NCBI GenBank assembly: GCA_030295235.1
Contig: AP026149.1
Coordinates: 124,001 to 188,000 of the forward strand
Direction: 5' to 3'
Source: Fistulifera solaris
Taxonomy: Eukaryota > Bacillariophyta > Bacillariophyceae > Naviculales > Stauroneidaceae
Length of the DNA stretch: 64,000 bases
In this document: positions 1 through 64,000 of the stretch, one piece after another
Numbering within the stretch: position 1 is the first letter of the stretch
How the letters are laid out: each line of letters starts with the position of its first letter
Position numbers and translations under genes: made by a program
Notes under the pieces: generated by a model
What the model was told of the DNA's origin: nothing
The model's database searches: none
Seen by the model: the letters and a program-made list of their open reading frames with translations, nothing else

Positions 1-285
1 GCGGTACCGGTGTTTAATTCTTTGATTCAAATGAGCGTTAAAACGTACTGTCTTTTCAAGTACCGCGGTACACATCTAGCTAAGTATTCTTATTGTATCG
101 CTTAAACTCCGCCACATTTAGCAAGAAATAGTTTCGCTCATTTGGATTTTGTGAGAGCACCTTCATCGCTCACAAGTATTATTCACGATCGTCTTCCTCC
201 AACCCCTACCTCTTCTTCTCGGCCAACAAAAAGGTGACCTTAACTGAGTTTATTCTGATCTCTGCTGACTTGTTAGTCTTTAGCC
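1..285. promoter_or_regulatory. Upstream region of the first gene with two GGTACC-type palindromes
   Basis: No credible coding sequence is seen before the ATG at 286. The stretch carries CGGTACCGG at 3-11 and the palindrome TACCGCGGTA at 61-70. The same GGTACC/CGGTACCG core recurs upstream of several other genes in the window, so this is likely part of the promoter. A pyrimidine-rich tract precedes the gene. No TATA box can be assigned with confidence. Confidence 0.35.
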
Positions 286-1973
286 ATGAAGATTCTCGCC
301 GGTATATTTGCCACATTCGTACTCTCGCTGGTGGCCAGTGAGCGCGTCAACATGGAGATGTTGATGGAGAATGCGCTCAAAGTGGAAAACAGAGCCACCT
401 TGAAAGGTCGAAAGCTTGCGTATACGTCGCCCATTTCGGCAAATAAAAGTATTCAGTTCAATTCGTGTGTCTCTGTTACCACGCAACCATGGGACGAGGA
501 TATTTTCTACGGTCAGACCAACCTAAACGCTGCCCAAAACGGAAAGATCATATCAGAGCACTCTTACGTCCTATTTAACTTGTGCGACACTGGTTCATGC
601 ATTTATGACAGCACTGATAATTTGTACATGATTGACCTCAAGTCCTACTTGCGCAGCTTGTTGGCGTACTACCCTTCCAAACGACAAGGAGTCTGCAACA
701 TCTGTGAGGACAGTCGGGATTATTGCGGGTAAGTATATGAGCCTGATGGTTTCGTGCAAGGTTTCGTGTGCGAAGATCCTCACTTCTCACGCCTTGATAT
801 CGTAGAGAATATTACACCAAGAAGATTGAATACTATCAACAAAAATACCAGTACGAGCAGGATCAGCAAAACGCTGATCAAGCCCAGCAGAATGTTGGAT
901 ATCGCCAGTTGTACAACAGCAACTCGGCTTACATGGCTAACCAAGCCGACGGAAGCCATGTCAATAAAGTCACATGCGATCAGTGTGTTCAAGATTGTTA
1001 CGAAGAAGGCGGTGAAATTGCGCAATCCAAGCTTCAAGCTGAGATGTATGCCAGTGGGAAAGGATCTCAATATGAATACGGTAACTTCTACAGCAACCAG
1101 GACAACAATCAGTATGCTTATCAGGAAGAGCAATCAGAAATTGAATTTGACAGCCTTGCACAGTGGGTGGCGGAAATCGTTAGTTGTAAAGACTCCGGCT
1201 ATGTCTACAACAACCAAAATTTATTCGCTGGTTTCATGTGCAATTCTGATGGGTCGGGTATTGAAATTGGATTGTTTTTAGATGAATACTGCTCCATCTA
1301 TACGAAGGAACAATCGTTCACCACGGCAGCTAAATACAGCGGCGGCGATGATTTGACCTACGCTTCTCAAGCAAACAAAATTGTTACGTATCCCTTCATC
1401 AATAACATTGACTGCGGTGACACAATGACATTTGCGACGCCATGGGGTGCCGTTCAAAATAACGGTAACTACTTTTCTTCTGTTTCTAGTTACTGCACAA
1501 CCCTTCTTGGAAGCGGTTCGATCAATCTTGACGACTGCACCGATGCTGTTAGCTCGAACGGGAGTCAGAACAGATATCAGCAACAATACTACAATGACAA
1601 CGGGTACCAATCCATGTACGATTACACTTTTTACAAGTATAAGCTTTCACAGAAAGATTTGCGCAGCGCGGGTACTGTGTGCAGCGTTGTTAAGAAGTCA
1701 TTGGGTCAACGCCAAGCCATCTTTGACAGCAGTCAGGGCAATGTCTACGACTATTCGGTTCGTCAACAAATGATCAAGGAACAGAGAAACGCGATGAGAG
1801 GAGAACACAGAGGGCTGAAAGTATTTGGTCTCTTTTGCGGTCTCGCCGTAGCTGCTTGGGCTCTTGTTGCGTTTTATAAGGATATTTTGGTCGCAAATGG
1901 AACCTTGTCGGAGCCTAAACGGGAACAACTTATCATTGAAGGAGACAAGGCCTATGTGCGAGAGATGTCGTAA
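286..1973 (+). CDS. Secreted or membrane-anchored diatom protein, two exons
   Basis: Function is not recognised. The ATG at 286 opens a hydrophobic signal peptide (MKILAGIFATFVLSLV) and the protein ends with one transmembrane helix close to the C-terminus (about residues 485-510, GLFCGLAVAAWALVAFYKD) followed by a short charged tail, so a type I membrane protein of the secretory pathway is inferred. A 77-nt intron (729-805, GTAAGT...CGTAG) joins the first exon to 806-1973 in frame, giving about 536 residues. The lumenal part has paired cysteines (VCNIC, CDQCVQDC) and a Gln/Tyr/Asn-rich region after the splice junction. The frame is clean throughout. Codon use looks like that of its neighbours. 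It could be a member of a stramenopile-specific family; nothing in the sequence indicates an enzyme. Confidence 0.7.
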
Positions 1974-2049
1974 TGATGTGCACTTTTCATTTTTTTGTAT
2001 CTAATTGTATAATGACGTATTTTTTCATTTGAGCGTCAATAGAGTTGTT

Positions 2050-5000
2050 TCACATATCGATCCCTTGGTACATGTAGTAACGAATGGTTTCCTCCATTGA
2101 ATTGTAGAATTCGGATGGGAGACTACCTTTCAAATTGTTTCTCGCAGCATCGCGTAGAAAATGGAATTGATTATCATGCGAGCAAACATCCGCGAATGCT
2201 GCCCAGCCGGCATTCAGTGCGTTCTTTCTTTGCAAAAGGCATCGACCCGAATTCGCTCGTTTCAGCCGCTCACAAATTAAATTCAAAGCGTACAGCGTCG
2301 TGGACTGAATTTCCTTTAGTAGAAACTGCTCATTGGAACACACCGTATCCACTATGTCACCTGCTTTCAAGAACATCAGCGTCTTCAATGCCGCATACGC
2401 CATCAATTGATAGAAATTCAGATATTGCGTGTCCACCGAGTTTATCGCTGCGTCAAATAAAATGGCCAGGCACCTGGGTCTCACAAACGTCTTCATCTGG
2501 TTTGCAAGGTGTTTACCAGGTTTAGCTGCTCGATCAACGATGAAAGAAAAGACCGACTCATTTTGAAGGAATCGCTGGTAATCAATGACTACTTCACCGC
2601 TGTTCACATCGAAAAGCATCCCACACCATGGAAATTTCGTTCCTTCTGTAGTCGATTTGTAGTCCTTACATGAAGGTAAGACATGCGTCTTTTCTTTGTT
2701 GATCTGGACGCCTAGTGTAGGATGGCCTTCTTTCATCTTTTTCAAGAATTTCATGCGTTCCGTAGAATCATGAGTCACAAAGATAAAATCATCGACCATC
2801 CGAGCAAGAAGAGCACGCGATTTAGTCATCACGCCCTCTGAATGAAGCAGCTCCTTCTCGATGCTTCCATAATATAGATTACACAGCATATTTGAAAGTA
2901 CACTCCCTTGGGGGATTCCAATTGTCTGACGGAGATACTGGGGGCCAAATCTGCATCCTGTAGACACTATGTGCTTCGTTAAATGATCATGCAACAGCTT
3001 TATCATTTCATCTCGTCTTGTCATAGAACAGCTGCTCCCGTCGGAAAATACACTGCTCTCATAATCGTTCGACATTTGGGAAAGATAACTAGTGAAAGAG
3101 GAAAGCTCTTCGATAGAAATTACGCGTTTCTTATGCCTCTTGACGAGGCGACCCATACTGTTGAAGGGATGAACAACTCTATATCGCTGAAGCACGTATT
3201 GCTCATCCGCCAGAATATTTTCAAGTAAAGCCATCAGGTAGTTCTGGTCGATGCTGTCGAAGCATTGATTTATATCAACGCTGGCAAAGTAAATGCTTCT
3301 TTTGGAAATCGGCAACATTTTGAAAGCTTTAATGAATTCGGCGTAACGGGGATAAAAGTAATGCAAGCCATCAAGACCAGAGCCAAAGCTGCCTTCGTTC
3401 CGATTGCTTTCGAACCTGAGAATCGCGAATAAATCGCTAAGTATGGTGTTAGTGGGAACCATTCGAGTGGTGGGACGTAACGGATAACCTGGGTTATCTC
3501 GATTTACACGTGTTAGTCGAGAAACATCAAAAACAGGCCAAAGTTTTTCTACTTCTGAAGCATCCAATGGCTCATCATCTTCCTCTACTTCATCCGTGAC
3601 CTTAACGTAAGAGTCATCAGCCAAATGTTGAGCAGTTAGGGTCTGCTTCGTCGCCGACCGTGCCGGTAAAAGCCTTTCGCTTTTGCAAAGTGCAGCAATC
3701 GGTCTAACTCCGGTGGACTTTGGCAAAAGTCGAAGCCTGGAGACGCCCATCTTTCGATCAAGTAAGAGCTCGCCGAGATGCTGTTGATTTAAATACTCGA
3801 ATTGTCGTCTTCGATTTATTAGTTGCTGAAGAGAAAGCGAGCGAAACTTTGACCAGACAGGTTTTCGATAGTAAAGCAGCTTCTTCCCGGAAAACTCAGA
3901 ATCCGTTACGAAAAAGACGGAACGCAAAAGGTTTAGGAGGAAATCATTAAAGACCCAGCGTAGAAAGGATAGCACAAGAAGTCTCAATCGATGGTGATCT
4001 TTGCTCAACAATCGAAGCTCCCTAGTATTGCTGGTATCCTCTTTCTGAAACGATGCCAAAGGAATGAGCCATCGAAAGCTGAGCACTCGAATATTTAGCA
4101 GCAGCGTCTTGTTCGCAAAATGTTCGTGCCTCCGTAGCCCTACGAGTTTCGGAACGAGAACGTCATAGATTTGCGACTCATTATGTTTGCAGCCCCACAC
4201 GTCCCGAATGAACACATGGGATAGTACACTTCGGAGAAAGGATTCGACATTGGTTGAAGCAGAGTAACCCTCTGTCGCAAGTTTGCCCAATTCCTTCTTT
4301 ACCGCTTCGTTGGACTCGATCTGGTTACCCTGCATAATGCGTTCTGTAGGCAGAGGACAATGTCGCTCTAAAAGACGATGGTAATCACATTTCAAACGAT
4401 GACGTAATGATAAATCGGCAGCCACACGAATTGCCCCTGACCACGAGTCCGAATGCGCCAGCAAATTATTCTTCAGCATTCGAACCCAACGTTCATGGCC
4501 CGTTTCTTGTGCTTTCTTGGCGTTAGCGCACAACAAATCGTTAAAGATAGAAAGGAGTATCTGCTCTGGATCGGTCGTTCTGACTAGAACATGATCCTTT
4601 CCAAGGCCCACTTTGGGGATAAAACTGTTTGAATAGAGCAAAGTTCTTCGTTTCGCGCGTGTCCACGTACTAGTTGGATCTAACTCGCTTCGTTTTCGTT
4701 TCTTATCCATTCGATTGATAGGGACTCCTGTAATCTGCCACAAATTACCATGATTTAGTGGCAAAAGATGGATGTCTGTAGCAACAACTGTCGCACGACA
4801 TCATCACCGAGAGCACTGTGTAACTCGGAAAAGCTGTTTTTGCAGTAGTCCACCGAAGGATTGACATGCTGGACTGTCATGGGAAAATACGAACGATGGT
4901 GATTCTGGCTGAACTCTGATACGGTGAATCCTTGACTCAATAAATTGCCGGGTGTTTGTGTTGACTTATTTCTTTTTTGCACAAGTTCCCAGACTACATC

Positions 5001-5423
5001 GTCAACTAGACTCTCTAACGACTGTTGGTTCCGTATTGTAGACGTAGAGAAAGGAATCATCTCGGGAGGCGGTAGAATCAGAAACCCATGTTTTTCTTCG
5101 CAGAAGAACGCTTCATCATTGATTGCTGGTGAATTAGTTACGAAGGATTTTATAAACTCCTTCAAAGTGTAAGCATCGCGCGCCGATATCGCCCGGATTG
5201 TTCGCTTATATTGTTCGCTGAATGATTTGCTTTGCTTCGAACTAAGTACCCTTTCCTTCTCCATCTGATAAATGCTACAGATAAAATCATTTAATGCATT
5301 CTCCATCCCATAAATGCTACAGATGAATAAGTTGGTAATGCATTTATACCCCGGGGAACTCATTATACGGAGTAATTTCCTCACATCTCTAAACGGAAAC
5401 CTCATTTTTGTTTTAATCATCAT
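2050..5423 (-). CDS. TERT: Telomerase reverse transcriptase, one frame break
   Basis: Catalytic subunit of telomerase; extends chromosome ends by copying the telomerase RNA. Downstream part (2050-4764, about 900 residues) holds, in order, a T-motif region, motif 1/2 (RLRLLPKSTGVRPIAA), motif A with catalytic Asp (VDINQCFDSID, near residue 497 of this segment), motif B' (IGIPQGSVLSNMLCN, near 619), motif C (RMVDDFIFV, Asp pair near 658), motif D and the motif E primer grip (WCGMLFD). The upstream part (4755-5423, 222 codons) ends LLLQTSIFCH then stop, and the other frame continues at LNHGNLWQITGVPI. Together these match the conserved TEN-domain end of plant and protist TERTs, so the gene is one unit broken by a single missing T in the run at 4763-4766. 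No intron of usable size fits between them. An imperfect 42-nt tandem duplication lies near the N-terminus (FICSIY repeated). Total about 1,125 residues, normal for TERT. Divergent from the LYR gene. Confidence 0.93.
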
Positions 5424-5765
5424 CGTCTTAAACGATACAAAATAATAATAATCGTGACAGAGTCATTCGGTACTCGGTTCTCTACTTTGTACTACACCGT
5501 CGTTGTCTCTTGTACTGTACTGTACTGTACTGTACTGTACAGCGTTCTCTCTGCGATCCTTCGCACACGTTTTCGCATGTGCGCACATTTGTTTTTCGAG
5601 GTCCTCGAGGTATGATGTATGATATTTCCTGATAATCAGATTTCTCGTGCCTACGAATAGATCCAATTTCGAGCTGCTAACAAACATCAACTTGGAATTT
5701 GCATCAAATCTTCTGACGATCCCGTGAAGCTCCTGCGAAGTATCGCTCTCGGTTACTTGTACAAA
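5424..5765. promoter_or_regulatory. Bidirectional promoter region between TERT and the LYR gene, with a TGTAC repeat
   Basis: This 342-bp gap separates two divergent starts and should hold both promoters. It contains six perfect tandem copies of TGTAC at 5511-5540, each unit containing the self-complementary GTAC. An open frame of 107 codons runs through it on the minus strand, but it includes the repeat, overlaps the LYR gene start and resembles nothing, so it is not called. Confidence 0.4.
5511..5540. repeat. (TGTAC)6 microsatellite
   Basis: Six uninterrupted copies of the pentanucleotide TGTAC. It lies in the divergent promoter between TERT and the LYR-motif gene. The GTAC core can fold back on itself, so the tract could form small hairpins. 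Confidence 0.9.
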
Positions 5766-6174
5766 ATGTCTCTTCCTGGTTTTCAACGGACGTCTCTACA
5801 GGTATGAATGCTCAGCGAGGATTCAGATATAATATGCTGTGTATCGTTTCCATGTATCTGAAATGTTTTTCCTTTATCGTCAGCTCTACCGCGATTGTCT
5901 GCGGCTCATACAGCACGTAGCACCCGGTCGATCAGCCAAGAATACTGCTCTGCGACAAACCGTCCGTCAACAATTTGCTCGAAATCGGGACCTAACGGAT
6001 GAGGAGGCAATTCAAAATGCTCAAACGATTGCAGTGAGAGCGCTCAGTAACTATCTCCTTACCGCGCAAGCTTCCACGGATAAGAAAGTCGGTTCCGCTA
6101 TGAAAGACTACACGATGAGATCTATGAAGGAAGCAAAATCCATCAAACACAATGTGAACAAAAAGGATTCGTGA
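5766..6174 (+). CDS. LYR-motif mitochondrial protein, two exons
   Basis: Small basic protein of the LYRM (Complex1_LYR) family. Such proteins bind the mitochondrial acyl carrier protein and help assemble respiratory complexes or iron-sulfur clusters; which client applies here cannot be told. The first exon is only 12 codons (5766-5801, MSLPGFQRTSLQ); an 82-nt intron (5802-5883, GTATGA...CGTCAG) is removed and the second exon starts exactly with LYRDCLRLI, restoring the family signature SLQLYRDCLRL. The product is about 108 residues, the usual family length, and keeps the downstream basic helix (RQQFARNRDLTDEEAI). An internal ATG at 5839 would start inside the intron and lose the N-terminus, so the upstream start is preferred. 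Divergent from TERT. Confidence 0.85.
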
Positions 6175-6613
6175 CACTGGATCGATGAAGACTTGAAGTT
6201 TAGTAATAAAGAGAAGCATTGCCCTGTCGTTCAGCCGTATATTCATAACAAGCTTGGAGAACGCTCTGTTGTTGAGTGTATCGAATACATCAATGGCTCG
6301 AAACCACAAGGATTGACTGCTTGGTAGAATGTGACGAGGCACCGTACTTGTAATTTATAAGTTAGGGCTATGAATAGAGAGTCATGTTTACAAACGGCAA
6401 CATAATACCAGGTACCTGGTACTGGTGAGTGGTAAGGACAACATCGCAAAATAACTCGTGAAAGACGAGTCTTGTTACAGTCGCGGGCTTTAATTCCGTG
6501 ACGCTCGCAGAACGACGGCATATAATGAAAGCCAGGAAAGCGTCCTGTTTTGCTCTCAAGAGCTGTCCGTCAAATAAGATATTGCACGTTCAAGTTAATA
6601 AGAAGTATTAAGG
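6175..6613. other. Intergenic region with an ACCAGGTACCTGGT palindrome
   Basis: No gene is seen between the LYR gene and the bromodomain gene. A perfect 14-bp palindrome, ACCAGGTACCTGGT, sits at 6407-6420, about 195 bp upstream of the next ATG, and again contains the GGTACC core seen in other upstream regions. Confidence 0.4.
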
Positions 6614-7583
6614 ATGCCTCCTGTCGAAGGGCAAGAAGAAGCCTTAGCGAGAATGACGAAAATCGTCAACGCGTTCCTCGCTCGCCCCGATTCGGGGCCG
6701 TTCCGCGAGCCGGTCGATTGGAGAGGCTTGGAATTGCACGATTATCCCGAAATCATTAAACACATGATGGACTTGGGCACTATTAAACGAAAGTTAGAAC
6801 GGAACCAGTATCAAACGGCCGCGCAAGTAGCATCGGACATTCGGTTAGTCTGGTCGAATTGCATGACATACAACGCCGAAGGATCCGACTTTTGGTTGCT
6901 AGCGAAAGGCTTCAGTCGTAGATTCGAAGATAGATATCGCCGAGTCAAAGCAGATGGTACGTTCCAATTCATCGTGTCTTGTATTTCTCCTGAGTTTCAC
7001 TGACTTATCAACATCAAAAATTGATGCGCCTAGTCGACGTTGGGGAGGACCTGGAAGAGGAAGAGGACAAAGATGACGAGGAGGATGAAGAGGGCGCTGG
7101 TGAGGACGGCGAGGACGACGAAGAGGAAGGAGAAGACTTCGGTGAGGGAGAAGGAGAAGACGAGGACGAGAATGAACTGGGTTCTTCGAGCCACGCAAGT
7201 GGTTTAGATGGAGCAACGCTAGGTAGGTACCTCCTTGTTTCTTTCTGTGCACCACAACTCAAAGCTCATCACTCATCACTCCTCATGGTAAAATGCCAGA
7301 TGAACGCTCCAAGTTTTCGGCAAATCTGCTGATGCTCACTGGACTTGAGTTGGGATATGTCGTGAAGACGATTGAGATCCAGTGTCCGCAGGCTATTGAG
7401 ATTGGGCAGCAGGTTCCTGGGAAAATGGAGATTGTCGTTGATAGACTTATTTCTAACGCCTCTCTTTTCAACAAGCTGAGTGAATATGCTGAGCAAAAGG
7501 CAAGTCAGCGTCGGCAAAAGGTTCCCATGAGGAAGGCTCCCACTATAATTGACATCTCCAATCGTAGAAAAAGAAAAAGATAA
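6614..7583 (+). CDS. Single-bromodomain protein with acidic linker and NET-like C-terminus, three exons
   Basis: Predicted chromatin reader of the BET/GTE type. Exon 1 (6614-6956) encodes a complete bromodomain: ZA-loop region with YPEIIKHMMDLGTIKRKLE and the acetyl-lysine binding asparagine in MTYNAEGSDFW. Exon 2 (7034-7222) encodes a very acidic stretch of about 45 residues made almost only of Glu, Asp and Gly. Exon 3 (7300-7583) encodes a NET-like domain (LTGLELGYVVKTIEIQCPQA) followed by a basic tail (NRRKRKR) that may act as a nuclear signal. The two introns, 6957-7033 and 7223-7299, are each 77 nt, begin GTACGT/GTAGGT, and splice in frame to give about 271 residues. Plant GTE and animal BRD proteins share bromodomain plus NET order; this is a short one-bromodomain form. 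No frame breaks. Confidence 0.82.
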
Positions 7584-8322
7584 AGGAATAGAAGACTGTG
7601 GCGCCTCGGACTACTCCTGAAAATGGCAAAACGTCCTAAAGTAGAAGCAATCAACATTTCAAATATTTCTAGCACCTCTTTCCAACGTGATTGATGTAGC
7701 AAGAGCTTCGGTGAATTGTCCACCAGTTATGACAATTTAAGTCTTCACAAAAAGCGGGAACAATTAAATGCTTTGTTTGCGGGGCCTTGTTGGTTATGAT
7801 TGATTCGATAAATATAATTGAAGATCTGACGACAAATAGTCTACAGACTCAATGTTTTCCCCACACCCAAGGCAAATGAACATGGACAGAGAAAACTTAC
7901 CCCCAACCTAGAAAAATTTCAGTTTACTGCCCTTCACTCATTGACAGGACATACCATAAAATCGGAAGAAATGGTACTCAAAATTCAAACCGGTAAAAAA
8001 AACAAGAAACTTGTAAGGTAACGATAGAGCCAAGGCAATAAGGGCTAAAATGAAGCGAAGTCGACTGTGCGATCTGATAGGATTAAACACTTAGACAACG
8101 ACAAACTTTCTAGAAAAGATAAATAAAGCGATCCCATACTTCCTATGAAAAACCCGAGTGAAAGCAAAAAAAATTTTAATTGCTCAACCGTACACAAAGA
8201 AAAAAGCTTCTCATTTATATAAAACATCAAAAATATGTATTAATGCCTTGTTCTTACTCCCTACATCAAAAACAATGAAAAAAAAAAGATAAGAGAAAAA
8301 ACAGGAATATCTAGGTGTTTTG

Positions 8323-8446
8323 AAAAGTTCAGCTGCTGGCTAGGATATGGGGCATCTTTTTTGTAAAAGGTTTTGATTTTCAGCAATGTTTTAAAAAGTT
8401 CAGCTGCTGACAAGAGGATAAGGTTTTGATTTTGAGCAAAAGGTTA
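8323..8446. repeat. Short direct duplication, about 70-bp spacing
   Basis: AAAAGTTCAGCTGCTG occurs at 8323-8338 and again at 8394-8409, and each copy is followed by AGGTTTTGATTTT and then a short AGCAA element. The two units are imperfect and 71 bp apart, which suggests a local tandem duplication inside the gene-poor region. Confidence 0.7.
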
Positions 8447-9046
8447 AATGTGTGGGGCACATAGAGTTCTTGACAAAACTGTTCAAAGAAAATCTTTAAA
8501 GCCAAGCATTTGGTGACGTTACAATTTCAAGGCTACCCTCAAAGCCAAATAAAAAAGAAGTAGGCATTCTTTAAAAAAAATGCATTGTTTGGATTTTTTA
8601 TACGCTCAAAGGGCTCCCATGAAGATAGTGCATAAGTGAAAATTCCAGGTCGAAGACAACAGAAGCGCTCTTACAAAATCAAATAAGCAACCCTTTGATG
8701 TTTTATGTTGATGAAAGGCAATCCGTTGAAGTCAATTGTTATAATTTTTTAAAAACTTTAAGGGCCACAATATTGCTAGACAGAGGATTTCCGGCACTCT
8801 TGTTTTGACTTCATCAATCTTTCAGACTTGATTCAAACAGGGTATAGGGACTGATCTGAAATTTTTGTCGTCTTCTTATTCCTGTTTCTATTTTGTTGTT
8901 TTTTGTAATGGTATCCGACAAATTTGCTTCGATGTCATTTTTGATAATGGATGGCTCGTTGATTTTCGCTCTGCTCACATGAGATTGTGTATCTAGTCAC
9001 TTTTGAAAGTCAATAATGCTGTTCCAATCATGGCAGTTATGGCAAC

Positions 9047-9540
9047 TGCTTTGGAAAGTTTGGGCCGATACCTTTTGATAAGCAGCATATAATCTTCGTT
9101 TTGTGTTGCTTATTGGTTTTTCTTGCAGCATATAAGCTTCGTTTTGTGTTGCGTATTGGTGTTCTATTCCAATGGTTTTGTTTATGACCTAAAATTTGAA
9201 TGAAATGTTGACTTTATTGACTATTTTTATTTTCTAAGAGGCTTTTTATGCTGCACTGTGCTGAGCTAGCTTCAGCTATTGATATTAGAGGGCAATTTTG
9301 GAGCTGCTTCGGAAAATTTGGGCCGCTAACTTTTGATAAGCAATTTATAATAGTTTTCGTTTTGTGTTGCGTACTGGTTTTTTTGATTCCAATGGTTTTT
9401 GATGACCTAAAATCTGAATGAAATGTTGACTTTATTGACTATTTTTTTTTTTGTCGTTGGTTTTAATTGCTGCACCGTGCTGATCTAGCTTCAGCTATTG
9501 ATATTAGAGGGCAAGTTTTGAAGCTGTTTTCCAACGAGGG
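9047..9540. repeat. Tandem duplication of about 220 bp with a nested 40-bp duplication
   Basis: Two adjacent diverged copies are visible. Shared blocks include TTTGGGCCG at about 9060 and 9318, CGTTTTGTGTTGCGTA, GACCTAAAAT at 9186 and 9404, GAATGAAATGTTGACTTTAT, and TTCAGCTATTGATATTAGAG ending near 9292 and 9511. The offset is 218-219 bp in the right-hand part and 258 bp in the left-hand part, because the first copy carries an extra 40-bp internal duplication (GCATATAA..CTTCGTTTTG twice). No coding capacity. Confidence 0.85.
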
Positions 9541-10223
9541 GTGAATAGCCGCGGCTGGGTTTTTCTTGTGGATCTAGAATAGCCGTTCTTGCTGACCGCA
9601 CCAGGGAAGGCCCACACGAGCCCTGAGGAGCACAAAGTTACTCTGATTACGGTTTGTTTCATTCTCTAGCAGTTCCATGTAAGTTGCGTCGATTCCGAAA
9701 CTGCTTGCTTCTCAATGAATTCTTCAATGGAGCTAAGCGAGTGAAATCACGTTTGTGCTCATGGCAAGTACATTGTCTCAAAATTGAAAGTTGCCTTATC
9801 CCACATGATTACTGTTCATTAAGGTTGGCTGAAGCTACATTTTAGCACTTCACCCTTAATCATGTGAGCACATTAATAGGTGGAAATCTCTTACTTTGGA
9901 TATGTGTCTGATTGGTCCCTGAGATCTCATCTTTTTCAGTCTTTCGTGTCGTTACTTTTTAGATAGCCGAGGCTTCGCGGCTGCATAAAAATACATATTA
10001 GCATTCATTTTTTTCTTGTTGTTTTATTCTCTTATTTCCTGAAGTCAGAAAGTAATTTTGACATTCGGACTGAAAATTCGTTAGCGTCGGTTGTTTACTT
10101 TTTCTTAAGATCAAAGTCGCAATAAATATGTTTATAAGCTTACTCTGTAAGTGAAGAGTTGAAGCCAACCACCAATTGTCATCATACTTGTAGTAGAAAT
10201 TTATTGATGACGCTTACCATCTT

Positions 10224-11649
10224 CTAACCTTTAGTCGGACGGCCCTCCAAGCTGATGTTAGCGCTTCTTTGGTTTTTCCCAACTGGTCGTTTCTTCTCAA
10301 TCATACGCTTTGCCAAGTTGCCCCTGCTACCGTCTCTGGGTTGTTGTTCGGGTGACGTGATGGCTTCCCGTCCCTGCGGACGAACAGAAAAGCTAAATCC
10401 TTTAGAGTAGGGCACACGGACTCGTTGCATCGCCAATTCGCCGCCAGTCTTTTTCCCGCCAGCAATCAGGGAAGCCATGTCTTGTTCCGATTGAGCCTTT
10501 TTGGCTGAAGCAGGCTGTTGCGTTTGCTGCTGCTGGCGCCGTACAGTCGCTAGACTACCTTCACCGCGATGAATACGCTCTAGGTCTCTCATGTTTCCCG
10601 ATTTCTGAAAGATCGGACGACTCCATTGTTCGATAAGCTTTTTGAGTAACTGTTTCATTTTTGGCGTTTCAGCATGATGCTTATACAAAACCATGACCGT
10701 TTTACCGAACTCCGAGCGTTTCAAATCATTAGCAGATATTCCATTTTCTCCTGTCATAGTTGCCAAGACTTCTAAAATTCGTTGTCGAACCGTTACATTG
10801 CCAAGTTTGCCGTTGGGCAAGGGCTGGATCCACCTTCTGCAAACTGAGAGAAGTTCCAAATCCAGCAGCATTCGCTGCATATCCAACTTCGTGAGCATAT
10901 CAGTTGTCTCTTGAAGCATCGCTAACTTTTTCACAGCAGGACGCTTTTCAGCGACTGCTTGCTCGTCGTCATCTGCTGCTGCTTCCATGCGGGCCAGAAA
11001 GAGCTTGCACTCATCTTCGCGCTCGGTTTCAGTCTTTTTCGCAACCTTTTTCTTCTTCATACGGTGGACTGCCGCCATAATTGGATTATCAGGCTCTTTT
11101 TCCTCTTCCCGCAAATCTTCTCCCCTCGGACGACCATCCTCATCGTAGCGGATCTTCCTCTTTTTCTTCTTTTGCTCGTAATTATCAGGCCTGTCATCGT
11201 CGAAATGCTGCTCAGCGTATAGCTCTTTCACAGCGTCTGCGTCCTCTCCCGTTGTATCAAGAAAGTCATCATCTTCTCTTGTACGCTGAAACTCACCTGA
11301 GTCGTACGAGTCTCCCGAGTCGTATCCCTTGTCTTCATCGCCCAAAGCAATGGTGCCGCTGGGTTTTTTCTTTGCGCCAGATGATGTGTCCTTGCGTTGT
11401 CGCTTTGCAAGAGCCTCAAGTCGTTGACGTCGCGAAAGAGCGGCGGAAGCTTTCGGCTTCTTATCCTCTTCGTCTTCACTATCGGAATCAAATAAACCTC
11501 CTTCATCGTCACTATCGACATCTTTTTTTCGACGGAGTCCCCTTCTTTCGAGGGGCGGGGGCTTTCTTTTTCGATGTTACGGTGTTCGAGATCAACTCGT
11601 TCGTGTCGTCCGAGTCCGAACCGAAAAGATCATCTTCATCATCAGACAT
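10224..11649 (-). CDS. IWS1: IWS1/Spn1 transcription elongation factor, one frame break near the N-terminus
   Basis: Spn1/IWS1 binds Spt6 and elongating RNA polymerase II. The C-terminal half has the TFIIS N-terminal-like helical domain typical of the family (LLDLELLSVCRRWIQPLPNG, then VTVRQRILEVLATM, GKTVMVLYKHHAETPKMKQL and IEQWSRPIF). The N-terminal half is highly acidic and Ser/Asp-rich followed by basic tracts, as in other IWS1 proteins. The main frame is open from about 11,520 down to 10,224 but has no good ATG of its own. The ATG at 11649 starts MSDDEDDLFGSDSDD in another frame, and the two join if one A of the coding-strand A7 run (11523-11529) is removed. About 470 residues. A 97-codon overlapping frame at 11228-11521 is a by-product of the same break. 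Confidence 0.88.
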
Positions 11650-12086
11650 GGTTCTTGTTTTATCTTACTGTGGTCAATGTCAGATAAGTGCTGAATTGAT
11701 CGCTTTGGTTGTCAATGGCGCTGGTCGATCTTATTGTGCTCGCTTTGCTCGCTGAACTCGTTGCGTTTCGTCCTTGCGTCGGTCGCCAGAGAGATAGGGT
11801 CTCCAGTCTTCAGCTCACGTTTCTTTTTTTTTGTGGCACTCTGTTTTTTCGGGAATAGCCTTATCCTTAAGAGTGTTTTTTGGCTAATAACGATCAGCCG
11901 TCGCTGCCATCAGGAATCGAATCATGAATCATGATACCAGTATACCAGTAGCTAATTTAGACAAGGAATCTACTAAAATAGTTTATACAGCTACGTGCTT
12001 CCATAGTCTACTTTGTTCATAGACCCTACTATAGTTGACATTAAGCGGATGATAAAGTTCATAAAACGTTTTTCGAGGGATAGTCA
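11650..12086. other. Upstream region of IWS1
   Basis: No gene was recognised between the IWS1 start and the 3' end of the next minus-strand gene. The promoter of IWS1 should lie here. Poly-T rich patches are present at 11821-11830; no repeat or hairpin stands out. Confidence 0.3.
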
Positions 12087-13175
12087 TTACTTCTTGTCGC
12101 GCCGGTTCAGTGCTCGCAGAGCCTGTGCAACTAAGCTAGATCTGCGTTGAGCTGTTTTATCATTAGTCTGAAAGATACTCTTTTGTTCTTCCTCGCTGGC
12201 TAATTTTCGATCATTGTGCTGTACTTTGCTAGGAGCATCGGCGACAAGGGAACGGTTAGAGTTTCGTTCCAAGTCAAGCGTTCTGTTTGGTTTTTGCTGC
12301 TGAACATTGATAGTGCGTTTTGCGGGGATGGATGATTTGACATGGCGAAAGAGAGCCTCAACATTTCCGGAGTTGAAATGGGTACCAACAAAGCGAGATT
12401 TCTGGATGAGAGAATTTCGCCGAATAGGAGCAGTAGTTTCCAACCGTGACCGTGAAGGCAGAACCGCTTGGTCAAGACTTTGCTTACTCTCAATTGGAAA
12501 CAGAGCGTCGGTGCGCGGATCAGATTTCCCAATTGATGACTTTTTTCGTTTTGCTTTTGGTTTTCGATAGTCGTCAGAAGCAGGGTCTTTTTCTGAAGCC
12601 ACCACAGAAGTCTCTGATGGGATGTCCTCTCTTCCAGCTGGGAAAGGAAGGATCTCAAACCGGTCTATTATTTGTTTCTTATAGCGATGTTTACCCGGAA
12701 CTTCATCAAGAGCATGTCTCAAAAATGCATCAAATGGTTCTTGAGGCGACAACTGCAAGGCAGCGAGCGAAATGAGGTTTGAAATATCCCGAAAAACGAG
12801 GTCATTGTCTTCAAGTTTCTTTCTCTTTTTGTTTTTCCCGAATTTCTTTTTATAAAGCTTGGTAAAGACCCCTTCGTAATCAACCCATAAACGAAGTCGA
12901 AGTAACGCCTGCGCCTTCAGCTCACGTTTCCGGGAGTCGCTCGCCGTTGTTTTTATCGACGTGAAGTCTCCTCCAATGTCTCGAGGCAACTCATTCAGTA
13001 ATTGTATGAGCTTTCGCAAATCTCCCCTAGAACCGTTGCTACATTTGAGAATAATTTCTAGGGGAGGCTCTCCGGTTTGAACATGAGCTCTCAGTTTCTC
13101 TGTCAAGCTCTCATTAAGTGAGCTGGATTCCTCCTCGTGCTCATTGGCTACCGTGCAGTCCGTTCTTTCCGTCAT
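12087..13175 (-). CDS. Basic nuclear protein of unknown function, faint Sld3/Treslin resemblance
   Basis: The ATG at 13175 (MTERTDCTVANEHEE) is preferred because the open frame upstream to 13424 is poor in charged residues and looks non-coding. The product is about 362 residues. It has a helical N-terminal half (LTEKLRAHV, LIQLLNELP, RELKAQALLRLRLWVDYEGV), a Lys-rich patch (YKKKFGKNKKRKKLED) and a long basic Ser/Arg-rich C-terminal half. The segment around RELKAQALLRLRLWV and the distal RRNSLIQKSRFVGTHF recall the Sld3/Treslin replication factors in general layout, but this is a weak impression. The frame is unbroken. Head-to-head with the lumen-protein gene. Confidence 0.55.
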   Translation of the reverse strand: MTERTDCTVANEHEEESSSLNESLTEKLRAHVQTGEPPLEIILKCSNGSRGDLRKLIQLLNELPRDIGGDFTSIKTTASDSRKRELKAQALLRLRLWVDYEGVFTKLYKKKFGKNKKRKKLEDNDLVFRDISNLISLAALQLSPQEPFDAFLRHALDEVPGKHRYKKQIIDRFEILPFPAGREDIPSETSVVASEKDPASDDYRKPKAKRKKSSIGKSDPRTDALFPIESKQSLDQAVLPSRSRLETTAPIRRNSLIQKSRFVGTHFNSGNVEALFRHVKSSIPAKRTINVQQQKPNRTLDLERNSNRSLVADAPSKVQHNDRKLASEEEQKSIFQTNDKTAQRRSSLVAQALRALNRRDKK

Positions 13176-13560
13176 CTTCGGTGGAGCAAATAGCAATAGG
13201 CAAAGTAAATGATTGTGGGATATCGTATGCCAAAGCACATCGTTTGTGGTTCGCGAATGAAGACGAGTGATAATTGAAGACGAAACTATCCCCTCTGACT
13301 TTTTGAAAGGGGGAGAACTGCGAGGCTGGCGCACAATAAAAGCGCCAAAACAATGACATCGCGCAGGGCGCAAGGTGGTGTCGGTACCGGTAAGATAGTT
13401 TATGATTTTTTTGATTGTTGACAACTTGACGTCACATCACACAAATGGGGCCTATGCCTGTTGTATCTTTCGAGCTTCGATCAATTTCAACAACCAACAT
13501 GCGCAACAAAGCAAAGCGTTGAATGATCTTTCCCAGCTACCAGGTACTTTAGCAGCAAAA
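13176..13560. promoter_or_regulatory. Divergent promoter with CRE palindrome and CGGTACCG
   Basis: The region separates two divergent starts (13175 minus, 13561 plus). It contains CGGTACCG at 13382-13389 and the perfect cyclic-AMP response element palindrome TGACGTCA at 13427-13434, 127 bp upstream of the plastid-protein ATG. In Phaeodactylum, TGACGT-type elements are established CO2/cAMP-responsive promoter elements recognised by bZIP factors; that these work here is inferred. Confidence 0.45.
13427..13434. promoter_or_regulatory. TGACGTCA, bZIP/CRE-type element
   Basis: Perfect 8-bp palindrome in the divergent promoter upstream of the predicted thylakoid-lumen protein. Same core as the CO2-cAMP-responsive elements described for diatom carbonic anhydrase promoters. 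No second copy is seen close by. Confidence 0.45.
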
Positions 13561-14127
13561 ATGAGACTTTTATTCCTTTTTATAGCATTTGTGGGTGCAG
13601 ATGCTTTCGTTGTGGCCGACAATATCCGACCAGTGACCATCGCTCTGCAGGCGCAAAGTGGCAGCGGCGTAGCAAGGATGTTTGGGTTGGTGGCAGCAGT
13701 GTCGGTGTTCTCTTTAAGTAGTCCTCCTTCTCTTGCTCTAGACTTTCAAGGGCCTATCGGTAAGGCTATCGATCGACTCAGTAGTCACCTGGCTTTCCGC
13801 GTCCCAGTCTCTCATCGATTTCTCGCTTCAGCACCGTTTGCGTCATCAACAGTACATATTGCAGAAGCTATCAAAGTACTCGACATGGGTCTTCCAACTT
13901 ACGGCGATATCAAAGACAGTAAAGCAAGTGTCACAAATGTAAAATCGCTGTCGACGGAGGCCACTGGCATGATGTCCCGATCGAAGAAATCCTCCGGCGG
14001 ATCCGATGCAGCTGAAACTCCGGAAAAGAAGTCCGTAGCTCAAAAACAATCTTATACTCCAGCAAAGCCAACTTACGTTCCTGCCAAACAAGAAAAGGCG
14101 ACTCCGATGCCATCATATGATTTTTGA
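13561..14127 (+). CDS. Plastid-targeted, probably thylakoid-lumen protein
   Basis: The ATG at 13561 begins a signal peptide (MRLLFLFIAFVGADA) followed by Phe, the Ala-Phe context of diatom plastid preproteins. A second hydrophobic segment ending in an Ala-x-Ala-like site (LVAAVSVFSLSSPPSLALDF) suggests further export into the thylakoid lumen. Within the open frame, 13760-13831 has good splice borders (GTAAGG...CTTCAG) and is 72 nt without a stop; removing it joins DFQGPI directly to APFASSTVHIAEAI, which reads more naturally than the retained segment. The spliced product would be about 164 residues, the unspliced 188. The C-terminus is Lys/Pro/Ser-rich (TPAKPTYVPAKQEK). No known domain is recognised. 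Confidence 0.7.
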   Translation: MRLLFLFIAFVGADAFVVADNIRPVTIALQAQSGSGVARMFGLVAAVSVFSLSSPPSLALDFQGPIGKAIDRLSSHLAFRVPVSHRFLASAPFASSTVHIAEAIKVLDMGLPTYGDIKDSKASVTNVKSLSTEATGMMSRSKKSSGGSDAAETPEKKSVAQKQSYTPAKPTYVPAKQEKATPMPSYDF

Positions 14128-14504
14128 ATCATGTGGAATGACTGTAGCGTGCATTAACTTTGCTCAAAATTAGTTCCCGACAAATGGGTAGATCCTCTAT
14201 TGTTAGCCCTTTATCTTTAACAAAAGCTCCTCGTCGTTTCTTTACAGTAAATTGAACACATGCAGTCTGAAGTTTGAACCCACTCATAAAATGCACCAAA
14301 CCTTTGCTCCCGATCCTTGTGTGGGACTAGGGCGACGACAAAACCTTGTTCTTAATGGCGGAGCAAATTTGTACGGAGTGATTGGTAGTAGCTTTTAGAG
14401 AAAATGTTGGCAGCCCGCAAAGCATTTACTCGGAGTAGTTTTTTTTTAGTTATTATAACATGCAAAATAAGACCCTGTAAGAGCTTTCCTGCCTGTAACT
14501 AGAA
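14128..14504. other. Intergenic region
   Basis: Nothing coding is seen between the lumen-protein stop and the JmjC start. Presumed 3' end and promoter sequence; a T-rich run lies at 14442-14452. Confidence 0.3.
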
Positions 14505-15721
14505 ATGGAGGAAGATTTGGAAGAATCGAAATCGTTGAAACACATCCTGGGCGATGTGTCGGTGGAATCTTTCTTCGAGGATATTTGGCAAAGGCAACTG
14601 CAGTTTTCCGTCCTGAAAACGACAATCCAAATACACCTTATCATCACGCTATTGAAAATGGATGGAATATCATGACAGAACTTTTAGAGCACGGCGGCGA
14701 CAAAGTTTTAGTCTTCGAAAATCAGGGTGTATTACATAATAGAGACGAGTCCGAACCTTTGGCAGCCTCTTTTCTGAAAGGGAATTCACTGGTTTGGAAT
14801 CATGCGGATGTATTGACGTCACCACTGGCTCATCTGTGCGATGACTTGCAAAAGTCATTTCCACATGCCTATGCGAATGTTTATTTAACCCCTCCACAAA
14901 GTCAAACGGCACCACCGCACGCCGATGATCGCGATGTGCTCGTTATTCAATTATATGGTGAGAAAGATTGGACCGTGTATCGAAACATACCGATTGCGTA
15001 CCCATATCCCCATGAGCAAGTCGGTAAAGACGAGAGTTTGCCCGTCCCAAAGCAGAGTGTTGGATGGGCCTTCTTACAACATTACGTTACAGAAAGGCCA
15101 CGTTCTCTATATGCCTCGTGGTTACGTGCACGAAGCGCATTCGGCTCAGTACACCAGCAGCTTACACGCAACCGTAGCGTTTGCGACGCAAGATTGGACT
15201 TGGGCTGGCTTTTGCAGCGGCAAGCAGAAAAGGTGTTTTTCCAAACGAACCCAGAGTACCGCATGGCTGTTCCGCGGACGATTGGAATGCGAGGCCGAAT
15301 AAACAATAAGGATGGGTTCGAGAATTTTATGAGGCAAGCTATAACAGCGCTTCATAATGAAATAACGTTTGACAAGTTGGAGGAGACAATGGTAAAAAAG
15401 TACGCTTTCCACAATGATAGAGCCATGAAACTGAGAAATGCCGTTGCCGTCGACTCCTCATCAGGTAAAGGACCTCTTTCCGTCGGATGGAAAGTCCCAT
15501 TAAGAGTCTCAACTCCGCAGAAATCAAAGGGCGTGGGATTGAATATACGGGAAGACCATTTGTTTTTGGCGGAGCTGTTGCAAACCTTACGAGCCCAGTC
15601 GGAAAAATGCTATGCTCCGTGTGACTATCCGACTCTCATACATCCAAATGTGTGCTGCGATTTTGTCCTCCTGTGTTTCGCCATGCAATGCGTCATCTTG
15701 GGAGCTTTAGCAGTAGCTTGA
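14505..15721 (+). CDS. JmjC-type 2-oxoglutarate oxygenase (MINA/NO66-like), three frame breaks
   Basis: Predicted Fe(II)/2-oxoglutarate-dependent ribosomal-protein histidyl hydroxylase or histone demethylase. The start at 14505 gives MEEDLEESKSLKHILG and VESFFEDIWQRQ, the conserved entry to this family. The core carries the HxD metal pair (PPHADDRD) and the distal His (YMPRGYVHEAHS). The reading frame changes three times: near 14598 (a missing C restores WQRQPAVFR), near 15054-15061 (a missing GT or one extra base; PKQS then VLDGPSYNITLQ), and in the T4 run 15210-15213 (a missing T restores WAGFLQRQ). Without these the protein would be about 405 residues, slightly short of animal homologues. 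All three gaps fall exactly between conserved blocks with no room for introns. Either assembly indels or a recent pseudogene. Confidence 0.8.
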
Positions 15722-16163
15722 AGCGCTAGCGACAAACGTTGATGAGTTTTGGCAAGTTCTCTCGTCTTAATACTTTGTGGCAACTCTTCTGAATTTATAA
15801 TGTCCTCAAGTTCTCAATTATTTGGTATCATCGTCCTCCTTAGCTTTCGGTTCCCAGAGTGCCTACTAAACTGCGTCCTGCTCATCTTTTGACCTTAGCT
15901 TTCAACGTACAAAAATTATTTACCATTATTTCAATGCATTCCTTGCGACTTGCGAGTCGAGTGGATGATTCGTTTATAATCTTAACTCTAATTTTGTTAC
16001 TTCAGGAAGAGGCAGCATTTTTTCGCTCTCTGTCATTGATTGGCAAAGAGCGATTGCAAAGTGAAAACACGTAAATGCACCACAACGAAGAAGCTGAACT
16101 ATCACTTTGACGATATCTTGCAAAGAATCTTGTGCTTCCAGTTTAGTTGATTTCCTTGTGAAA
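15722..16163. other. Intergenic region upstream of the mitochondrial carrier
   Basis: Short open frames here are not supported by composition or similarity. An in-frame ATG at 16107 could lengthen the carrier by 19 residues, but the extra residues look unlike a mitochondrial carrier N-terminus. Confidence 0.3.
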
Positions 16164-17260
16164 ATGACAATATCTGCCCCATCGTCGAGCGGGTCCGAGT
16201 TACAGAGACGTGTCACGGCGGCGAAAATGGTTACAACAGATGTCACGCGGCGCATGATTTGTGGGGGTGTTGCCGGTATGATAGCCAAGGTACGCTAATT
16301 GATATACAGGACGGTCTCGTTATCCTTTCGTGGCTCAAAGCTATCTTTACAGACAGTAACAAATCCTTTGGAACGGATCAAAATGTTGTCACAAACTGGA
16401 GAAGGAACCAAAAAGGCCAGCGGGAGACCGTCCATCTTGGGTTTATATCGTGATATATTGCAGAAAGAGGGCGTATTGGGTTTATGGGCCGGAAATGGGG
16501 CCAATCTGTAAGTCATCGACGAGCATGGGTAGCAGCAATAGCTTTTCTCTCGCTCATTTCGCTCCATCGAATCATTCCATTTTTAGGTTACGTGTCTTTC
16601 CTGCCAAGTCGGTGGTGTTTTCATGCAATGACTATTATCGAGCTTTGTTTTCGCGCATCTTACAGAGTGAACAACTTCCGGCCCCTGTCAGCTTTCTGGC
16701 AGGAGGATTGAGTGGAATGACGGCGACTGCTGTGACATATCCCTTGGATTTAGCGCGAGGACGCATTTCGGGAAAACTGGCGGTCGCCAAGGGGGAGAAA
16801 AGTCTATCGCGGTATTGTTCAGACAATTCTATTGACGGTCCGGGAAGAAGGTGTAGCTGCGTTGTTTAAGGGTATAACACCTACGATTCTGGGTGCATTG
16901 CCTTATGAAGGTATCAAATTTGGAATCGTTGGCGCCATGGAGCGTCTCTTTCCGGAGGAAAATTCCTCTGTAAGTACTCCGGTTCGTAAAATGATTTTTG
17001 GTGGGATGGGAGGTGTTATGGCTGGGTTGATTACGTATCCGAATGACACAGTACGACGCCTCTTGCAGCTGCAAGGTAGCCGTGGCAATAGCTCAGCGTA
17101 TGCTGGCTACTGGGATTGTGTGAGACAAACGTATAGGACTCATGGCATCTCTCGTTTCTACCATGGCTTGACGATAAACACAATTCGCATGGCTCCCAAC
17201 ACTGCTCTGCAGTTCTATTTTTATTCCCTACTCAAGCAGTGGTCGGATGGTCTCGTATAG
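16164..17260 (+). CDS. Mitochondrial carrier family protein (SLC25), three exons
   Basis: Six-helix inner-membrane transporter; the sequence is closest in feel to the CoA/adenine-nucleotide branch (SLC25A16/A42), but the substrate is not certain. All three carrier signatures Px[DE]xx[KR] are present: TNPLERIKM, TYPLDLARGR and TYPNDTVRRL. Exons are 16164-16289, 16353-16507 and 16587-17260; introns of 63 nt (16290-16352) and 79 nt (16508-16586, GTAAGT...TTTTAG) splice precisely between TM segments. One frame break lies in the G5 run 16791-16795: removing a G turns the out-of-frame tail into KGRKVYRGIVQTILLTVREEG, the expected matrix helix before repeat 2 ends. The spliced, corrected product is about 317 residues, the normal family size. 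Confidence 0.88.
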
Positions 17261-17472
17261 GGTATGGCTTTCGGCCGATGTTTGGACTCTCCAGCATTCT
17301 TAATCCGTGATAGATAAACATACTTATGGGCTCGTCAATTCGCTGCTGCGAGTGCCACAACGAAGTGTGATCTAAATCTCTGCTGCTAACCTTTCTTGGC
17401 TCCCGAGATCAATAACATGAAAACAAACCACTATTCATATCAGTTATATAACAGCAGGACCAATTAATTGAC

Positions 17473-18159
17473 TCATACAGCTGAGTCTTCCAAAACACTG
17501 CTTTCTCCCGTACGAGTACCTCCATCTCGGGCAAGAAGACTTCCGGCGCCGTTGTCGTCAGAACTGCCCAAGGCCAAGTTCTCCATGTTCGTCAAAATTA
17601 CCGTTGCGATTCCCCGTTCTTCCGAATCTTCCTCGTCAATATCGTCCAGCATCTCTGTCTCTTCCTCATCCTCCACGAGAGGATCTAGTAACGCCTCTGT
17701 GCCAGTTCCGCCGGATGCTCGGGAAACATTGGAGGAGTACACCAAATCGCTAAACGCGTGACAATCTTCCAAAGTGTCTTCTGATAACCGTTCGTTGACC
17801 GAGGGCAAGTTACTAAACTCTCTACTGTTGTGCATTTTGGCCTTTGACTCTGCGAAATCGAGTTCCACGAGGCCTTGTCGATCGTAGAGAATATCCCGAT
17901 CAACGAGATCGTCAAGTGAGCTTATCGAAGAGTTTCCGTCTGTCGATGTTGTTGTTGAAATGGTCTTCTTGCTGTGATGTGGACTCCGGGAGCGTCCTCG
18001 CTGGTCGGGGATACGCTTCTTAAGAATACTATTCACCTTTTCTGTTGGATGTAAGCTAGGATTCAAGCGAGGAGGCCCACGCGTGGCGTTCATTCTACCC
18101 GGAGGTAAATCATCAATGTCTTGGGCTACTGTTGAATGATCATTATTATCAGTCGACAT
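17473..18159 (-). CDS. Disordered acidic protein of unknown function
   Basis: Intact 228-residue frame with a good ATG at 18159. The N-terminal third is basic and Pro/Arg-rich (PPRLNPSLHPTEKVNSILKK, RGRSRSPHHSKK); the C-terminal two thirds are Ser/Glu/Asp-rich with a strongly acidic run (LVEDEEETEMLDDIDEEDSEE). No folded domain, signal peptide or membrane helix is visible. Codon usage and its unbroken frame support a real gene. Function cannot be inferred. Confidence 0.6.
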   Translation of the reverse strand: MSTDNNDHSTVAQDIDDLPPGRMNATRGPPRLNPSLHPTEKVNSILKKRIPDQRGRSRSPHHSKKTISTTTSTDGNSSISSLDDLVDRDILYDRQGLVELDFAESKAKMHNSREFSNLPSVNERLSEDTLEDCHAFSDLVYSSNVSRASGGTGTEALLDPLVEDEEETEMLDDIDEEDSEERGIATVILTNMENLALGSSDDNGAGSLLARDGGTRTGESSVLEDSAV

Positions 18160-18689
18160 TCTTTCGGCCTAACTTTGATATCTTTTATCGAATGGAGAAG
18201 CTCGTGTTTTAGTGATTTGATGACTTGGTAGCGAAAGATAATTACCCCAACGCACTGCTATGATGTTTTATGATGTCAACGAAAACAAACAAGCAACAAA
18301 CGGCTGCTGCCTGCGTAACTTGTACCGGTACTGTACAAGATCTGCCTGCTGCCTTCTGCAGCAGCGTTACTCGTACACTATTATTCGATACTGAAGTGTA
18401 TAGTACTGTGCCGTGCAGACTAAGATCCTAGAAAAGTCAGCCTTTGCCACACCGTAATCAGGGATGGTTTTGTCCTATCGAAACTGAACTACTTTGTGCG
18501 ACTTCGGTGCTGATGACCTTTCCCGATGATGATTCCCGATGACTGGCGATTAAAATCTAGAGACAACTCATCTCTAAAAAAGACTACTAAAAAACCAAGA
18601 TTTCGTCTTGTACACGGTCACTGATTCACATTAGGGTAAGCTGAAGATAATACATTTGCTTAAGTGGCTTGTAATCATAGATAGAAAAC
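18160..18689. promoter_or_regulatory. Intergenic region with inverted repeats around a TACCGGTA core
   Basis: No gene is seen. CTTGTAC at about 18319 and GTACAAG about 14 bp later flank CGGTACT, making a short inverted repeat; a GCTGCTGCC-type sequence occurs on both sides and again as GCAGCAGC at 18360, so a larger cruciform is possible. It lies upstream of the 17473-18159 gene and downstream of the BEACH gene. Confidence 0.35.
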
Positions 18690-21600
18690 TCAAAATTGTT
18701 GTGATCCGCTGTTCTTGCCAAAATGATCGTTGTCCACAATCGTTATCATCCCATCGTCACTCCCAATGAAAAGAAATTGTTCGGCGGGATTTAGATCCTC
18801 GGGAGTTAGTCCAATACAGCGTATGGGACCATGCTTCGCCAAATCAAGTACAGCACAGACACGTAAGTCCGGAACCGTCCACACTTTGACCTGACATGCC
18901 TCTCCTCCAGTAATTAGAAACTGGTCATTACCGCACAACCTCATATCATGCAACTTTTCTCCGGTTCTCCGACTTGATAATTGGACAGCGTTGAGAGTAA
19001 ATGTGTGAAGGCTATGGTCCTCGCAGTGTACAACAAGCAGTCCAGAGCTTCCTAATGCGATGCTCCCTACTGCTATTGTACCGTTAGCTGATTTTGTTAG
19101 CACTGCGGGCGTGAACGATCGAATAAACTCTCCGCGGTGAACGGAATGAATGCAGATTCGTCCTGTCTGACTTCCAGACACGACAACGTCGAGGTCCAAG
19201 TTCAAGGCCAGTGAAGTAATCGGGCTATCATGTCCCCATAGAACGTGACAACATCGGAGCAAATGTTCGCCGTCAGACGGAGAGCCGAGTGCTGTTTGAA
19301 CATACGCGTCGCAGAGTGCGTTAGCCAAGTCAGGATCATCCAAGACCCAGATACGGACGGTCGCGTCTTCTCCTCCACTTGCGACTATCCCACCGCCGTC
19401 TCCTGTCGTAACTACTCGTATAGGACCATTATGTCCTCCTGCTTCACTGGCAACAACACGGCAACCGTCAGCGGAATGGATCTTTATGGTTTCGTCCCAG
19501 TACGTGGAACTAGCCATGAAAAAGCGGCCTTCGAGAGACGCGACATTGTTGGTTCCGTGAGACATCAATATATTGGATGGGATCACAGAGTTTTTTCTCA
19601 AGTCTTCCTTTGACACTCCTGTCATGGCTAGGGCGAAGGATGATGGACCAACTGCGTACCGACTGTCGTCCATGGCTGTTGAAGCAATTTCCGATCCTTT
19701 TTCAGAGACAGTCTAGATGTACTAAGTTCGCGTGCCGGTAACGGTCGAAGTCGATCCATGCGAAGACGATTGTCTTTGCTTTTTGAGTTAAAGCGATATG
19801 AGCCAATGCTCATGTCTGCGTAGATGCCATATACAGCATCCGCAAGCACTAGCAGCTTTACCACAGCACCTTTCGCGTACTCACTGCGCATATTGGAGAA
19901 TTGTTTCGATGGCGTGTAACACTTTAATCTGCCGGCGATTGTTGTATCTGAAATAAGAGGTTTCCAGCATTCCTCTGACAGGCCTCTGGTGGGGTGGGGA
20001 TCGAGTGCGATAAGCTGGCATGGTGTTTGCCCAAAATTCTGGATATGGCTTTCTGCGGCCTCACGATCAACCTGACTGGTGATTTTATCCAGGTCGACAC
20101 TTCCCTCGTACGAGAGATGATGGAAGATGTTGTGGGCTGCTTCTGCTTCTGGTCCTCGTTGCTTAAAGCCAAACACAAGATCGATCCAGTGTGAGAGGTT
20201 CTGCGAAACAAACTCAGATTCTAGAGCTAGTCGGTTGATTCGCACGAATTCATAGGCGGAGCCCTTCGCCCAGGGAGGAAGCCCAACATCATGTACAAGA
20301 TGCCCTGATTGAGTGCGCCCTAAGGGAAAGCCATTCGTGTTCAGGAACATTTCAGGGAGATAAAAGAACTCAGGCACCAGTTCCTTCATGTCTGACGATG
20401 AAGTCATGCAGCTTCTCCAGCTCGAGGCCACATCCAAGAATAAACGGTCGGCGCAGTCAAAGCGTCCCGACTGTAATTGAATGTGCATTGTCGTGAAAGG
20501 TTCTTGCCGCATCAGAAAATGCAATACGATGCCGGGCGAAGAATAATGTGAACCGTAGAGAAATTTTTCCGCCTCGGTAAACCCGAACGCTTCTAGCTCA
20601 TTATACCTTTCGAGAAGCTGAGTCAGCCTATCTTGGTTAAGTGCTCCGATAGGCTTTGTTAGATCTCGATAAACGCGAAAATCGTCAAGATCGATACTTT
20701 CACTTTTATAATCGGCAAGGACCCATGGAAACACGGGGTAATTGGCCAAATCATTGAAGCTCCGCCCCGCCATCCGGTTAATAGCAATAAGGTATTCAAA
20801 AGTCGATATTTTTCGCTTCTTCCATAAATCCGTCATTTTGGACTTACGAAAAACTGATCTAGGATTTAAGGTCTTCGGCGACCACAGCATTGGCAGCTGC
20901 AAGTCGCTTGTGAAATTGACGATAGGGACAATGTGGGCACACATGAAACAGACGTACCTTGCAGTAGCTTCTAAGCTTGGTGTGAAACCTGTCTCTTTCG
21001 CGTGGACCTGACGGGAAATTGAGGAGAAGATCCGTCATGTCGGCAAAGAAGAGCTCTACTGCTTGATGCCTTAGTAAGTATCGCCGACCGTGAATCTCAG
21101 TTAGTTGTGTGAGCTTCCATCTTTTCCCTTTACCACTGTCTGCATCCAAACGCTCAACGCTTTCTTTTGTCATAATATTTATTTCCGCGGACGAGGGAAG
21201 AAAGTAAAGACTGTCAGTGGTCATGAGAAGCGTCCCCTCTACGTACGACTGTAAAGATATAATCATTACAGGGTTAAACCTGCCCACGACACTTTCACCG
21301 TGCGACCAAATGTAATTTTTTGCCCAACCATCGATGTCGCCGTCCTCGTCGCCGTCTACCTCTTCTGAAGATATCTTATCCCAACTAGCGTCTATTTCTG
21401 TATCCTGTATCGTCTTTGATTCAATTGCCTTTAATTCTTCAATTTCGTCAAGTGCTTCTGACGTCTCCGACATAGACTCGAGAACAGTGGACTCTCCGTC
21501 AGAAGCCAAAAGGCAATCATCATCAAGTAGTTCTTCGTCTATGAGTCCCTCGCTGACGTTAAAGGCATCCGCGTTTCTGCGCATGACTTCCGTTAAATTC

Positions 21601-24600
21601 CGCTCGCTGGTTTTGCCATCTCCGAATATGGCTTTATCCTCGTCTTCTGTTGCGTATCTTGCATCAAGATGACTGTCAAAGTCTGTATTCTCCATTAGGA
21701 TTTGTTTTCTGCCCATCTTATCAGTCCATTTGGGAATCATCCAATGTTTTGGTTCCCGCCATGGGTCAATGACTAGGCGCTCTATCGCTTTCCACCTCTG
21801 CTCAGCTGCACTTCTCCGACGTGCAGTATCTCTGGAAAACATCTATGCAATCTGATTTGTACTTTTCAGAAAGACGTTTGAGAATTATGTCGCCGTCGTA
21901 TTCGATGTCACGAACCGCGTCCGTCTCTGCCCACTTTCGCTGTGATTCAAGGTAACTTGTAAAGCAATCATCCAATGCCTTTTCGAAGTCGATCAAAATA
22001 TCGTGAGATTCCTTTGAGAGCTGTTCTATCGCAAGGAATCCTTGCATCGTTGTGTCATTTTTACTTGCTCCGTCTTGCGCTGCGATCGACACTTGCTCAG
22101 GAATGGCTAAATCGCATCGGTTCTCTACGTCTTGGAATCCTTGAACCCACTTGCTTTTCAAGAAGATCCGAATAGACTGGTCTTTTGTAGCTTTGTCGAT
22201 GCTATCGCTCTCTGTCAAACTACTTAGTAGCGCTTCATAAGCCTCATTCGAGAGAGCCGCCTTAAAAGATCATTTCTTCTTTGAAAGACTTCAGAAACAA
22301 TTTCGTGAAGCTTTTTCGTGGATCTCAGCAAACGTCGGAGATGCTTCTTTTGTGACTCTCTATTCTCAAAATATTTCCGTGAGAAAGAAAACTCGATTTC
22401 AGACAGCAGTGCAACGGATCGTGCAAGAGCACGGTGGCTGTGCAGCAGTGCTGCGAGCAAGAGTCTGTCAATGTGAGCAACGCCGTGCTGGAACGCCGAG
22501 ATCGGTTGACCATGTCCAGCGATTGCTCCATCTCCGACAAGCTCCAAGGCCCAGTCAATGAGCGTATGCAAGCGGCTCACGCACTGGAGAAATTTGACAC
22601 TGCATGGCTCAAGTAAAGCTAGAAGAACAAAAGACAATCTCATTGCAGAGGAAACAAGTGGTCCTTGAGAAGAACCCAGTCTAGCCTCCGAGTTCTTAAC
22701 CAGCGCAAGGTAATTCATTTTCGGAATTGGGGACACACTTTCTAGAGAATCCGGGAAGAGAAAAGCATCGAGTAGCATCAAGATTTGTGCTGATAATGAG
22801 ACGCTTAGGCGTATCCTGACCGCTTTACTCTCTTCAGCACTAGATGTTGGCTCGCTCTCGCTGTAGCGGGCAAAATCCTTGGCGGAAATACCGTGCAGCC
22901 GACCATCGGGCAATCGAAAACCGTGAAGGCCGCCGGTTACCGAGTCTTCTGCTGCAGCACGTTGTATTCGATAGTCAAACATTTCGACTGTTCCAAGACT
23001 TCGAATGATGAGACATCAAAGATTCGACGGAGGCAGCTTGTTTAAGATCTTTCTTACCTGCTTTTTATAGTCATGGCGACAATGACTTCAGCCAGATGAC
23101 GCAAAGAACGCCACGTGCGTACGGCTGTGACCATATCTAGACCTTGTTTATTCCCTTGATTTGTAATTGCGTCAGTAACTAGCTTCGCGCTTTGCTTGAG
23201 AGGAAGACTATCATGGTCAAGATCTATATCCTTCCACGCTTCCGCTGAAAATGAGCCAATTTCAAGAATTGCTCCATAATCAAAGAGATTGGAGCAAAAT
23301 CTGCTAAGAATCATCAGCAAAACTTCCGTGCCATTAACGCATGTTCTTTCAAGTGAGGCAGTCTTCTCCACCGTGTCCACTACCTGTGAAGAGTTTTGAG
23401 TTAGAATATGGTAACCCCACCTGACGATCAATACAGTAGCTGACCTTTTCCGTGCCTACTCGTAGTAGATGGCCAAGAAGAGCGCTGTAAATATCTAGTA
23501 CCACGTCAAGGCGCATTACAAAACGACTGGCCAAATTGCTAGTTTCTTCGTCTTGCACTCTTTTCGATGATGTCCTTCTTACAGATTCCATGGTGTCGGA
23601 GATTAAGTGAAACATGGGTGGCTCCCAGTCAGGGGAGTGAAGCAAGCAACGCAACATTTTTCCGACTAGCGTTGGCAAGAGAAAATAAGTCGCGGATCCA
23701 TTCGTCCTTCTGATCTTCCGTTAAGAATCTCAACAGTCTTAGAATTAGCCCTGTCGCAAGCGGGTTAACAAGTGATTTGTTAATAAGCTCGCCTTTTTCG
23801 GTAAAAAATTTCCGGACCCTATCTAGGCATAAAGAGTACCCAGGTTGCGGGCCACGGATGGGAGCAATCAAGCAGTCTTCATCAAAACTGGGCTCAGTTG
23901 TCGAAGCTGATTGCAGATCGTCATCATCTGTTGACATATGAAGCAGTGCTATGTTGGTGAAATGCGACAATTGGTACCTTCGACTCTTTAATACATGCCA
24001 AACAAACTTGTAGACAACTCGTGGTGAAGCAGGTGTCGACATACGACCTGTAGCTCCCATCGCAGTAAGACTCTGTGCGAGGCGCTCCCTAATCCTATTC
24101 GATGCCCGGATAGCATTGACGGTGACTTCGTTTCCATTTGTTGCTTCGTCTCGTCCTTGTACCATACTTGTGCCTAACGATAATACATCGTCCGGTCCTT
24201 TCGAGGTCACCTTGATATAAGCGTCTAAGGTGCGTATGCCCAAGGCTCTGATTTCTTCGTCATCGACATTGATGAGCGAGCAGACAATCCAGGCAGCGCC
24301 ATTGTGGACACTGCCGCAACACTGCGCGAACGATTCAAACAAACCGGAAACAATGGGTCTTTGTTTGAACAGGAATAGCAAAACAACACACGCACCAACA
24401 GCGCTGTCTTTTTTTTGAGCGGAAAAAGGAAGCTTTTCCATTTTCGCGTTGTGCAACAATGCTTGCGATGAAGTTTAAAAGGGGAGAAAGGTCCTTGACT
24501 GTAACACTAACGGATAAAATGGAAAAAATTATTCCCAGAATGATTGTGCTTACGATATGGTCGATTTTCTCAATGGTGCTCTCGTGAGGCGCTGTAGCAG

Positions 24601-27283
24601 AACTGATACTTGAACTTAGACCTTTAACCAAGTCTTTGATTTTAACGCAGTCGCGCACTGTTTCTGGGGACGATCTCGTTATCTGTGAAAGGACAGGTAG
24701 TATAATTGTATGCAACCCACTGGCATCCATTAGCGAAGATCCATCAAGCCACAATGACACGTTGAAAATAAGTCGCGAGAGAATCTTCGCTTCAAGAGCG
24801 ACGTTGTTGCTACAGCAGGATTGCAAGCGCACAAGCGATTGCACAAGGTGAGTGGACGCCTCCACGTCGGAGCACACCGATCCATATATCGAGTCTTTTG
24901 AGTCGTTAAGTATCTTCCCTGTAGCCACTTTTTTTACTGGTGGTGAGAAGATCTGCCATTACATCGATACCTCCACACCGCAACAGCTCCCTAGCATTGT
25001 CGCTGTCGTCGTTGATAAAAGCGTATATCATTTCAAAAAGAGATGGTAAGATAAACGCGAGTGTACCTCCGTCCATTCCAAGTTCACAATTTGGAGAGAT
25101 AAATGATTTCAAAACTTGGAACACTGATTGAACTCCACCAAGACTTTTTATAACGTCTGGAAGACCATTGAGCGACCAACTCCGAGTACTTTTGATGTTT
25201 GCGTGTGCTCCCAATCGAAGTTCTACTACTTGTTTTCCCACAACTCGCTTTGGATCCCAAGATGCGAAAATTTTGCACGCGAAAGCTGATTTCTGTAGGG
25301 CTATAGGTATTTCGGAGTCATCTTTATCATCAGCGTTATCGATTTCGATGTCGATCACTGAAAGGGCGTTGTCTCTGCACACCCGCCGCTTCCTTGATTT
25401 CGGGACAAAGTTTTCGAGGCTGTTATCGTCCAGAACACGAGACTCACGCACCAAAGAACTGGCTTTTGCGTCCCATGACTCGTGAGTGCCGGATAGTTTG
25501 CGTAGAGCTCCCGCCTTCCCTCCTGTTGCATCGAATAAAGCCCGAAAAGACGCGTCGGAAACACTGTCATTGAAAAGGTAAAGAGCGCCTGTCTCACCGT
25601 CAAAGTCTTTTCCTAGACACAGTTCCATATTCAACCTAGATTGCGTCGAAGAAATCTTCCGTAAGTTTAGAATGGAGGATGAGTGATCATCAAAGTCTGC
25701 CCGGGATACTTTCGGAAAAGGTAGATCATTGGTTGTCATTGTTTTTCCGTCAATCAAAATGGATATTTGGTAGCGCGCACCTAAGGAAAACACTCCTTTT
25801 AGCCTTGACTGAGAATGACGAATGGCCAAATGGTACCACACACGAGGCAACATAACGTAACCGTTCACTTTCAGTTGATGAGCCGGTTCGTCAATATTGG
25901 AATCAAAGATTGAAACAATGATCGTGCATGCATGCGAAACCGGATTGTCTACTTTTGCGAGAGAAACTTCAATCCCACCGCCGTCGTCGCTTCTGGCACT
26001 AAACAAAATTGGATTACCGTCAAACCGTTCTGCCCGGAACCAAAGCGCCATTCCAAAATCGTTGCGGAACGGCCAATGCGGAAGACCATGTATAGTTTTT
26101 TGAAGTCCTTCTGATTGATTAAAGCAGAAGAAATGCCGCGGTGAACTTTTTAACACGTGCGATCGCGAAGATCCTAAAGCAGCGGTGCGCATCGCCTGAA
26201 CGAGCGCAAGTCTAGCGTGGGCCCCAAGTGACTGTTTCTGGGCCAAATTCATCCATTCTCGCAGCTGATGTGTGGTAACTCCACCAATAGCCAAAAGGCC
26301 AAGAAGCCGTGCCAGGGACCTTGAAAGCTTTCCAGGGGGAAGCTGCTTCGACCAAACGAAGCAAATCTGATATAGCCGGTCGGTTTTCTCCAGGCCATGA
26401 ACACTGCAAACGTGAAACATTGTACCTCGTATGGGGGCGAACTGTCGAGTGGTCAGCGAGAGGGGGCGGATTGAGAACGACAGGACCAATATGAACTTCC
26501 CCTTGATCATATTCATCATCGGTTTCATTTGACAAGACTTTCGTCAAAATTCTGAGAAACGCTTTCGAGAAATGCTCTGGTAGTTGCAGTAGCAAGAATG
26601 AATTGTTCGCTTTGGCTGTCAGCAATGCTCTGACGCGATTTGGCTGCATCGCTATCGTGACGTCTGGCAAATCCACCTTTACAGGACCGCAAAGACGCTC
26701 CTGGTCTAGGGTTGATTTGACGACTTCAAGTGGTAAAGCAGGAATCAGTAACTCTGCAAAGATTTCACCAAGTATGTGAGCTTCCGTTGTGTAATCGTCA
26801 GAAGGATCAGCTGGAATATTCGTTAACGGTATATGCTCTTCTAAAAGGCCACGTAATGAGCTTAATAAAACCGATTCTGGCTGACTGGACGACTCCACAC
26901 AATGATCGTCTTCAACAGAATGTGTTGTGAAGGAAGTAGCCCGTACGGGCTGAAACCCCTCGGTAGCCATCCTTCAGCGAAACTTTCGGCAATTTCTCAA
27001 AAGTGCTGTTGTCAACTGCTAAATTTTGGAAATCGGCATCACTAAGATCAACGACTTTGGCATCGGTGATCGATGGTTGCTGTTCCAGGGAAAGGTTGAT
27101 GAGTTCCGACGGAAAAGATGCCGGCTGAATTCCGTTTTCAATTACCCGGACCAAAGAATGTTCCATGCACCGATCAGATGATGACCTTTCATCGTGACGT
27201 TTTAAGTCGTCTTCTTCCTCATGCCGAACCGCTGACACTGATTTTGAGGGAAGATTTTGACGTTGATGTTTGCTACCATCCAT
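18690..27283 (-). CDS. Giant BEACH-WD40 protein (neurobeachin/LRBA type), introns and many frame breaks
   Basis: Large scaffold that guides vesicle traffic and autophagy. Read from 27283 (MDGSKHQRQ) downward: a poorly conserved N-terminal region; a concanavalin-like lectin domain (LPHWPFRNDFGMALWFRAERF); armadillo-like helices (AAWIVCSLINVDDEEIRALG); a PH-BEACH domain (GRFNPVMIISLQSYVEGTLL); the BEACH domain (MTDLWKKRKISTFEYLIAIN, YPVFPWVLADY, KPIGALN, PEFFYLPEMFLN, PPWAKGSAYEFVRINRLALE, FGQTPCQLI); and WD40 repeats ending at 18690. Three introns fit: 23384-23444, 22999-23057 and 20897-20957 (59-61 nt). At least eight other joints need a one-base change, mostly in homopolymers: 26912-26970, 26335-26339, 24929-24935, 24409-24416, 23658-23662, 22264-22267, near 21834 and 19698-19702. 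Corrected length about 2,800 residues. Confidence 0.9.
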
Positions 27284-27649
27284 GTTGCCAAAGCGACTTC
27301 GAACGATCCTCACGCTAGTTTCTATATGTCGAGTCCCTAAATGCTAATTGAGTTTTGTATCTAACTACTTGTTCAAGTTATGCAAAAAAATGATGATTTT
27401 CTCATGACTTTTATCACGGCCTGAATCCTTTCGCAGCAGCATCGCTGTCCAAGATTTCGAATAGCACAAAAGATCAAGACGAGTGCGAAGCGCCGGCGGC
27501 GGTGCGAAATACTTGTAAAGCCTGTCCGCCTGGCAGGTCTCCAACTCGGCCCCAAACTTCATCCTTAATGATCGAATGAGATTTCGATTCCAACAACACT
27601 ATACACTATAACGGACAGTGTTTACTTATCAAAACATCAGCATAATTCA
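27284..27649. promoter_or_regulatory. Divergent promoter between the BEACH gene and a coiled-coil gene
   Basis: The region separates a minus-strand start (27283) from a plus-strand start (27650). A 65-codon minus-strand frame at 27365-27562 has no recognisable feature and is not called. No repeat or palindrome stands out. Confidence 0.3.
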
Positions 27650-28702
27650 ATGAGTCGCACCAGTTCTCCTAATTATCTGGTAGGCACAATTCCAGTCGCG
27701 GACACACGTTTCATACAACTAGCAACTCACAGAACCGAAACACGACCGTCTAAACAGAAGAAGGTGCGTTTCGCCTCCTCTTTGACGACATATTCTTGTT
27801 GCCTTCGCCCTTACCAGATGTTCCCTCCTTTATAGGAACTGTCAAGATCGATGCCCATCTCCGCATTCACTGTCAATGCAAAATGAGCCAAAGTCGAAAC
27901 GAGGAACTGCCTATCGCGTTTGCGAATGCAGTCAATAACGATGAAGCTACACATTATGATTCTCGGGGTGAAATTTCTGCCGTGTCGACGCCCGCTGAAC
28001 TCGTTCCGTTAGAAGTTCCTGTGATGGCTATCGAGTGCGGAGAGGATGGCGATTACCGTCACGTCGTCGATGAAGGAACAATTATGGCTGAAAATGTTGT
28101 GGCGACCGATGAAATAGCAATGGAAAGTCTGCTGAAGAAGAACGAGGAGCTCCAGAGAGAAGAAATTGAGCTGCTTTCACAGCTGCGGACGCATTTGGAA
28201 TCACCAGAAATATTTCAAAGTACCCGTGGAGAGCTCTTGGCTAGCCTCATAGAAAAAACGAAACAACTGCAACAATTCCAGGAGCAACAGAGAAAAATTC
28301 TTATGGATGCGTGTGATCAAAGATATAGATATAGTGAAATTCTTCGAATGCAAGGAGAGCTACGCGTAAGGCAAAACGAAGTCAAATATCACCTTCAGAC
28401 AATTCTTTGGCTGCAGGGGGAAGGCATCAAAACGACCCAGTAAACGATCCCTGAGATTATCGCGCGTGGATGGTCCGGGAAGGCATCAAGACCCAACAAC
28501 TGCTCAGAGAATAGCTGGCTACTGCAAAGTCTTGTTTTGGTGGGGAGTTATTCTGATGATCTTGTTTGCCGCTGTTAACATTATTATTGCTGTTGTTTAC
28601 GAGGTGACCAGTAACGACGACAGCGGAGAAGCTAGCTTGAATGGACTGGAAGGTGATGATCGAGGTGGCGAGCGAGGTCTCAAGTTGACACAGAATACAT
28701 AG
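27650..28702 (+). CDS. Coiled-coil protein, possibly with a C-terminal membrane anchor
   Basis: Function unknown. A first open frame from 27650 contains KKVRFASS, which fits the RVxF-type docking motif for protein phosphatase 1. It meets a second frame (open 27796-28443) if one T is added at about 27780, giving SSFDDIFLLPSP; alternatively the gene starts at MSQSRNEELP (27883). The second part has a long coiled coil (LLKKNEELQREEIELLSQLR, LIEKTKQLQQFQEQQRKIL). A possible 142-nt intron (28366-28507, GTAAGG...CTCAG) would fuse it to a hydrophobic segment (VLFWWGVILMILFAAVNIII) open to 28702, making a tail-anchored protein. That intron is longer than others here and contains a short direct repeat (GGAAGGCATCAA twice), so the unspliced ending at 28443 remains possible. 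Confidence 0.5.
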
Positions 28703-28811
28703 CATTTGACTTTTCACAGAAAAGGCACTACTCATACTATAATGTTAAACAACTTTTTGCGGCTGTTTTTTTTACATTTTTCTTTCCATTGAATTACCAA
28801 AGGTATCGCTC

Positions 28812-31800
28812 TTAGTCGCTAGGAATAGAAAAGCGATCAATAAAATCTCCGATCTGTCGGCTCAACCTTGAATGATATTGATCAGCCGCATTGCGGTATT
28901 TGATTGTGACAGACCCTTCGTCTTGCAAAAGCGTGTAAATAGTGTCAGCGAGCCCTTCGTCTAGGAATCGAAGACAGTATCGCAGACAGGAAAGTGCCGA
29001 GCTCATTGAAACGTCGGAAGGAAAGTCATTCCGAAAAACCTCCAGTACTTTGGGAATCGTAATTGTCCTCTTGGCCCGGTCCACCGAGACGTTGCGCCGT
29101 AAAAAAACAGCGGCAACTGCGGCGACCTGATCAGCTAAGTATTCCGATTGAAGCACTGGGATATTATTGGAGCATGAAGTATCGCCAGTGTGGACCACAA
29201 AGTTGACATTGGGGGGAATATGAAGGAAGCGCGAAGCAACGATACGAGTTCGATTTCTTCGGGGCGTCAGTATACGGAGCTTTCGGCGGATTCGGCCTAC
29301 ACATATTTCCCCGAATAATGCAGTTGCTGAGTTCAGCTAACGAGAAAATATCACCACCGATTTCGTAGCAAGATGTTCGCATGAAGGATTCGTGCGAGCG
29401 CTTGGTAGTGGTCCATTTGCTGTTACCAGCAAAGCATGTTGAAGCAGGCAGTGGTAGACGTTCACATAGGCGCAAAACGTTTTTGGATCAGAGCGATCCA
29501 TATCTTGGAGACGAAGCCCTTTCAGTACGCTTGTTGAATCTAAGAAAGCAGTGAGAGCTTCCGGGTGATGCTGGAGAGAATCGAACTCGAAGGACAATGC
29601 GGTCGCCAAGAGCGATTCAATAAAAACGTGAATTTCAAAATCATGTGTTGGCAGATCGAATGCCATTCGTCGATGATTCAACACAACCCTCTTTCTCAAT
29701 TTCTGGTTACAATGTACATCTGCCCATTTTCCTCTGACTGAAGAAAACGATGAACTTTGAAGCCTTTGCCACAACCTTGCTTTTCGTAGTTCTGCTTCAG
29801 TTTGTGACATCACTGTACTCTGAGCCTCCACAGAAGAAATTGCATCATCTATTTTTAATTTCAGTGATGCCCTCGTATCGTCGCTGTTAAGTACCATGTA
29901 GTGGCAGTGCCATGCAGTTTCTATTGTAAGAATGGGATAACCAGGAATAGGGCTATCCGTCCCAGGATCCAGCAAACGCACTCCTTCTATATCTTTCAGA
30001 GATATTTCACATGATGATTCCTGTGATAAGGGAGCATAAAATGCAATGCACTTCTCGTACAAGCCACACCACTCCTCTCTCCAATGGCTTTCCCACAGAC
30101 AACGCGCGACCAGGCATTCAAACAGAACGCTCTTTTTTTACGCTGGGTGTGACCCCCAATTCTACAGGACCGCCCTGTAAAAAGCTCTTGTCCAACTGCG
30201 ATTTCAGTAGGATTTGCGATGATAGCAAGTTATTGAACTTGCTTGCTTCGGCGCAATCGGGTGAAATAGTGGACATCCGAGTGAGCATGCTAGAAACTAC
30301 ACGACAAGATTGTTCCGGGGCTGACAATTCGCCAGCAAGAGGTGCTGACTGTCCCATCCACTGCAACTCCACCCTTTCTGCCCTCTTGATAGCACGATTG
30401 TTCAAGGGTAGGTGCAGATCTTTCTCGGCTCTTCGTCGACTGCGCGGCTTGGCACTCCGTGGCTCTTTTTGAGGAGGGACATTTCTTGGTCTACCGCTTA
30501 TTATTGCTTTCCCAGCGTTGACGGTACCTTTTCCCACTCTCATACTGTGCCTAACCACCTTCTTACCAGTTGAAGCAGTTCGGGACTTTACCGACTGCGC
30601 TATTTTTCCAATGAAATTGCGACCTTTGGCGGCACGTGTAGGGCGAGCATCGTCGGACAAACTTTCAAGTTCATCAAAGCCGTCCTGGCATTCATGATCA
30701 CCAGCAGAATCCGAATCGTCGGTTAACTCTGAATCTTCGTCGCTCTGATAAAACGATCCACTGATATCGTAGTACGGCATTGCCTCCTCGCCGGGAGAAG
30801 TAGCAACATTATCTGCCTCAGAGTCAATTCGTCGTCTAGGACTGGCCGCGAAGTCGCGAGGAGCACCATCTTCCTCGACAAAATCTTTAACATATTCTTC
30901 TTCCGGGGCATCTTCTCCGTTTCGACCAATGAGACCAGCCTCTTGAGATGTCGTATTTCCATTGAATGTGCCTGCCGTAACCAAAGCGCTGGGAACTTGC
31001 GATTTTCCACTTTCGGTGAGCGATCTTTTGCGTTTCTTATCGCAGCATCGCTGTTGCGCCAATGAATTCCCGCTCGCATTATGCGAGATAGATCTCTACC
31101 TGTCCGAAGGCGCATGAATAAGCTCTTTTCACCACGTGTTTTGGTACTCTCATTCAAGATTACTTCCGGATCCACCTGCGACGACATCACCCGAACTACG
31201 TAGGCAAGTTGGCTCACCCGTTGGGCGCGGTTCATCACCTCGATCCATGCAGGCGCGTCGATCTCTCTTTTTTCGTTCAAAAAGGTTGCCCGTTTGTTGC
31301 TTTCATTGTTGTCAACAACGTAGTCCGATGAGGCTTTTGCCTCAGACGCAGACGGAAGTGTAGATGGAACATCACAGATTTCCAAAAATAGGGGATACAT
31401 CCAGTAACCATCTTTTTCATCAGATTCGTGAAGATCAGCGTCGGGTAACAGTTCGTCATCTTCGGCGCTATATCCTAATGCGCGATTGTTTCCTTCTTTT
31501 GGGTTATAAAGGCCGAGCATTCTTCCTCCATATGTTGTCGAACCTTCGCGAGATACTCCTACGAGATACTTAGACCATCTTTTATGACGTAGGTAAAAGG
31601 ACCCATCAAGGTTTAGATATGACGATTGCGTGGACTTTCCTCGCTCATTGGCGTGAATTGTGAAAAAACCATTTTTTGTCGGCACCGATGCAACCCACTT
31701 CAACCACCACCCTCTATGCAGGGAAAGAAATTTTGTCTCAGTGTCCTCGCCTACGAGCTTTATAAGAACCGTGTCGCCGTCTTTAATAAGCCCTGAGTTT

Positions 31801-33827
31801 TCTGGCTTTCCTCGACGTGGCTGGGAACCTCTTGCCTTCTGAATCACTATTGAACACGAATTCTGCTCCTGTAGAACGCCGAATCCACCGCCACTAGCCA
31901 AGTATGACGACACACGCCCGACGTCATCGTCATCCACTGTCTCCTTCAGCGTAACAACCTCTCCACTTCGAACATAAATACCCTCTCCAAGCTCTGCCGC
32001 AGCATTTTCATCGTCATCTTCCTCGACAGGATACTCTTCGTCCACACCGCCATCCTCGTCTTCGATGCGCTCATTCAGACTGTACCTAACATCTGAGCTA
32101 AGTCTATTGGTTTCCATCCATCGCTTAGCAAGATTACCTGTTTCACTGAAGAGCGTGTGACACATTTCAATCTCGACGATATTAGTGATGTCACATCGAT
32201 TGTGTTTCTCGCTTTCTTTTTCAAAGGGGATTTCATAGAGAGTCAAATAGATGGGTTGGTTGCCAAAAGCTTATTCATCCCGAATGGGCGGATGCCTGGT
32301 AGATTACAGCAGTGCCAATCTAAAAAATCCACATAAGCGCTCCACAATGACAGAGTGTACGTATCGTCAAGGTTCCATTTGATGGCTATCCCTTTCTTTC
32401 GATTTTTGATGGATTCCGGGTCTTCAAATATCTCCTCACCAAGGGATGGAGGCTCTTGTCCTGGAGGCGTAGCAACTACCCGATTCATTCCTTCTTCAAC
32501 AGGGAAGGCCATATGCGGCTTTTCAAATTTTCCGTCGGATGATTTCGGACTACCGGTAATACTGTAGTGGAATGAGTTGTTTGTCGTCTTAACAAATGCC
32601 ATTGCAGCACTGACGAAAGCTCGTTGAATCATACCCATGCGAATTGTCTCGCCGATCTCACAGGCGAAGTACACACGTCCGGTTGGAACTTTTTTCAGTT
32701 TAATTTGAAACTGAAACTCGAATCGACGTTGTTTCCCCGACATGTAATTGCACGTTGCTGAGTTTTCAGACGTTCCTTTTTCTTTGGTAGGATCATCGAC
32801 ATCAGGAGTACGAATTAAAATCATCATTTTCCCATCGAAATAGTCCGTGTTCAGTATATACGGTGTGCTCACGTTTGGAAAGATTCGCTGCTGTGTGCCA
32901 GCATCGATCACAAAAAATGGTTCAAGGGAGGGATGGACGCAACGGGTTGTCGACGTGACTCCGGTGAACAAGAGGCGCCCGGGAGAAGCTGTTCCCTCCG
33001 GAGTACGATCTTGGTCGTCGATTGTTATGCTAGAGCTACGATGACGTAAACGTATCGAAGACCGCCGCGAAGGTGTTTTCGGGTCGTTCATCTCATCCAT
33101 CACAAGATCTTGTTCTTCGTGAAAGTCTCGAAGTAATGTACCAGGGATGTAGTCCGGAGGGTTTGGTGACTGGGGTATTCGATAAACCCAGTTCCTGTAA
33201 CCTTGATGATCAGAGATGTTCTCTTTTTCCTTTTTACGTTGGTGCATCCATGTGCCCCCAAGTATGCACAAGCATGTTAGCCAAGCAACACCGGTGTATT
33301 CTGCAATTTTTCGCATGGCGGGAAGAGCAACCGGAAAGTAGGTACCCAGAACAAAGCTGGATGATATCAAAAATAGTTGCCGCATAGCAATTTCAAAATT
33401 GGACACAAATGCTTGGCTCGTGTCCCCAACACTTAGCCCGTCATCTGTATGACCAAGAGATTTGTTGCTGCCTGGTAAAAAACTGTGAAGGTTGCATCAT
33501 TTCATTGCGAGGTGACTTAAGAGGAGGACCTCGCATCCCTCCTATTGTATTCCCAGCCAAATCTTCAGAAGAGTGGTTCCGTCGCACGGAATCGTTGTCT
33601 CCTTGTTCCCCAATGGCGCAATATTCTTCATTTCGTTGAAATCGATTTGTCAGCCTTCTCCACGGTCGCGGACGTCCTTTTTTGGTAGACCGTTTGACCC
33701 CCTGACTACCCTCCTCCAACGTTTGCTTCTGAACACTGCTTCTTTGCTCAGGTAACGGCGTTTCTGGTCTTTGTGGTTCCGATTGAGAGGGGAATGCCTC
33801 AGTTCGACTAAAGGATGCATCGGTCAT
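28812..33827 (-). CDS. DUF1769-PH-DUF547 multidomain protein, several frame breaks
   Basis: Start at 33827 (MTDASFSR). A membrane-hydrophobic segment follows (FLISSSFVLGTYFPVALP and VAWLTCLCILGGTW). Next is a DUF1769-type domain (RRFEFQFQIKLKKVPTGRVY, KWNLDDTYTLSLWSAYVDFL, LLATNPSI), then a segment with repeated LSLHRGWWLKW / FYLRHKRWSKYLVG units that could be beta-trefoil-like, an acidic linker, a PH-like domain (EEWCGLYEKCIAFYAPLS, LKDIEGVRLLD) and a DUF547 domain (YVNVYHCLLQHALL, YEIGGDIFSLAELSNCIIRG, and a strand ending in VVHTGDTSC). Frame changes occur at 33461-33463, 32245-32247, about 31045-31100, 30133-30139 (A7 run on the coding strand), 29402-29403 and about 29200-29250. Corrected length about 1,660 residues. 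PH plus DUF547 suggests a membrane or signalling role; the biochemistry of DUF547 is unknown. Confidence 0.75.
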
Positions 33828-34513
33828 TGTGACCTTGTGCAAAGCGACAAATGAAAGAAGTCTTCCGCGCGATACAGCTCGCTCCCTTGATTGGTGATGT
33901 CAAACTGAATGAAGTGGTAGTTTTTATCCTTTTTGAAGAGTTTTTCGATTCTCGAAGTAAATGATTTGTTTCGAGTTTCAAAACAAACTGAAGGGTGTTT
34001 TTTTTTGAGTGCGGTTCCTTTGAAAACGTCGCATGGGCCTTTTTGTGTCGAGGTGCGAAGAACGGTCACGAGTTGTGTGTCATACTGTAGGACATGGAGT
34101 AAATAAGGGGATTTATCAGCGTCAAAGTTCAGGGGTTAGGGTTAGGGCTTTGGGTAAACGTGTGACGTGTCACAGGACACAGGACTATACCGGTACGGTA
34201 CTGGTACTGGTACCGTACCGTGTTTCATGCGCTATTTAAAATCTATCGGACAAACCAAAAACATCAACGTTATCTGGTACATTAACAAGAAGATTTTATC
34301 TGTTAAATTTGAAACAACAAAAGGTTCTTTTATAGGATCTATTTGTAGAGTACAAATAAAACGGTTATTTGCTCGATGTTGCTCCGCTTTGTTTCGTTCA
34401 TTCGATGTTTTCATTTTTTTGGTTACTTGCTTTCGTCAGATGGATGATCCTCGTCCAAACAGGATCTAAACGAAAGCTATTATCCCGTAACGTTTCTCAA
34501 ATAAAACACAATA
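33828..34513. promoter_or_regulatory. Divergent promoter with telomere-like G-quadruplex motif and GGTACC palindrome
   Basis: The region separates a minus-strand start (33827) from a plus-strand start (34514). It contains GGGGTTAGGGTTAGGG followed by CTTTGGG at 34132-34154, a four-tract G-quadruplex motif built on the TTAGGG telomere unit, and, 35 bp further, an inverted repeat with arms CGGTACGGTAC (34191-34201) and GTACCGTACCG (34210-34220). No gene is seen. Confidence 0.5.
34132..34154. repeat. Interstitial TTAGGG-type repeat and potential G-quadruplex
   Basis: Two and a half perfect TTAGGG units followed by a fourth G-tract after CTTT. All four runs have at least three G with loops of 3, 3 and 4 nt, so the plus strand fits the G-quadruplex rule. 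The minus strand reads CCCTAACCCTAACCCC, resembling a plant telo-box or a telomerase RNA template, although longer than typical templates. Confidence 0.75.
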
Positions 34514-37500
34514 ATGGATTTCCGCGTCCCGGTGCCTGGAGGCGAGATCTCGGACGACGAGAATGATGCGATGGAAACAGTCCCTCTCACTCCACGCGAA
34601 GCAACGGCCCCGTCATCCCAATCCACAGAACTATCCTTGATGGAGAGATCAAAAGACTATCTAGCTTTCTTTCGGTCTCCTATGAGTGCGACCGACTCAA
34701 ACGACTCTCCAGCGCAGGATTCTGCGAGTGGCAGTCCAAGTAACCAAAATTTTACCAAGACCTTCAACAGCAATAATTCGCCAATATTCCCTTCTCATTA
34801 TGAGCCGGAGCAACCAGAGTACGAGAACTATGACAATGAACATGTTGCTCATACCACCCAGATGGGTCAAAGCTATTATCCAAGTCATTATTATGCTCAA
34901 CCAACACCTCGCTCCACAAATTACCGACATACCGCTTCCCTGCCATCGTCCAACACTTCTCAATCGAATGAAACGTCAAAATATTCAGATAACTACTCAG
35001 TCATGACTTCTGCAAGTCATTTGCTCGGAGAAAGCTTAATAAGTCCATCTCAGAGCATACAAACCATGGACGACTACGATGAAGAGGCCGGAATGTACAC
35101 TGACAATCAGATCGCTCATCAACCAATCCAAAATACAAACAACTCGCGTGTTTCAATAGTCACTTACCAAGATCCGAATCCGTTTCGCGCTATATGGAGG
35201 AATCTTGTGGACGAAAGCTATCTTATTGGGCTTGACGTTGTGCAAACCCTGAGGACGTTGAGACATCCACAAATACCTTTGTCACCGCGATCTCGAAATC
35301 TAACGGATTTACGGTATTTGACTCAGCAGCATAAAACGAAACTCCAGCAAATTAGTGGAAGTGACTCGTTTGCTAAACCACTCGGGACAGATGATGATCG
35401 CTTCGATTTTGTTCTTCTTCTGCAACCACAGGAAGTGTATGCTTTCTGGTCCGAAATACTTGACTTCCGCACTGAACTACTGGGAATTGAAGCGGTAGAA
35501 GCAATGGAAAACAATTGGTCATCCTTGTACGATATTCCGAGTCCCTCTCAAGATCCAAATGGACTTGGTTCGTTTTCCACCGATGAGACGTCTCATTCGT
35601 CAAACAGCTCCGAGGCACGCGACGTCGTTGACCTGGGGACACCTCCACCGGGCATTCACCGGAGGAGGGTGAAAAGTGAAAAGCGAGATGCATCACCTTC
35701 TACTATTTCATCGCAGGGCGGTGGCACTGGAACGAATGCTTTGCATCGCAATTCACCAGGTCTCTACAGTCTAGCCGAATGTAGTCGCATATCTTCGAGA
35801 ACAAAAAACAGTCTTTTTGATCGAGCACTGGAGCAGCAGACAACCATCGTGTCTACAGAACCAATGAAAAGCCCCGAACAGAGATCGGACAAAGAAAAGT
35901 ACTACAACGAGGATACTGCTACTCATGTACCGGTGACCGCACCAGTAGTTCCGGCAAGTCAGCAACGACGACGGTGGGGTAACCAGTCCGCAAGCGGATA
36001 CACGCCTCACGCAGTTTCTCCTCCCTGTTCGAAGTCTGACGCGCGGTGCAAGCACCGTGAAGAGACCTACGGTATTGCGACCTCTTGGACACGGCATCGG
36101 ATCCATAGCGGAAGCGCAGGATCCTAATGTGCTCCGCATTGAAGATATTCCCAACCAGATAATTCCTAGAGGAATAGCAGCCCGTACAAACGGCATGCTG
36201 CCATTCCTCAGTGCGCTGAAAAGAGGCATTGTCGTCCGTCGACATCGCCCCGGTCAAAGTGCCTCCTTTTTAAACTATTATCAAACGATGGTGGTGACAC
36301 GATCCAATTTTTACCCGTTAACACGGATGCGGCTACGGTTGCGTTCAAAGAGCAAAGAGTTCGGCATAATAAAACGCTTCGAGACGAGGCTAACGCTGAT
36401 AATATATTACAAGCGTGGAGCTTTTCGTCTGCAGATGAAACTGATAAGCACGCCGCAGATCCTTTCTCCGTTCCTGATTACGTCGCAGCCAAACAGTACA
36501 GGGATGAAATCAGCAGGAAAACGTCTTTTTGAAAAAAGTGAATGATCTAGCATGTCAAGTTGGCCAGGGGGGTAGTTTCAAGGCATGTGACATTATAGCC
36601 GTTCATCCTGCCCGGAACCAAGATCCTCGATCCAGTTGCGGCGAATGCGGGTCATTTACTTTGAGAAAATCCAAATCAGATTACGTTGATAAGCTTTCGT
36701 TCTCTGTTGTGTTGCGTAATCAGCGCTTAGCAAGAGGAGCATCCTCTAGCGTAGATGAGCTGGAAGAAAAAATGGAACAGTGGCGAAGGTAACGAAGCGT
36801 TATTTCGATATATCGACTTCGAAGTCCCAACAGAAGGAGAATATTGGCTAGTGTTCCGGGGCATGCTGTTGCTCCATCGAGACGCTGTAATCGGTCGATT
36901 TGCCGAACAACGAGCAGCTGGAATTGGATGCCACTACCCGCGACTGGAATTGGAGCAGCGCGAACACTTTGATTTAACAAAGCACAATGTTCTTCACCAA
37001 GACGAATTCCACGAGCCCGTCACGGCGAGTTATCTCGAAAAAACTTATTGTGAAGTGGAGAAATCTTGACCCGACATACATGGTTGGATACACTTTACCA
37101 CAAGCCCGACCTCCTCCTTCTGACTACTTTCTGGGGTTTCGATCACCAGGCACATCGATCTGGAGCCGATTACGACAAGCGGGTCTCGAAACGCAACGTG
37201 TGTATGCGCTTGATCGACGCTCAGTCATGATCAAGATCCGTTGCCCAAATGATCGACTCATGGATGTCGCTGAAGTTCTTCGTCTGAAACTTAAAACTCG
37301 TGATGGTTCTTTCGCACCCTTCAGAGAAGATATGATAGAGTTTTATCATGATCTAAACGATCCTTTGGAAAGACTCTTGGGGTCGTGTGCGAATCCCGAT
37401 GGATTTCAATTTCCCTCAGCGTTTCGACAGACAATAATCGACTTTATTGTGGGTTCGAGAATCCGTGACACAGGAGCTGAACTTGGCCAGAATACAGATC

Positions 37501-39393
37501 TAGGAAAACTGATTCAAGCACGGGTCCCGTTGCACATGCCCGAAAAACTCGATGCCATTTTTCATTCATGGTTTTACTTCTGGAAGAAAGAGAATTTTTT
37601 AGACATTCACTCAACAGGTGTGTCTCTACACAAACTGCTCCCAACAGATAAACACAGTCAGGGGGAACACGATCGACAAACCCACTCTAAGGTGGTATTA
37701 TCGTTTTTTCATTGGCTGTTTCCATCAGCCTCTTGACTCTATTGAGCAATACTTTGGAGAGAAGGTAGCTTTCTATTTCGCCTGGCTTCAGCACACAGCG
37801 TCGCACTTGATATGGCTATCAATCATCGGATTCATCTTATTTCTCTTCCAGATAGGTAGTGGTAACTGGGATCATCCGCTGAGACCATTTTTTGCTATGG
37901 TTGTCATGCTGTGGACCTTTACGGTGCTAACTAACTGGCGAAAACGGGCAAACTACTTGGCATTTACATGGGGGACGATGGATTACAAGGAACAGGAAGT
38001 TGCTCGTCCTCAATTTTATGGTGACTACATCCGTGACGAGATTACTGGCGAGTGGGTTGTAACATATCCAAAATGGAAACGTTGGCTGAAGTACATGATT
38101 TCCTTCCCATTGACAATTATCTTTACTTGCGGTACCCTCATTATCATTCTTTGGGTCCATTCGAATCGAGATCTGCAGCTTGCAGCATACCTCAACTCTA
38201 ACCCTGAAGGCATGGAGGTACATGGAATCGACGCCATTACCGAGAAAAAAGCAGGTGGTGGAGGTCGAACTAACGAAAGAGAACCTCTTGGATCCTTACT
38301 TCTGGTACCTTGTTGTCGGCATGCCGGCAATGCTTGGTCTGTGTTTCCCTTTGCTGAACTTCGTGTTGATGAAATTGTCAGTTTGCCTGAATGATTTCGA
38401 GAATTACAGAACCGAATCGGAGTATCGCTCTTTTTGATCATCAAAGTGTTTTCCTTCAGATTCGTTTGTTATTTCGGTACGCTGTATTATTATGCGTTCG
38501 TATCAGTGGGTGACAAGACATCAATCCAGAATGGCATTTTACGTGTTGCCTCAGGGGTTTTGGTTTATACCACAGTTGCGCAGTGGTGGCAAAACTTTGT
38601 GCACGTTTGCTTTCCCATGTTAATTCGTCATCTGCGTTGCAAACGTCGAGAGAACGTGCTTACAGCTGAATTGCGAGCCATTGAGGAGGAAGAAGAAGAA
38701 ATCAGCCGCTCTGCCTTCACAAAGGACAAAGAAGAAATTAGAAAGCGACAAACGATTCTTATTAATAAGCGCCTTCTGCTTGAACAGGCCCAGGATGATG
38801 TTTGGAGCGAGCTGCTTAATCCACAACATGACAGTTTTCCAGAGTATATTCAAGCGGTTGTCCAGTTCACGTATGTGTCATGTTTCAGTGTGGTCTTACC
38901 AATAACTCCACTGTTGTGTCTTTTTTAACTATCTCGTCAGCATGCGACTGGACGCATATAAGCTCTGTAAAGGGAGACGAAGACCTCTTGCTGAGAAGAC
39001 CGGCGGGATTGGGGTGTGGGAACACCTGCTGCATATTGTCGCTGTCATTTCGATCCTTACAAATTGCTGGCTCATGGGATTCACCAGCTCCCAGTTCACG
39101 TGGATTGCTGATTCAGCAAATTACGTTACTCTTTTGCGGTTGTCGTCGGTTGGGAACACATCATGCTTCTCATCAAATACATTGTGCAACAATCAGTTTC
39201 TCCTCTTCCTTCGTGCGTCAGAGATGCAATGAAACGCGAGCAGTTTGAGCTGGATCAACAACGGAACTCCAACATCATGGCACGTCGTATACAGCACCAA
39301 CGTGAAGATGAGCTTAAAGAAAGCCTGATTCGTAAGCGAACTAGCAACCAGAGCTCCACTAGCAGAGGTTCTTCAGATGCGAAAAGTTCATAG
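34514..39393 (+). CDS. Anoctamin (TMEM16) with long N-terminal extension, many frame breaks
   Basis: Predicted calcium-dependent lipid scramblase or chloride channel. The first 520 codons (34514 on) are Ser/Asn/Gln-rich and disordered, then come PH-like or dimerisation-type segments (ARTNGMLPFLSALKRGIVV, YWLVFRGMLLLHRDAVIG). The anoctamin core follows: DSIEQYFGEKVAFYFAWLQH, IWLSIIGFILFLFQIG, WKRWLKYMISFPLTIIFTCG, FRFVCYFGTLYYYAFVSVG, FTYVSCFSVVLPITPLLC, MRLDAYKLCKGRRRPLAEKT, VVVGWEHIMLLIKYIV and a C-terminal VRDAMKREQFELDQQ. Frame changes lie near 36050, and in runs 36267-36271, 36536-36540, 36767-36772, 37038-37043, 37661-37665, 38245-38250, 38431-38435, 38921-38926 and 39132-39135. Each joins two conserved blocks after a one-base correction and none leaves room for an intron. 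Corrected length about 1,620 residues. Convergent with the USP gene, with 56 bp between stops. Confidence 0.85.
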
Positions 39394-39449
39394 GAAATGG
39401 GAGGCGGAGGACGTTGGTTTCAGGCCGCGTAGTGAATATAGGCTTTAGC

Positions 39450-42400
39450 TTAATCAATAGTACTATATCGCGCAATATTTGACGAAGAAAGTTCTCGCCG
39501 GCGGTAAAAAAGTACATATGCCATCTCTGTAGCAACGACATCTGGGGGAATCGGTTCGACAAGCTCATCGTCAAATTGAAGCCACGTCGGCTCGGCGGAT
39601 TCTGCGACAGCCTTCGCAGAAATCAGGGCAGCTTGTTTATTTTGGTTCAATTCAGCTTTAGGGCGACTAAGTCTCCAACCAGAAGGCACATCTAATTCAT
39701 CGGACTGGACATTGATCACTCCGACACCATTGAAAGAGTATCCAACCTCTTCCCTGCCGTCTTTTCCACAATTTGATACTTTGCAGGTTGCTATGTAGTG
39801 ACCTCCCGTCATGCTTCCATAATGATTTACAACCCCTATCAAATCGTAAATGCGAGAGTCTGGATGGAGATTTCGTAGAGCTGGGGAGGTACCATGACAC
39901 CATTCACTCATATCTAAGCCTGTTAGCGGAAAATTCACCTTCGTAGTAATTTTTTCGCGCCACCTTGCTGACATGTTGAAACGTTTTATATGAAAAGTCA
40001 AAAAATCAGGAAGTCGCCATAGATTCATATCTTGTTTTCCTTCCCGAAAGTCTTTGCATCGTGGGCAACGCCAGTTGTCTGACAAAGAAAGCTTTTGTTC
40101 CTTACAAAACTCTTTCAGGCACGATCCTAGCCCCACTCCTCCACTGTCGATGTGATCCTTTTTGCTTCATTTTCACTGTCATTCAGCGAGGCCTTCTTCA
40201 AAATTTCGGCCGATGTTTTATGAGTTTGTACCGGAGGTAAAACGTACGCGACGGACCGGGCAAAAGAGCTCTTCGGAGTGCACAGCTTATCTTTGTTATG
40301 TGGCCGCCAGCAAAGGACAACGACACTGCGTGCAGTCACAAAATTGGCAATTGTCCTGTTCAGCAAAAATGGGAACAATTCTTCCTCTGGAGAGCCTTGT
40401 GTTTTGTCTGCATTTACAGGATCCATGCTGCTGATCCTGATTTCAAAGGGCAAGAGTGCGAGGTAATCAGCTACTTTTCAACTCCAGCTCGCTAACGAGC
40501 TGTTCCAAAGGAATGGTTAGCTTGGTCAATTTCACAGTCTCAGTGTCGTCAGTGGTTAGCCCCAGTCCGAGCCGCACATATTTTCGGTCGTATTCCAATA
40601 AGATATCGATCAATTCAGATACTGTTCTTTGAATTTTGTCATAATATCGAGATTCATGGAGTGCCCGCTCGACGAACGGGTCAGCTGATGTCTGGGGCCC
40701 TTTGCGTTCCTCAGGGTCGACAGGAGGATAGTAAAGGAATCGCGATACCTGAGCAAGAATTTGTGCCCCAGCGCGAGCATTGGTCCACTCATTTCGGCAG
40801 GATGCGTAGAATGGTAAACCGAAATAAACGGACGTATTATCGTAGCGGTGGTACACGAGGAGGTCGGTAGGCTTCGTCTTCGGAGTAGCATGGGAGAAGA
40901 GAGACTGTATATTGCCTTCTTGAAAATCACGTATTGAGTAGGTCTCGTCCCACTTCGAAGAGAAATTATCGAAGTGGACGGACACCCTTCTCGTGTCCTT
41001 AACAACTTCGTCGCAACTTTCATTGCCCTCATTACAAGTTGCATCGTCAAAAACTTTTACTACGCTTCCAGAGAACCAGTTCCCTCTTTGGTCTTTTGCG
41101 TCAACCCTGAGGCCAATTGTAAAATCTTGAGCAGATTCGGGCCACATACGACGAGAAGCTTCTTTGACTAATACCAAAGGATCACTGTCGTAAACACGAC
41201 ATTCCGCGTCATCACCATAACTGTCTAAACATCTCAAAAATGATCGGAATGCGCGGCATTTGCTGTTGCTGTGTTCTCATTTAAAGTGCTATCACCAGAG
41301 AGCTCGGGTTTATCCGTCCATTGCCTGGGGCGCAAGGATGACTCAAAAGCAATAATCGGAGTGACGGAGGCAGCGCTTGCATCATTCTGTCCACGTTTTT
41401 TCATTAACTGACTACATGGTCCTTCTTTGTCGTTCAATGGGATCAAGCTAGCTCGATGTGATAATACCGACTCCGGTTGAAAGCCGTCGTTTTCGACCTC
41501 CTCCAGACGGAAAAGGTGGAGACGCGCTGATGCTATTCCACACAAATTTTGTAATTGCAAGCGGAGATCACCACTGTCTGCCAACCGCGACATTGTGATT
41601 GCGTACTGTTCAGCAACATACGTTTCCAAGGGAGGGCCGCTGCCTTTACGTGGGCCCGCCCTAAACGAATATCGCGTCGAACTTGAGCTTTCTCTGCGTG
41701 ACCTGTTCAGAACCCAGGGGCAAGTTGCTGGCGTTGCTCGACGGTAAAAAGTACATTGAAATATCACATCAGCAATCGTTGGAATCGGTATCGAAAGTAA
41801 GTTGAAAGGATCGAAGTTTCTGCTGGAGTATTGCAAGCAGGACAGGTTACTGTGTTCAAAACCTGTCCCATTGCTACGTCTGAAACGACGGATCTGTTCC
41901 TGCGGAGAAATCTGAAGATATTTTGACTGAGATCGAGGCTGACTGTCCAAAATTAGGAACATAATATACTAACCTTCGCCAAGACTCTTCGCCAACACGA
42001 TTTAGCTGGTGCTGTCTCACGTAGTCGTCACTCAGCGCCTCTACGTAGGGCTTTTTTCTCACCCGGTTGCTGTCTTCGTGCAATACGTCAAGCATATAGT
42101 TTAAGAATTCTTGTGCATCCTGTTGATCAGCCCCGGAAAACTGTGGATTGAACTTCCCGAGGTGAGCCTTAAACCTTATTGGGGATTTCTCGCCAAAGCG
42201 TGAACACCACATAATTTTCATTAGTTCGGCTGACTCTTCGAGAAACTTTCCTCCTGTACCTAACGGATTGTCTCTGTTTAGATCTCCAGTAGCCTTAAAC
42301 ATATTACTCAGAAGATACGCCCGGAGGAGAGGCATATAGCTAATACACTGTAACGCTGAATTCATGTAGCATGTATTGCCAAGGTTGGTTAGTCCACAGG

Positions 42401-43975
42401 CACCAAATCCTGGAAGACTACAAAGTTTTGCTGTCTCTCCTCCCTCAGAAATATTGCTGTTAGTCTTCTTGGTAACAATTGCTGATTTTGTTTTCTCCGC
42501 ACTGACAGATGAAGCTCCATTTGGTTTGGACAATGCTTGTTGATCGGTTTCATTTGTGAATCGGCCGGCGGGCCCAAGCCTGTCTGACTCGACATCTATC
42601 CAGTCTATGTGACCTCCGTGTTCAGAAAAGTCGACTTTTACTCTTTTACTGGCCACACGAAGATCCTCATCACGAGATGCAAATTGGTTCTCTTCGTCAG
42701 ACGTATCTTCATCAATGATATCGACTGCCAACACTGTAACCGGATACCAGCGACCGGTAGAATCCATTGCGTCGACTTTCAAACCAACAAGGTCAGGCGG
42801 TCGTATCATGGGATTGCCATCGACATCAAAACCCTGCAGCATTCTCCTAAACTCGATTTCTTCTTCTACCAGCCTTCTAGCGTGGCCTGCTTTAGCTGCT
42901 GCTTCACGAGGCCAGATTAGTTCAACATCTTTACTCTGGACCGCAAACTCCAAAATGAGACGATCATGGTTTACCACGCCGCCACTTTCGACAGTCGAAT
43001 CATCCGTGTATATTCGCCAATCATTGACGAACCAATCCATATTAGGATGATCAATGTTGCTTTCCAAGACAGCAAGATTGGGTATCGTGGCGTATCTATT
43101 TTTACAAAGTAAGTTCCATGGTCCGTACCGAGACATTGGGGTTTTTAATTCCATAACGTTTGCCCGTTTCCATAAACGAGCTCTTCCTCTTCCATCGACA
43201 CCGAACGCCTTGAACGAATCAAATGTAAATCTCCTAACAGCTTCGGCGAGCAGTCTCCATAAAGGCTCTTCGGGTGTCACCATGACACGAATTGAAGCAA
43301 GCCCTACGTCACCCCTACGGTAGGGTTGAGCGGGATCGCAAAGCTGGACATTTACAACCCACGGATGAGAGGCGACAGAAATCCAGTCAGGCAAACGCGG
43401 CACGCGGTGAACTCTATCGGAACCCGACCGCCCTAAAGATCCACCATGTTCATGTCCATTTCCGTTGTGAATTGCTTCCTTCCTTTCTTTCTTCCCGCCG
43501 ACGTACCTGCTCGTATCCATTTCTTTTGCGGATAGCAGCCGAATGGCTCGTGGTAGTGGCGGACCGCCCCGTATAACTCATATAGCACATTCCAGACTCC
43601 AGGTGGTACAAGTATGTAATCTTCATTTATTTGCAGCAGATTTTTCATCATTTCGTAAGACCCCAGAGCTCCGGCGATGTACACCCCGTCGCCGTCAGTT
43701 TTTTCCACGAGTCGAGAATTGGACAAACTTCGAGGACGCCCTAGACGAGTTCTTCGAACAGGCCGCTCCCCAACCCAACTCCAGGCCACATACGCGCACC
43801 AGGTGTTCCACCAGTCTTGGTCAATACAGTATAAAATCCCGTGCCCTGTTCCACCGCCGCCATCAATTCCTCCTATGCCGCCCCATATCTGGCTGTAGAA
43901 GTCATCAAAAGGAGCTTGGGATTGTGTTCTTGACAAGCTCCTTTGAGCTTCAATAGCTGGTGTCTCGTCTATCAT
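39450..43975 (-). CDS. Ubiquitin-specific protease with N-terminal DUSP domain
   Basis: Cysteine deubiquitinase of the USP4/11/15 (plant UBP5-like) type. The N-terminus from 43975 (MIDETPAIEAQ) has a DUSP domain (WWNTWCAYVAWSWVGE, YILVPPGVWNVLYELYG), then a ubiquitin-like region. The catalytic Cys box is GLTNLGNTCYMNSALQC; a zinc-finger CPxC pair (VTCPAC) precedes FDPFNLLSIPIP; a second pair (WRCPRC) precedes LTFHIKRFN; the His box is YDLIGVVNHYGSMTGGHYIA. Two introns fit: 43433-43506 (74 nt) and 41900-41974 (75 nt). Frame changes remain near 41840, in the runs 41236-41240 and 40475-40478, and near 40130. Corrected length about 1,450 residues. A second Agenet-like segment with repeated GLKVDAMDSTGRWYPV and GLRVDAKDQRGNWFSG lies around the peptidase and its insert. 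Confidence 0.9.
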
Positions 43976-44066
43976 CGCATCGTGATTTGATCCGTAAATT
44001 TCACTTGCCAATGATTGCTGGCGGTGGTTCCATAGCGCCCATTCAGAAGCTACCCACCGCGCCTCG

Positions 44067-45539
44067 TCAGCGTGCGATGATAGAACTCCCGCAGCAAAAA
44101 AGTCTATGCATCACGAGTTCTAAGAGCGCGTCATCTACAGAATGCTCAAGCCACTCATCAAACTCTTGTATCGTAAAATGAGGCTTCGCTTCTGAATCTG
44201 CGGAATAACTAGCAATAGATTTCTTGAGTGTTGCGCACGATTTCAAGACATCTTCAGTGTACATATCAGGTACCATAACATTCATTCTGTCTTGCAACTT
44301 CGGAGGAAACGCTGACTCTACATCCGACAAAGCTGGTTCCTGCTCTGCCCTGGACGACTTTTCTGAGGGCTTTTCTACAATATCCAGGAGAAATGTATGG
44401 AGATTTTTCACAGCGATTTTCAACGGTCTTCGGGATTGGCTAGCGACAAAATTGTGCTTTCGTCGCGTCTTTGCAGTCGGTTGAACAGGCAAAAACGCAT
44501 TTCCGAAATAATGGTAGTGAATTAGAGAAGCCAGACTAATAACTGTATTGTTTCCAGTCTCCAGTAGCCACACAGGAGCACCACCGGCTGGGTGAAGCGT
44601 CAAAAACTCTGGAAGATCCGAAAGAAGTAGATAGAAAAGGAGATGCAGGCGCTGCGACCTGGTGCCCTCAATAGCCAAAGCAATGATTGCTGCTAAAGCC
44701 TGGAATGTAACACCCGGCGGAGGAACAGCTGGGTCCGTTATTTCCGGAACTACGCTCGGTCGAGGCATGACCCATCCTTTGTCCCTCTTGTTCACATCCA
44801 TTTCTAACCTAGCCGCTTCTGCTGCATGACCGGCGGCAAGTGTTACGCGCTCCCAGTCGCTGTTCGACAAGTGCAACAATATCAACTCCAGGTTTCTCAA
44901 CACCAAATCATTCCACACGTAACTGTCTGAATCAGAACTACCATTCAAGGTAGCCAAGTTGGGTGCATTCAGGTTCGAGGCGGAAAGATTCAAGTTCTGA
45001 TTGCTACTATTCCTTCGAGGAGGCGGCGTTGGCTTGTGCAATGTATGAAACGACGGACACCATGCCGCAACGGGGAGTACCCTCATCCAGATTGATGGGT
45101 GCAGTAGACGCATTTTGTCGGCCATTAACTTGGCATCGGAGGCAACTTGGCCGTTTTGGTTGCTCACGATTTTTGCCAGTACAGATCCACCCGAATTTGG
45201 CAGCACCGCAAAAGTCGCCCGCACTTTACGCTGCAACCATGTTATTTGCACAGCGCTTAGTCGATTAATAGTCTTATCGAGCAGCATATCGAGAACCGAC
45301 GGAACGTCGACAGGGTCGACTAAATGCGGCGAATGCGTTTCCCACAAACGCTTCCATTGCGATTCTAGCATCGATAGGCTCGTGTGCTGAGGCGGGGTCT
45401 GAGAATTCCCTTGAGACCTTTTTTCATTGTTTTGATTCAGCGTTTGTGCAACATTATCCGGCACAGCAGTCGGAGGATTGGCCCATGAATCCAATCTCGC
45501 ACGTGTTTGCGGGGGGATTGGGTGAGCCATTTCGAACAT
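44067..45539 (-). CDS. Unknown helical protein with EF-hand/TBC-like flavour
   Basis: Intact 490-residue frame from the ATG at 45539 (MFEMAHPIPPQ). It has an alpha-helical middle (VTFQALAAIIALAIEGTRSQ, LHLLFYLLLSDLPEFL) that resembles the regulatory module of EF-hand/TBC-type proteins in general pattern, but no calcium loop or GAP finger can be pointed to. The linker near residue 190 is Asn/Ser-rich. The C-terminus (PHFTIQEFDEWLEHSVDDAL) again looks like an EF-hand-like helix pair without the metal-binding loop. No signal peptide or TM helix. I do not recognise the family. Confidence 0.65.
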   Translation of the reverse strand: MFEMAHPIPPQTRARLDSWANPPTAVPDNVAQTLNQNNEKRSQGNSQTPPQHTSLSMLESQWKRLWETHSPHLVDPVDVPSVLDMLLDKTINRLSAVQITWLQRKVRATFAVLPNSGGSVLAKIVSNQNGQVASDAKLMADKMRLLHPSIWMRVLPVAAWCPSFHTLHKPTPPPRRNSSNQNLNLSASNLNAPNLATLNGSSDSDSYVWNDLVLRNLELILLHLSNSDWERVTLAAGHAAEAARLEMDVNKRDKGWVMPRPSVVPEITDPAVPPPGVTFQALAAIIALAIEGTRSQRLHLLFYLLLSDLPEFLTLHPAGGAPVWLLETGNNTVISLASLIHYHYFGNAFLPVQPTAKTRRKHNFVASQSRRPLKIAVKNLHTFLLDIVEKPSEKSSRAEQEPALSDVESAFPPKLQDRMNVMVPDMYTEDVLKSCATLKKSIASYSADSEAKPHFTIQEFDEWLEHSVDDALLELVMHRLFCCGSSIIAR

Positions 45540-46457
45540 TCGACGATCCTTTCGATTTGCGAGTCAGGGAAGAAACGGAAGCAGAATCCGGTACAGCATT
45601 TTTTGACTGACAAGTTCCCATTGTTCGGCAAATAAATGCTTGAAAATTGGTTGTTGTACCAAGATTCAGAAACTGCTATCGTGGGGTGAAGTCAGTGACA
45701 GAAGATGACGACAGCGCTGCAAACGATGTCTTCGCCCTCCCAGTGATGATCTCTTCGTCTCGCGTGAGAGAGCGCTTTCTTGCTTCAACGAAATCACAAA
45801 GTAACCACGGTTTGACTTTCCTCGTCAACGACTTTTGCTTATCCGAATGCCTTCATCGCTCCGAAAAAAGAGAGGCAAAGGCACATCTTCCCGACGTCCA
45901 AAAAGCGAAAGCATCGGCCGTCGGTTTTTGCGCGGTGGGAAAGTGCGTGTACCTTCGGCACGTGGCCAGAACAGTAGAAAACGCTATACCCAAAGAGACA
46001 AAACCATCGCGAGGACAGTAAGAAGCATTTGTAGGTGCATACGTGGCAGGCCTACAATAGGCACTAGAGTCTCCATTTTCTGCTTTCTGTTTTTGTTTCA
46101 GTTTAACGGCGGTGAACGCATTTTGTACTATGTAAGTACTTTGTACTTGCATACTAAACACTTAAAGTGTGAAGTGTAATCCGCAGTCACGTTTCGTAAT
46201 TCCAGACTCCAGACGTATTGACAAGATAAAAGAACTGCTCTAGACCTAACCTTAATTATTTCAGTGATTACTGTTTTTCTATGTAGCTTTCTAACTGCTT
46301 TCTACGTGTGTCATTTTTACGTCCTCACCGATCCTTGCGACGCTGCTCTGAGTTAGACGATGATCGATGATGTTGTGACGCAAACCTGGCATAATAAAGC
46401 TAAAAAACTCGTTACCGATCTCGCAATAACTTGTTTGAATACGACTAGAAGGAAAAA
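45540..46457. other. Intergenic region with weak open frames
   Basis: A 124-codon plus-strand frame (45647-46021) overlaps a very basic one (45835-46179, SSLRKKRGKGTSSRRPKSES). They could be fragments of one small gene with a frame break, but neither resembles anything and both have an odd composition. The region holds the divergent promoters of the 44067-45539 gene and the RING-BRCT gene. No palindromes of note. Confidence 0.3.
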
Positions 46458-49093
46458 ATGGAGGCTGTCGATGAAAAGCTATCGACGGCGGAAGTCTGCA
46501 AGCGCATTCAAACCGCTCTCGACAACATGGGCCGCGCCTTGAAATGCCCCGTCTGTCTATCGACACTACGAGACAATCCTGTCGTCTTGTCGTCTTGCGT
46601 CCATGCATTCTGTCAAAGCTGCTTGACTCGCTCTTTTGAATCGTCGACGAAAGAAACTTGCTGTCCTATTTGCAAAGTTCCTTGTCATCGACGACGCAGC
46701 GTGTCGGAAGCACCTTTTCTCGGAAAGCTGGCGCATGCGTACCAGCGCACTCTCCGCCATTTTGGTTTGACACCCGTGAAATATACAACCTCCTTACCTT
46801 TGCTGACGCAACTCGGCCCCGAAGAAAATGATAGTCAACAGGAGGACGATGTAGCCATGGTGCATCGCCACTTTCAAGTCAGCAAGACGTTTGAACTGGC
46901 CATGCGTCAAGACAAACTGGCCTCACGCAATACCATACTGCAACAACATCAATCCGTCGTGGAAGCCAACGGTAAAGTTCTCCTTGAAACGATTGTAAAA
47001 CGTAGGAATGTCGACGTGAAGAAACCTACGGTTCACTTTCGAGTGAATCCAACAACTTTGGCGCACTCTGAGACCGCGATTGAACTAAGAATAGAGGACA
47101 AGGACGAACTGATTTCGACAGAGGAACACGTCAGCACAAACAACAGCGCTGACCGCAGCGTTAATTTATCTGAGTCGGCGCGTGCAATTTCGTCAGCCGA
47201 AGAAGCAAAGGAGGACGATGGCACGAACGCGTTTACAAGGCCTTGCTTGAAGACACCTTCATCAGGGAGGACAAAAGCTGACAATACGAAGCTCGGCTTC
47301 CAAAATATCAGTGCAATTTCCGTCACTGTCTCCAATTGCGCCAAACCAAAGTCCGATGCTGAAGCGAAACGTTGACGAAACGAACGAAATAGTCGATGAG
47401 AGTTCGAGTATGTTAGCGGAGGGAATCTCTGAGCAACAAATCATCAAAGTCTCTTCACAAGGGGCTTGTTTGGAAAGCGACAACGACGTACCCACTCCTA
47501 TTGAAGAATCTTCCCCACGGATAGAGGCAGTTGACGGGGAAAGTAAGACGCCTCTTCATAAACCGAAGACCGCGACGAAGACCTTGAATTACAAGGCAAA
47601 GGCACGCCTTCAGACACCCGAAACGGATAAATCATCGGATTCTATCTTCTCAGATTCCAAAGACCTCATCACCACATCTTTCAAAGTTGGAGATATAATT
47701 TCTGTTAAGCCCAGAACTTGGCCCGGTATCAACAAACAAGGCGGTATAGCGAAAGTTGCCAAAGTCAACGATGACAACTCATACGACGTGTCCTATGTTC
47801 TAGGTGGCAAAGAAAAAGGGTAGATGCTGTGTTCTGCTTGATCCATGATGATTCTTTACCTGATCGGAAAAAGGACACCATACCTGTTTGCTTGCTTCAA
47901 CAGCTTGCCTCGGAGGGGTTCGACATACAGGGCGATCAAGGAGTAGAGCAACCCATAATCGAGCCAGCAAGTGATAAACCGCGCACCGTGGCAGACAAAA
48001 AGCGCGAGCGCGTCGTGATAAAGCGTAAAACAGTTGCAGATAAAAAAGAACGGCAGAAACGACCCAAGCTAGAGAAGAGAAGTGAAGCCTCAAATTCACA
48101 GGCGCCTTCCCTTGACAGTTTACTGGGGTTGTCTTCACTTGAACTGACTTTTTTGGCGGATTCTCTTTATCGATGTCGTCTTGACGCGTCGATAAAGAGA
48201 AAAAGAAATAGTTGTACTATCTTCTGGTTTACCCGAGTACGATTCTGCGCAATTGAAGGAATTGGAAAAACGATCGAAGAAATGGGACGGTAAGTGATAT
48301 TGATATACCGAAGATATGCATTTCTTTTTGTTGCTAATACTTTCATTTAGTTGCAGTAAAGGTATCCAGTATCTTCAACGCGAAGCGAGTCACTCTCTGT
48401 CTTACACCTGCTGCTGTCGGCAGTAAAGGTGGCAGTGCGATTGCTCACCGTCGAACTATGAAAGGAATGCAATGCGCTGTTGCGGGCATTCCAATTGTGA
48501 GTTGCGAATGGATTCATCAATGCCTTTCGGCATCAAAAATTATACCTCCTTTATCGTCGATGTATATCCGGGCGCTTCCAGCAACTGGAAGCTCATCTAG
48601 AAATAATGGTGTTGCTTTGCTAGCCGCATACCAACAGCAGTTCCAAGAGGCACCCGCGCCCTTGCAAAAGTGCCACGTTTTCCTGTCAGGAATAAGTGTC
48701 GAAAAGCAGAAAGATACAATTGTGATTCTCCGAGAAGCAGGAGCTATTGTTGTTACAAGCACTCCAGCGCTCCTGAAGTTGCTAGGCAATGAACAAGAAA
48801 AAGCACCAGCTAAGATTGTTGTAGTTTGCGATGACGTCCTCCCACGGAATCTTGCGACGAGCCTCCCGTCGCTTCAACTCGCCGGTCACGTCTTAATCGT
48901 CAATTCATCATGGGTTTTCGACAGCATCTGCGCCGGGCAAAAACTTCCCTCGGTGGACTATCCCCCCTCACACCACTCTGCTAGACTATTTTGGGAGCGT
49001 CAAAGCGACTGGGGAGTGGCGAGCAACGAACAAGAGAGCAAAGGGCACAGGATGGACCACCTTGAGACCTTGAGCCTTGAGACCTTGACTTGA
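46458..49093 (+). CDS. BRCA1-like RING-BRCT protein, one intron and frame breaks
   Basis: Predicted DNA-damage ubiquitin ligase. The N-terminus has a helix then a C3HC4 RING finger (CPVCLSTL, SSCVHAFCQSC, CCPICKVP), the layout of BRCA1/BARD1. A middle Tudor/Agenet-like module (FKVGDIISVKPRTWPGIN, GGIAKVAKVNDDNSYDVSYV) follows. The C-terminus has BRCT-type blocks: EIVVLSSGLPEYDSAQL, VTLCLTPAAVG, GIPIVSCEWIHQCLSASKII, then KCHVFLSGIS and HVLIVNSSWVFDSICAGQ, consistent with tandem BRCTs. A 61-nt intron (48290-48350, GTAAGT...TTTAG) splits the first BRCT and splices KKWD to VAVKVSS. Frame changes occur near 47370, at the A run 47813-47817, and near 48200. Corrected length about 855 residues. RING plus Tudor plus BRCT makes a genome-maintenance role likely. 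Confidence 0.82.
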
Positions 49094-49548
49094 GACTCGT
49101 GTCATCGTCATCTTGGAGCGGAGCTTAGGACTTAAGATAAGGAGTGTCTGTCCGTCTAAACGTCTACACACTGTACCCTCTATACAGCGGAGCGGACAGG
49201 AGGAGCAAACGGAGTAGTAGTTCTGAAACCGGAGCGATTATTTTTCGTTCGGATTTTCTCACTGACTCACTTTTCGCCCTGCGTCGTAAATATTTTGTTG
49301 CCGCTGAAAGTCTGCAAAGAAGAAACATCAAATTGTTGTCAATTCTTTCTTTTTCTTGTTCTGCCTCGTGCCCCCCCCCCCCCCCCCCCCCTTTTTTTAT
49401 TTCCCCGTAGCCTTGCTGACTATTGACGCAGCTGCAGCTGTGTCTAAATCAATTTCCGTTGAGGGTAGAAGTGCGGCCCTGACGTAAACGAACATTTTCA
49501 TTTTCACAGAATTAACATCGAATTTCAAGCTTTTTATTGTAAAGTCGC
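49094..49548. promoter_or_regulatory. Intergenic region with a 21-bp poly-C tract
   Basis: No gene is present. The striking element is C21 at 49371-49391 directly followed by T7, about 157 bp upstream of the HtrA ATG. Such a tract could form an i-motif or, on the other strand, a G-quadruplex, and is a likely spot for length error. Confidence 0.5.
49371..49391. repeat. Poly-C tract, 21 bp
   Basis: Uninterrupted run of 21 C followed by seven T, in the upstream region of the plastid HtrA gene. The longest homopolymer noticed in the window; its true length is uncertain in any sequencing technology. Confidence 0.85.
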
Positions 49549-50972
49549 ATGCTTGACAATATGAGTGCAAACTACTGTAGTTATCCAAAAGGTTGGAAGA
49601 AAATTGCTTGGATCACGAATGTGTGCTTGCTCGTTTGCATCACACTGTCTTCGGGTGCTGCCTTTGTCACACGCAATTCGAACGACCCAGTTACAAAATA
49701 CCGATCACCAAAAATGCTCTTCACGCCGACAATACGTTCAAAGTTTCGGCCGAAACATTCGATGATTTGAATTCATTGTCACCAGAAGAACGAACGGTGG
49801 TATCGGTGGTTCGTTCTTGCGGACCGTCGGTTGGATATGTCACGTCGGTCCTACCCAGCAATCAAGCTCGCAACACATCACGCACCGTTTTAAATGGCGT
49901 TCCGAGCGGCTTCCCACTTGGATCGGGATCCTGTTTCATCGTCGACACGACATTCGCCGGAAATGCCACATACTTGGCAACCAATTATCACGTGATTGAA
50001 CAGGCCTACGAGTTGCAGACGATGGACGAATCGGGTCGTAGAATACGAAACGAGATAACCGGAAATCTTACCGCACTTTTACCCAAGAGCAATGAATTGT
50101 GCGAATTTATCAACACTACGGTTCTGTCTTCCCTGTTCCAACAATCTCGTGCTACCGTAATACCCGAAATTTACGTTCGCGTGAACAGCGCCACCCGGTT
50201 TCAGAAATGCCGAATTGTCGGCGTCGATCCAAAGTTTGATTTAGCAGTGCTTTGTTTGGAAGGAAACAGTTCCTCGGATTCGTTTCAGGCACTCAAATTT
50301 GGTTCGTCCACCGATCTGGTGGTCGGTCAAGGTCTCATTGCGATTGGCAACCCCTTCGGACTCGAGAGTACGGTGACGACGGGTGTCGTGTCGGCGTTGG
50401 GTCGAGAAGTCACGACCGCTCCCCGCCGGCGAGGATTGGTTTCGGTACCCAGTATTCCCTTGCGCAACTGCATTCAAACCGATTGTGCGATTAATCCGGG
50501 AAACTCGGGTGGTCCCTTACTCAATCGGCGGGGCCAAGTCGTGGGCATCAATTCCGCCATTCTCTCCACTTCCGGATCCAGTGCCGGTATTGGATTTGCT
50601 GTCCCCTCCGATGCCATCCAAGAAGAAATTCGTAACATTATTCGCCAGGATTCCCGTCGCTTTTCGCAACGCGGTATGGTCACATTGGGTGTTGCCATTG
50701 TGAAGCAGTCTGCGTGGTCGGACAAGAATTGGATTGCGAAGATTGCTCCGAATTCTCCGGCTGCCATCGCCGGAATGAAGCCATTGCAAATCAACTCAAC
50801 CAGTGGATGTATCGAAGCCGGTGAAGCGATTGTGGCGATCGGTAGTAAGCCTGTCTCGAACGTTCCGGAATTGCAAAAGGAATTATCGCGTTGTGTGCCG
50901 GGTGAACAACTATCGATCACCTTGGAAGATTTCATGACACAAGAAAGACGCGTTGTTTATTTGACGCTATAA
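49549..50972 (+). CDS. Plastid-targeted HtrA/Deg-type serine protease
   Basis: ATP-independent serine protease that degrades damaged proteins. The N-terminus (49549, second ATG 49561) has a hydrophobic signal (IAWITNVCLLVCITLSSGAA) followed by FVTR, the Ala-Phe plastid context. The protease domain shows the catalytic triad: His in ATNYHVIEQ, Asp in DPKFDLAVLC and Ser in INPGNSGGPLLN, plus GIGFAVPSDAI. A PDZ-like domain ends the protein (IAKIAPNSPAAIAGM, VAIGSKPVSNVPELQKEL). One frame break: the signal segment and the mature part join in the A5 run 49710-49714 if one A is added. Total about 474 residues. Location as thylakoid lumen or stroma is inferred only from the signal. Confidence 0.88.
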
Positions 50973-51305
50973 TAATATGTAACAGCCTTAGAATGAGAAA
51001 ATTTTGGTTCTTTGTATGGACTCTTCCTAGACTCGAGACCGTCTCGAGCTACAAGGTTACCAAAATGAATGATACTCCGGTACCGGTACCGGTACTCCGT
51101 AATAACAACCAACGTCAATCACGAGTAAGATTTGTCGCGAGAGAGTGACATCAGAAAGTGCGTTTTTTCGCGACCACGAAAACTTTTGCACTTTTTGCTC
51201 TTTCCTCCTTGAAAACGCCTCATCTTTGAAGTACAACGCAGCCTTTTTATTCTTACCAAGTCAGACCGATTTCAATTTCGAAGGAAATACAAACCGATAG
51301 TAACA
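50973..51305. promoter_or_regulatory. Upstream region of the RF3 gene with tandem GGTACCGG units
   Basis: CCGGTACCGGTACCGG at 51078-51093 overlaps three copies of GGTAC(C) and lies 215-230 bp upstream of the RF3 ATG. CTCGAGACCGTCTCGAG just before it (51033-51049) is a near-perfect palindrome. No gene is seen. Confidence 0.5.
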
Positions 51306-53159
51306 ATGAAGTCATTACTGATAATAACATCCCTACTAGCAATAACTGTGGATGCTTTTACTGCCACCACTGGTAGTAAAACGTTCGCGAGACGATCCGT
51401 TGGTGTGCAAGCATCGACCCTTTCTTCGGAATCATCATCCTCTACGTATCAGGCTCCGCTTTCCGAAATTACCAAACGCCGTAATTTGGCCATCATCAGT
51501 CATCCCGATTCAGGAAAAACGACCATGACCGAGAAGTTGTTATTGTACGGAGGAGCCTTGCAGCAAGCGGGGGCGGTCCGACACAAAGCCGAACAACGGG
51601 CGACGCAATCGGATTTCTTGGCCATGGAACAAGAACGTGGTATCAGTATTAGCAGTACGGTGCTCAATTTTGATTATCAAGATTACACCATCCGTTTACT
51701 AGATACACCCGGGCATCAAGATTTTTCCGAAGATACGTAAGTCCGCACTCAAATTCGTTTTTGGTGTGTTGAGGGGGTCGCTCTTGTCCTCTCATTTTGT
51801 TTTTGTTTTTGTTTTTGCTTTTGCGACAGCTACCGCGCGCTCGCGGCCACCGATCAGGCACTCATGTTAATGGATGCCGCGAAAGGTCTGGAACCACAAA
51901 CTCGCAAATTATTTGAAGTATGTCAGCTCCGCTCGATTCCGTTGTTTACGTTTGTCAATAAGATGGATCGACCCGCGTTGTCACCCTACGATATTATGGA
52001 TCAAATCGAACAAGAGTTTGGTCTCGAACCGCATCCTATTTTGTGGCCGATTGGGGATGGCGATCGTTTCAAGGGTGTTTTGGATCGAACGACGAATACC
52101 GTGCATTTGTATCAGAAAGCGGAGAAACGAGGAGCCAAAGCGGAAGCGACCGAAGTGGCACTGGACGACGAGCAATTAAAGGACTTGATCGGAGACAGCG
52201 AATTGTACGATAAACTGATGGAAGACGCGGAATTGTTGAACGAAATGATTCCTCCGTTAGACATGGAACGAGTCATGATTGGCAAGCAGAGTCCTTTGTT
52301 TTTTGGATCGGCCATGACAAATTTTGGGGTGCAGCTTTTTCTCGATCATTTCTGCCGGATGGGTACAGAACCCCTTGGTCGGGAAACGTCGAAAGATATT
52401 TTGATTACTCCAGACTATGGGGAATTCACCGGATTTGTATTCAAAACACAAGCCAATCTCGATCCGAAACACCGAGATCGTTTAGCCTACGTTCGTATTG
52501 TTTCGGGCAAGTACGAAAAAAGGCATGAAAGTGAATCATTCGCGTTCGAAGCGCCAATACAATTTAGCCCAAGCCCAGGCTTTGTTTGGTTCGGACCGGA
52601 CGTCAGTGGACGAAGCTTTTCCGGGTGATGTAATTGGCATTAATAATCCGGGAAGTTTTGCCATCGGTGACACCCTTTACTCCGGAAACTCGCCCATTGC
52701 TTTTCCTGGTATCCCATCCTTTTCGCCGGAAAAGTTTGCGTACATTCGTGCACCCAACCCATCGGATTACAAGTCCTTCAAAAGGGCATTGACCAGTTGC
52801 TGGCCGAAGGGGCGGTGCAAGCCTTGCGCCAACGAAATGACGAAAATGGTCCTCTATTGCTAGCGGCGGTGGGTCAACTACAATTTGAAGTAGTACAAGC
52901 TCGGTTGCTGAGTGAGTACAAAGTTGATTCGAAAATGGAACCACTGGGTTATTCTTTGGCGCGATGGGTAGATGGAGGCTGGGAAGCTGTTGAAAAGGCC
53001 GACAAAGATGGGAAATTATTTGGAATTATGATCGTCCAAGATCAGTGGAAAAGACCAGTTCTTTTGTTCCGAAATGATTGGAAGGCTGCCAGTCTGGCGG
53101 AAGAAGAAAAGTATCTTCAATTGAAGCCTTGGTCGGCCCCTCCAGCTATGGATGACTAA
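51306..53159 (+). CDS. prfC: Plastid peptide chain release factor 3 (RF3), two exons
   Basis: GTPase that recycles RF1/RF2 from bacterial-type ribosomes. The signal peptide [17 protein letters not shown] is followed by FTATTG, the Ala-Phe plastid-targeting context, so the protein should act on plastid ribosomes. GTP-binding motifs are clear: [12 protein letters not shown] (G1), [10 protein letters not shown] (G2), [16 protein letters not shown] (G3) and NKMDR (G4). A 93-nt intron (51737-51829, GTAAGT...GCGACAG) splits the DTY codon block. Two frame changes occur: at the A6 run 52516-52521 (one extra A; VSGKYEK then [16 protein letters not shown]) and the G3 run 52784-52786 (one missing [14 protein letters not shown]). 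The C-terminus has the RF3 hallmark [13 protein letters not shown]. Corrected length about 585 residues; bacterial RF3 is about 530. Confidence 0.93.
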
Positions 53160-53474
53160 TTATTACTCCGTAATAGATTTGCTGTAAAAGTAGTGCGTGT
53201 CACAGATTAAGTTCTTGTGATTGAGTACTGCTAAACGTCAAAATAGTTGTTTAGCACAATCGCATCAGAGCATAGACTACTTTCATGGCTAGGGTGCACA
53301 GGCACGCATGCTGTTCTTCTATTAGTGGAAATAGTAATGCACTTTGTATGTGTGTTCCCATTTGGTGTAGTAGAGAATACTCGAACGATCACTTTTCCAA
53401 CGAAAAGAGCGCAATGATAATGATGTAAACCAACTAAAAATTAACGGCCACCATTGTAATCTGTTTTACACGAA
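53160..53474. other. Intergenic region
   Basis: No gene, repeat or strong palindrome was seen between the RF3 stop and the next ATG. Confidence 0.3.
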
Positions 53475-54065
53475 ATGGCCAAGAGCAGCGCGACACAACG
53501 AAATTCATTCATTCATCTGCTTGCTACCTCTTCTCATAATATTTTCAGAGAAACCAAGATTTCCAACATGGAAGAAAAGGACATTCCAGCGGTGATTGCG
53601 ATCCAGCCGACTGCTGGTGAGGAAAACTCAGCCATGCGTCAAGCGACCGTTGCTTTGGCCCGTGCCATCTGTTTCGGAACACGAAATGACATTGTGGAAG
53701 CGAACCAACGGGTGTCGAGTATTGTGCAGCAGCAAGTGCGGGAGGCCATGTATGACATGCACGAGATGATGGAGGCCCTACAAGATACCATTGGTAGTCA
53801 TGATATCATTCGGAATCCCAATGTAAGCGCCTGCAACGGCCAGCCGAAGAAATGGAATTGCTTGGTCTGTAAAGCACCGACGCGACACGTCTGCAATCAT
53901 CCCGACTGTCAAGCTTGGAGACGAAGCAACGGGATGCTCGGGACGCCTCTGTGCGGCCCTAGAGCCGACAGCAGTAAGAATCCGGAAGGTTTGACTTGCA
54001 TGCAAATTCATCGGCAGAGGCTTCGTGATGAAAAAACCGGTTCTGCGCAGCAGCACTCAACGTAA
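53475..54065 (+). CDS. Small Cys/His-rich protein, possibly piggyBac-derived zinc domain
   Basis: Intact frame of 196 residues (ATG 53475; an alternative internal Met at 53568 would shorten it). The N-terminal half is helical and contains a Gln-rich patch and MYDMHEMMEALQD. The C-terminal half has a spaced Cys/His array: WNCLVCKAPTRHVCNHPDC, then PLCGP and LTCMQIHRQRL. The order CxxC, CxxxxC, LC, C-x3-H resembles the cysteine-rich C-terminal domain of piggyBac-family transposases, but the DDE catalytic domain is absent. It may be an orphan or domesticated zinc-binding domain. Not certain. Confidence 0.55.
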   Translation: MAKSSATQRNSFIHLLATSSHNIFRETKISNMEEKDIPAVIAIQPTAGEENSAMRQATVALARAICFGTRNDIVEANQRVSSIVQQQVREAMYDMHEMMEALQDTIGSHDIIRNPNVSACNGQPKKWNCLVCKAPTRHVCNHPDCQAWRRSNGMLGTPLCGPRADSSKNPEGLTCMQIHRQRLRDEKTGSAQQHST

Positions 54066-54384
54066 GGAAGTGTGACCATGCTGTTTCAAGCACAATAAGT
54101 ACTCCATAGTGAAACCAATTGAACCTTATTTCGCTTGGTCTTTCGTTCAGTTGTCAATTAGCAAATTTTTAGGCAATGTTCGATCCCGAAGAAGATGACG
54201 ACAATTATTATATTCTTGAGTACCAGTATCAAACTTGCTTCGGAGCCATCAAAAGCTCCTTCGTTACAACCTTACTGTGACATTTGACGACACGATTGGC
54301 ATTGGCGGTTAGCGAAATTAAAAGAGGAGTCAAGTAAACCGTCTTTTGGACCCCGTGACCCACCCCCAAAGTATCGTCACAATC
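54066..54384. other. Convergent 3' region
   Basis: The region lies between two convergent gene ends (54065 plus, 54385 minus). No gene or obvious terminator hairpin was recognised. Confidence 0.3.
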
Positions 54385-56094
54385 CTACTGCTTGATCATC
54401 GACAAATAAGCTTGATCTTCACGTTCCTGCTGGTCCATTTTGATTTCTTCCAATTGTTGTTGTAACATGGACTGCATGTCACTGGACACCACCAGTCCCT
54501 CGGTATCGACATACAGCAAAGACGTGACGATGCTGGTATACAGTTCCGGATACTCGTATGCCACCAAACTCGAGAAGGATGGGGGCTTCTTCGGTTGCGC
54601 CGGCTGTTCTTCCCATTCTCGACGTTGACTTTGCACCATGCGCAAAATTCCTTGCATAAAACAGATCGATTGATCACGCACCGGATTCCAAATATTCGGA
54701 TCCACGCCTTTTTCGGCTTGCATTTCCTGTTCCACGACGACCGCATGACTCAATTTCACCATGACACCGACGGCGGAACCCGCGCGATGCCACGTCTCGG
54801 GTGTACTTTGACTCGTGGGCATTTGAGAAAGTAGCCAGTGGGCAGCACTGTTGGTCTGGAGCATGGCATGCAACCAGGATACACACGCCATGGTCAAGTC
54901 AGAAATCAACAATGCGGAATTTGGTAGTAGGACACGTTCCATGAGATCGAGTACCGTCGCCATCACTTCGCGAACCGGTCCCCCGTACGAAGACGACTCT
55001 GCTTGCGTCCAAAATCCGTAACGTACAGCATCTCTACGAGAATGATTCCAAAATTCCACCAGTGTAGCGAGACACACGGATAACCATTCTTGTATGAGCC
55101 TGGTTTTGTGCCTTTTGGAAAAAGGATATGGCTCCGTTGTTTCCTCTTCATTGTTATTGTTTCCTTTTCGGTTGTTCGATGATTCGGGATTAATCAATCG
55201 AAGGACACCATTCCCTCGCCGAATAAGCCAAAGAGCAGCTCGTCGAAATAGTTGCAAAAGTTCCGTTTTGAACGACCACACATCCTCGTGCTCGAGGAAC
55301 AAACAAAGGACTTTCATTCCGGCCATGGATAGTTCCAAATTGTGCGTCTGTGAAATACACGTCTCCCGAATGCGTTGCAACAATAATTCCCCACGATGAC
55401 TTCTCGGGCGGTGCGCTGGTTCTATCGCAAGTGTTGGAGACCACAAGGGGTTCTCGAATGCCTCTTGCTTCAAATGCACGTATTCTCCTCGCCGACGAAT
55501 GCGACGGGAGATCCTGGATGTTTCCTTTTTCATCGTGGAAAAAAGAAGCCGACACGCTTGTGGTGACAAATGCAAGATCGAATACAAGGCTTTTAAATGA
55601 TCGGCCTGCCATACCGGCAACGTGTACACGAAATCGAGGCAATCGCCCACAACATTGACAACGGAAATGGGTCGATTCCGTGCCACAATTTGCAACAAGA
55701 GGAATGTGAAGGGTGTTTGTCGATCTACCAGTAATATATGACGTGCCAGTGCCATGCCACAGGATTCTTTCGGCACCGGAGTGGGCGTTTGCGGAAGAAG
55801 AAGGGTCGTCGCCGGAGGGGTCGGTGCGACGATGGTGTGAGGTATGCGTTGTTGTTGTTGTGGTTGTTGCTGCTGCTTGTTTTGTGCCCGCACCAAATTC
55901 GCTTCATGCTGACTCCTTCGTAATTGATCACGCAAATGACGTTCGGTTTGTTGCAACTGTCGTTCGACAGTTTGTATCTGATGTTGACATTCGGCTTCCG
56001 CCACGGCCAGTGCAGCTTGTAATTCAAAGTTTTCTTCCGCTTGTTGCGCCAGCTTTTGTTCCAGAAATGTTATTCTCTCTTGTTCGTTGTTCAT
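54385..56094 (-). CDS. Coiled-coil and helical-repeat protein, possibly ATRIP-like
   Basis: Intact 569-residue frame (ATG 56094). The first 75 residues are a strong coiled coil (FLEQKLAQQAEENFELQAAL and following heptads), then a Gln/Pro-rich linker (QQQQPQQQQ), then an alpha-solenoid rich in Leu and Trp (LARHILLVDRQTPFTFLLLQ, MALWHAMLQ-type segments). The order coiled coil, linker, helical repeats and size match ATR-interacting proteins, and the gene neighbours a BRCA1-like gene by about 5 kb, but I see no conserved catalytic or binding motif to prove it. The frame is unbroken. Confidence 0.55.
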   Translation of the reverse strand: MNNEQERITFLEQKLAQQAEENFELQAALAVAEAECQHQIQTVERQLQQTERHLRDQLRRSQHEANLVRAQNKQQQQPQQQQRIPHTIVAPTPPATTLLLPQTPTPVPKESCGMALARHILLVDRQTPFTFLLLQIVARNRPISVVNVVGDCLDFVYTLPVWQADHLKALYSILHLSPQACRLLFSTMKKETSRISRRIRRRGEYVHLKQEAFENPLWSPTLAIEPAHRPRSHRGELLLQRIRETCISQTHNLELSMAGMKVLCLFLEHEDVWSFKTELLQLFRRAALWLIRRGNGVLRLINPESSNNRKGNNNNEEETTEPYPFSKRHKTRLIQEWLSVCLATLVEFWNHSRRDAVRYGFWTQAESSSYGGPVREVMATVLDLMERVLLPNSALLISDLTMACVSWLHAMLQTNSAAHWLLSQMPTSQSTPETWHRAGSAVGVMVKLSHAVVVEQEMQAEKGVDPNIWNPVRDQSICFMQGILRMVQSQRREWEEQPAQPKKPPSFSSLVAYEYPELYTSIVTSLLYVDTEGLVVSSDMQSMLQQQLEEIKMDQQEREDQAYLSMIKQ

Positions 56095-56526
56095 TGTTTG
56101 TGTTTAATTTACAGCAAGATGAGTACGGGTATGTTAGCAATAGATACAATAATCCCTGATAATTGCTTAACGATCATTTGTTGATTGTGGCGTTTTTGAA
56201 GGGAAAATCAAGGAGCAAGTCGCGTAACCGTACGTTCGTCGACCGTTCAACGACACGCATGGACGATGTTTGACAGGGAAGGACGTTAAAATTCTGCCTC
56301 CCAGTACAAGATTCTACGTAGCGTCCACGACGTGGCAGAATTTTAACGCCGTTTCCAGAAAGAATGGCTTCATTCTTATTCATTTGTTATAGAGCCTTTC
56401 TTGGTCTCCGAATCCATCGAAGCTAGCGTCCTTTTATTTATTCCTAATTATTTCCGAACCCTTCTATGTTGCTGGATTAGCGACTGCTGCAGCATTATTC
56501 ATTCCACGGTATATTATTCGCAGAGA
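56095..56526. promoter_or_regulatory. Divergent promoter with a 15-bp inverted repeat
   Basis: The region separates two divergent starts. CGTTAAAATTCTGCC at 56284-56298 is perfectly complementary to GGCAGAATTTTAACG at 56334-56348, with a 35-nt spacer. An upstream in-frame ATG-like start at 56401 could extend the next gene, but its residues are not a convincing signal. Confidence 0.5.
56284..56348. repeat. Perfect 15-bp inverted repeat, 35-nt spacer
   Basis: The arms at 56284-56298 and 56334-56348 pair without mismatch. The spacer holds TACGTAG and CCACGACG. It could be a binding site for a dimeric regulator or a stem in the leader RNA. Confidence 0.8.
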
Positions 56527-58149
56527 ATGACTTCGTGGACGCGACGCGGTGTGCGACGGTGGATAACGGCTGGTTGGATCGTCTGGGTCGTTTCGTACAC
56601 CTTGTGGTATCAGCCTTTGGATTCGTGGAACAATCTTTCGATAGCGGAAAAACAAACCGATCCGCAGTGCCTTTCAACAACACAACAATACGCCGAGATT
56701 CATTCCCTGACACGGGAAGCCATCTGGATTGGGAATTGCGGTGACGAGACGAAATATCATCGCCCAACTCCCAATCGAACCTCCTTGAAGGAAACTGTGG
56801 CTCATTTTCATCCCTCTGTGGTGGAAATTCACGAGGAATCATCATCGACCTACTTTGATCGGATTACCGTACAATTGCATGCCTACAATTACAATCAACA
56901 AGCTCGACACCAGGGTGGTGATGAATTCGTAGGAACCCTCACGGGATGGTCTCCCGATGGTGTTTTGTTTCAAACCGCACGCGTGTGGACCGACCTGGGT
57001 GATGGAACGTACCGTGTGACGTTTCGGATACCACGCATTGAACTGGCTGCCTACCGCATGACATTGATGCACTATTACACCTGTTACGATGGTTTTCTCC
57101 AATACAGTGCCACAGCGGGAGCCAGTACGTACCGATTGCAACGGGGACCGATGATGTTACTGAATTCGTCATCCTATCCCTTTCGTTTACCTCATCCCAA
57201 AGATGCACAGTCACTGTTACACCACTTGTGGGAGGAACGGAATGTGTGTGAATCGAGTCAAGAAAGTATCGAACAACTCACGGAAGGTATTTGGATGGAA
57301 CGAATGAGTGCACGGACGAGTTACCCCGAACTCACGTTGAATGCACAATGGACTCCGTTTTGTTGTCGTGTTCCGACTTTCACGACCAACAGCTCCGTTC
57401 TCCGGATTGGTTCTTCGACCATGCCCCATCCTACCTTACAAGTGGGAGATGTGTACGACCTGAAGCGGAACTTTCACAACAAATGGATCCAATTTTTATG
57501 GCAGCGTGCACCGACCGAAGAAAATACAATCATTCTTTCGTCCGGACTGCATTTTCTGTTCAACGGATACCATCCCGCCGATTGTGTGCAGCTGATATTG
57601 CGGATGATTTGTCAATTGGCTTATCGATTTTCCGGTCGTATTTTGGTGGTGGGACCCGTACCGATTCAGCAGCATTTGTACGATCGAGTCGATATGACCG
57701 ATTTGAATGTCATGTGGATCAATGCTCTATTGTATCAAGTCATTCAAGTGGAAGCGGCTGGGCAATTGGAGCGCATTTGCGTGGATCGCACCGATTTGGC
57801 GGAATTCCAAACGGTGCCGCGCATGGGACATATTTTGAAAGGTGCCGAAGCGGAAAAAGCATTGAAGCGGTTACGAGCGAAGCTGTCGTTCCAAATGACC
57901 ACTGAAGAAATCGAATTGACGAAATTTTTCAACGAGACCACGAGTAAAGAAGAACGCGTGCGTGTCTATAGCAATCGGAGTATATGGTTTGCCAATATCG
58001 AGCAGTTTCTTCGTCCTCGTCCCGAGACGTACGTCCTAGGAGACAAAATACACGACAAGCGTGACATTAAAGGCACTTCGCTGTTTCAGACGGCTCACTC
58101 GGAGCTGATCAAGCAGTTGGGGATGCTGCGTGCCGGGGCTGGACCATGA
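56527..58149 (+). CDS. Type II membrane protein, filamin-like domain plus NXPE/PC-esterase-type domain
   Basis: The ATG at 56527 (MTSWTRRGVRRWITAGWIVW) starts a short basic cytoplasmic tail and a signal-anchor helix; 42 upstream codons to 56401 are open but less convincing. The lumenal part first has an Ig/filamin-like beta domain (FDRITVQLHAYNYNQQARHQ, LGDGTYRVTFRIPRIEL), then a region with SGLHFLFNGYHP, typical of the NXPE/PC-esterase group, with Tyr/Cys-rich blocks. Product about 540 residues. Such Golgi proteins modify glycans by acetylation or related reactions in other eukaryotes; whether this one is an active esterase cannot be judged because no clear GDS motif is seen. Frame is unbroken. 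Confidence 0.65.
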   Translation: MTSWTRRGVRRWITAGWIVWVVSYTLWYQPLDSWNNLSIAEKQTDPQCLSTTQQYAEIHSLTREAIWIGNCGDETKYHRPTPNRTSLKETVAHFHPSVVEIHEESSSTYFDRITVQLHAYNYNQQARHQGGDEFVGTLTGWSPDGVLFQTARVWTDLGDGTYRVTFRIPRIELAAYRMTLMHYYTCYDGFLQYSATAGASTYRLQRGPMMLLNSSSYPFRLPHPKDAQSLLHHLWEERNVCESSQESIEQLTEGIWMERMSARTSYPELTLNAQWTPFCCRVPTFTTNSSVLRIGSSTMPHPTLQVGDVYDLKRNFHNKWIQFLWQRAPTEENTIILSSGLHFLFNGYHPADCVQLILRMICQLAYRFSGRILVVGPVPIQQHLYDRVDMTDLNVMWINALLYQVIQVEAAGQLERICVDRTDLAEFQTVPRMGHILKGAEAEKALKRLRAKLSFQMTTEEIELTKFFNETTSKEERVRVYSNRSIWFANIEQFLRPRPETYVLGDKIHDKRDIKGTSLFQTAHSELIKQLGMLRAGAGP

Positions 58150-58916
58150 TGGCTTTTTTCTTTCATCTGCTGCTGCTCATAAAGATTTGTAATTTAGTGG
58201 TTTTGTTGTTGGCAATGGCATCCATCAAGCATGCCATCAAGGTTTTAAAGCCAATGCGATGAGTACGTTGTCCATGCGCTCAACGCGGCCTCCTTAATAT
58301 GAGAATGATTAATTCGAGACTTGGAGCGCGAACGGCAATTGGATCGATCATTTCCTCAGCAATGATAGCTCGAATGAAAGAAAGAAGATCGCAATCCTCG
58401 ATGACTCTTTTGGGAGTCATGCGACTGTTGATGATACGACGACCGTCAGGCAAGTTGGAGGAAAAAATCCTGTTCCTTTCTTTTGATAATGATAATCTGG
58501 ACAACGTGGGCCTTCTTCGAAATTGATGATGACATTTTGAATTGAGGAGAAGTCATGAGTAGTAGTTCTCGCCATGCTGAAAAAATAATCAAGAAGTTGC
58601 AAAGAACGAGAGAGTTCGCGAGTGCGGGAACAAGACAATGCGAGGCGGTGCCACAGGATGGGTAACAAAGCAAATTTATAGCAAAAAAAGACAAAGAAGG
58701 GCGAATTACGTTACCAAGTAGTAGAGGGCTTGAGTATCATGATGATTTAAAATGTAAATGCGCTCATTTGAAAAAATGAGCGCATTTACATTTGCGTTTT
58801 GCGTGTGTTCGAAATGTGAGTCTTACGAAAATAAGTCACGAATGGGCCACCTCACGATACAATAACGAAGGACTGAATTAGTAACAACCGTTTTCGTATT
58901 TTCACAAAAAAAATAA
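58150..58916. other. Convergent 3' region with a perfect 20-bp hairpin
   Basis: No convincing gene lies here; short frames on both strands at 58280-58526 overlap each other and have no feature. The region contains a perfect stem-loop at 58750-58793, entered separately. Confidence 0.4.
58750..58793. repeat. Perfect 20-bp stem-loop with GAAA tetraloop
   Basis: The arms 58750-58769 and 58774-58793 are perfectly complementary and the loop is GAAA on the plus strand, the GNRA class. It sits between two convergent gene ends. It could be a transcription/3'-end structure for either gene, or a small-RNA precursor. Confidence 0.9.
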
Positions 58917-59667
58917 TCAGGATTGCTTCTTGAGCTTGTCATCATCTTGATTTTCAAGATGAGTCGTCGACTGCAAACTCACATTGTACAAAACACCATA
59001 ATACGCGGCTAGCCCTGATGCTACGTGCCACACAATGTGTGCTATCCAAATACGGGGGTAGGTCTCACACCACAGGTTCTCCATTTCCCAAAAGATGCGT
59101 GCAAACAGAATTGTCGCCACGCACTGGTTGCGTAGCTTTGTATCACCCTGCTTCATGGTATACGCCAATATGGTATCCAGCACTACCATACTCGTAAATC
59201 CGTGCACAAAGAGTTCATAGGAACCGACAACAATGTACAAAAGTACGATGCCGACATTGATAATCACCATGCATGACCGCCAGAGGGCAGAACGCTTTCG
59301 TGACCACGGATGCAATCCTAACTTCCACCACAACGCTGTTCCGATGGAGCCCATCATCGGTCCTTCATCCAGTAACTGCATGGAGCGACGCATCGTTCCG
59401 TGAAACAGAAACGAACCGATACCAATCACCCCCAACCAACCTGCCAAAGCTCGAAGAATCCACAATGGTTTCTTCGTAGTACGAAAGCAACCGATAGGCC
59501 AGAAAGATATACCAGAGACTACTGAGGGCATTGTAACACTCGGCTAAATATACGGTAGTGCGGTAATGTGGTTCACAGAATTGGTGCACGGCATCAACGG
59601 GTCCCCACACGCCGGTCACGTTGTGTACGCGTTTGTTGATTTGTACGAAAGCAAGCGTGCTTTGCAT
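58917..59667 (-). CDS. Alkaline ceramidase
   Basis: Multi-pass membrane hydrolase that splits ceramide into sphingosine and fatty acid in the ER/Golgi. The ATG at 59667 is followed by GVWGPVDAVHQFCEPHYRT and AECYNALSSLWYIFLAYRLL, the family N-terminus. The catalytic signature SFLFHGTMRRSMQLLDEGPM supplies the Ser/His/Asp region and IAHIVWHVASG the C-terminal His pair. One frame break joins SYYEE to PLWILRALAGWLGVIG in the three-base run at 59469-59471 (one extra A on the coding strand). Corrected length about 250 residues, close to the family's 260-280. C-terminus is polar (LENQDDDKLKKQS). Confidence 0.88.
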
Positions 59668-59874
59668 ATTTTTTTAATGAAAGAGGGTGGTTGGTCAAGA
59701 AGAATGAAGAGTAGCACCGACGATATAATGAGATTCTCGAAAGGATTTTCAAGCGAATGAAGCGCAAAATAGCCAGCATCCAGACCTGATACTGATAGTC
59801 AGAAGTACTACCACTACGATTGAAACACGTTAGCGGCATCTGTAATAGTTGTACAGTGTTGATTACCGGATGAA

Positions 59875-61117
59875 ATGGCGCGAACATCAACGACGCCGAT
59901 CACAAAAAGTGACCATGTCGCACCATTCGCCTTGAGATTTGAGAAAAAGACCCACTCACATACATTTTTTTTCTCGAAGACCACTCATTACTTCTGATCA
60001 CGATGACAAAGGTAGACATAGCGATGCAAACGATAATGATATTCATCAAAGGATTCAAAAATGGATCGACGAGCAACAATGGGACGAGCTGGAAGCTTTC
60101 GTTCACGCGAATCCTTGCATCACTCACGATGCAACCTTTCCAAACGGCTGGACGTTGTTGAATTGCGTGACCTTTACGGCCAATACGCCCCTTGAGTTGA
60201 TTCGCACGGTGGCTGCTACTAATCCTATCGCCATTGGGATACCCGACCAACGATTCCAAGATTTACCCGTCCATTTTGTCTGTCGCAATTTACAGACGTC
60301 GGCGGCCAAATTGCACGTCTTACTGCAACACTGTTCGTCCAACTGGTTGTTGCATCGCAATGAATTTGGAGGAACACCGTTGCATTCGGCGTGCAATCAC
60401 AATGCTCGTTTGGAAGCTTTGCAAGCTCTCGTGCATGCGACGGACGCACAGATCCTCCGTGTTCGGACCTTTCAAGGACATCATTGTGTCACGACGTTGT
60501 GGCAGTCGTACAGCTCCACCATTCAAGGACATTTATGTGTCGCGAATTTGTTACTGGTAGACAACAAACAAGACGTGGGAGAGCTACCTCGTCATTTTCA
60601 ATTGTTCTGGGACAAATGCCAATATCTTGCACTGTCGTCCTACGTCGCCTCCTCTTCACCGCACGACCTGTTACACGCACTGTTACGGTGCAACGTACCG
60701 ATTCATTTGTTCAAAGTTGCCGCGCGACTAGTAAAGGATGAAGCATTTTTGACACCCGATAAAGATGGATTGTTACCGTTGCATTGGGTTTTACAGAATC
60801 GACCTTATCCTCACCTTCATGAAGCGGATGCTATTCAAGCATTGCTGCATCACGGCGAGGCAGCGATACCCGCTGCACAAGAATTGCCACTGATAATGGC
60901 GATTCGTCACAAAATTCCGTGGTCGCGAGGAACTCAATGGGTCTGGGAGGCACATCCCGTTGCCATTCAATCTCGGTCAATGGAGGGATGGTATCCTTTT
61001 TATTGGCAGCTGTCGTGGGAGGTAAACCACTGCCGTCTTTGGAAACCATTTTTCAATTGCTACGGGCACAACCGGATCTTCTTTTAACTTCTTCTACCAC
61101 CAGTGATGGCGGCTGAA
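59875..61117 (+). CDS. Diatom-type degenerate ankyrin-repeat protein
   Basis: The helical-repeat core (WTLLNCVTFTANTPLELIRT, FGGTPLHSACNHNARLEALQ, KDGLLPLHWVLQNRP) is typical of the large diatom ankyrin families. The last repeat, PFLLAAVVGGKPLPSLETIF followed by LLRAQPDLLL, is recovered only if one T is added in the T5 run 60997-61001; otherwise a shortened frame ends at 61087. The N-terminus from an ATG at 59875 also needs one change, probably in the T8 run near 59964-59972. Corrected length about 415 residues. Function unknown; such proteins are usually adaptor-like. Confidence 0.65.
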
Positions 61118-61278
61118 CGCGCGTTGATGTTTACAGAAAGTGCCAGCTCTGATTAACTCTTCTACGTTTCTATTTCGTTGGTGCGTTCAATACATTCATA
61201 AAAATAATCATGTTTTGTTATGCAGGAACACTACCGCAATACAGTTATAGAATCAAACCCATCTGGGTTTCTCACAGT

Positions 61279-62348
61279 TTAGTACGAATCATCGTTTCGA
61301 CGACGAGAAGGCATGTCCTCATCGTCTTCGTCGTCGCCAATTTTATATGCCGCACCACTGGACATGTCAACTTCATCGTAACTGTCCTCATCGTTATCAT
61401 CTTTGTGAGGAGAACTGGTAGGCTCATCTTGTTTCTCCATGGCATCTGCTGAATCGTTCTGATTCTTGCTGTTCGGGCCTCCTCCTTCTTCCGATCGTGT
61501 CGCCATGTATTCACGAAAGTTATCAGCAAACTGAAAGACAGTCACGAGGAATGCGATCCATGCTCCAAAGTAAATATTCGAAATCGTCGCCCCGGGTGTA
61601 TTCCCAAACGTAATGTATCCCACACCAAAGCACCACAACACGAGCAGAAGCGTCGAAATGGCAAATTCGACTGTCAAAAACAAAGTGAAGCATCGGGACG
61701 CCACCAAGAAGAAGAGGGCAATAATGGTACTGATGCAACCCAAACCGACCGCCCAACGCGTCCGACGACAGTATTCACTATCATCAAAGGCCGCCAATTG
61801 ACACGTTGAAGTATCCCGCAAGACGCGTGCCGCGGAAGACATGACAATAATGGATGCCGCCGCCAAGGCCAACCACCGCGCATTGGTCCGTGAAGGAATC
61901 AGCGAGAGTTTGGCAAATTCTTGTGCCGCACTGGCGACAATAAAGAGAACGGCCGCCAAAGCCAACCAAGTAAAGAAGTAGAGATTCGCATTGATAATAA
62001 AGAGACCACCCCTTGTGCCGCCACGACGGCAATACCGTGATCAATGTTCATGATGACCGGCCATGCGACACACCATACTACCAAAAGGAAGAGTCCCGCC
62101 AACACTTCGATCGATCGTCCGACAAAATGAGGACGCGCGAAGAGATACGCAGCCGACGCGAGAAAGGCGACCAGCATGCTCATACACGACGCGGCGACGA
62201 CCCAATTTTCTTTCGTGTTCCGACCCTCTTCGGTCGTTGATGTCATGGCCGCTAGACAAACCGCCGAAAAGACAAAGAGAGCAATCCAAGCCGGGAATCG
62301 TCGGGCTTGATGAATATCGGTATTGACGTCTACTGTTAAGACGGACAT
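61279..62348 (-). CDS. Multi-pass (about eight TM) membrane protein with acidic tail
   Basis: The ATG at 62348 begins MSVLTVDVNTDIHQARRF. Hydrophobic segments include FPAWIALFVFSAVCLAAM, WVVAASCMSMLVAFLASA, SIEVLAGLFLLVVWCVAW, LYFFTWLALAAVLFIVASA, WLALAAASIIVMSSAARV, TIIALFFLVASRCFTLFL and ISTLLLVLWCFGVGYITFG, so about eight membrane helices, arranged as two similar halves. The cytoplasmic C-terminus is acidic and Ser-rich (DEDSYDEVDMSSGAAY). Halves join in the C4 run 62009-62012 if one base is added. Length about 355 residues. This two-fold layout is known in fungal MARVEL-like and diatom-specific membrane families; transport function is not proven. Confidence 0.65.
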
Positions 62349-63112
62349 GATGATGTAAGTAAGTTGTTTCGGAAGATTCAATGGGAGTTTCCAGCAGATC
62401 AAACAAGCTTTGTGATAGATGAATGAACTGAAAGATGAGTATTGTGTTCGCAAACAAAGTAAAAGGAATGATGGAATAGTGATGTAGGAGAACTTCAAAG
62501 AAATCTCGCGTGTTCGCAAAGCGCGAGAAACGAAATGGGAAACGTGACGACACGATGGTCCAGCCGGCTTGCTCCAACCGCCGAATTGTGACAACCAAAC
62601 TCCATTGAAAGTGATAAAGTAAATTACGTGCGATTTATTTTGATATTTTCTACTTGTTCCGAATGGAGTAAGTGGTACTGATTTTGTTTTTTTAGAATGC
62701 TGTAGATCGAAATATTTGTACAAGAAAGTAGAAATGGCTCACGCGCTCATTCACAACGGAGAGATGCAACGGAAACGCTTGGATCGATTTTCTGCCGCCC
62801 TCCTGCGGAGTCGTGGGGAGCAAGAACGAGGTGTGAAACAAAACAACGGAGCACAATAACCCTGTTGTTCGAGAAATGTTCAAGAGATCATTGCAATTCT
62901 TCACGAGTAGCATTCTTAACAAGAGCCAGCTGAACCGTAAGGAAGCAAGTTTGTTTGTAGGCGAACGACGGTTGAGAAATACAACACCTGTTCTTTTTTC
63001 ATTGTCACTATTATCACATCACACTTCAATTCTTTTTCCGAATATCCTCCATCACAAATCAATCAGAACTTAGTAGCATCCTTTCGGCAGAAAGTCTAGT
63101 AGTACACAAAGA
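62349..63112. other. Divergent intergenic region, 764 bp
   Basis: Nothing coding is supported between 62348 (minus start) and 63113 (plus start), although minus-strand frames at 62041-62598 and 62692-62922 remain open. It should contain both promoters. No repeat or palindrome stands out. Confidence 0.3.
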
Positions 63113-64000
63113 ATGAGTTCTGATCCCGAGCTGCAAGAGCCTTTGATAGAACCGGTCGTCGTTGTAGAAGACACCAGCGTCTTGGTCGAAGAAACAGGGG
63201 CAGAAGCTTCGTTTGAAACAAATGAAAATGATGGTGTCGGACACGAACAACCGGCCGTGTACCGGGATGTCCTGTTTGCCATTCTATTTTATGTACAAGT
63301 TGTCCTCATGTTGGGAACGGCAGTGTGGTCCTTCCACTATTTGTGGAAACAAGACGAACCGGACACGATGGCACCCACCTTTGCCCCCACAGCGGCTCCG
63401 ATCCCCCAAAGGATGGAAGAACAAGCCGAGTGGATGTTTCCTTCGGACAAGGAAGAACGCCAAATTGTCGCGTGGACATTGGGATTTCTCTTTTGTCCTT
63501 AGCGTGTGCCATGGTATCGGTTGCACTCGTTTTGGTAGCCCTGCAACACTACAGCCACACAGCGGTCCAAATTTCGTTTGGGATCGCTCCCATCAGTAGT
63601 GTGTTGGTGGCAATTCTCATGACCTTTGTCAATCCGCACGCGTGTGCCCCATTTTGGATCACGGCCGTTCTGGTGGCGTTGTTATCGGCAATTCATTATT
63701 TTGTAGTACGTCAGTACATTCCCTTTACCGCCGCCAATCTCCAAATCGGATTGCAAGCCATTGATGCCACCAAGTCCTTGTTTGTTTATGCGGCATTGTT
63801 GCAAGTTATGACGATGGTGTATTGGATTGTTGCCGCGACGGCCTTGAGTGGTATAGTCGTCTATTATCACAATCAAGACGTTCCGTGCGGAGACGATGAT
63901 TCGGCGGAGCCGTGTCACAATTCCATACCCCTATGGATGGCCTTACTGTGGTTACTGGCCGTGTATTGGACCCAATCGGTGGTACAAAATGTGATTCGTG
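63113..64000 (+). CDS. Choline-transporter-like protein (CTL/SLC44), truncated by window end
   Basis: The ATG at 63113 opens an acidic cytoplasmic N-terminus (MSSDPELQEPLIEPVVVVEE-like), a first TM helix (VLFAILFYVQVVLMLGTAVW), an extracellular Pro/Thr stretch, then after one frame break (GGG at 63481-63483; one G missing) further helices: SLLSLACAMVSVALVLVAL, ISSVLVAILMTFVNPHAC, FWITAVLVALLSAIHYFV and ending at the window edge in AVYWTQSVVQNVIR, the characteristic CTL segment. The CTL family exports or imports choline and related lipids. Cut off at 64000, so the C-terminal half is missing. Confidence 0.75.

Follow-up and report, generated by a model that had tools for sequence, protein, structure and literature searches.

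One-base frame breaks in genes of the nanopore assembly of the diatom Fistulifera solaris as very probable run-length errors of the consensus

Genes in a 64-kb stretch of the genome of the allodiploid diatom Fistulifera solaris are interrupted by frame breaks that are, with a probability of roughly 95%, consensus errors of the nanopore assembly and not features of the organism's DNA. This stretch, referred to here as the window, corresponds to bases 124001-188000 of contig 31 (C31) of assembly Fsolaris_ONT_v03, which comprises 51.7 Mb in 61 contigs; a literature search by assembly accession returned the annotation paper only. In nanopore sequencing the number of identical bases in a run is read from the duration of a flat signal, and runs of about five bases or more are often one base off, either short or long. 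If such an error were retained in the consensus, any gene crossing the error site would appear frame-shifted. We infer that the nuclear breaks arose by this same process, among them the six that both copies of a gene share.

Frame breaks in the window

Frames were followed with a six-frame model that scores codon use and the substitution pattern against the homoeolog; the homoeolog also served to check the resulting switches, some of which were examined by eye as well. Over 48,643 nt of coding sequence in the window the model placed 44 switches, 24 with an extra base and 20 with a missing base, the place or sign being uncertain for those at 7287, 16507, 41874, 48292, 59457 and 61998 (Table 1). 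Runs of at least five bases were found within 20 nt of 18 of the 44 (background 12.4%, p = 1.9e-6). About 40 one-base breaks had been proposed in the initial annotation and these proved to be real; three breaks beyond the 44 of the model (two in the JmjC gene, one in the HtrA-like gene) were seen by eye in a three-frame alignment. A switch was found no more than about 35 nt from each of the breaks that it had located in TERT (4763-4766), IWS1 (11523-11529), JmjC (~14598), the carrier (16791-16795), RF3 (52516-52521 and 52784-52786) and the ankyrin gene (60997-61001), and its count of about ten for anoctamin agrees with that of the model. The breaks at 15210-15213 (JmjC) and 49710-49714 (HtrA) were missed by the model but recovered by eye, with contig 30 (C30) open there; the model therefore undercounts breaks. 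Eight breaks had been claimed in the BEACH gene and four in the USP gene; both genes are indeed broken, but the model counts six in each, and its non-coding gaps may hide some in the former. The CTL break put at 63481-63483 is present, although its gap lies about 10 nt away at 63491. One stretch described as clean, 54385-56094, is clean in both copies. Another, 44067-45539, borders on a switch at 44103 and probably belongs to the USP gene as its upstream part.

Table 1. Genes of the window and the frame breaks placed in them (window coordinates)
Gene	Positions	Strand	Frame breaks
TERT gene	2171..5238	-	1 switch near 4767, common to homoeolog; telomerase domains matched
IWS1 (name from the initial annotation only)	10225..11647	-	1 switch near 11523; homoeolog open
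JmjC gene	14500..15605	+	1 model switch near 14589 (shared); by eye 15055 and 15213, homoeolog open there
Mitochondrial-carrier gene	16342..17252	+	2 switches, near 16507 (weak) and 16798
BEACH/neurobeachin-like gene	18691..26839	-	6 switches
Unnamed gene	27878..28697	+	1 switch near 28415; homoeolog open
Duc1-domain gene	28813..33840	-	6 switches; one near 29362 common to homoeolog
Anoctamin gene	34893..39355	+	10 switches; one near 39134 common to homoeolog
Ubiquitin-specific protease (USP) gene, DUSP and UCH domains	39466..45561	-	6 switches
Unnamed gene	47564..49085	+	3 switches, near 47817, 48196 and 48292 (last weak)
HtrA-like protease gene	49581..50943	+	1 break near 49710 by eye; homoeolog open
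Peptide chain release factor 3 (RF3) gene	51412..53154	+	2 opposite-sign switches near 52552 and 52773, both shared with homoeolog
Window-end genes	58921..64000	.	switches near 59457 (weak), 60986, 61998 (weak) and 63491
Unbroken comparison gene	54386..56101	-	open in both homoeologs

Comparison with the homoeologous region

The homoeologous region on C30 is 80-91% identical to the window and keeps an open frame at 32 of the 44 window breaks. At 33 of the 44 switches a one-base gap separates the copies and there is no nearby switch on C30; in the BEACH/neurobeachin-like gene a single 4302-nt frame of the homoeolog spans four of the six window switches. C30 is itself broken by 26 switches, 19 of them missing-base, and thus differs in sign from the window (p = 0.03), and the rate per coding kb is 0.90 in the window vs 0.48 in C30 (p = 0.012). 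A simple model of under-calling predicts neither this contrast in sign nor the higher rate of the window. Runs of at least five bases lay near 4 of the 26 C30 switches, which is no enrichment over the background of 11.4% (p = 0.34). Breaks were also present at loci of five other chromosome pairs. The initial annotation had seen neither the breaks in both homoeologs, six of them shared, nor those on further chromosome pairs.

Alignment of the two copies gave 65 one-base vs 4 two-base gaps in coding DNA and 128 vs 66 in non-coding DNA (Fisher p = 1.1e-6). By mechanical placement 26 of the 65 coding one-base gaps fall in runs of at least five, which hold only 2.1% of coding bases, 31 in runs of at least four and 31 in runs of 1-2. 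By this placement the earlier statement that the breaks are mostly in homopolymers is upheld only in part; some of the 31 gaps placed in runs of 1-2 are probably misplaced owing to a substitution beside a run. Gaps in runs of at least five were found at 1.04 per aligned kb outside genes vs 0.54 inside.

Plastid copies as an internal control

The strongest control for reading the breaks as length errors is the comparison of plastid copies. The plastid genome is present more than once in the assembly, and three copy pairs showed 0, 0 and 2 substitutions vs 20, 5 and 67 gaps in 9,843, 9,733 and 8,219 columns, so that copies of the same molecule differ in run length and hardly otherwise. Runs of at least five bases contained 90 of the 92 gaps. 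The dependence on length is also clear from the A/T runs, of which 0/1,430 differed between copies at a length of 3-4, 47/203 at five and 42/96 when longer; inspection of the sequence flanking the runs of five (37 shortened vs 36 kept) revealed no clear motif. In one copy a photosystem II gene has an open frame of 436 aa, in another it is broken in two at profile position 208, and the tRNA-Thr gene is 72 nt in one and 71 nt in the other. Neither change is explicable by translation. With this tRNA gene and the non-coding nuclear gaps, RNA genes and non-coding DNA are affected as well. A profile search for nuclear rRNA with RF00002 gave one place only, below the cut-off, on plastid contig C60, and an Rfam search of the 64-kb window at gathering scores gave no match.

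Shared breaks and alternative explanations

The weakest part of the case is the six of the 44 window breaks that occur in both homoeologs without a gap between them (two in RF3 and one each in TERT, JmjC, anoctamin and the Duc1-domain gene); a further shared break was seen on C11/C12 in a gene of the AAA family. Some of them sit at runs of three or four, a length at which the plastid A/T runs never differed. Probably an identical error occurred in each copy at the same local sequence; another possible origin is the correction of one copy with reads of the other. It is very unlikely that they are true DNA bypassed by tolerated ribosomal slippage, with RF3 itself carrying two compensating shifts; if they were genuine, they would be of far greater interest.

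Real decay of one subgenome, in which the C31 copy is becoming pseudogenes after hybridisation via one-base slippage in runs, would accord with the denser breaks of the window, and such slippage is also common as a natural mutation. It is nevertheless an extremely improbable account of coding sequence in which two-, four- and five-base gaps are almost missing (7 vs 65 one-base; 97 vs 128 in non-coding DNA) and in which only 1 of 16,149 window codons is an in-frame stop, segment ends aside, though the model itself penalises stops. The ratio of divergence at codon positions 1-2 to that at position 3 was 0.07-0.36 in eight broken gene regions and 0.32-0.47 in three unbroken ones, and constraint on the proteins is kept on both sides of the breaks. 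C30 is broken as well and the plastid copies differ in the same manner. Gap lengths, stops and constraint led to the rejection of decay; the broken genes do not have the character of pseudogenes.

Ribosomal frameshifting is widespread in Euplotes, mainly at stop codons, and F. solaris is alike in that many genes would need a change of frame for a full reading. Programmed or tolerated frameshifting of this kind, with correct DNA and ribosomes that slip at runs, would account for breaks found in both homoeologs, including the opposite-sign pair in the strongly conserved RF3, and for the constraint on either side of them. It is scarcely credible for the window as a whole, since the sister gene is open at most breaks, extra and missing bases are mixed, no single motif is common to the sites, and none of the shared ones has, on inspection by eye, the form of a canonical slippery heptamer. 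Differences in length also extend, unlike in Euplotes, to non-coding DNA, as well as to the tRNA gene and the plastid copies. The preference of the initial annotation for a DNA-level length error over ribosomal frameshifting is thus supported by the plastid copies, the split photosystem II gene, the tRNA length and the open homoeolog.

Missed short introns or alternative splicing are the least credible source of the frame changes: introns do occur in diatom genes, RF3 is interrupted between adjacent profile positions by 87 nt of non-coding sequence and a short intron-like stretch stands beside some switches on C23/C24, but there is little room at the breaks, and introns were rejected for those of the window on the near-continuous profile matches (340-408 then 410-521 in RF3, 203-351 then 354-418 in anoctamin) and the one-base gaps against C30.

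Comparison with other assemblies and implications

The same kind of error is known from published nanopore drafts (PMC12007338, PMC8767320). The long-read drafts with gene-fragmenting indels treated in PMC12007338 are alike in their one-base, run-linked changes, in the many apparently broken genes and in the involvement of both coding and non-coding DNA. F. solaris differs from the drafts described there in that its nuclear genome is allodiploid, so that internal controls are at hand in the sister copy and in the duplicate plastid contigs, and in that extra-base breaks in the window are as frequent as missing-base ones. The nanopore assembly of Monocercomonoides exilis is likewise a eukaryotic long-read assembly with leftover frameshifts related to run length; three residual frameshifts are reported for it after short-read polishing (PMC8767320), compared with a density of about 0.5-0.9 per coding kb in F. 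solaris.

At such a density automatic annotation would be expected to leave many long genes truncated, split or with false introns, and counts of genes lost from one subgenome or the other could come out too high. Proteins predicted from the assembly would often be cut short. For users of the reference, the duplicate plastid contigs and the homoeolog pairs provide a simple internal check that does not depend on the reads.

Frame breaks in the window

The one-base changes of reading frame within conserved genes of the window are almost certainly artefacts of assembly, of a recognised type. The initial annotation, which listed about 40 such breaks, was confirmed, and its proposal of a length error in the DNA was supported by the plastid copies, the length of a tRNA gene, the open frames of the homoeologous contig C30 and the lengths of gaps. 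Similar cases have been described in bacterial drafts (PMC12007338) and in a protist (PMC8767320), and in the available parts of these sources they resemble the window breaks in the kind of artefact.

Frame switches were located with a Viterbi model of six reading frames plus a non-coding state, scored on codon use and on the substitution pattern against C30; the window had 44 in its 48,643 coding nt and C30 had 26 in 53,703. The model overlooks close switch pairs and weak ends; three further window breaks were found by eye, in the JmjC gene near 15055 and 15213 and in the HtrA gene near 49710, and C30 was open across all three. At the 44 switches C30 stayed open over 60 nt or more to either side in 32 cases, had a nearby switch or end in 11 and was non-coding in one. 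Inspection of gaps showed that 33 of the 44 have a one-base gap, and one a seven-base gap, in places where C30 does not switch within 60 nt; four others combine a gap with a C30 switch. Twelve C30 switches were unmatched in the window and three lay outside the aligned blocks. In-frame stops, which are supporting evidence only as the frame model penalises them, numbered one in 16,149 codons for the window and three in 17,852 for C30 (twelve codons at each segment end excluded).

It is also clear from profile searches that the pieces belong together, since the matches continue from piece to piece in different frames. Four successive pieces of release factor 3 (RF3) matched TIGR00503 at 3-96, 96-326, 340-408 and 410-521. 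Five of the ten anoctamin pieces matched PF04547 (1-141, 159-198, 203-351, 354-418 and 426-460), the other five matching nothing or only weakly, and the UCH domain was found in two parts, 1-109 and 128-254, separated by three pieces without a match. Domains of TERT, JmjC, carrier, USP, BEACH and HtrA were recovered under the names first given to them. The stretch 44067-45539, previously described as clean, adjoins a switch at 44103 and is probably part of the USP gene.

Comparison with the homoeologous contig

Fistulifera solaris is described in the available part of PMC5935921 as an allopolyploid with 42 homoeologous chromosome pairs. The genome examined comprised 61 contigs (51,715,745 bases), which tend to occur in pairs (C7/C8, C9/C10, C11/C12, C15/C16, C17/C18, C23/C24 and C30/C31 in an AAA-family search with the best 20 candidates scored). 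The window, C31:124001-188000, is taken to come from the nanopore assembly Fsolaris_ONT_v03, which is among the F. solaris data references in the available part of a paper annotating 49 diatom genomes. Its partner C30 aligned in eleven blocks, each of at least 1,400 columns and 80-91% identity, with the last block inverted; window positions 58969-64000 align in reverse and the remainder forward, which marks an inversion between the homoeologs. C30 carried extra sequence at window 11784-12043 and 49005-49215, with long frames lacking a window counterpart there: one frame gives a cytochrome P450 (L014:1713-3239) and the other a protein whose VWD/mucin-like matches are weak (L018:2110-3939), both on stretches of C30. 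Parts of window ~6640-8000 also matched C14:60654-61561 (minus strand) at 75-99% identity.

Coding gaps between window and C30 comprised 65 of one base, 4 of two and 24 of three, and non-coding gaps 128, 66 and 37, respectively; the coding excess of one-base over two-base gaps was significant (Fisher p=1.1e-6). This pattern is unlike evolution: real frame-breaking indels have evidently been purged and the one-base gaps have another source. Runs of at least five held 26 of the 65 one-base coding gaps and make up 2.1% of coding bases; another 31 were assigned to runs of one or two, in some cases probably wrongly. Gaps in runs of at least five were not rarer in non-coding than in coding DNA: aligned non-coding DNA had 1.04 per kb and aligned coding DNA 0.54. 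Divergence at codon positions 1-2, taken as a ratio to that at position 3, was 0.07 for RF3, 0.15 for anoctamin, 0.18 for the gene initially named IWS1, 0.20 for HtrA, 0.28 each for BEACH, the Duc1 gene and USP, and 0.36 for TERT; three unbroken genes gave 0.32, 0.33 and 0.47.

Plastid copies

A search for photosystem reaction-centre genes showed the plastid to be redundantly assembled, on C60 (232,645 bases) and C61 (116,223 bases), and C60 itself holds repeated plastid stretches. Three pairs were drawn from five 10-kb stretches (L026-L030).

Differences between plastid copies within the assembly
Pair	Columns	Substitutions	Gaps
1	9,843	0	20
2	9,733	0	5
3	8,219	2	67

In the summed tables none of 1,430 A/T runs of 3-4 differed in length; 47 of 203 A/T runs of five did, as did 42 of 96 that were longer. 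Among G/C runs of at least three, 2 of 184 differed. A photosystem II gene (PF00421), which we take to be psbB, was a single 436-aa frame in L026, matching 1-420 of 500, and two frames in L027, matching 1-208 and 208-341. The L026 copy may also carry an error, as its frame ends before the profile does. A reaction-centre frame was 352 aa in one copy versus 298 in the other, and a tRNA-Thr gene 72 nt versus 71 nt. Since a single organelle genome within one assembly is being compared with itself, sequencing and assembly are the best explanation for such differences, and that in tRNA-Thr is inexplicable by translation. In a search for 5.8S rRNA (RF00002; 39 of 2601 first-look candidates scored) the sole place was plastid and below cut-off (L041, C60:127979-128129), and nuclear rDNA may thus be absent from the assembly.

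Shared breaks and other chromosome pairs

Six window breaks (4767, 14589, 29362, 39134, 52552 and 52773) were shared with C30 on gap inspection, with no gap that changes the frame. Homoeolog identity within 60 nt of these six was 88-98%; at the other 38 it averaged 88.9%. They could reflect the same error made in the same context, or one copy's reads correcting the other. Several features are unexplained by the simplest under-calling model. Some shared breaks are apparently at runs of three or four, a size at which plastid A/T runs showed no difference, and C30 switches were not enriched near runs of at least five (4 of 26). Switch direction differed (24 extra-base and 20 missing-base in the window versus 7 and 19 in C30, p=0.03), as though correction had differed between the two contigs, and the switch rate was higher in the window than in C30 (p=0.012).

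Frame breaks extend beyond C31. Ten 5-kb loci at AAA-family hits on five other contig pairs contained 22 switches over 33,167 coding nt, a biased rate of ~0.66 per kb as the loci were chosen where open frames already looked unequal; one locus had none. On C23/C24 no fewer than three of these switches adjoin an intron-like stretch and are possibly spurious. Both partners of the C11/C12 pair share one break, in an AAA-family gene that is presumably FtsH-like.
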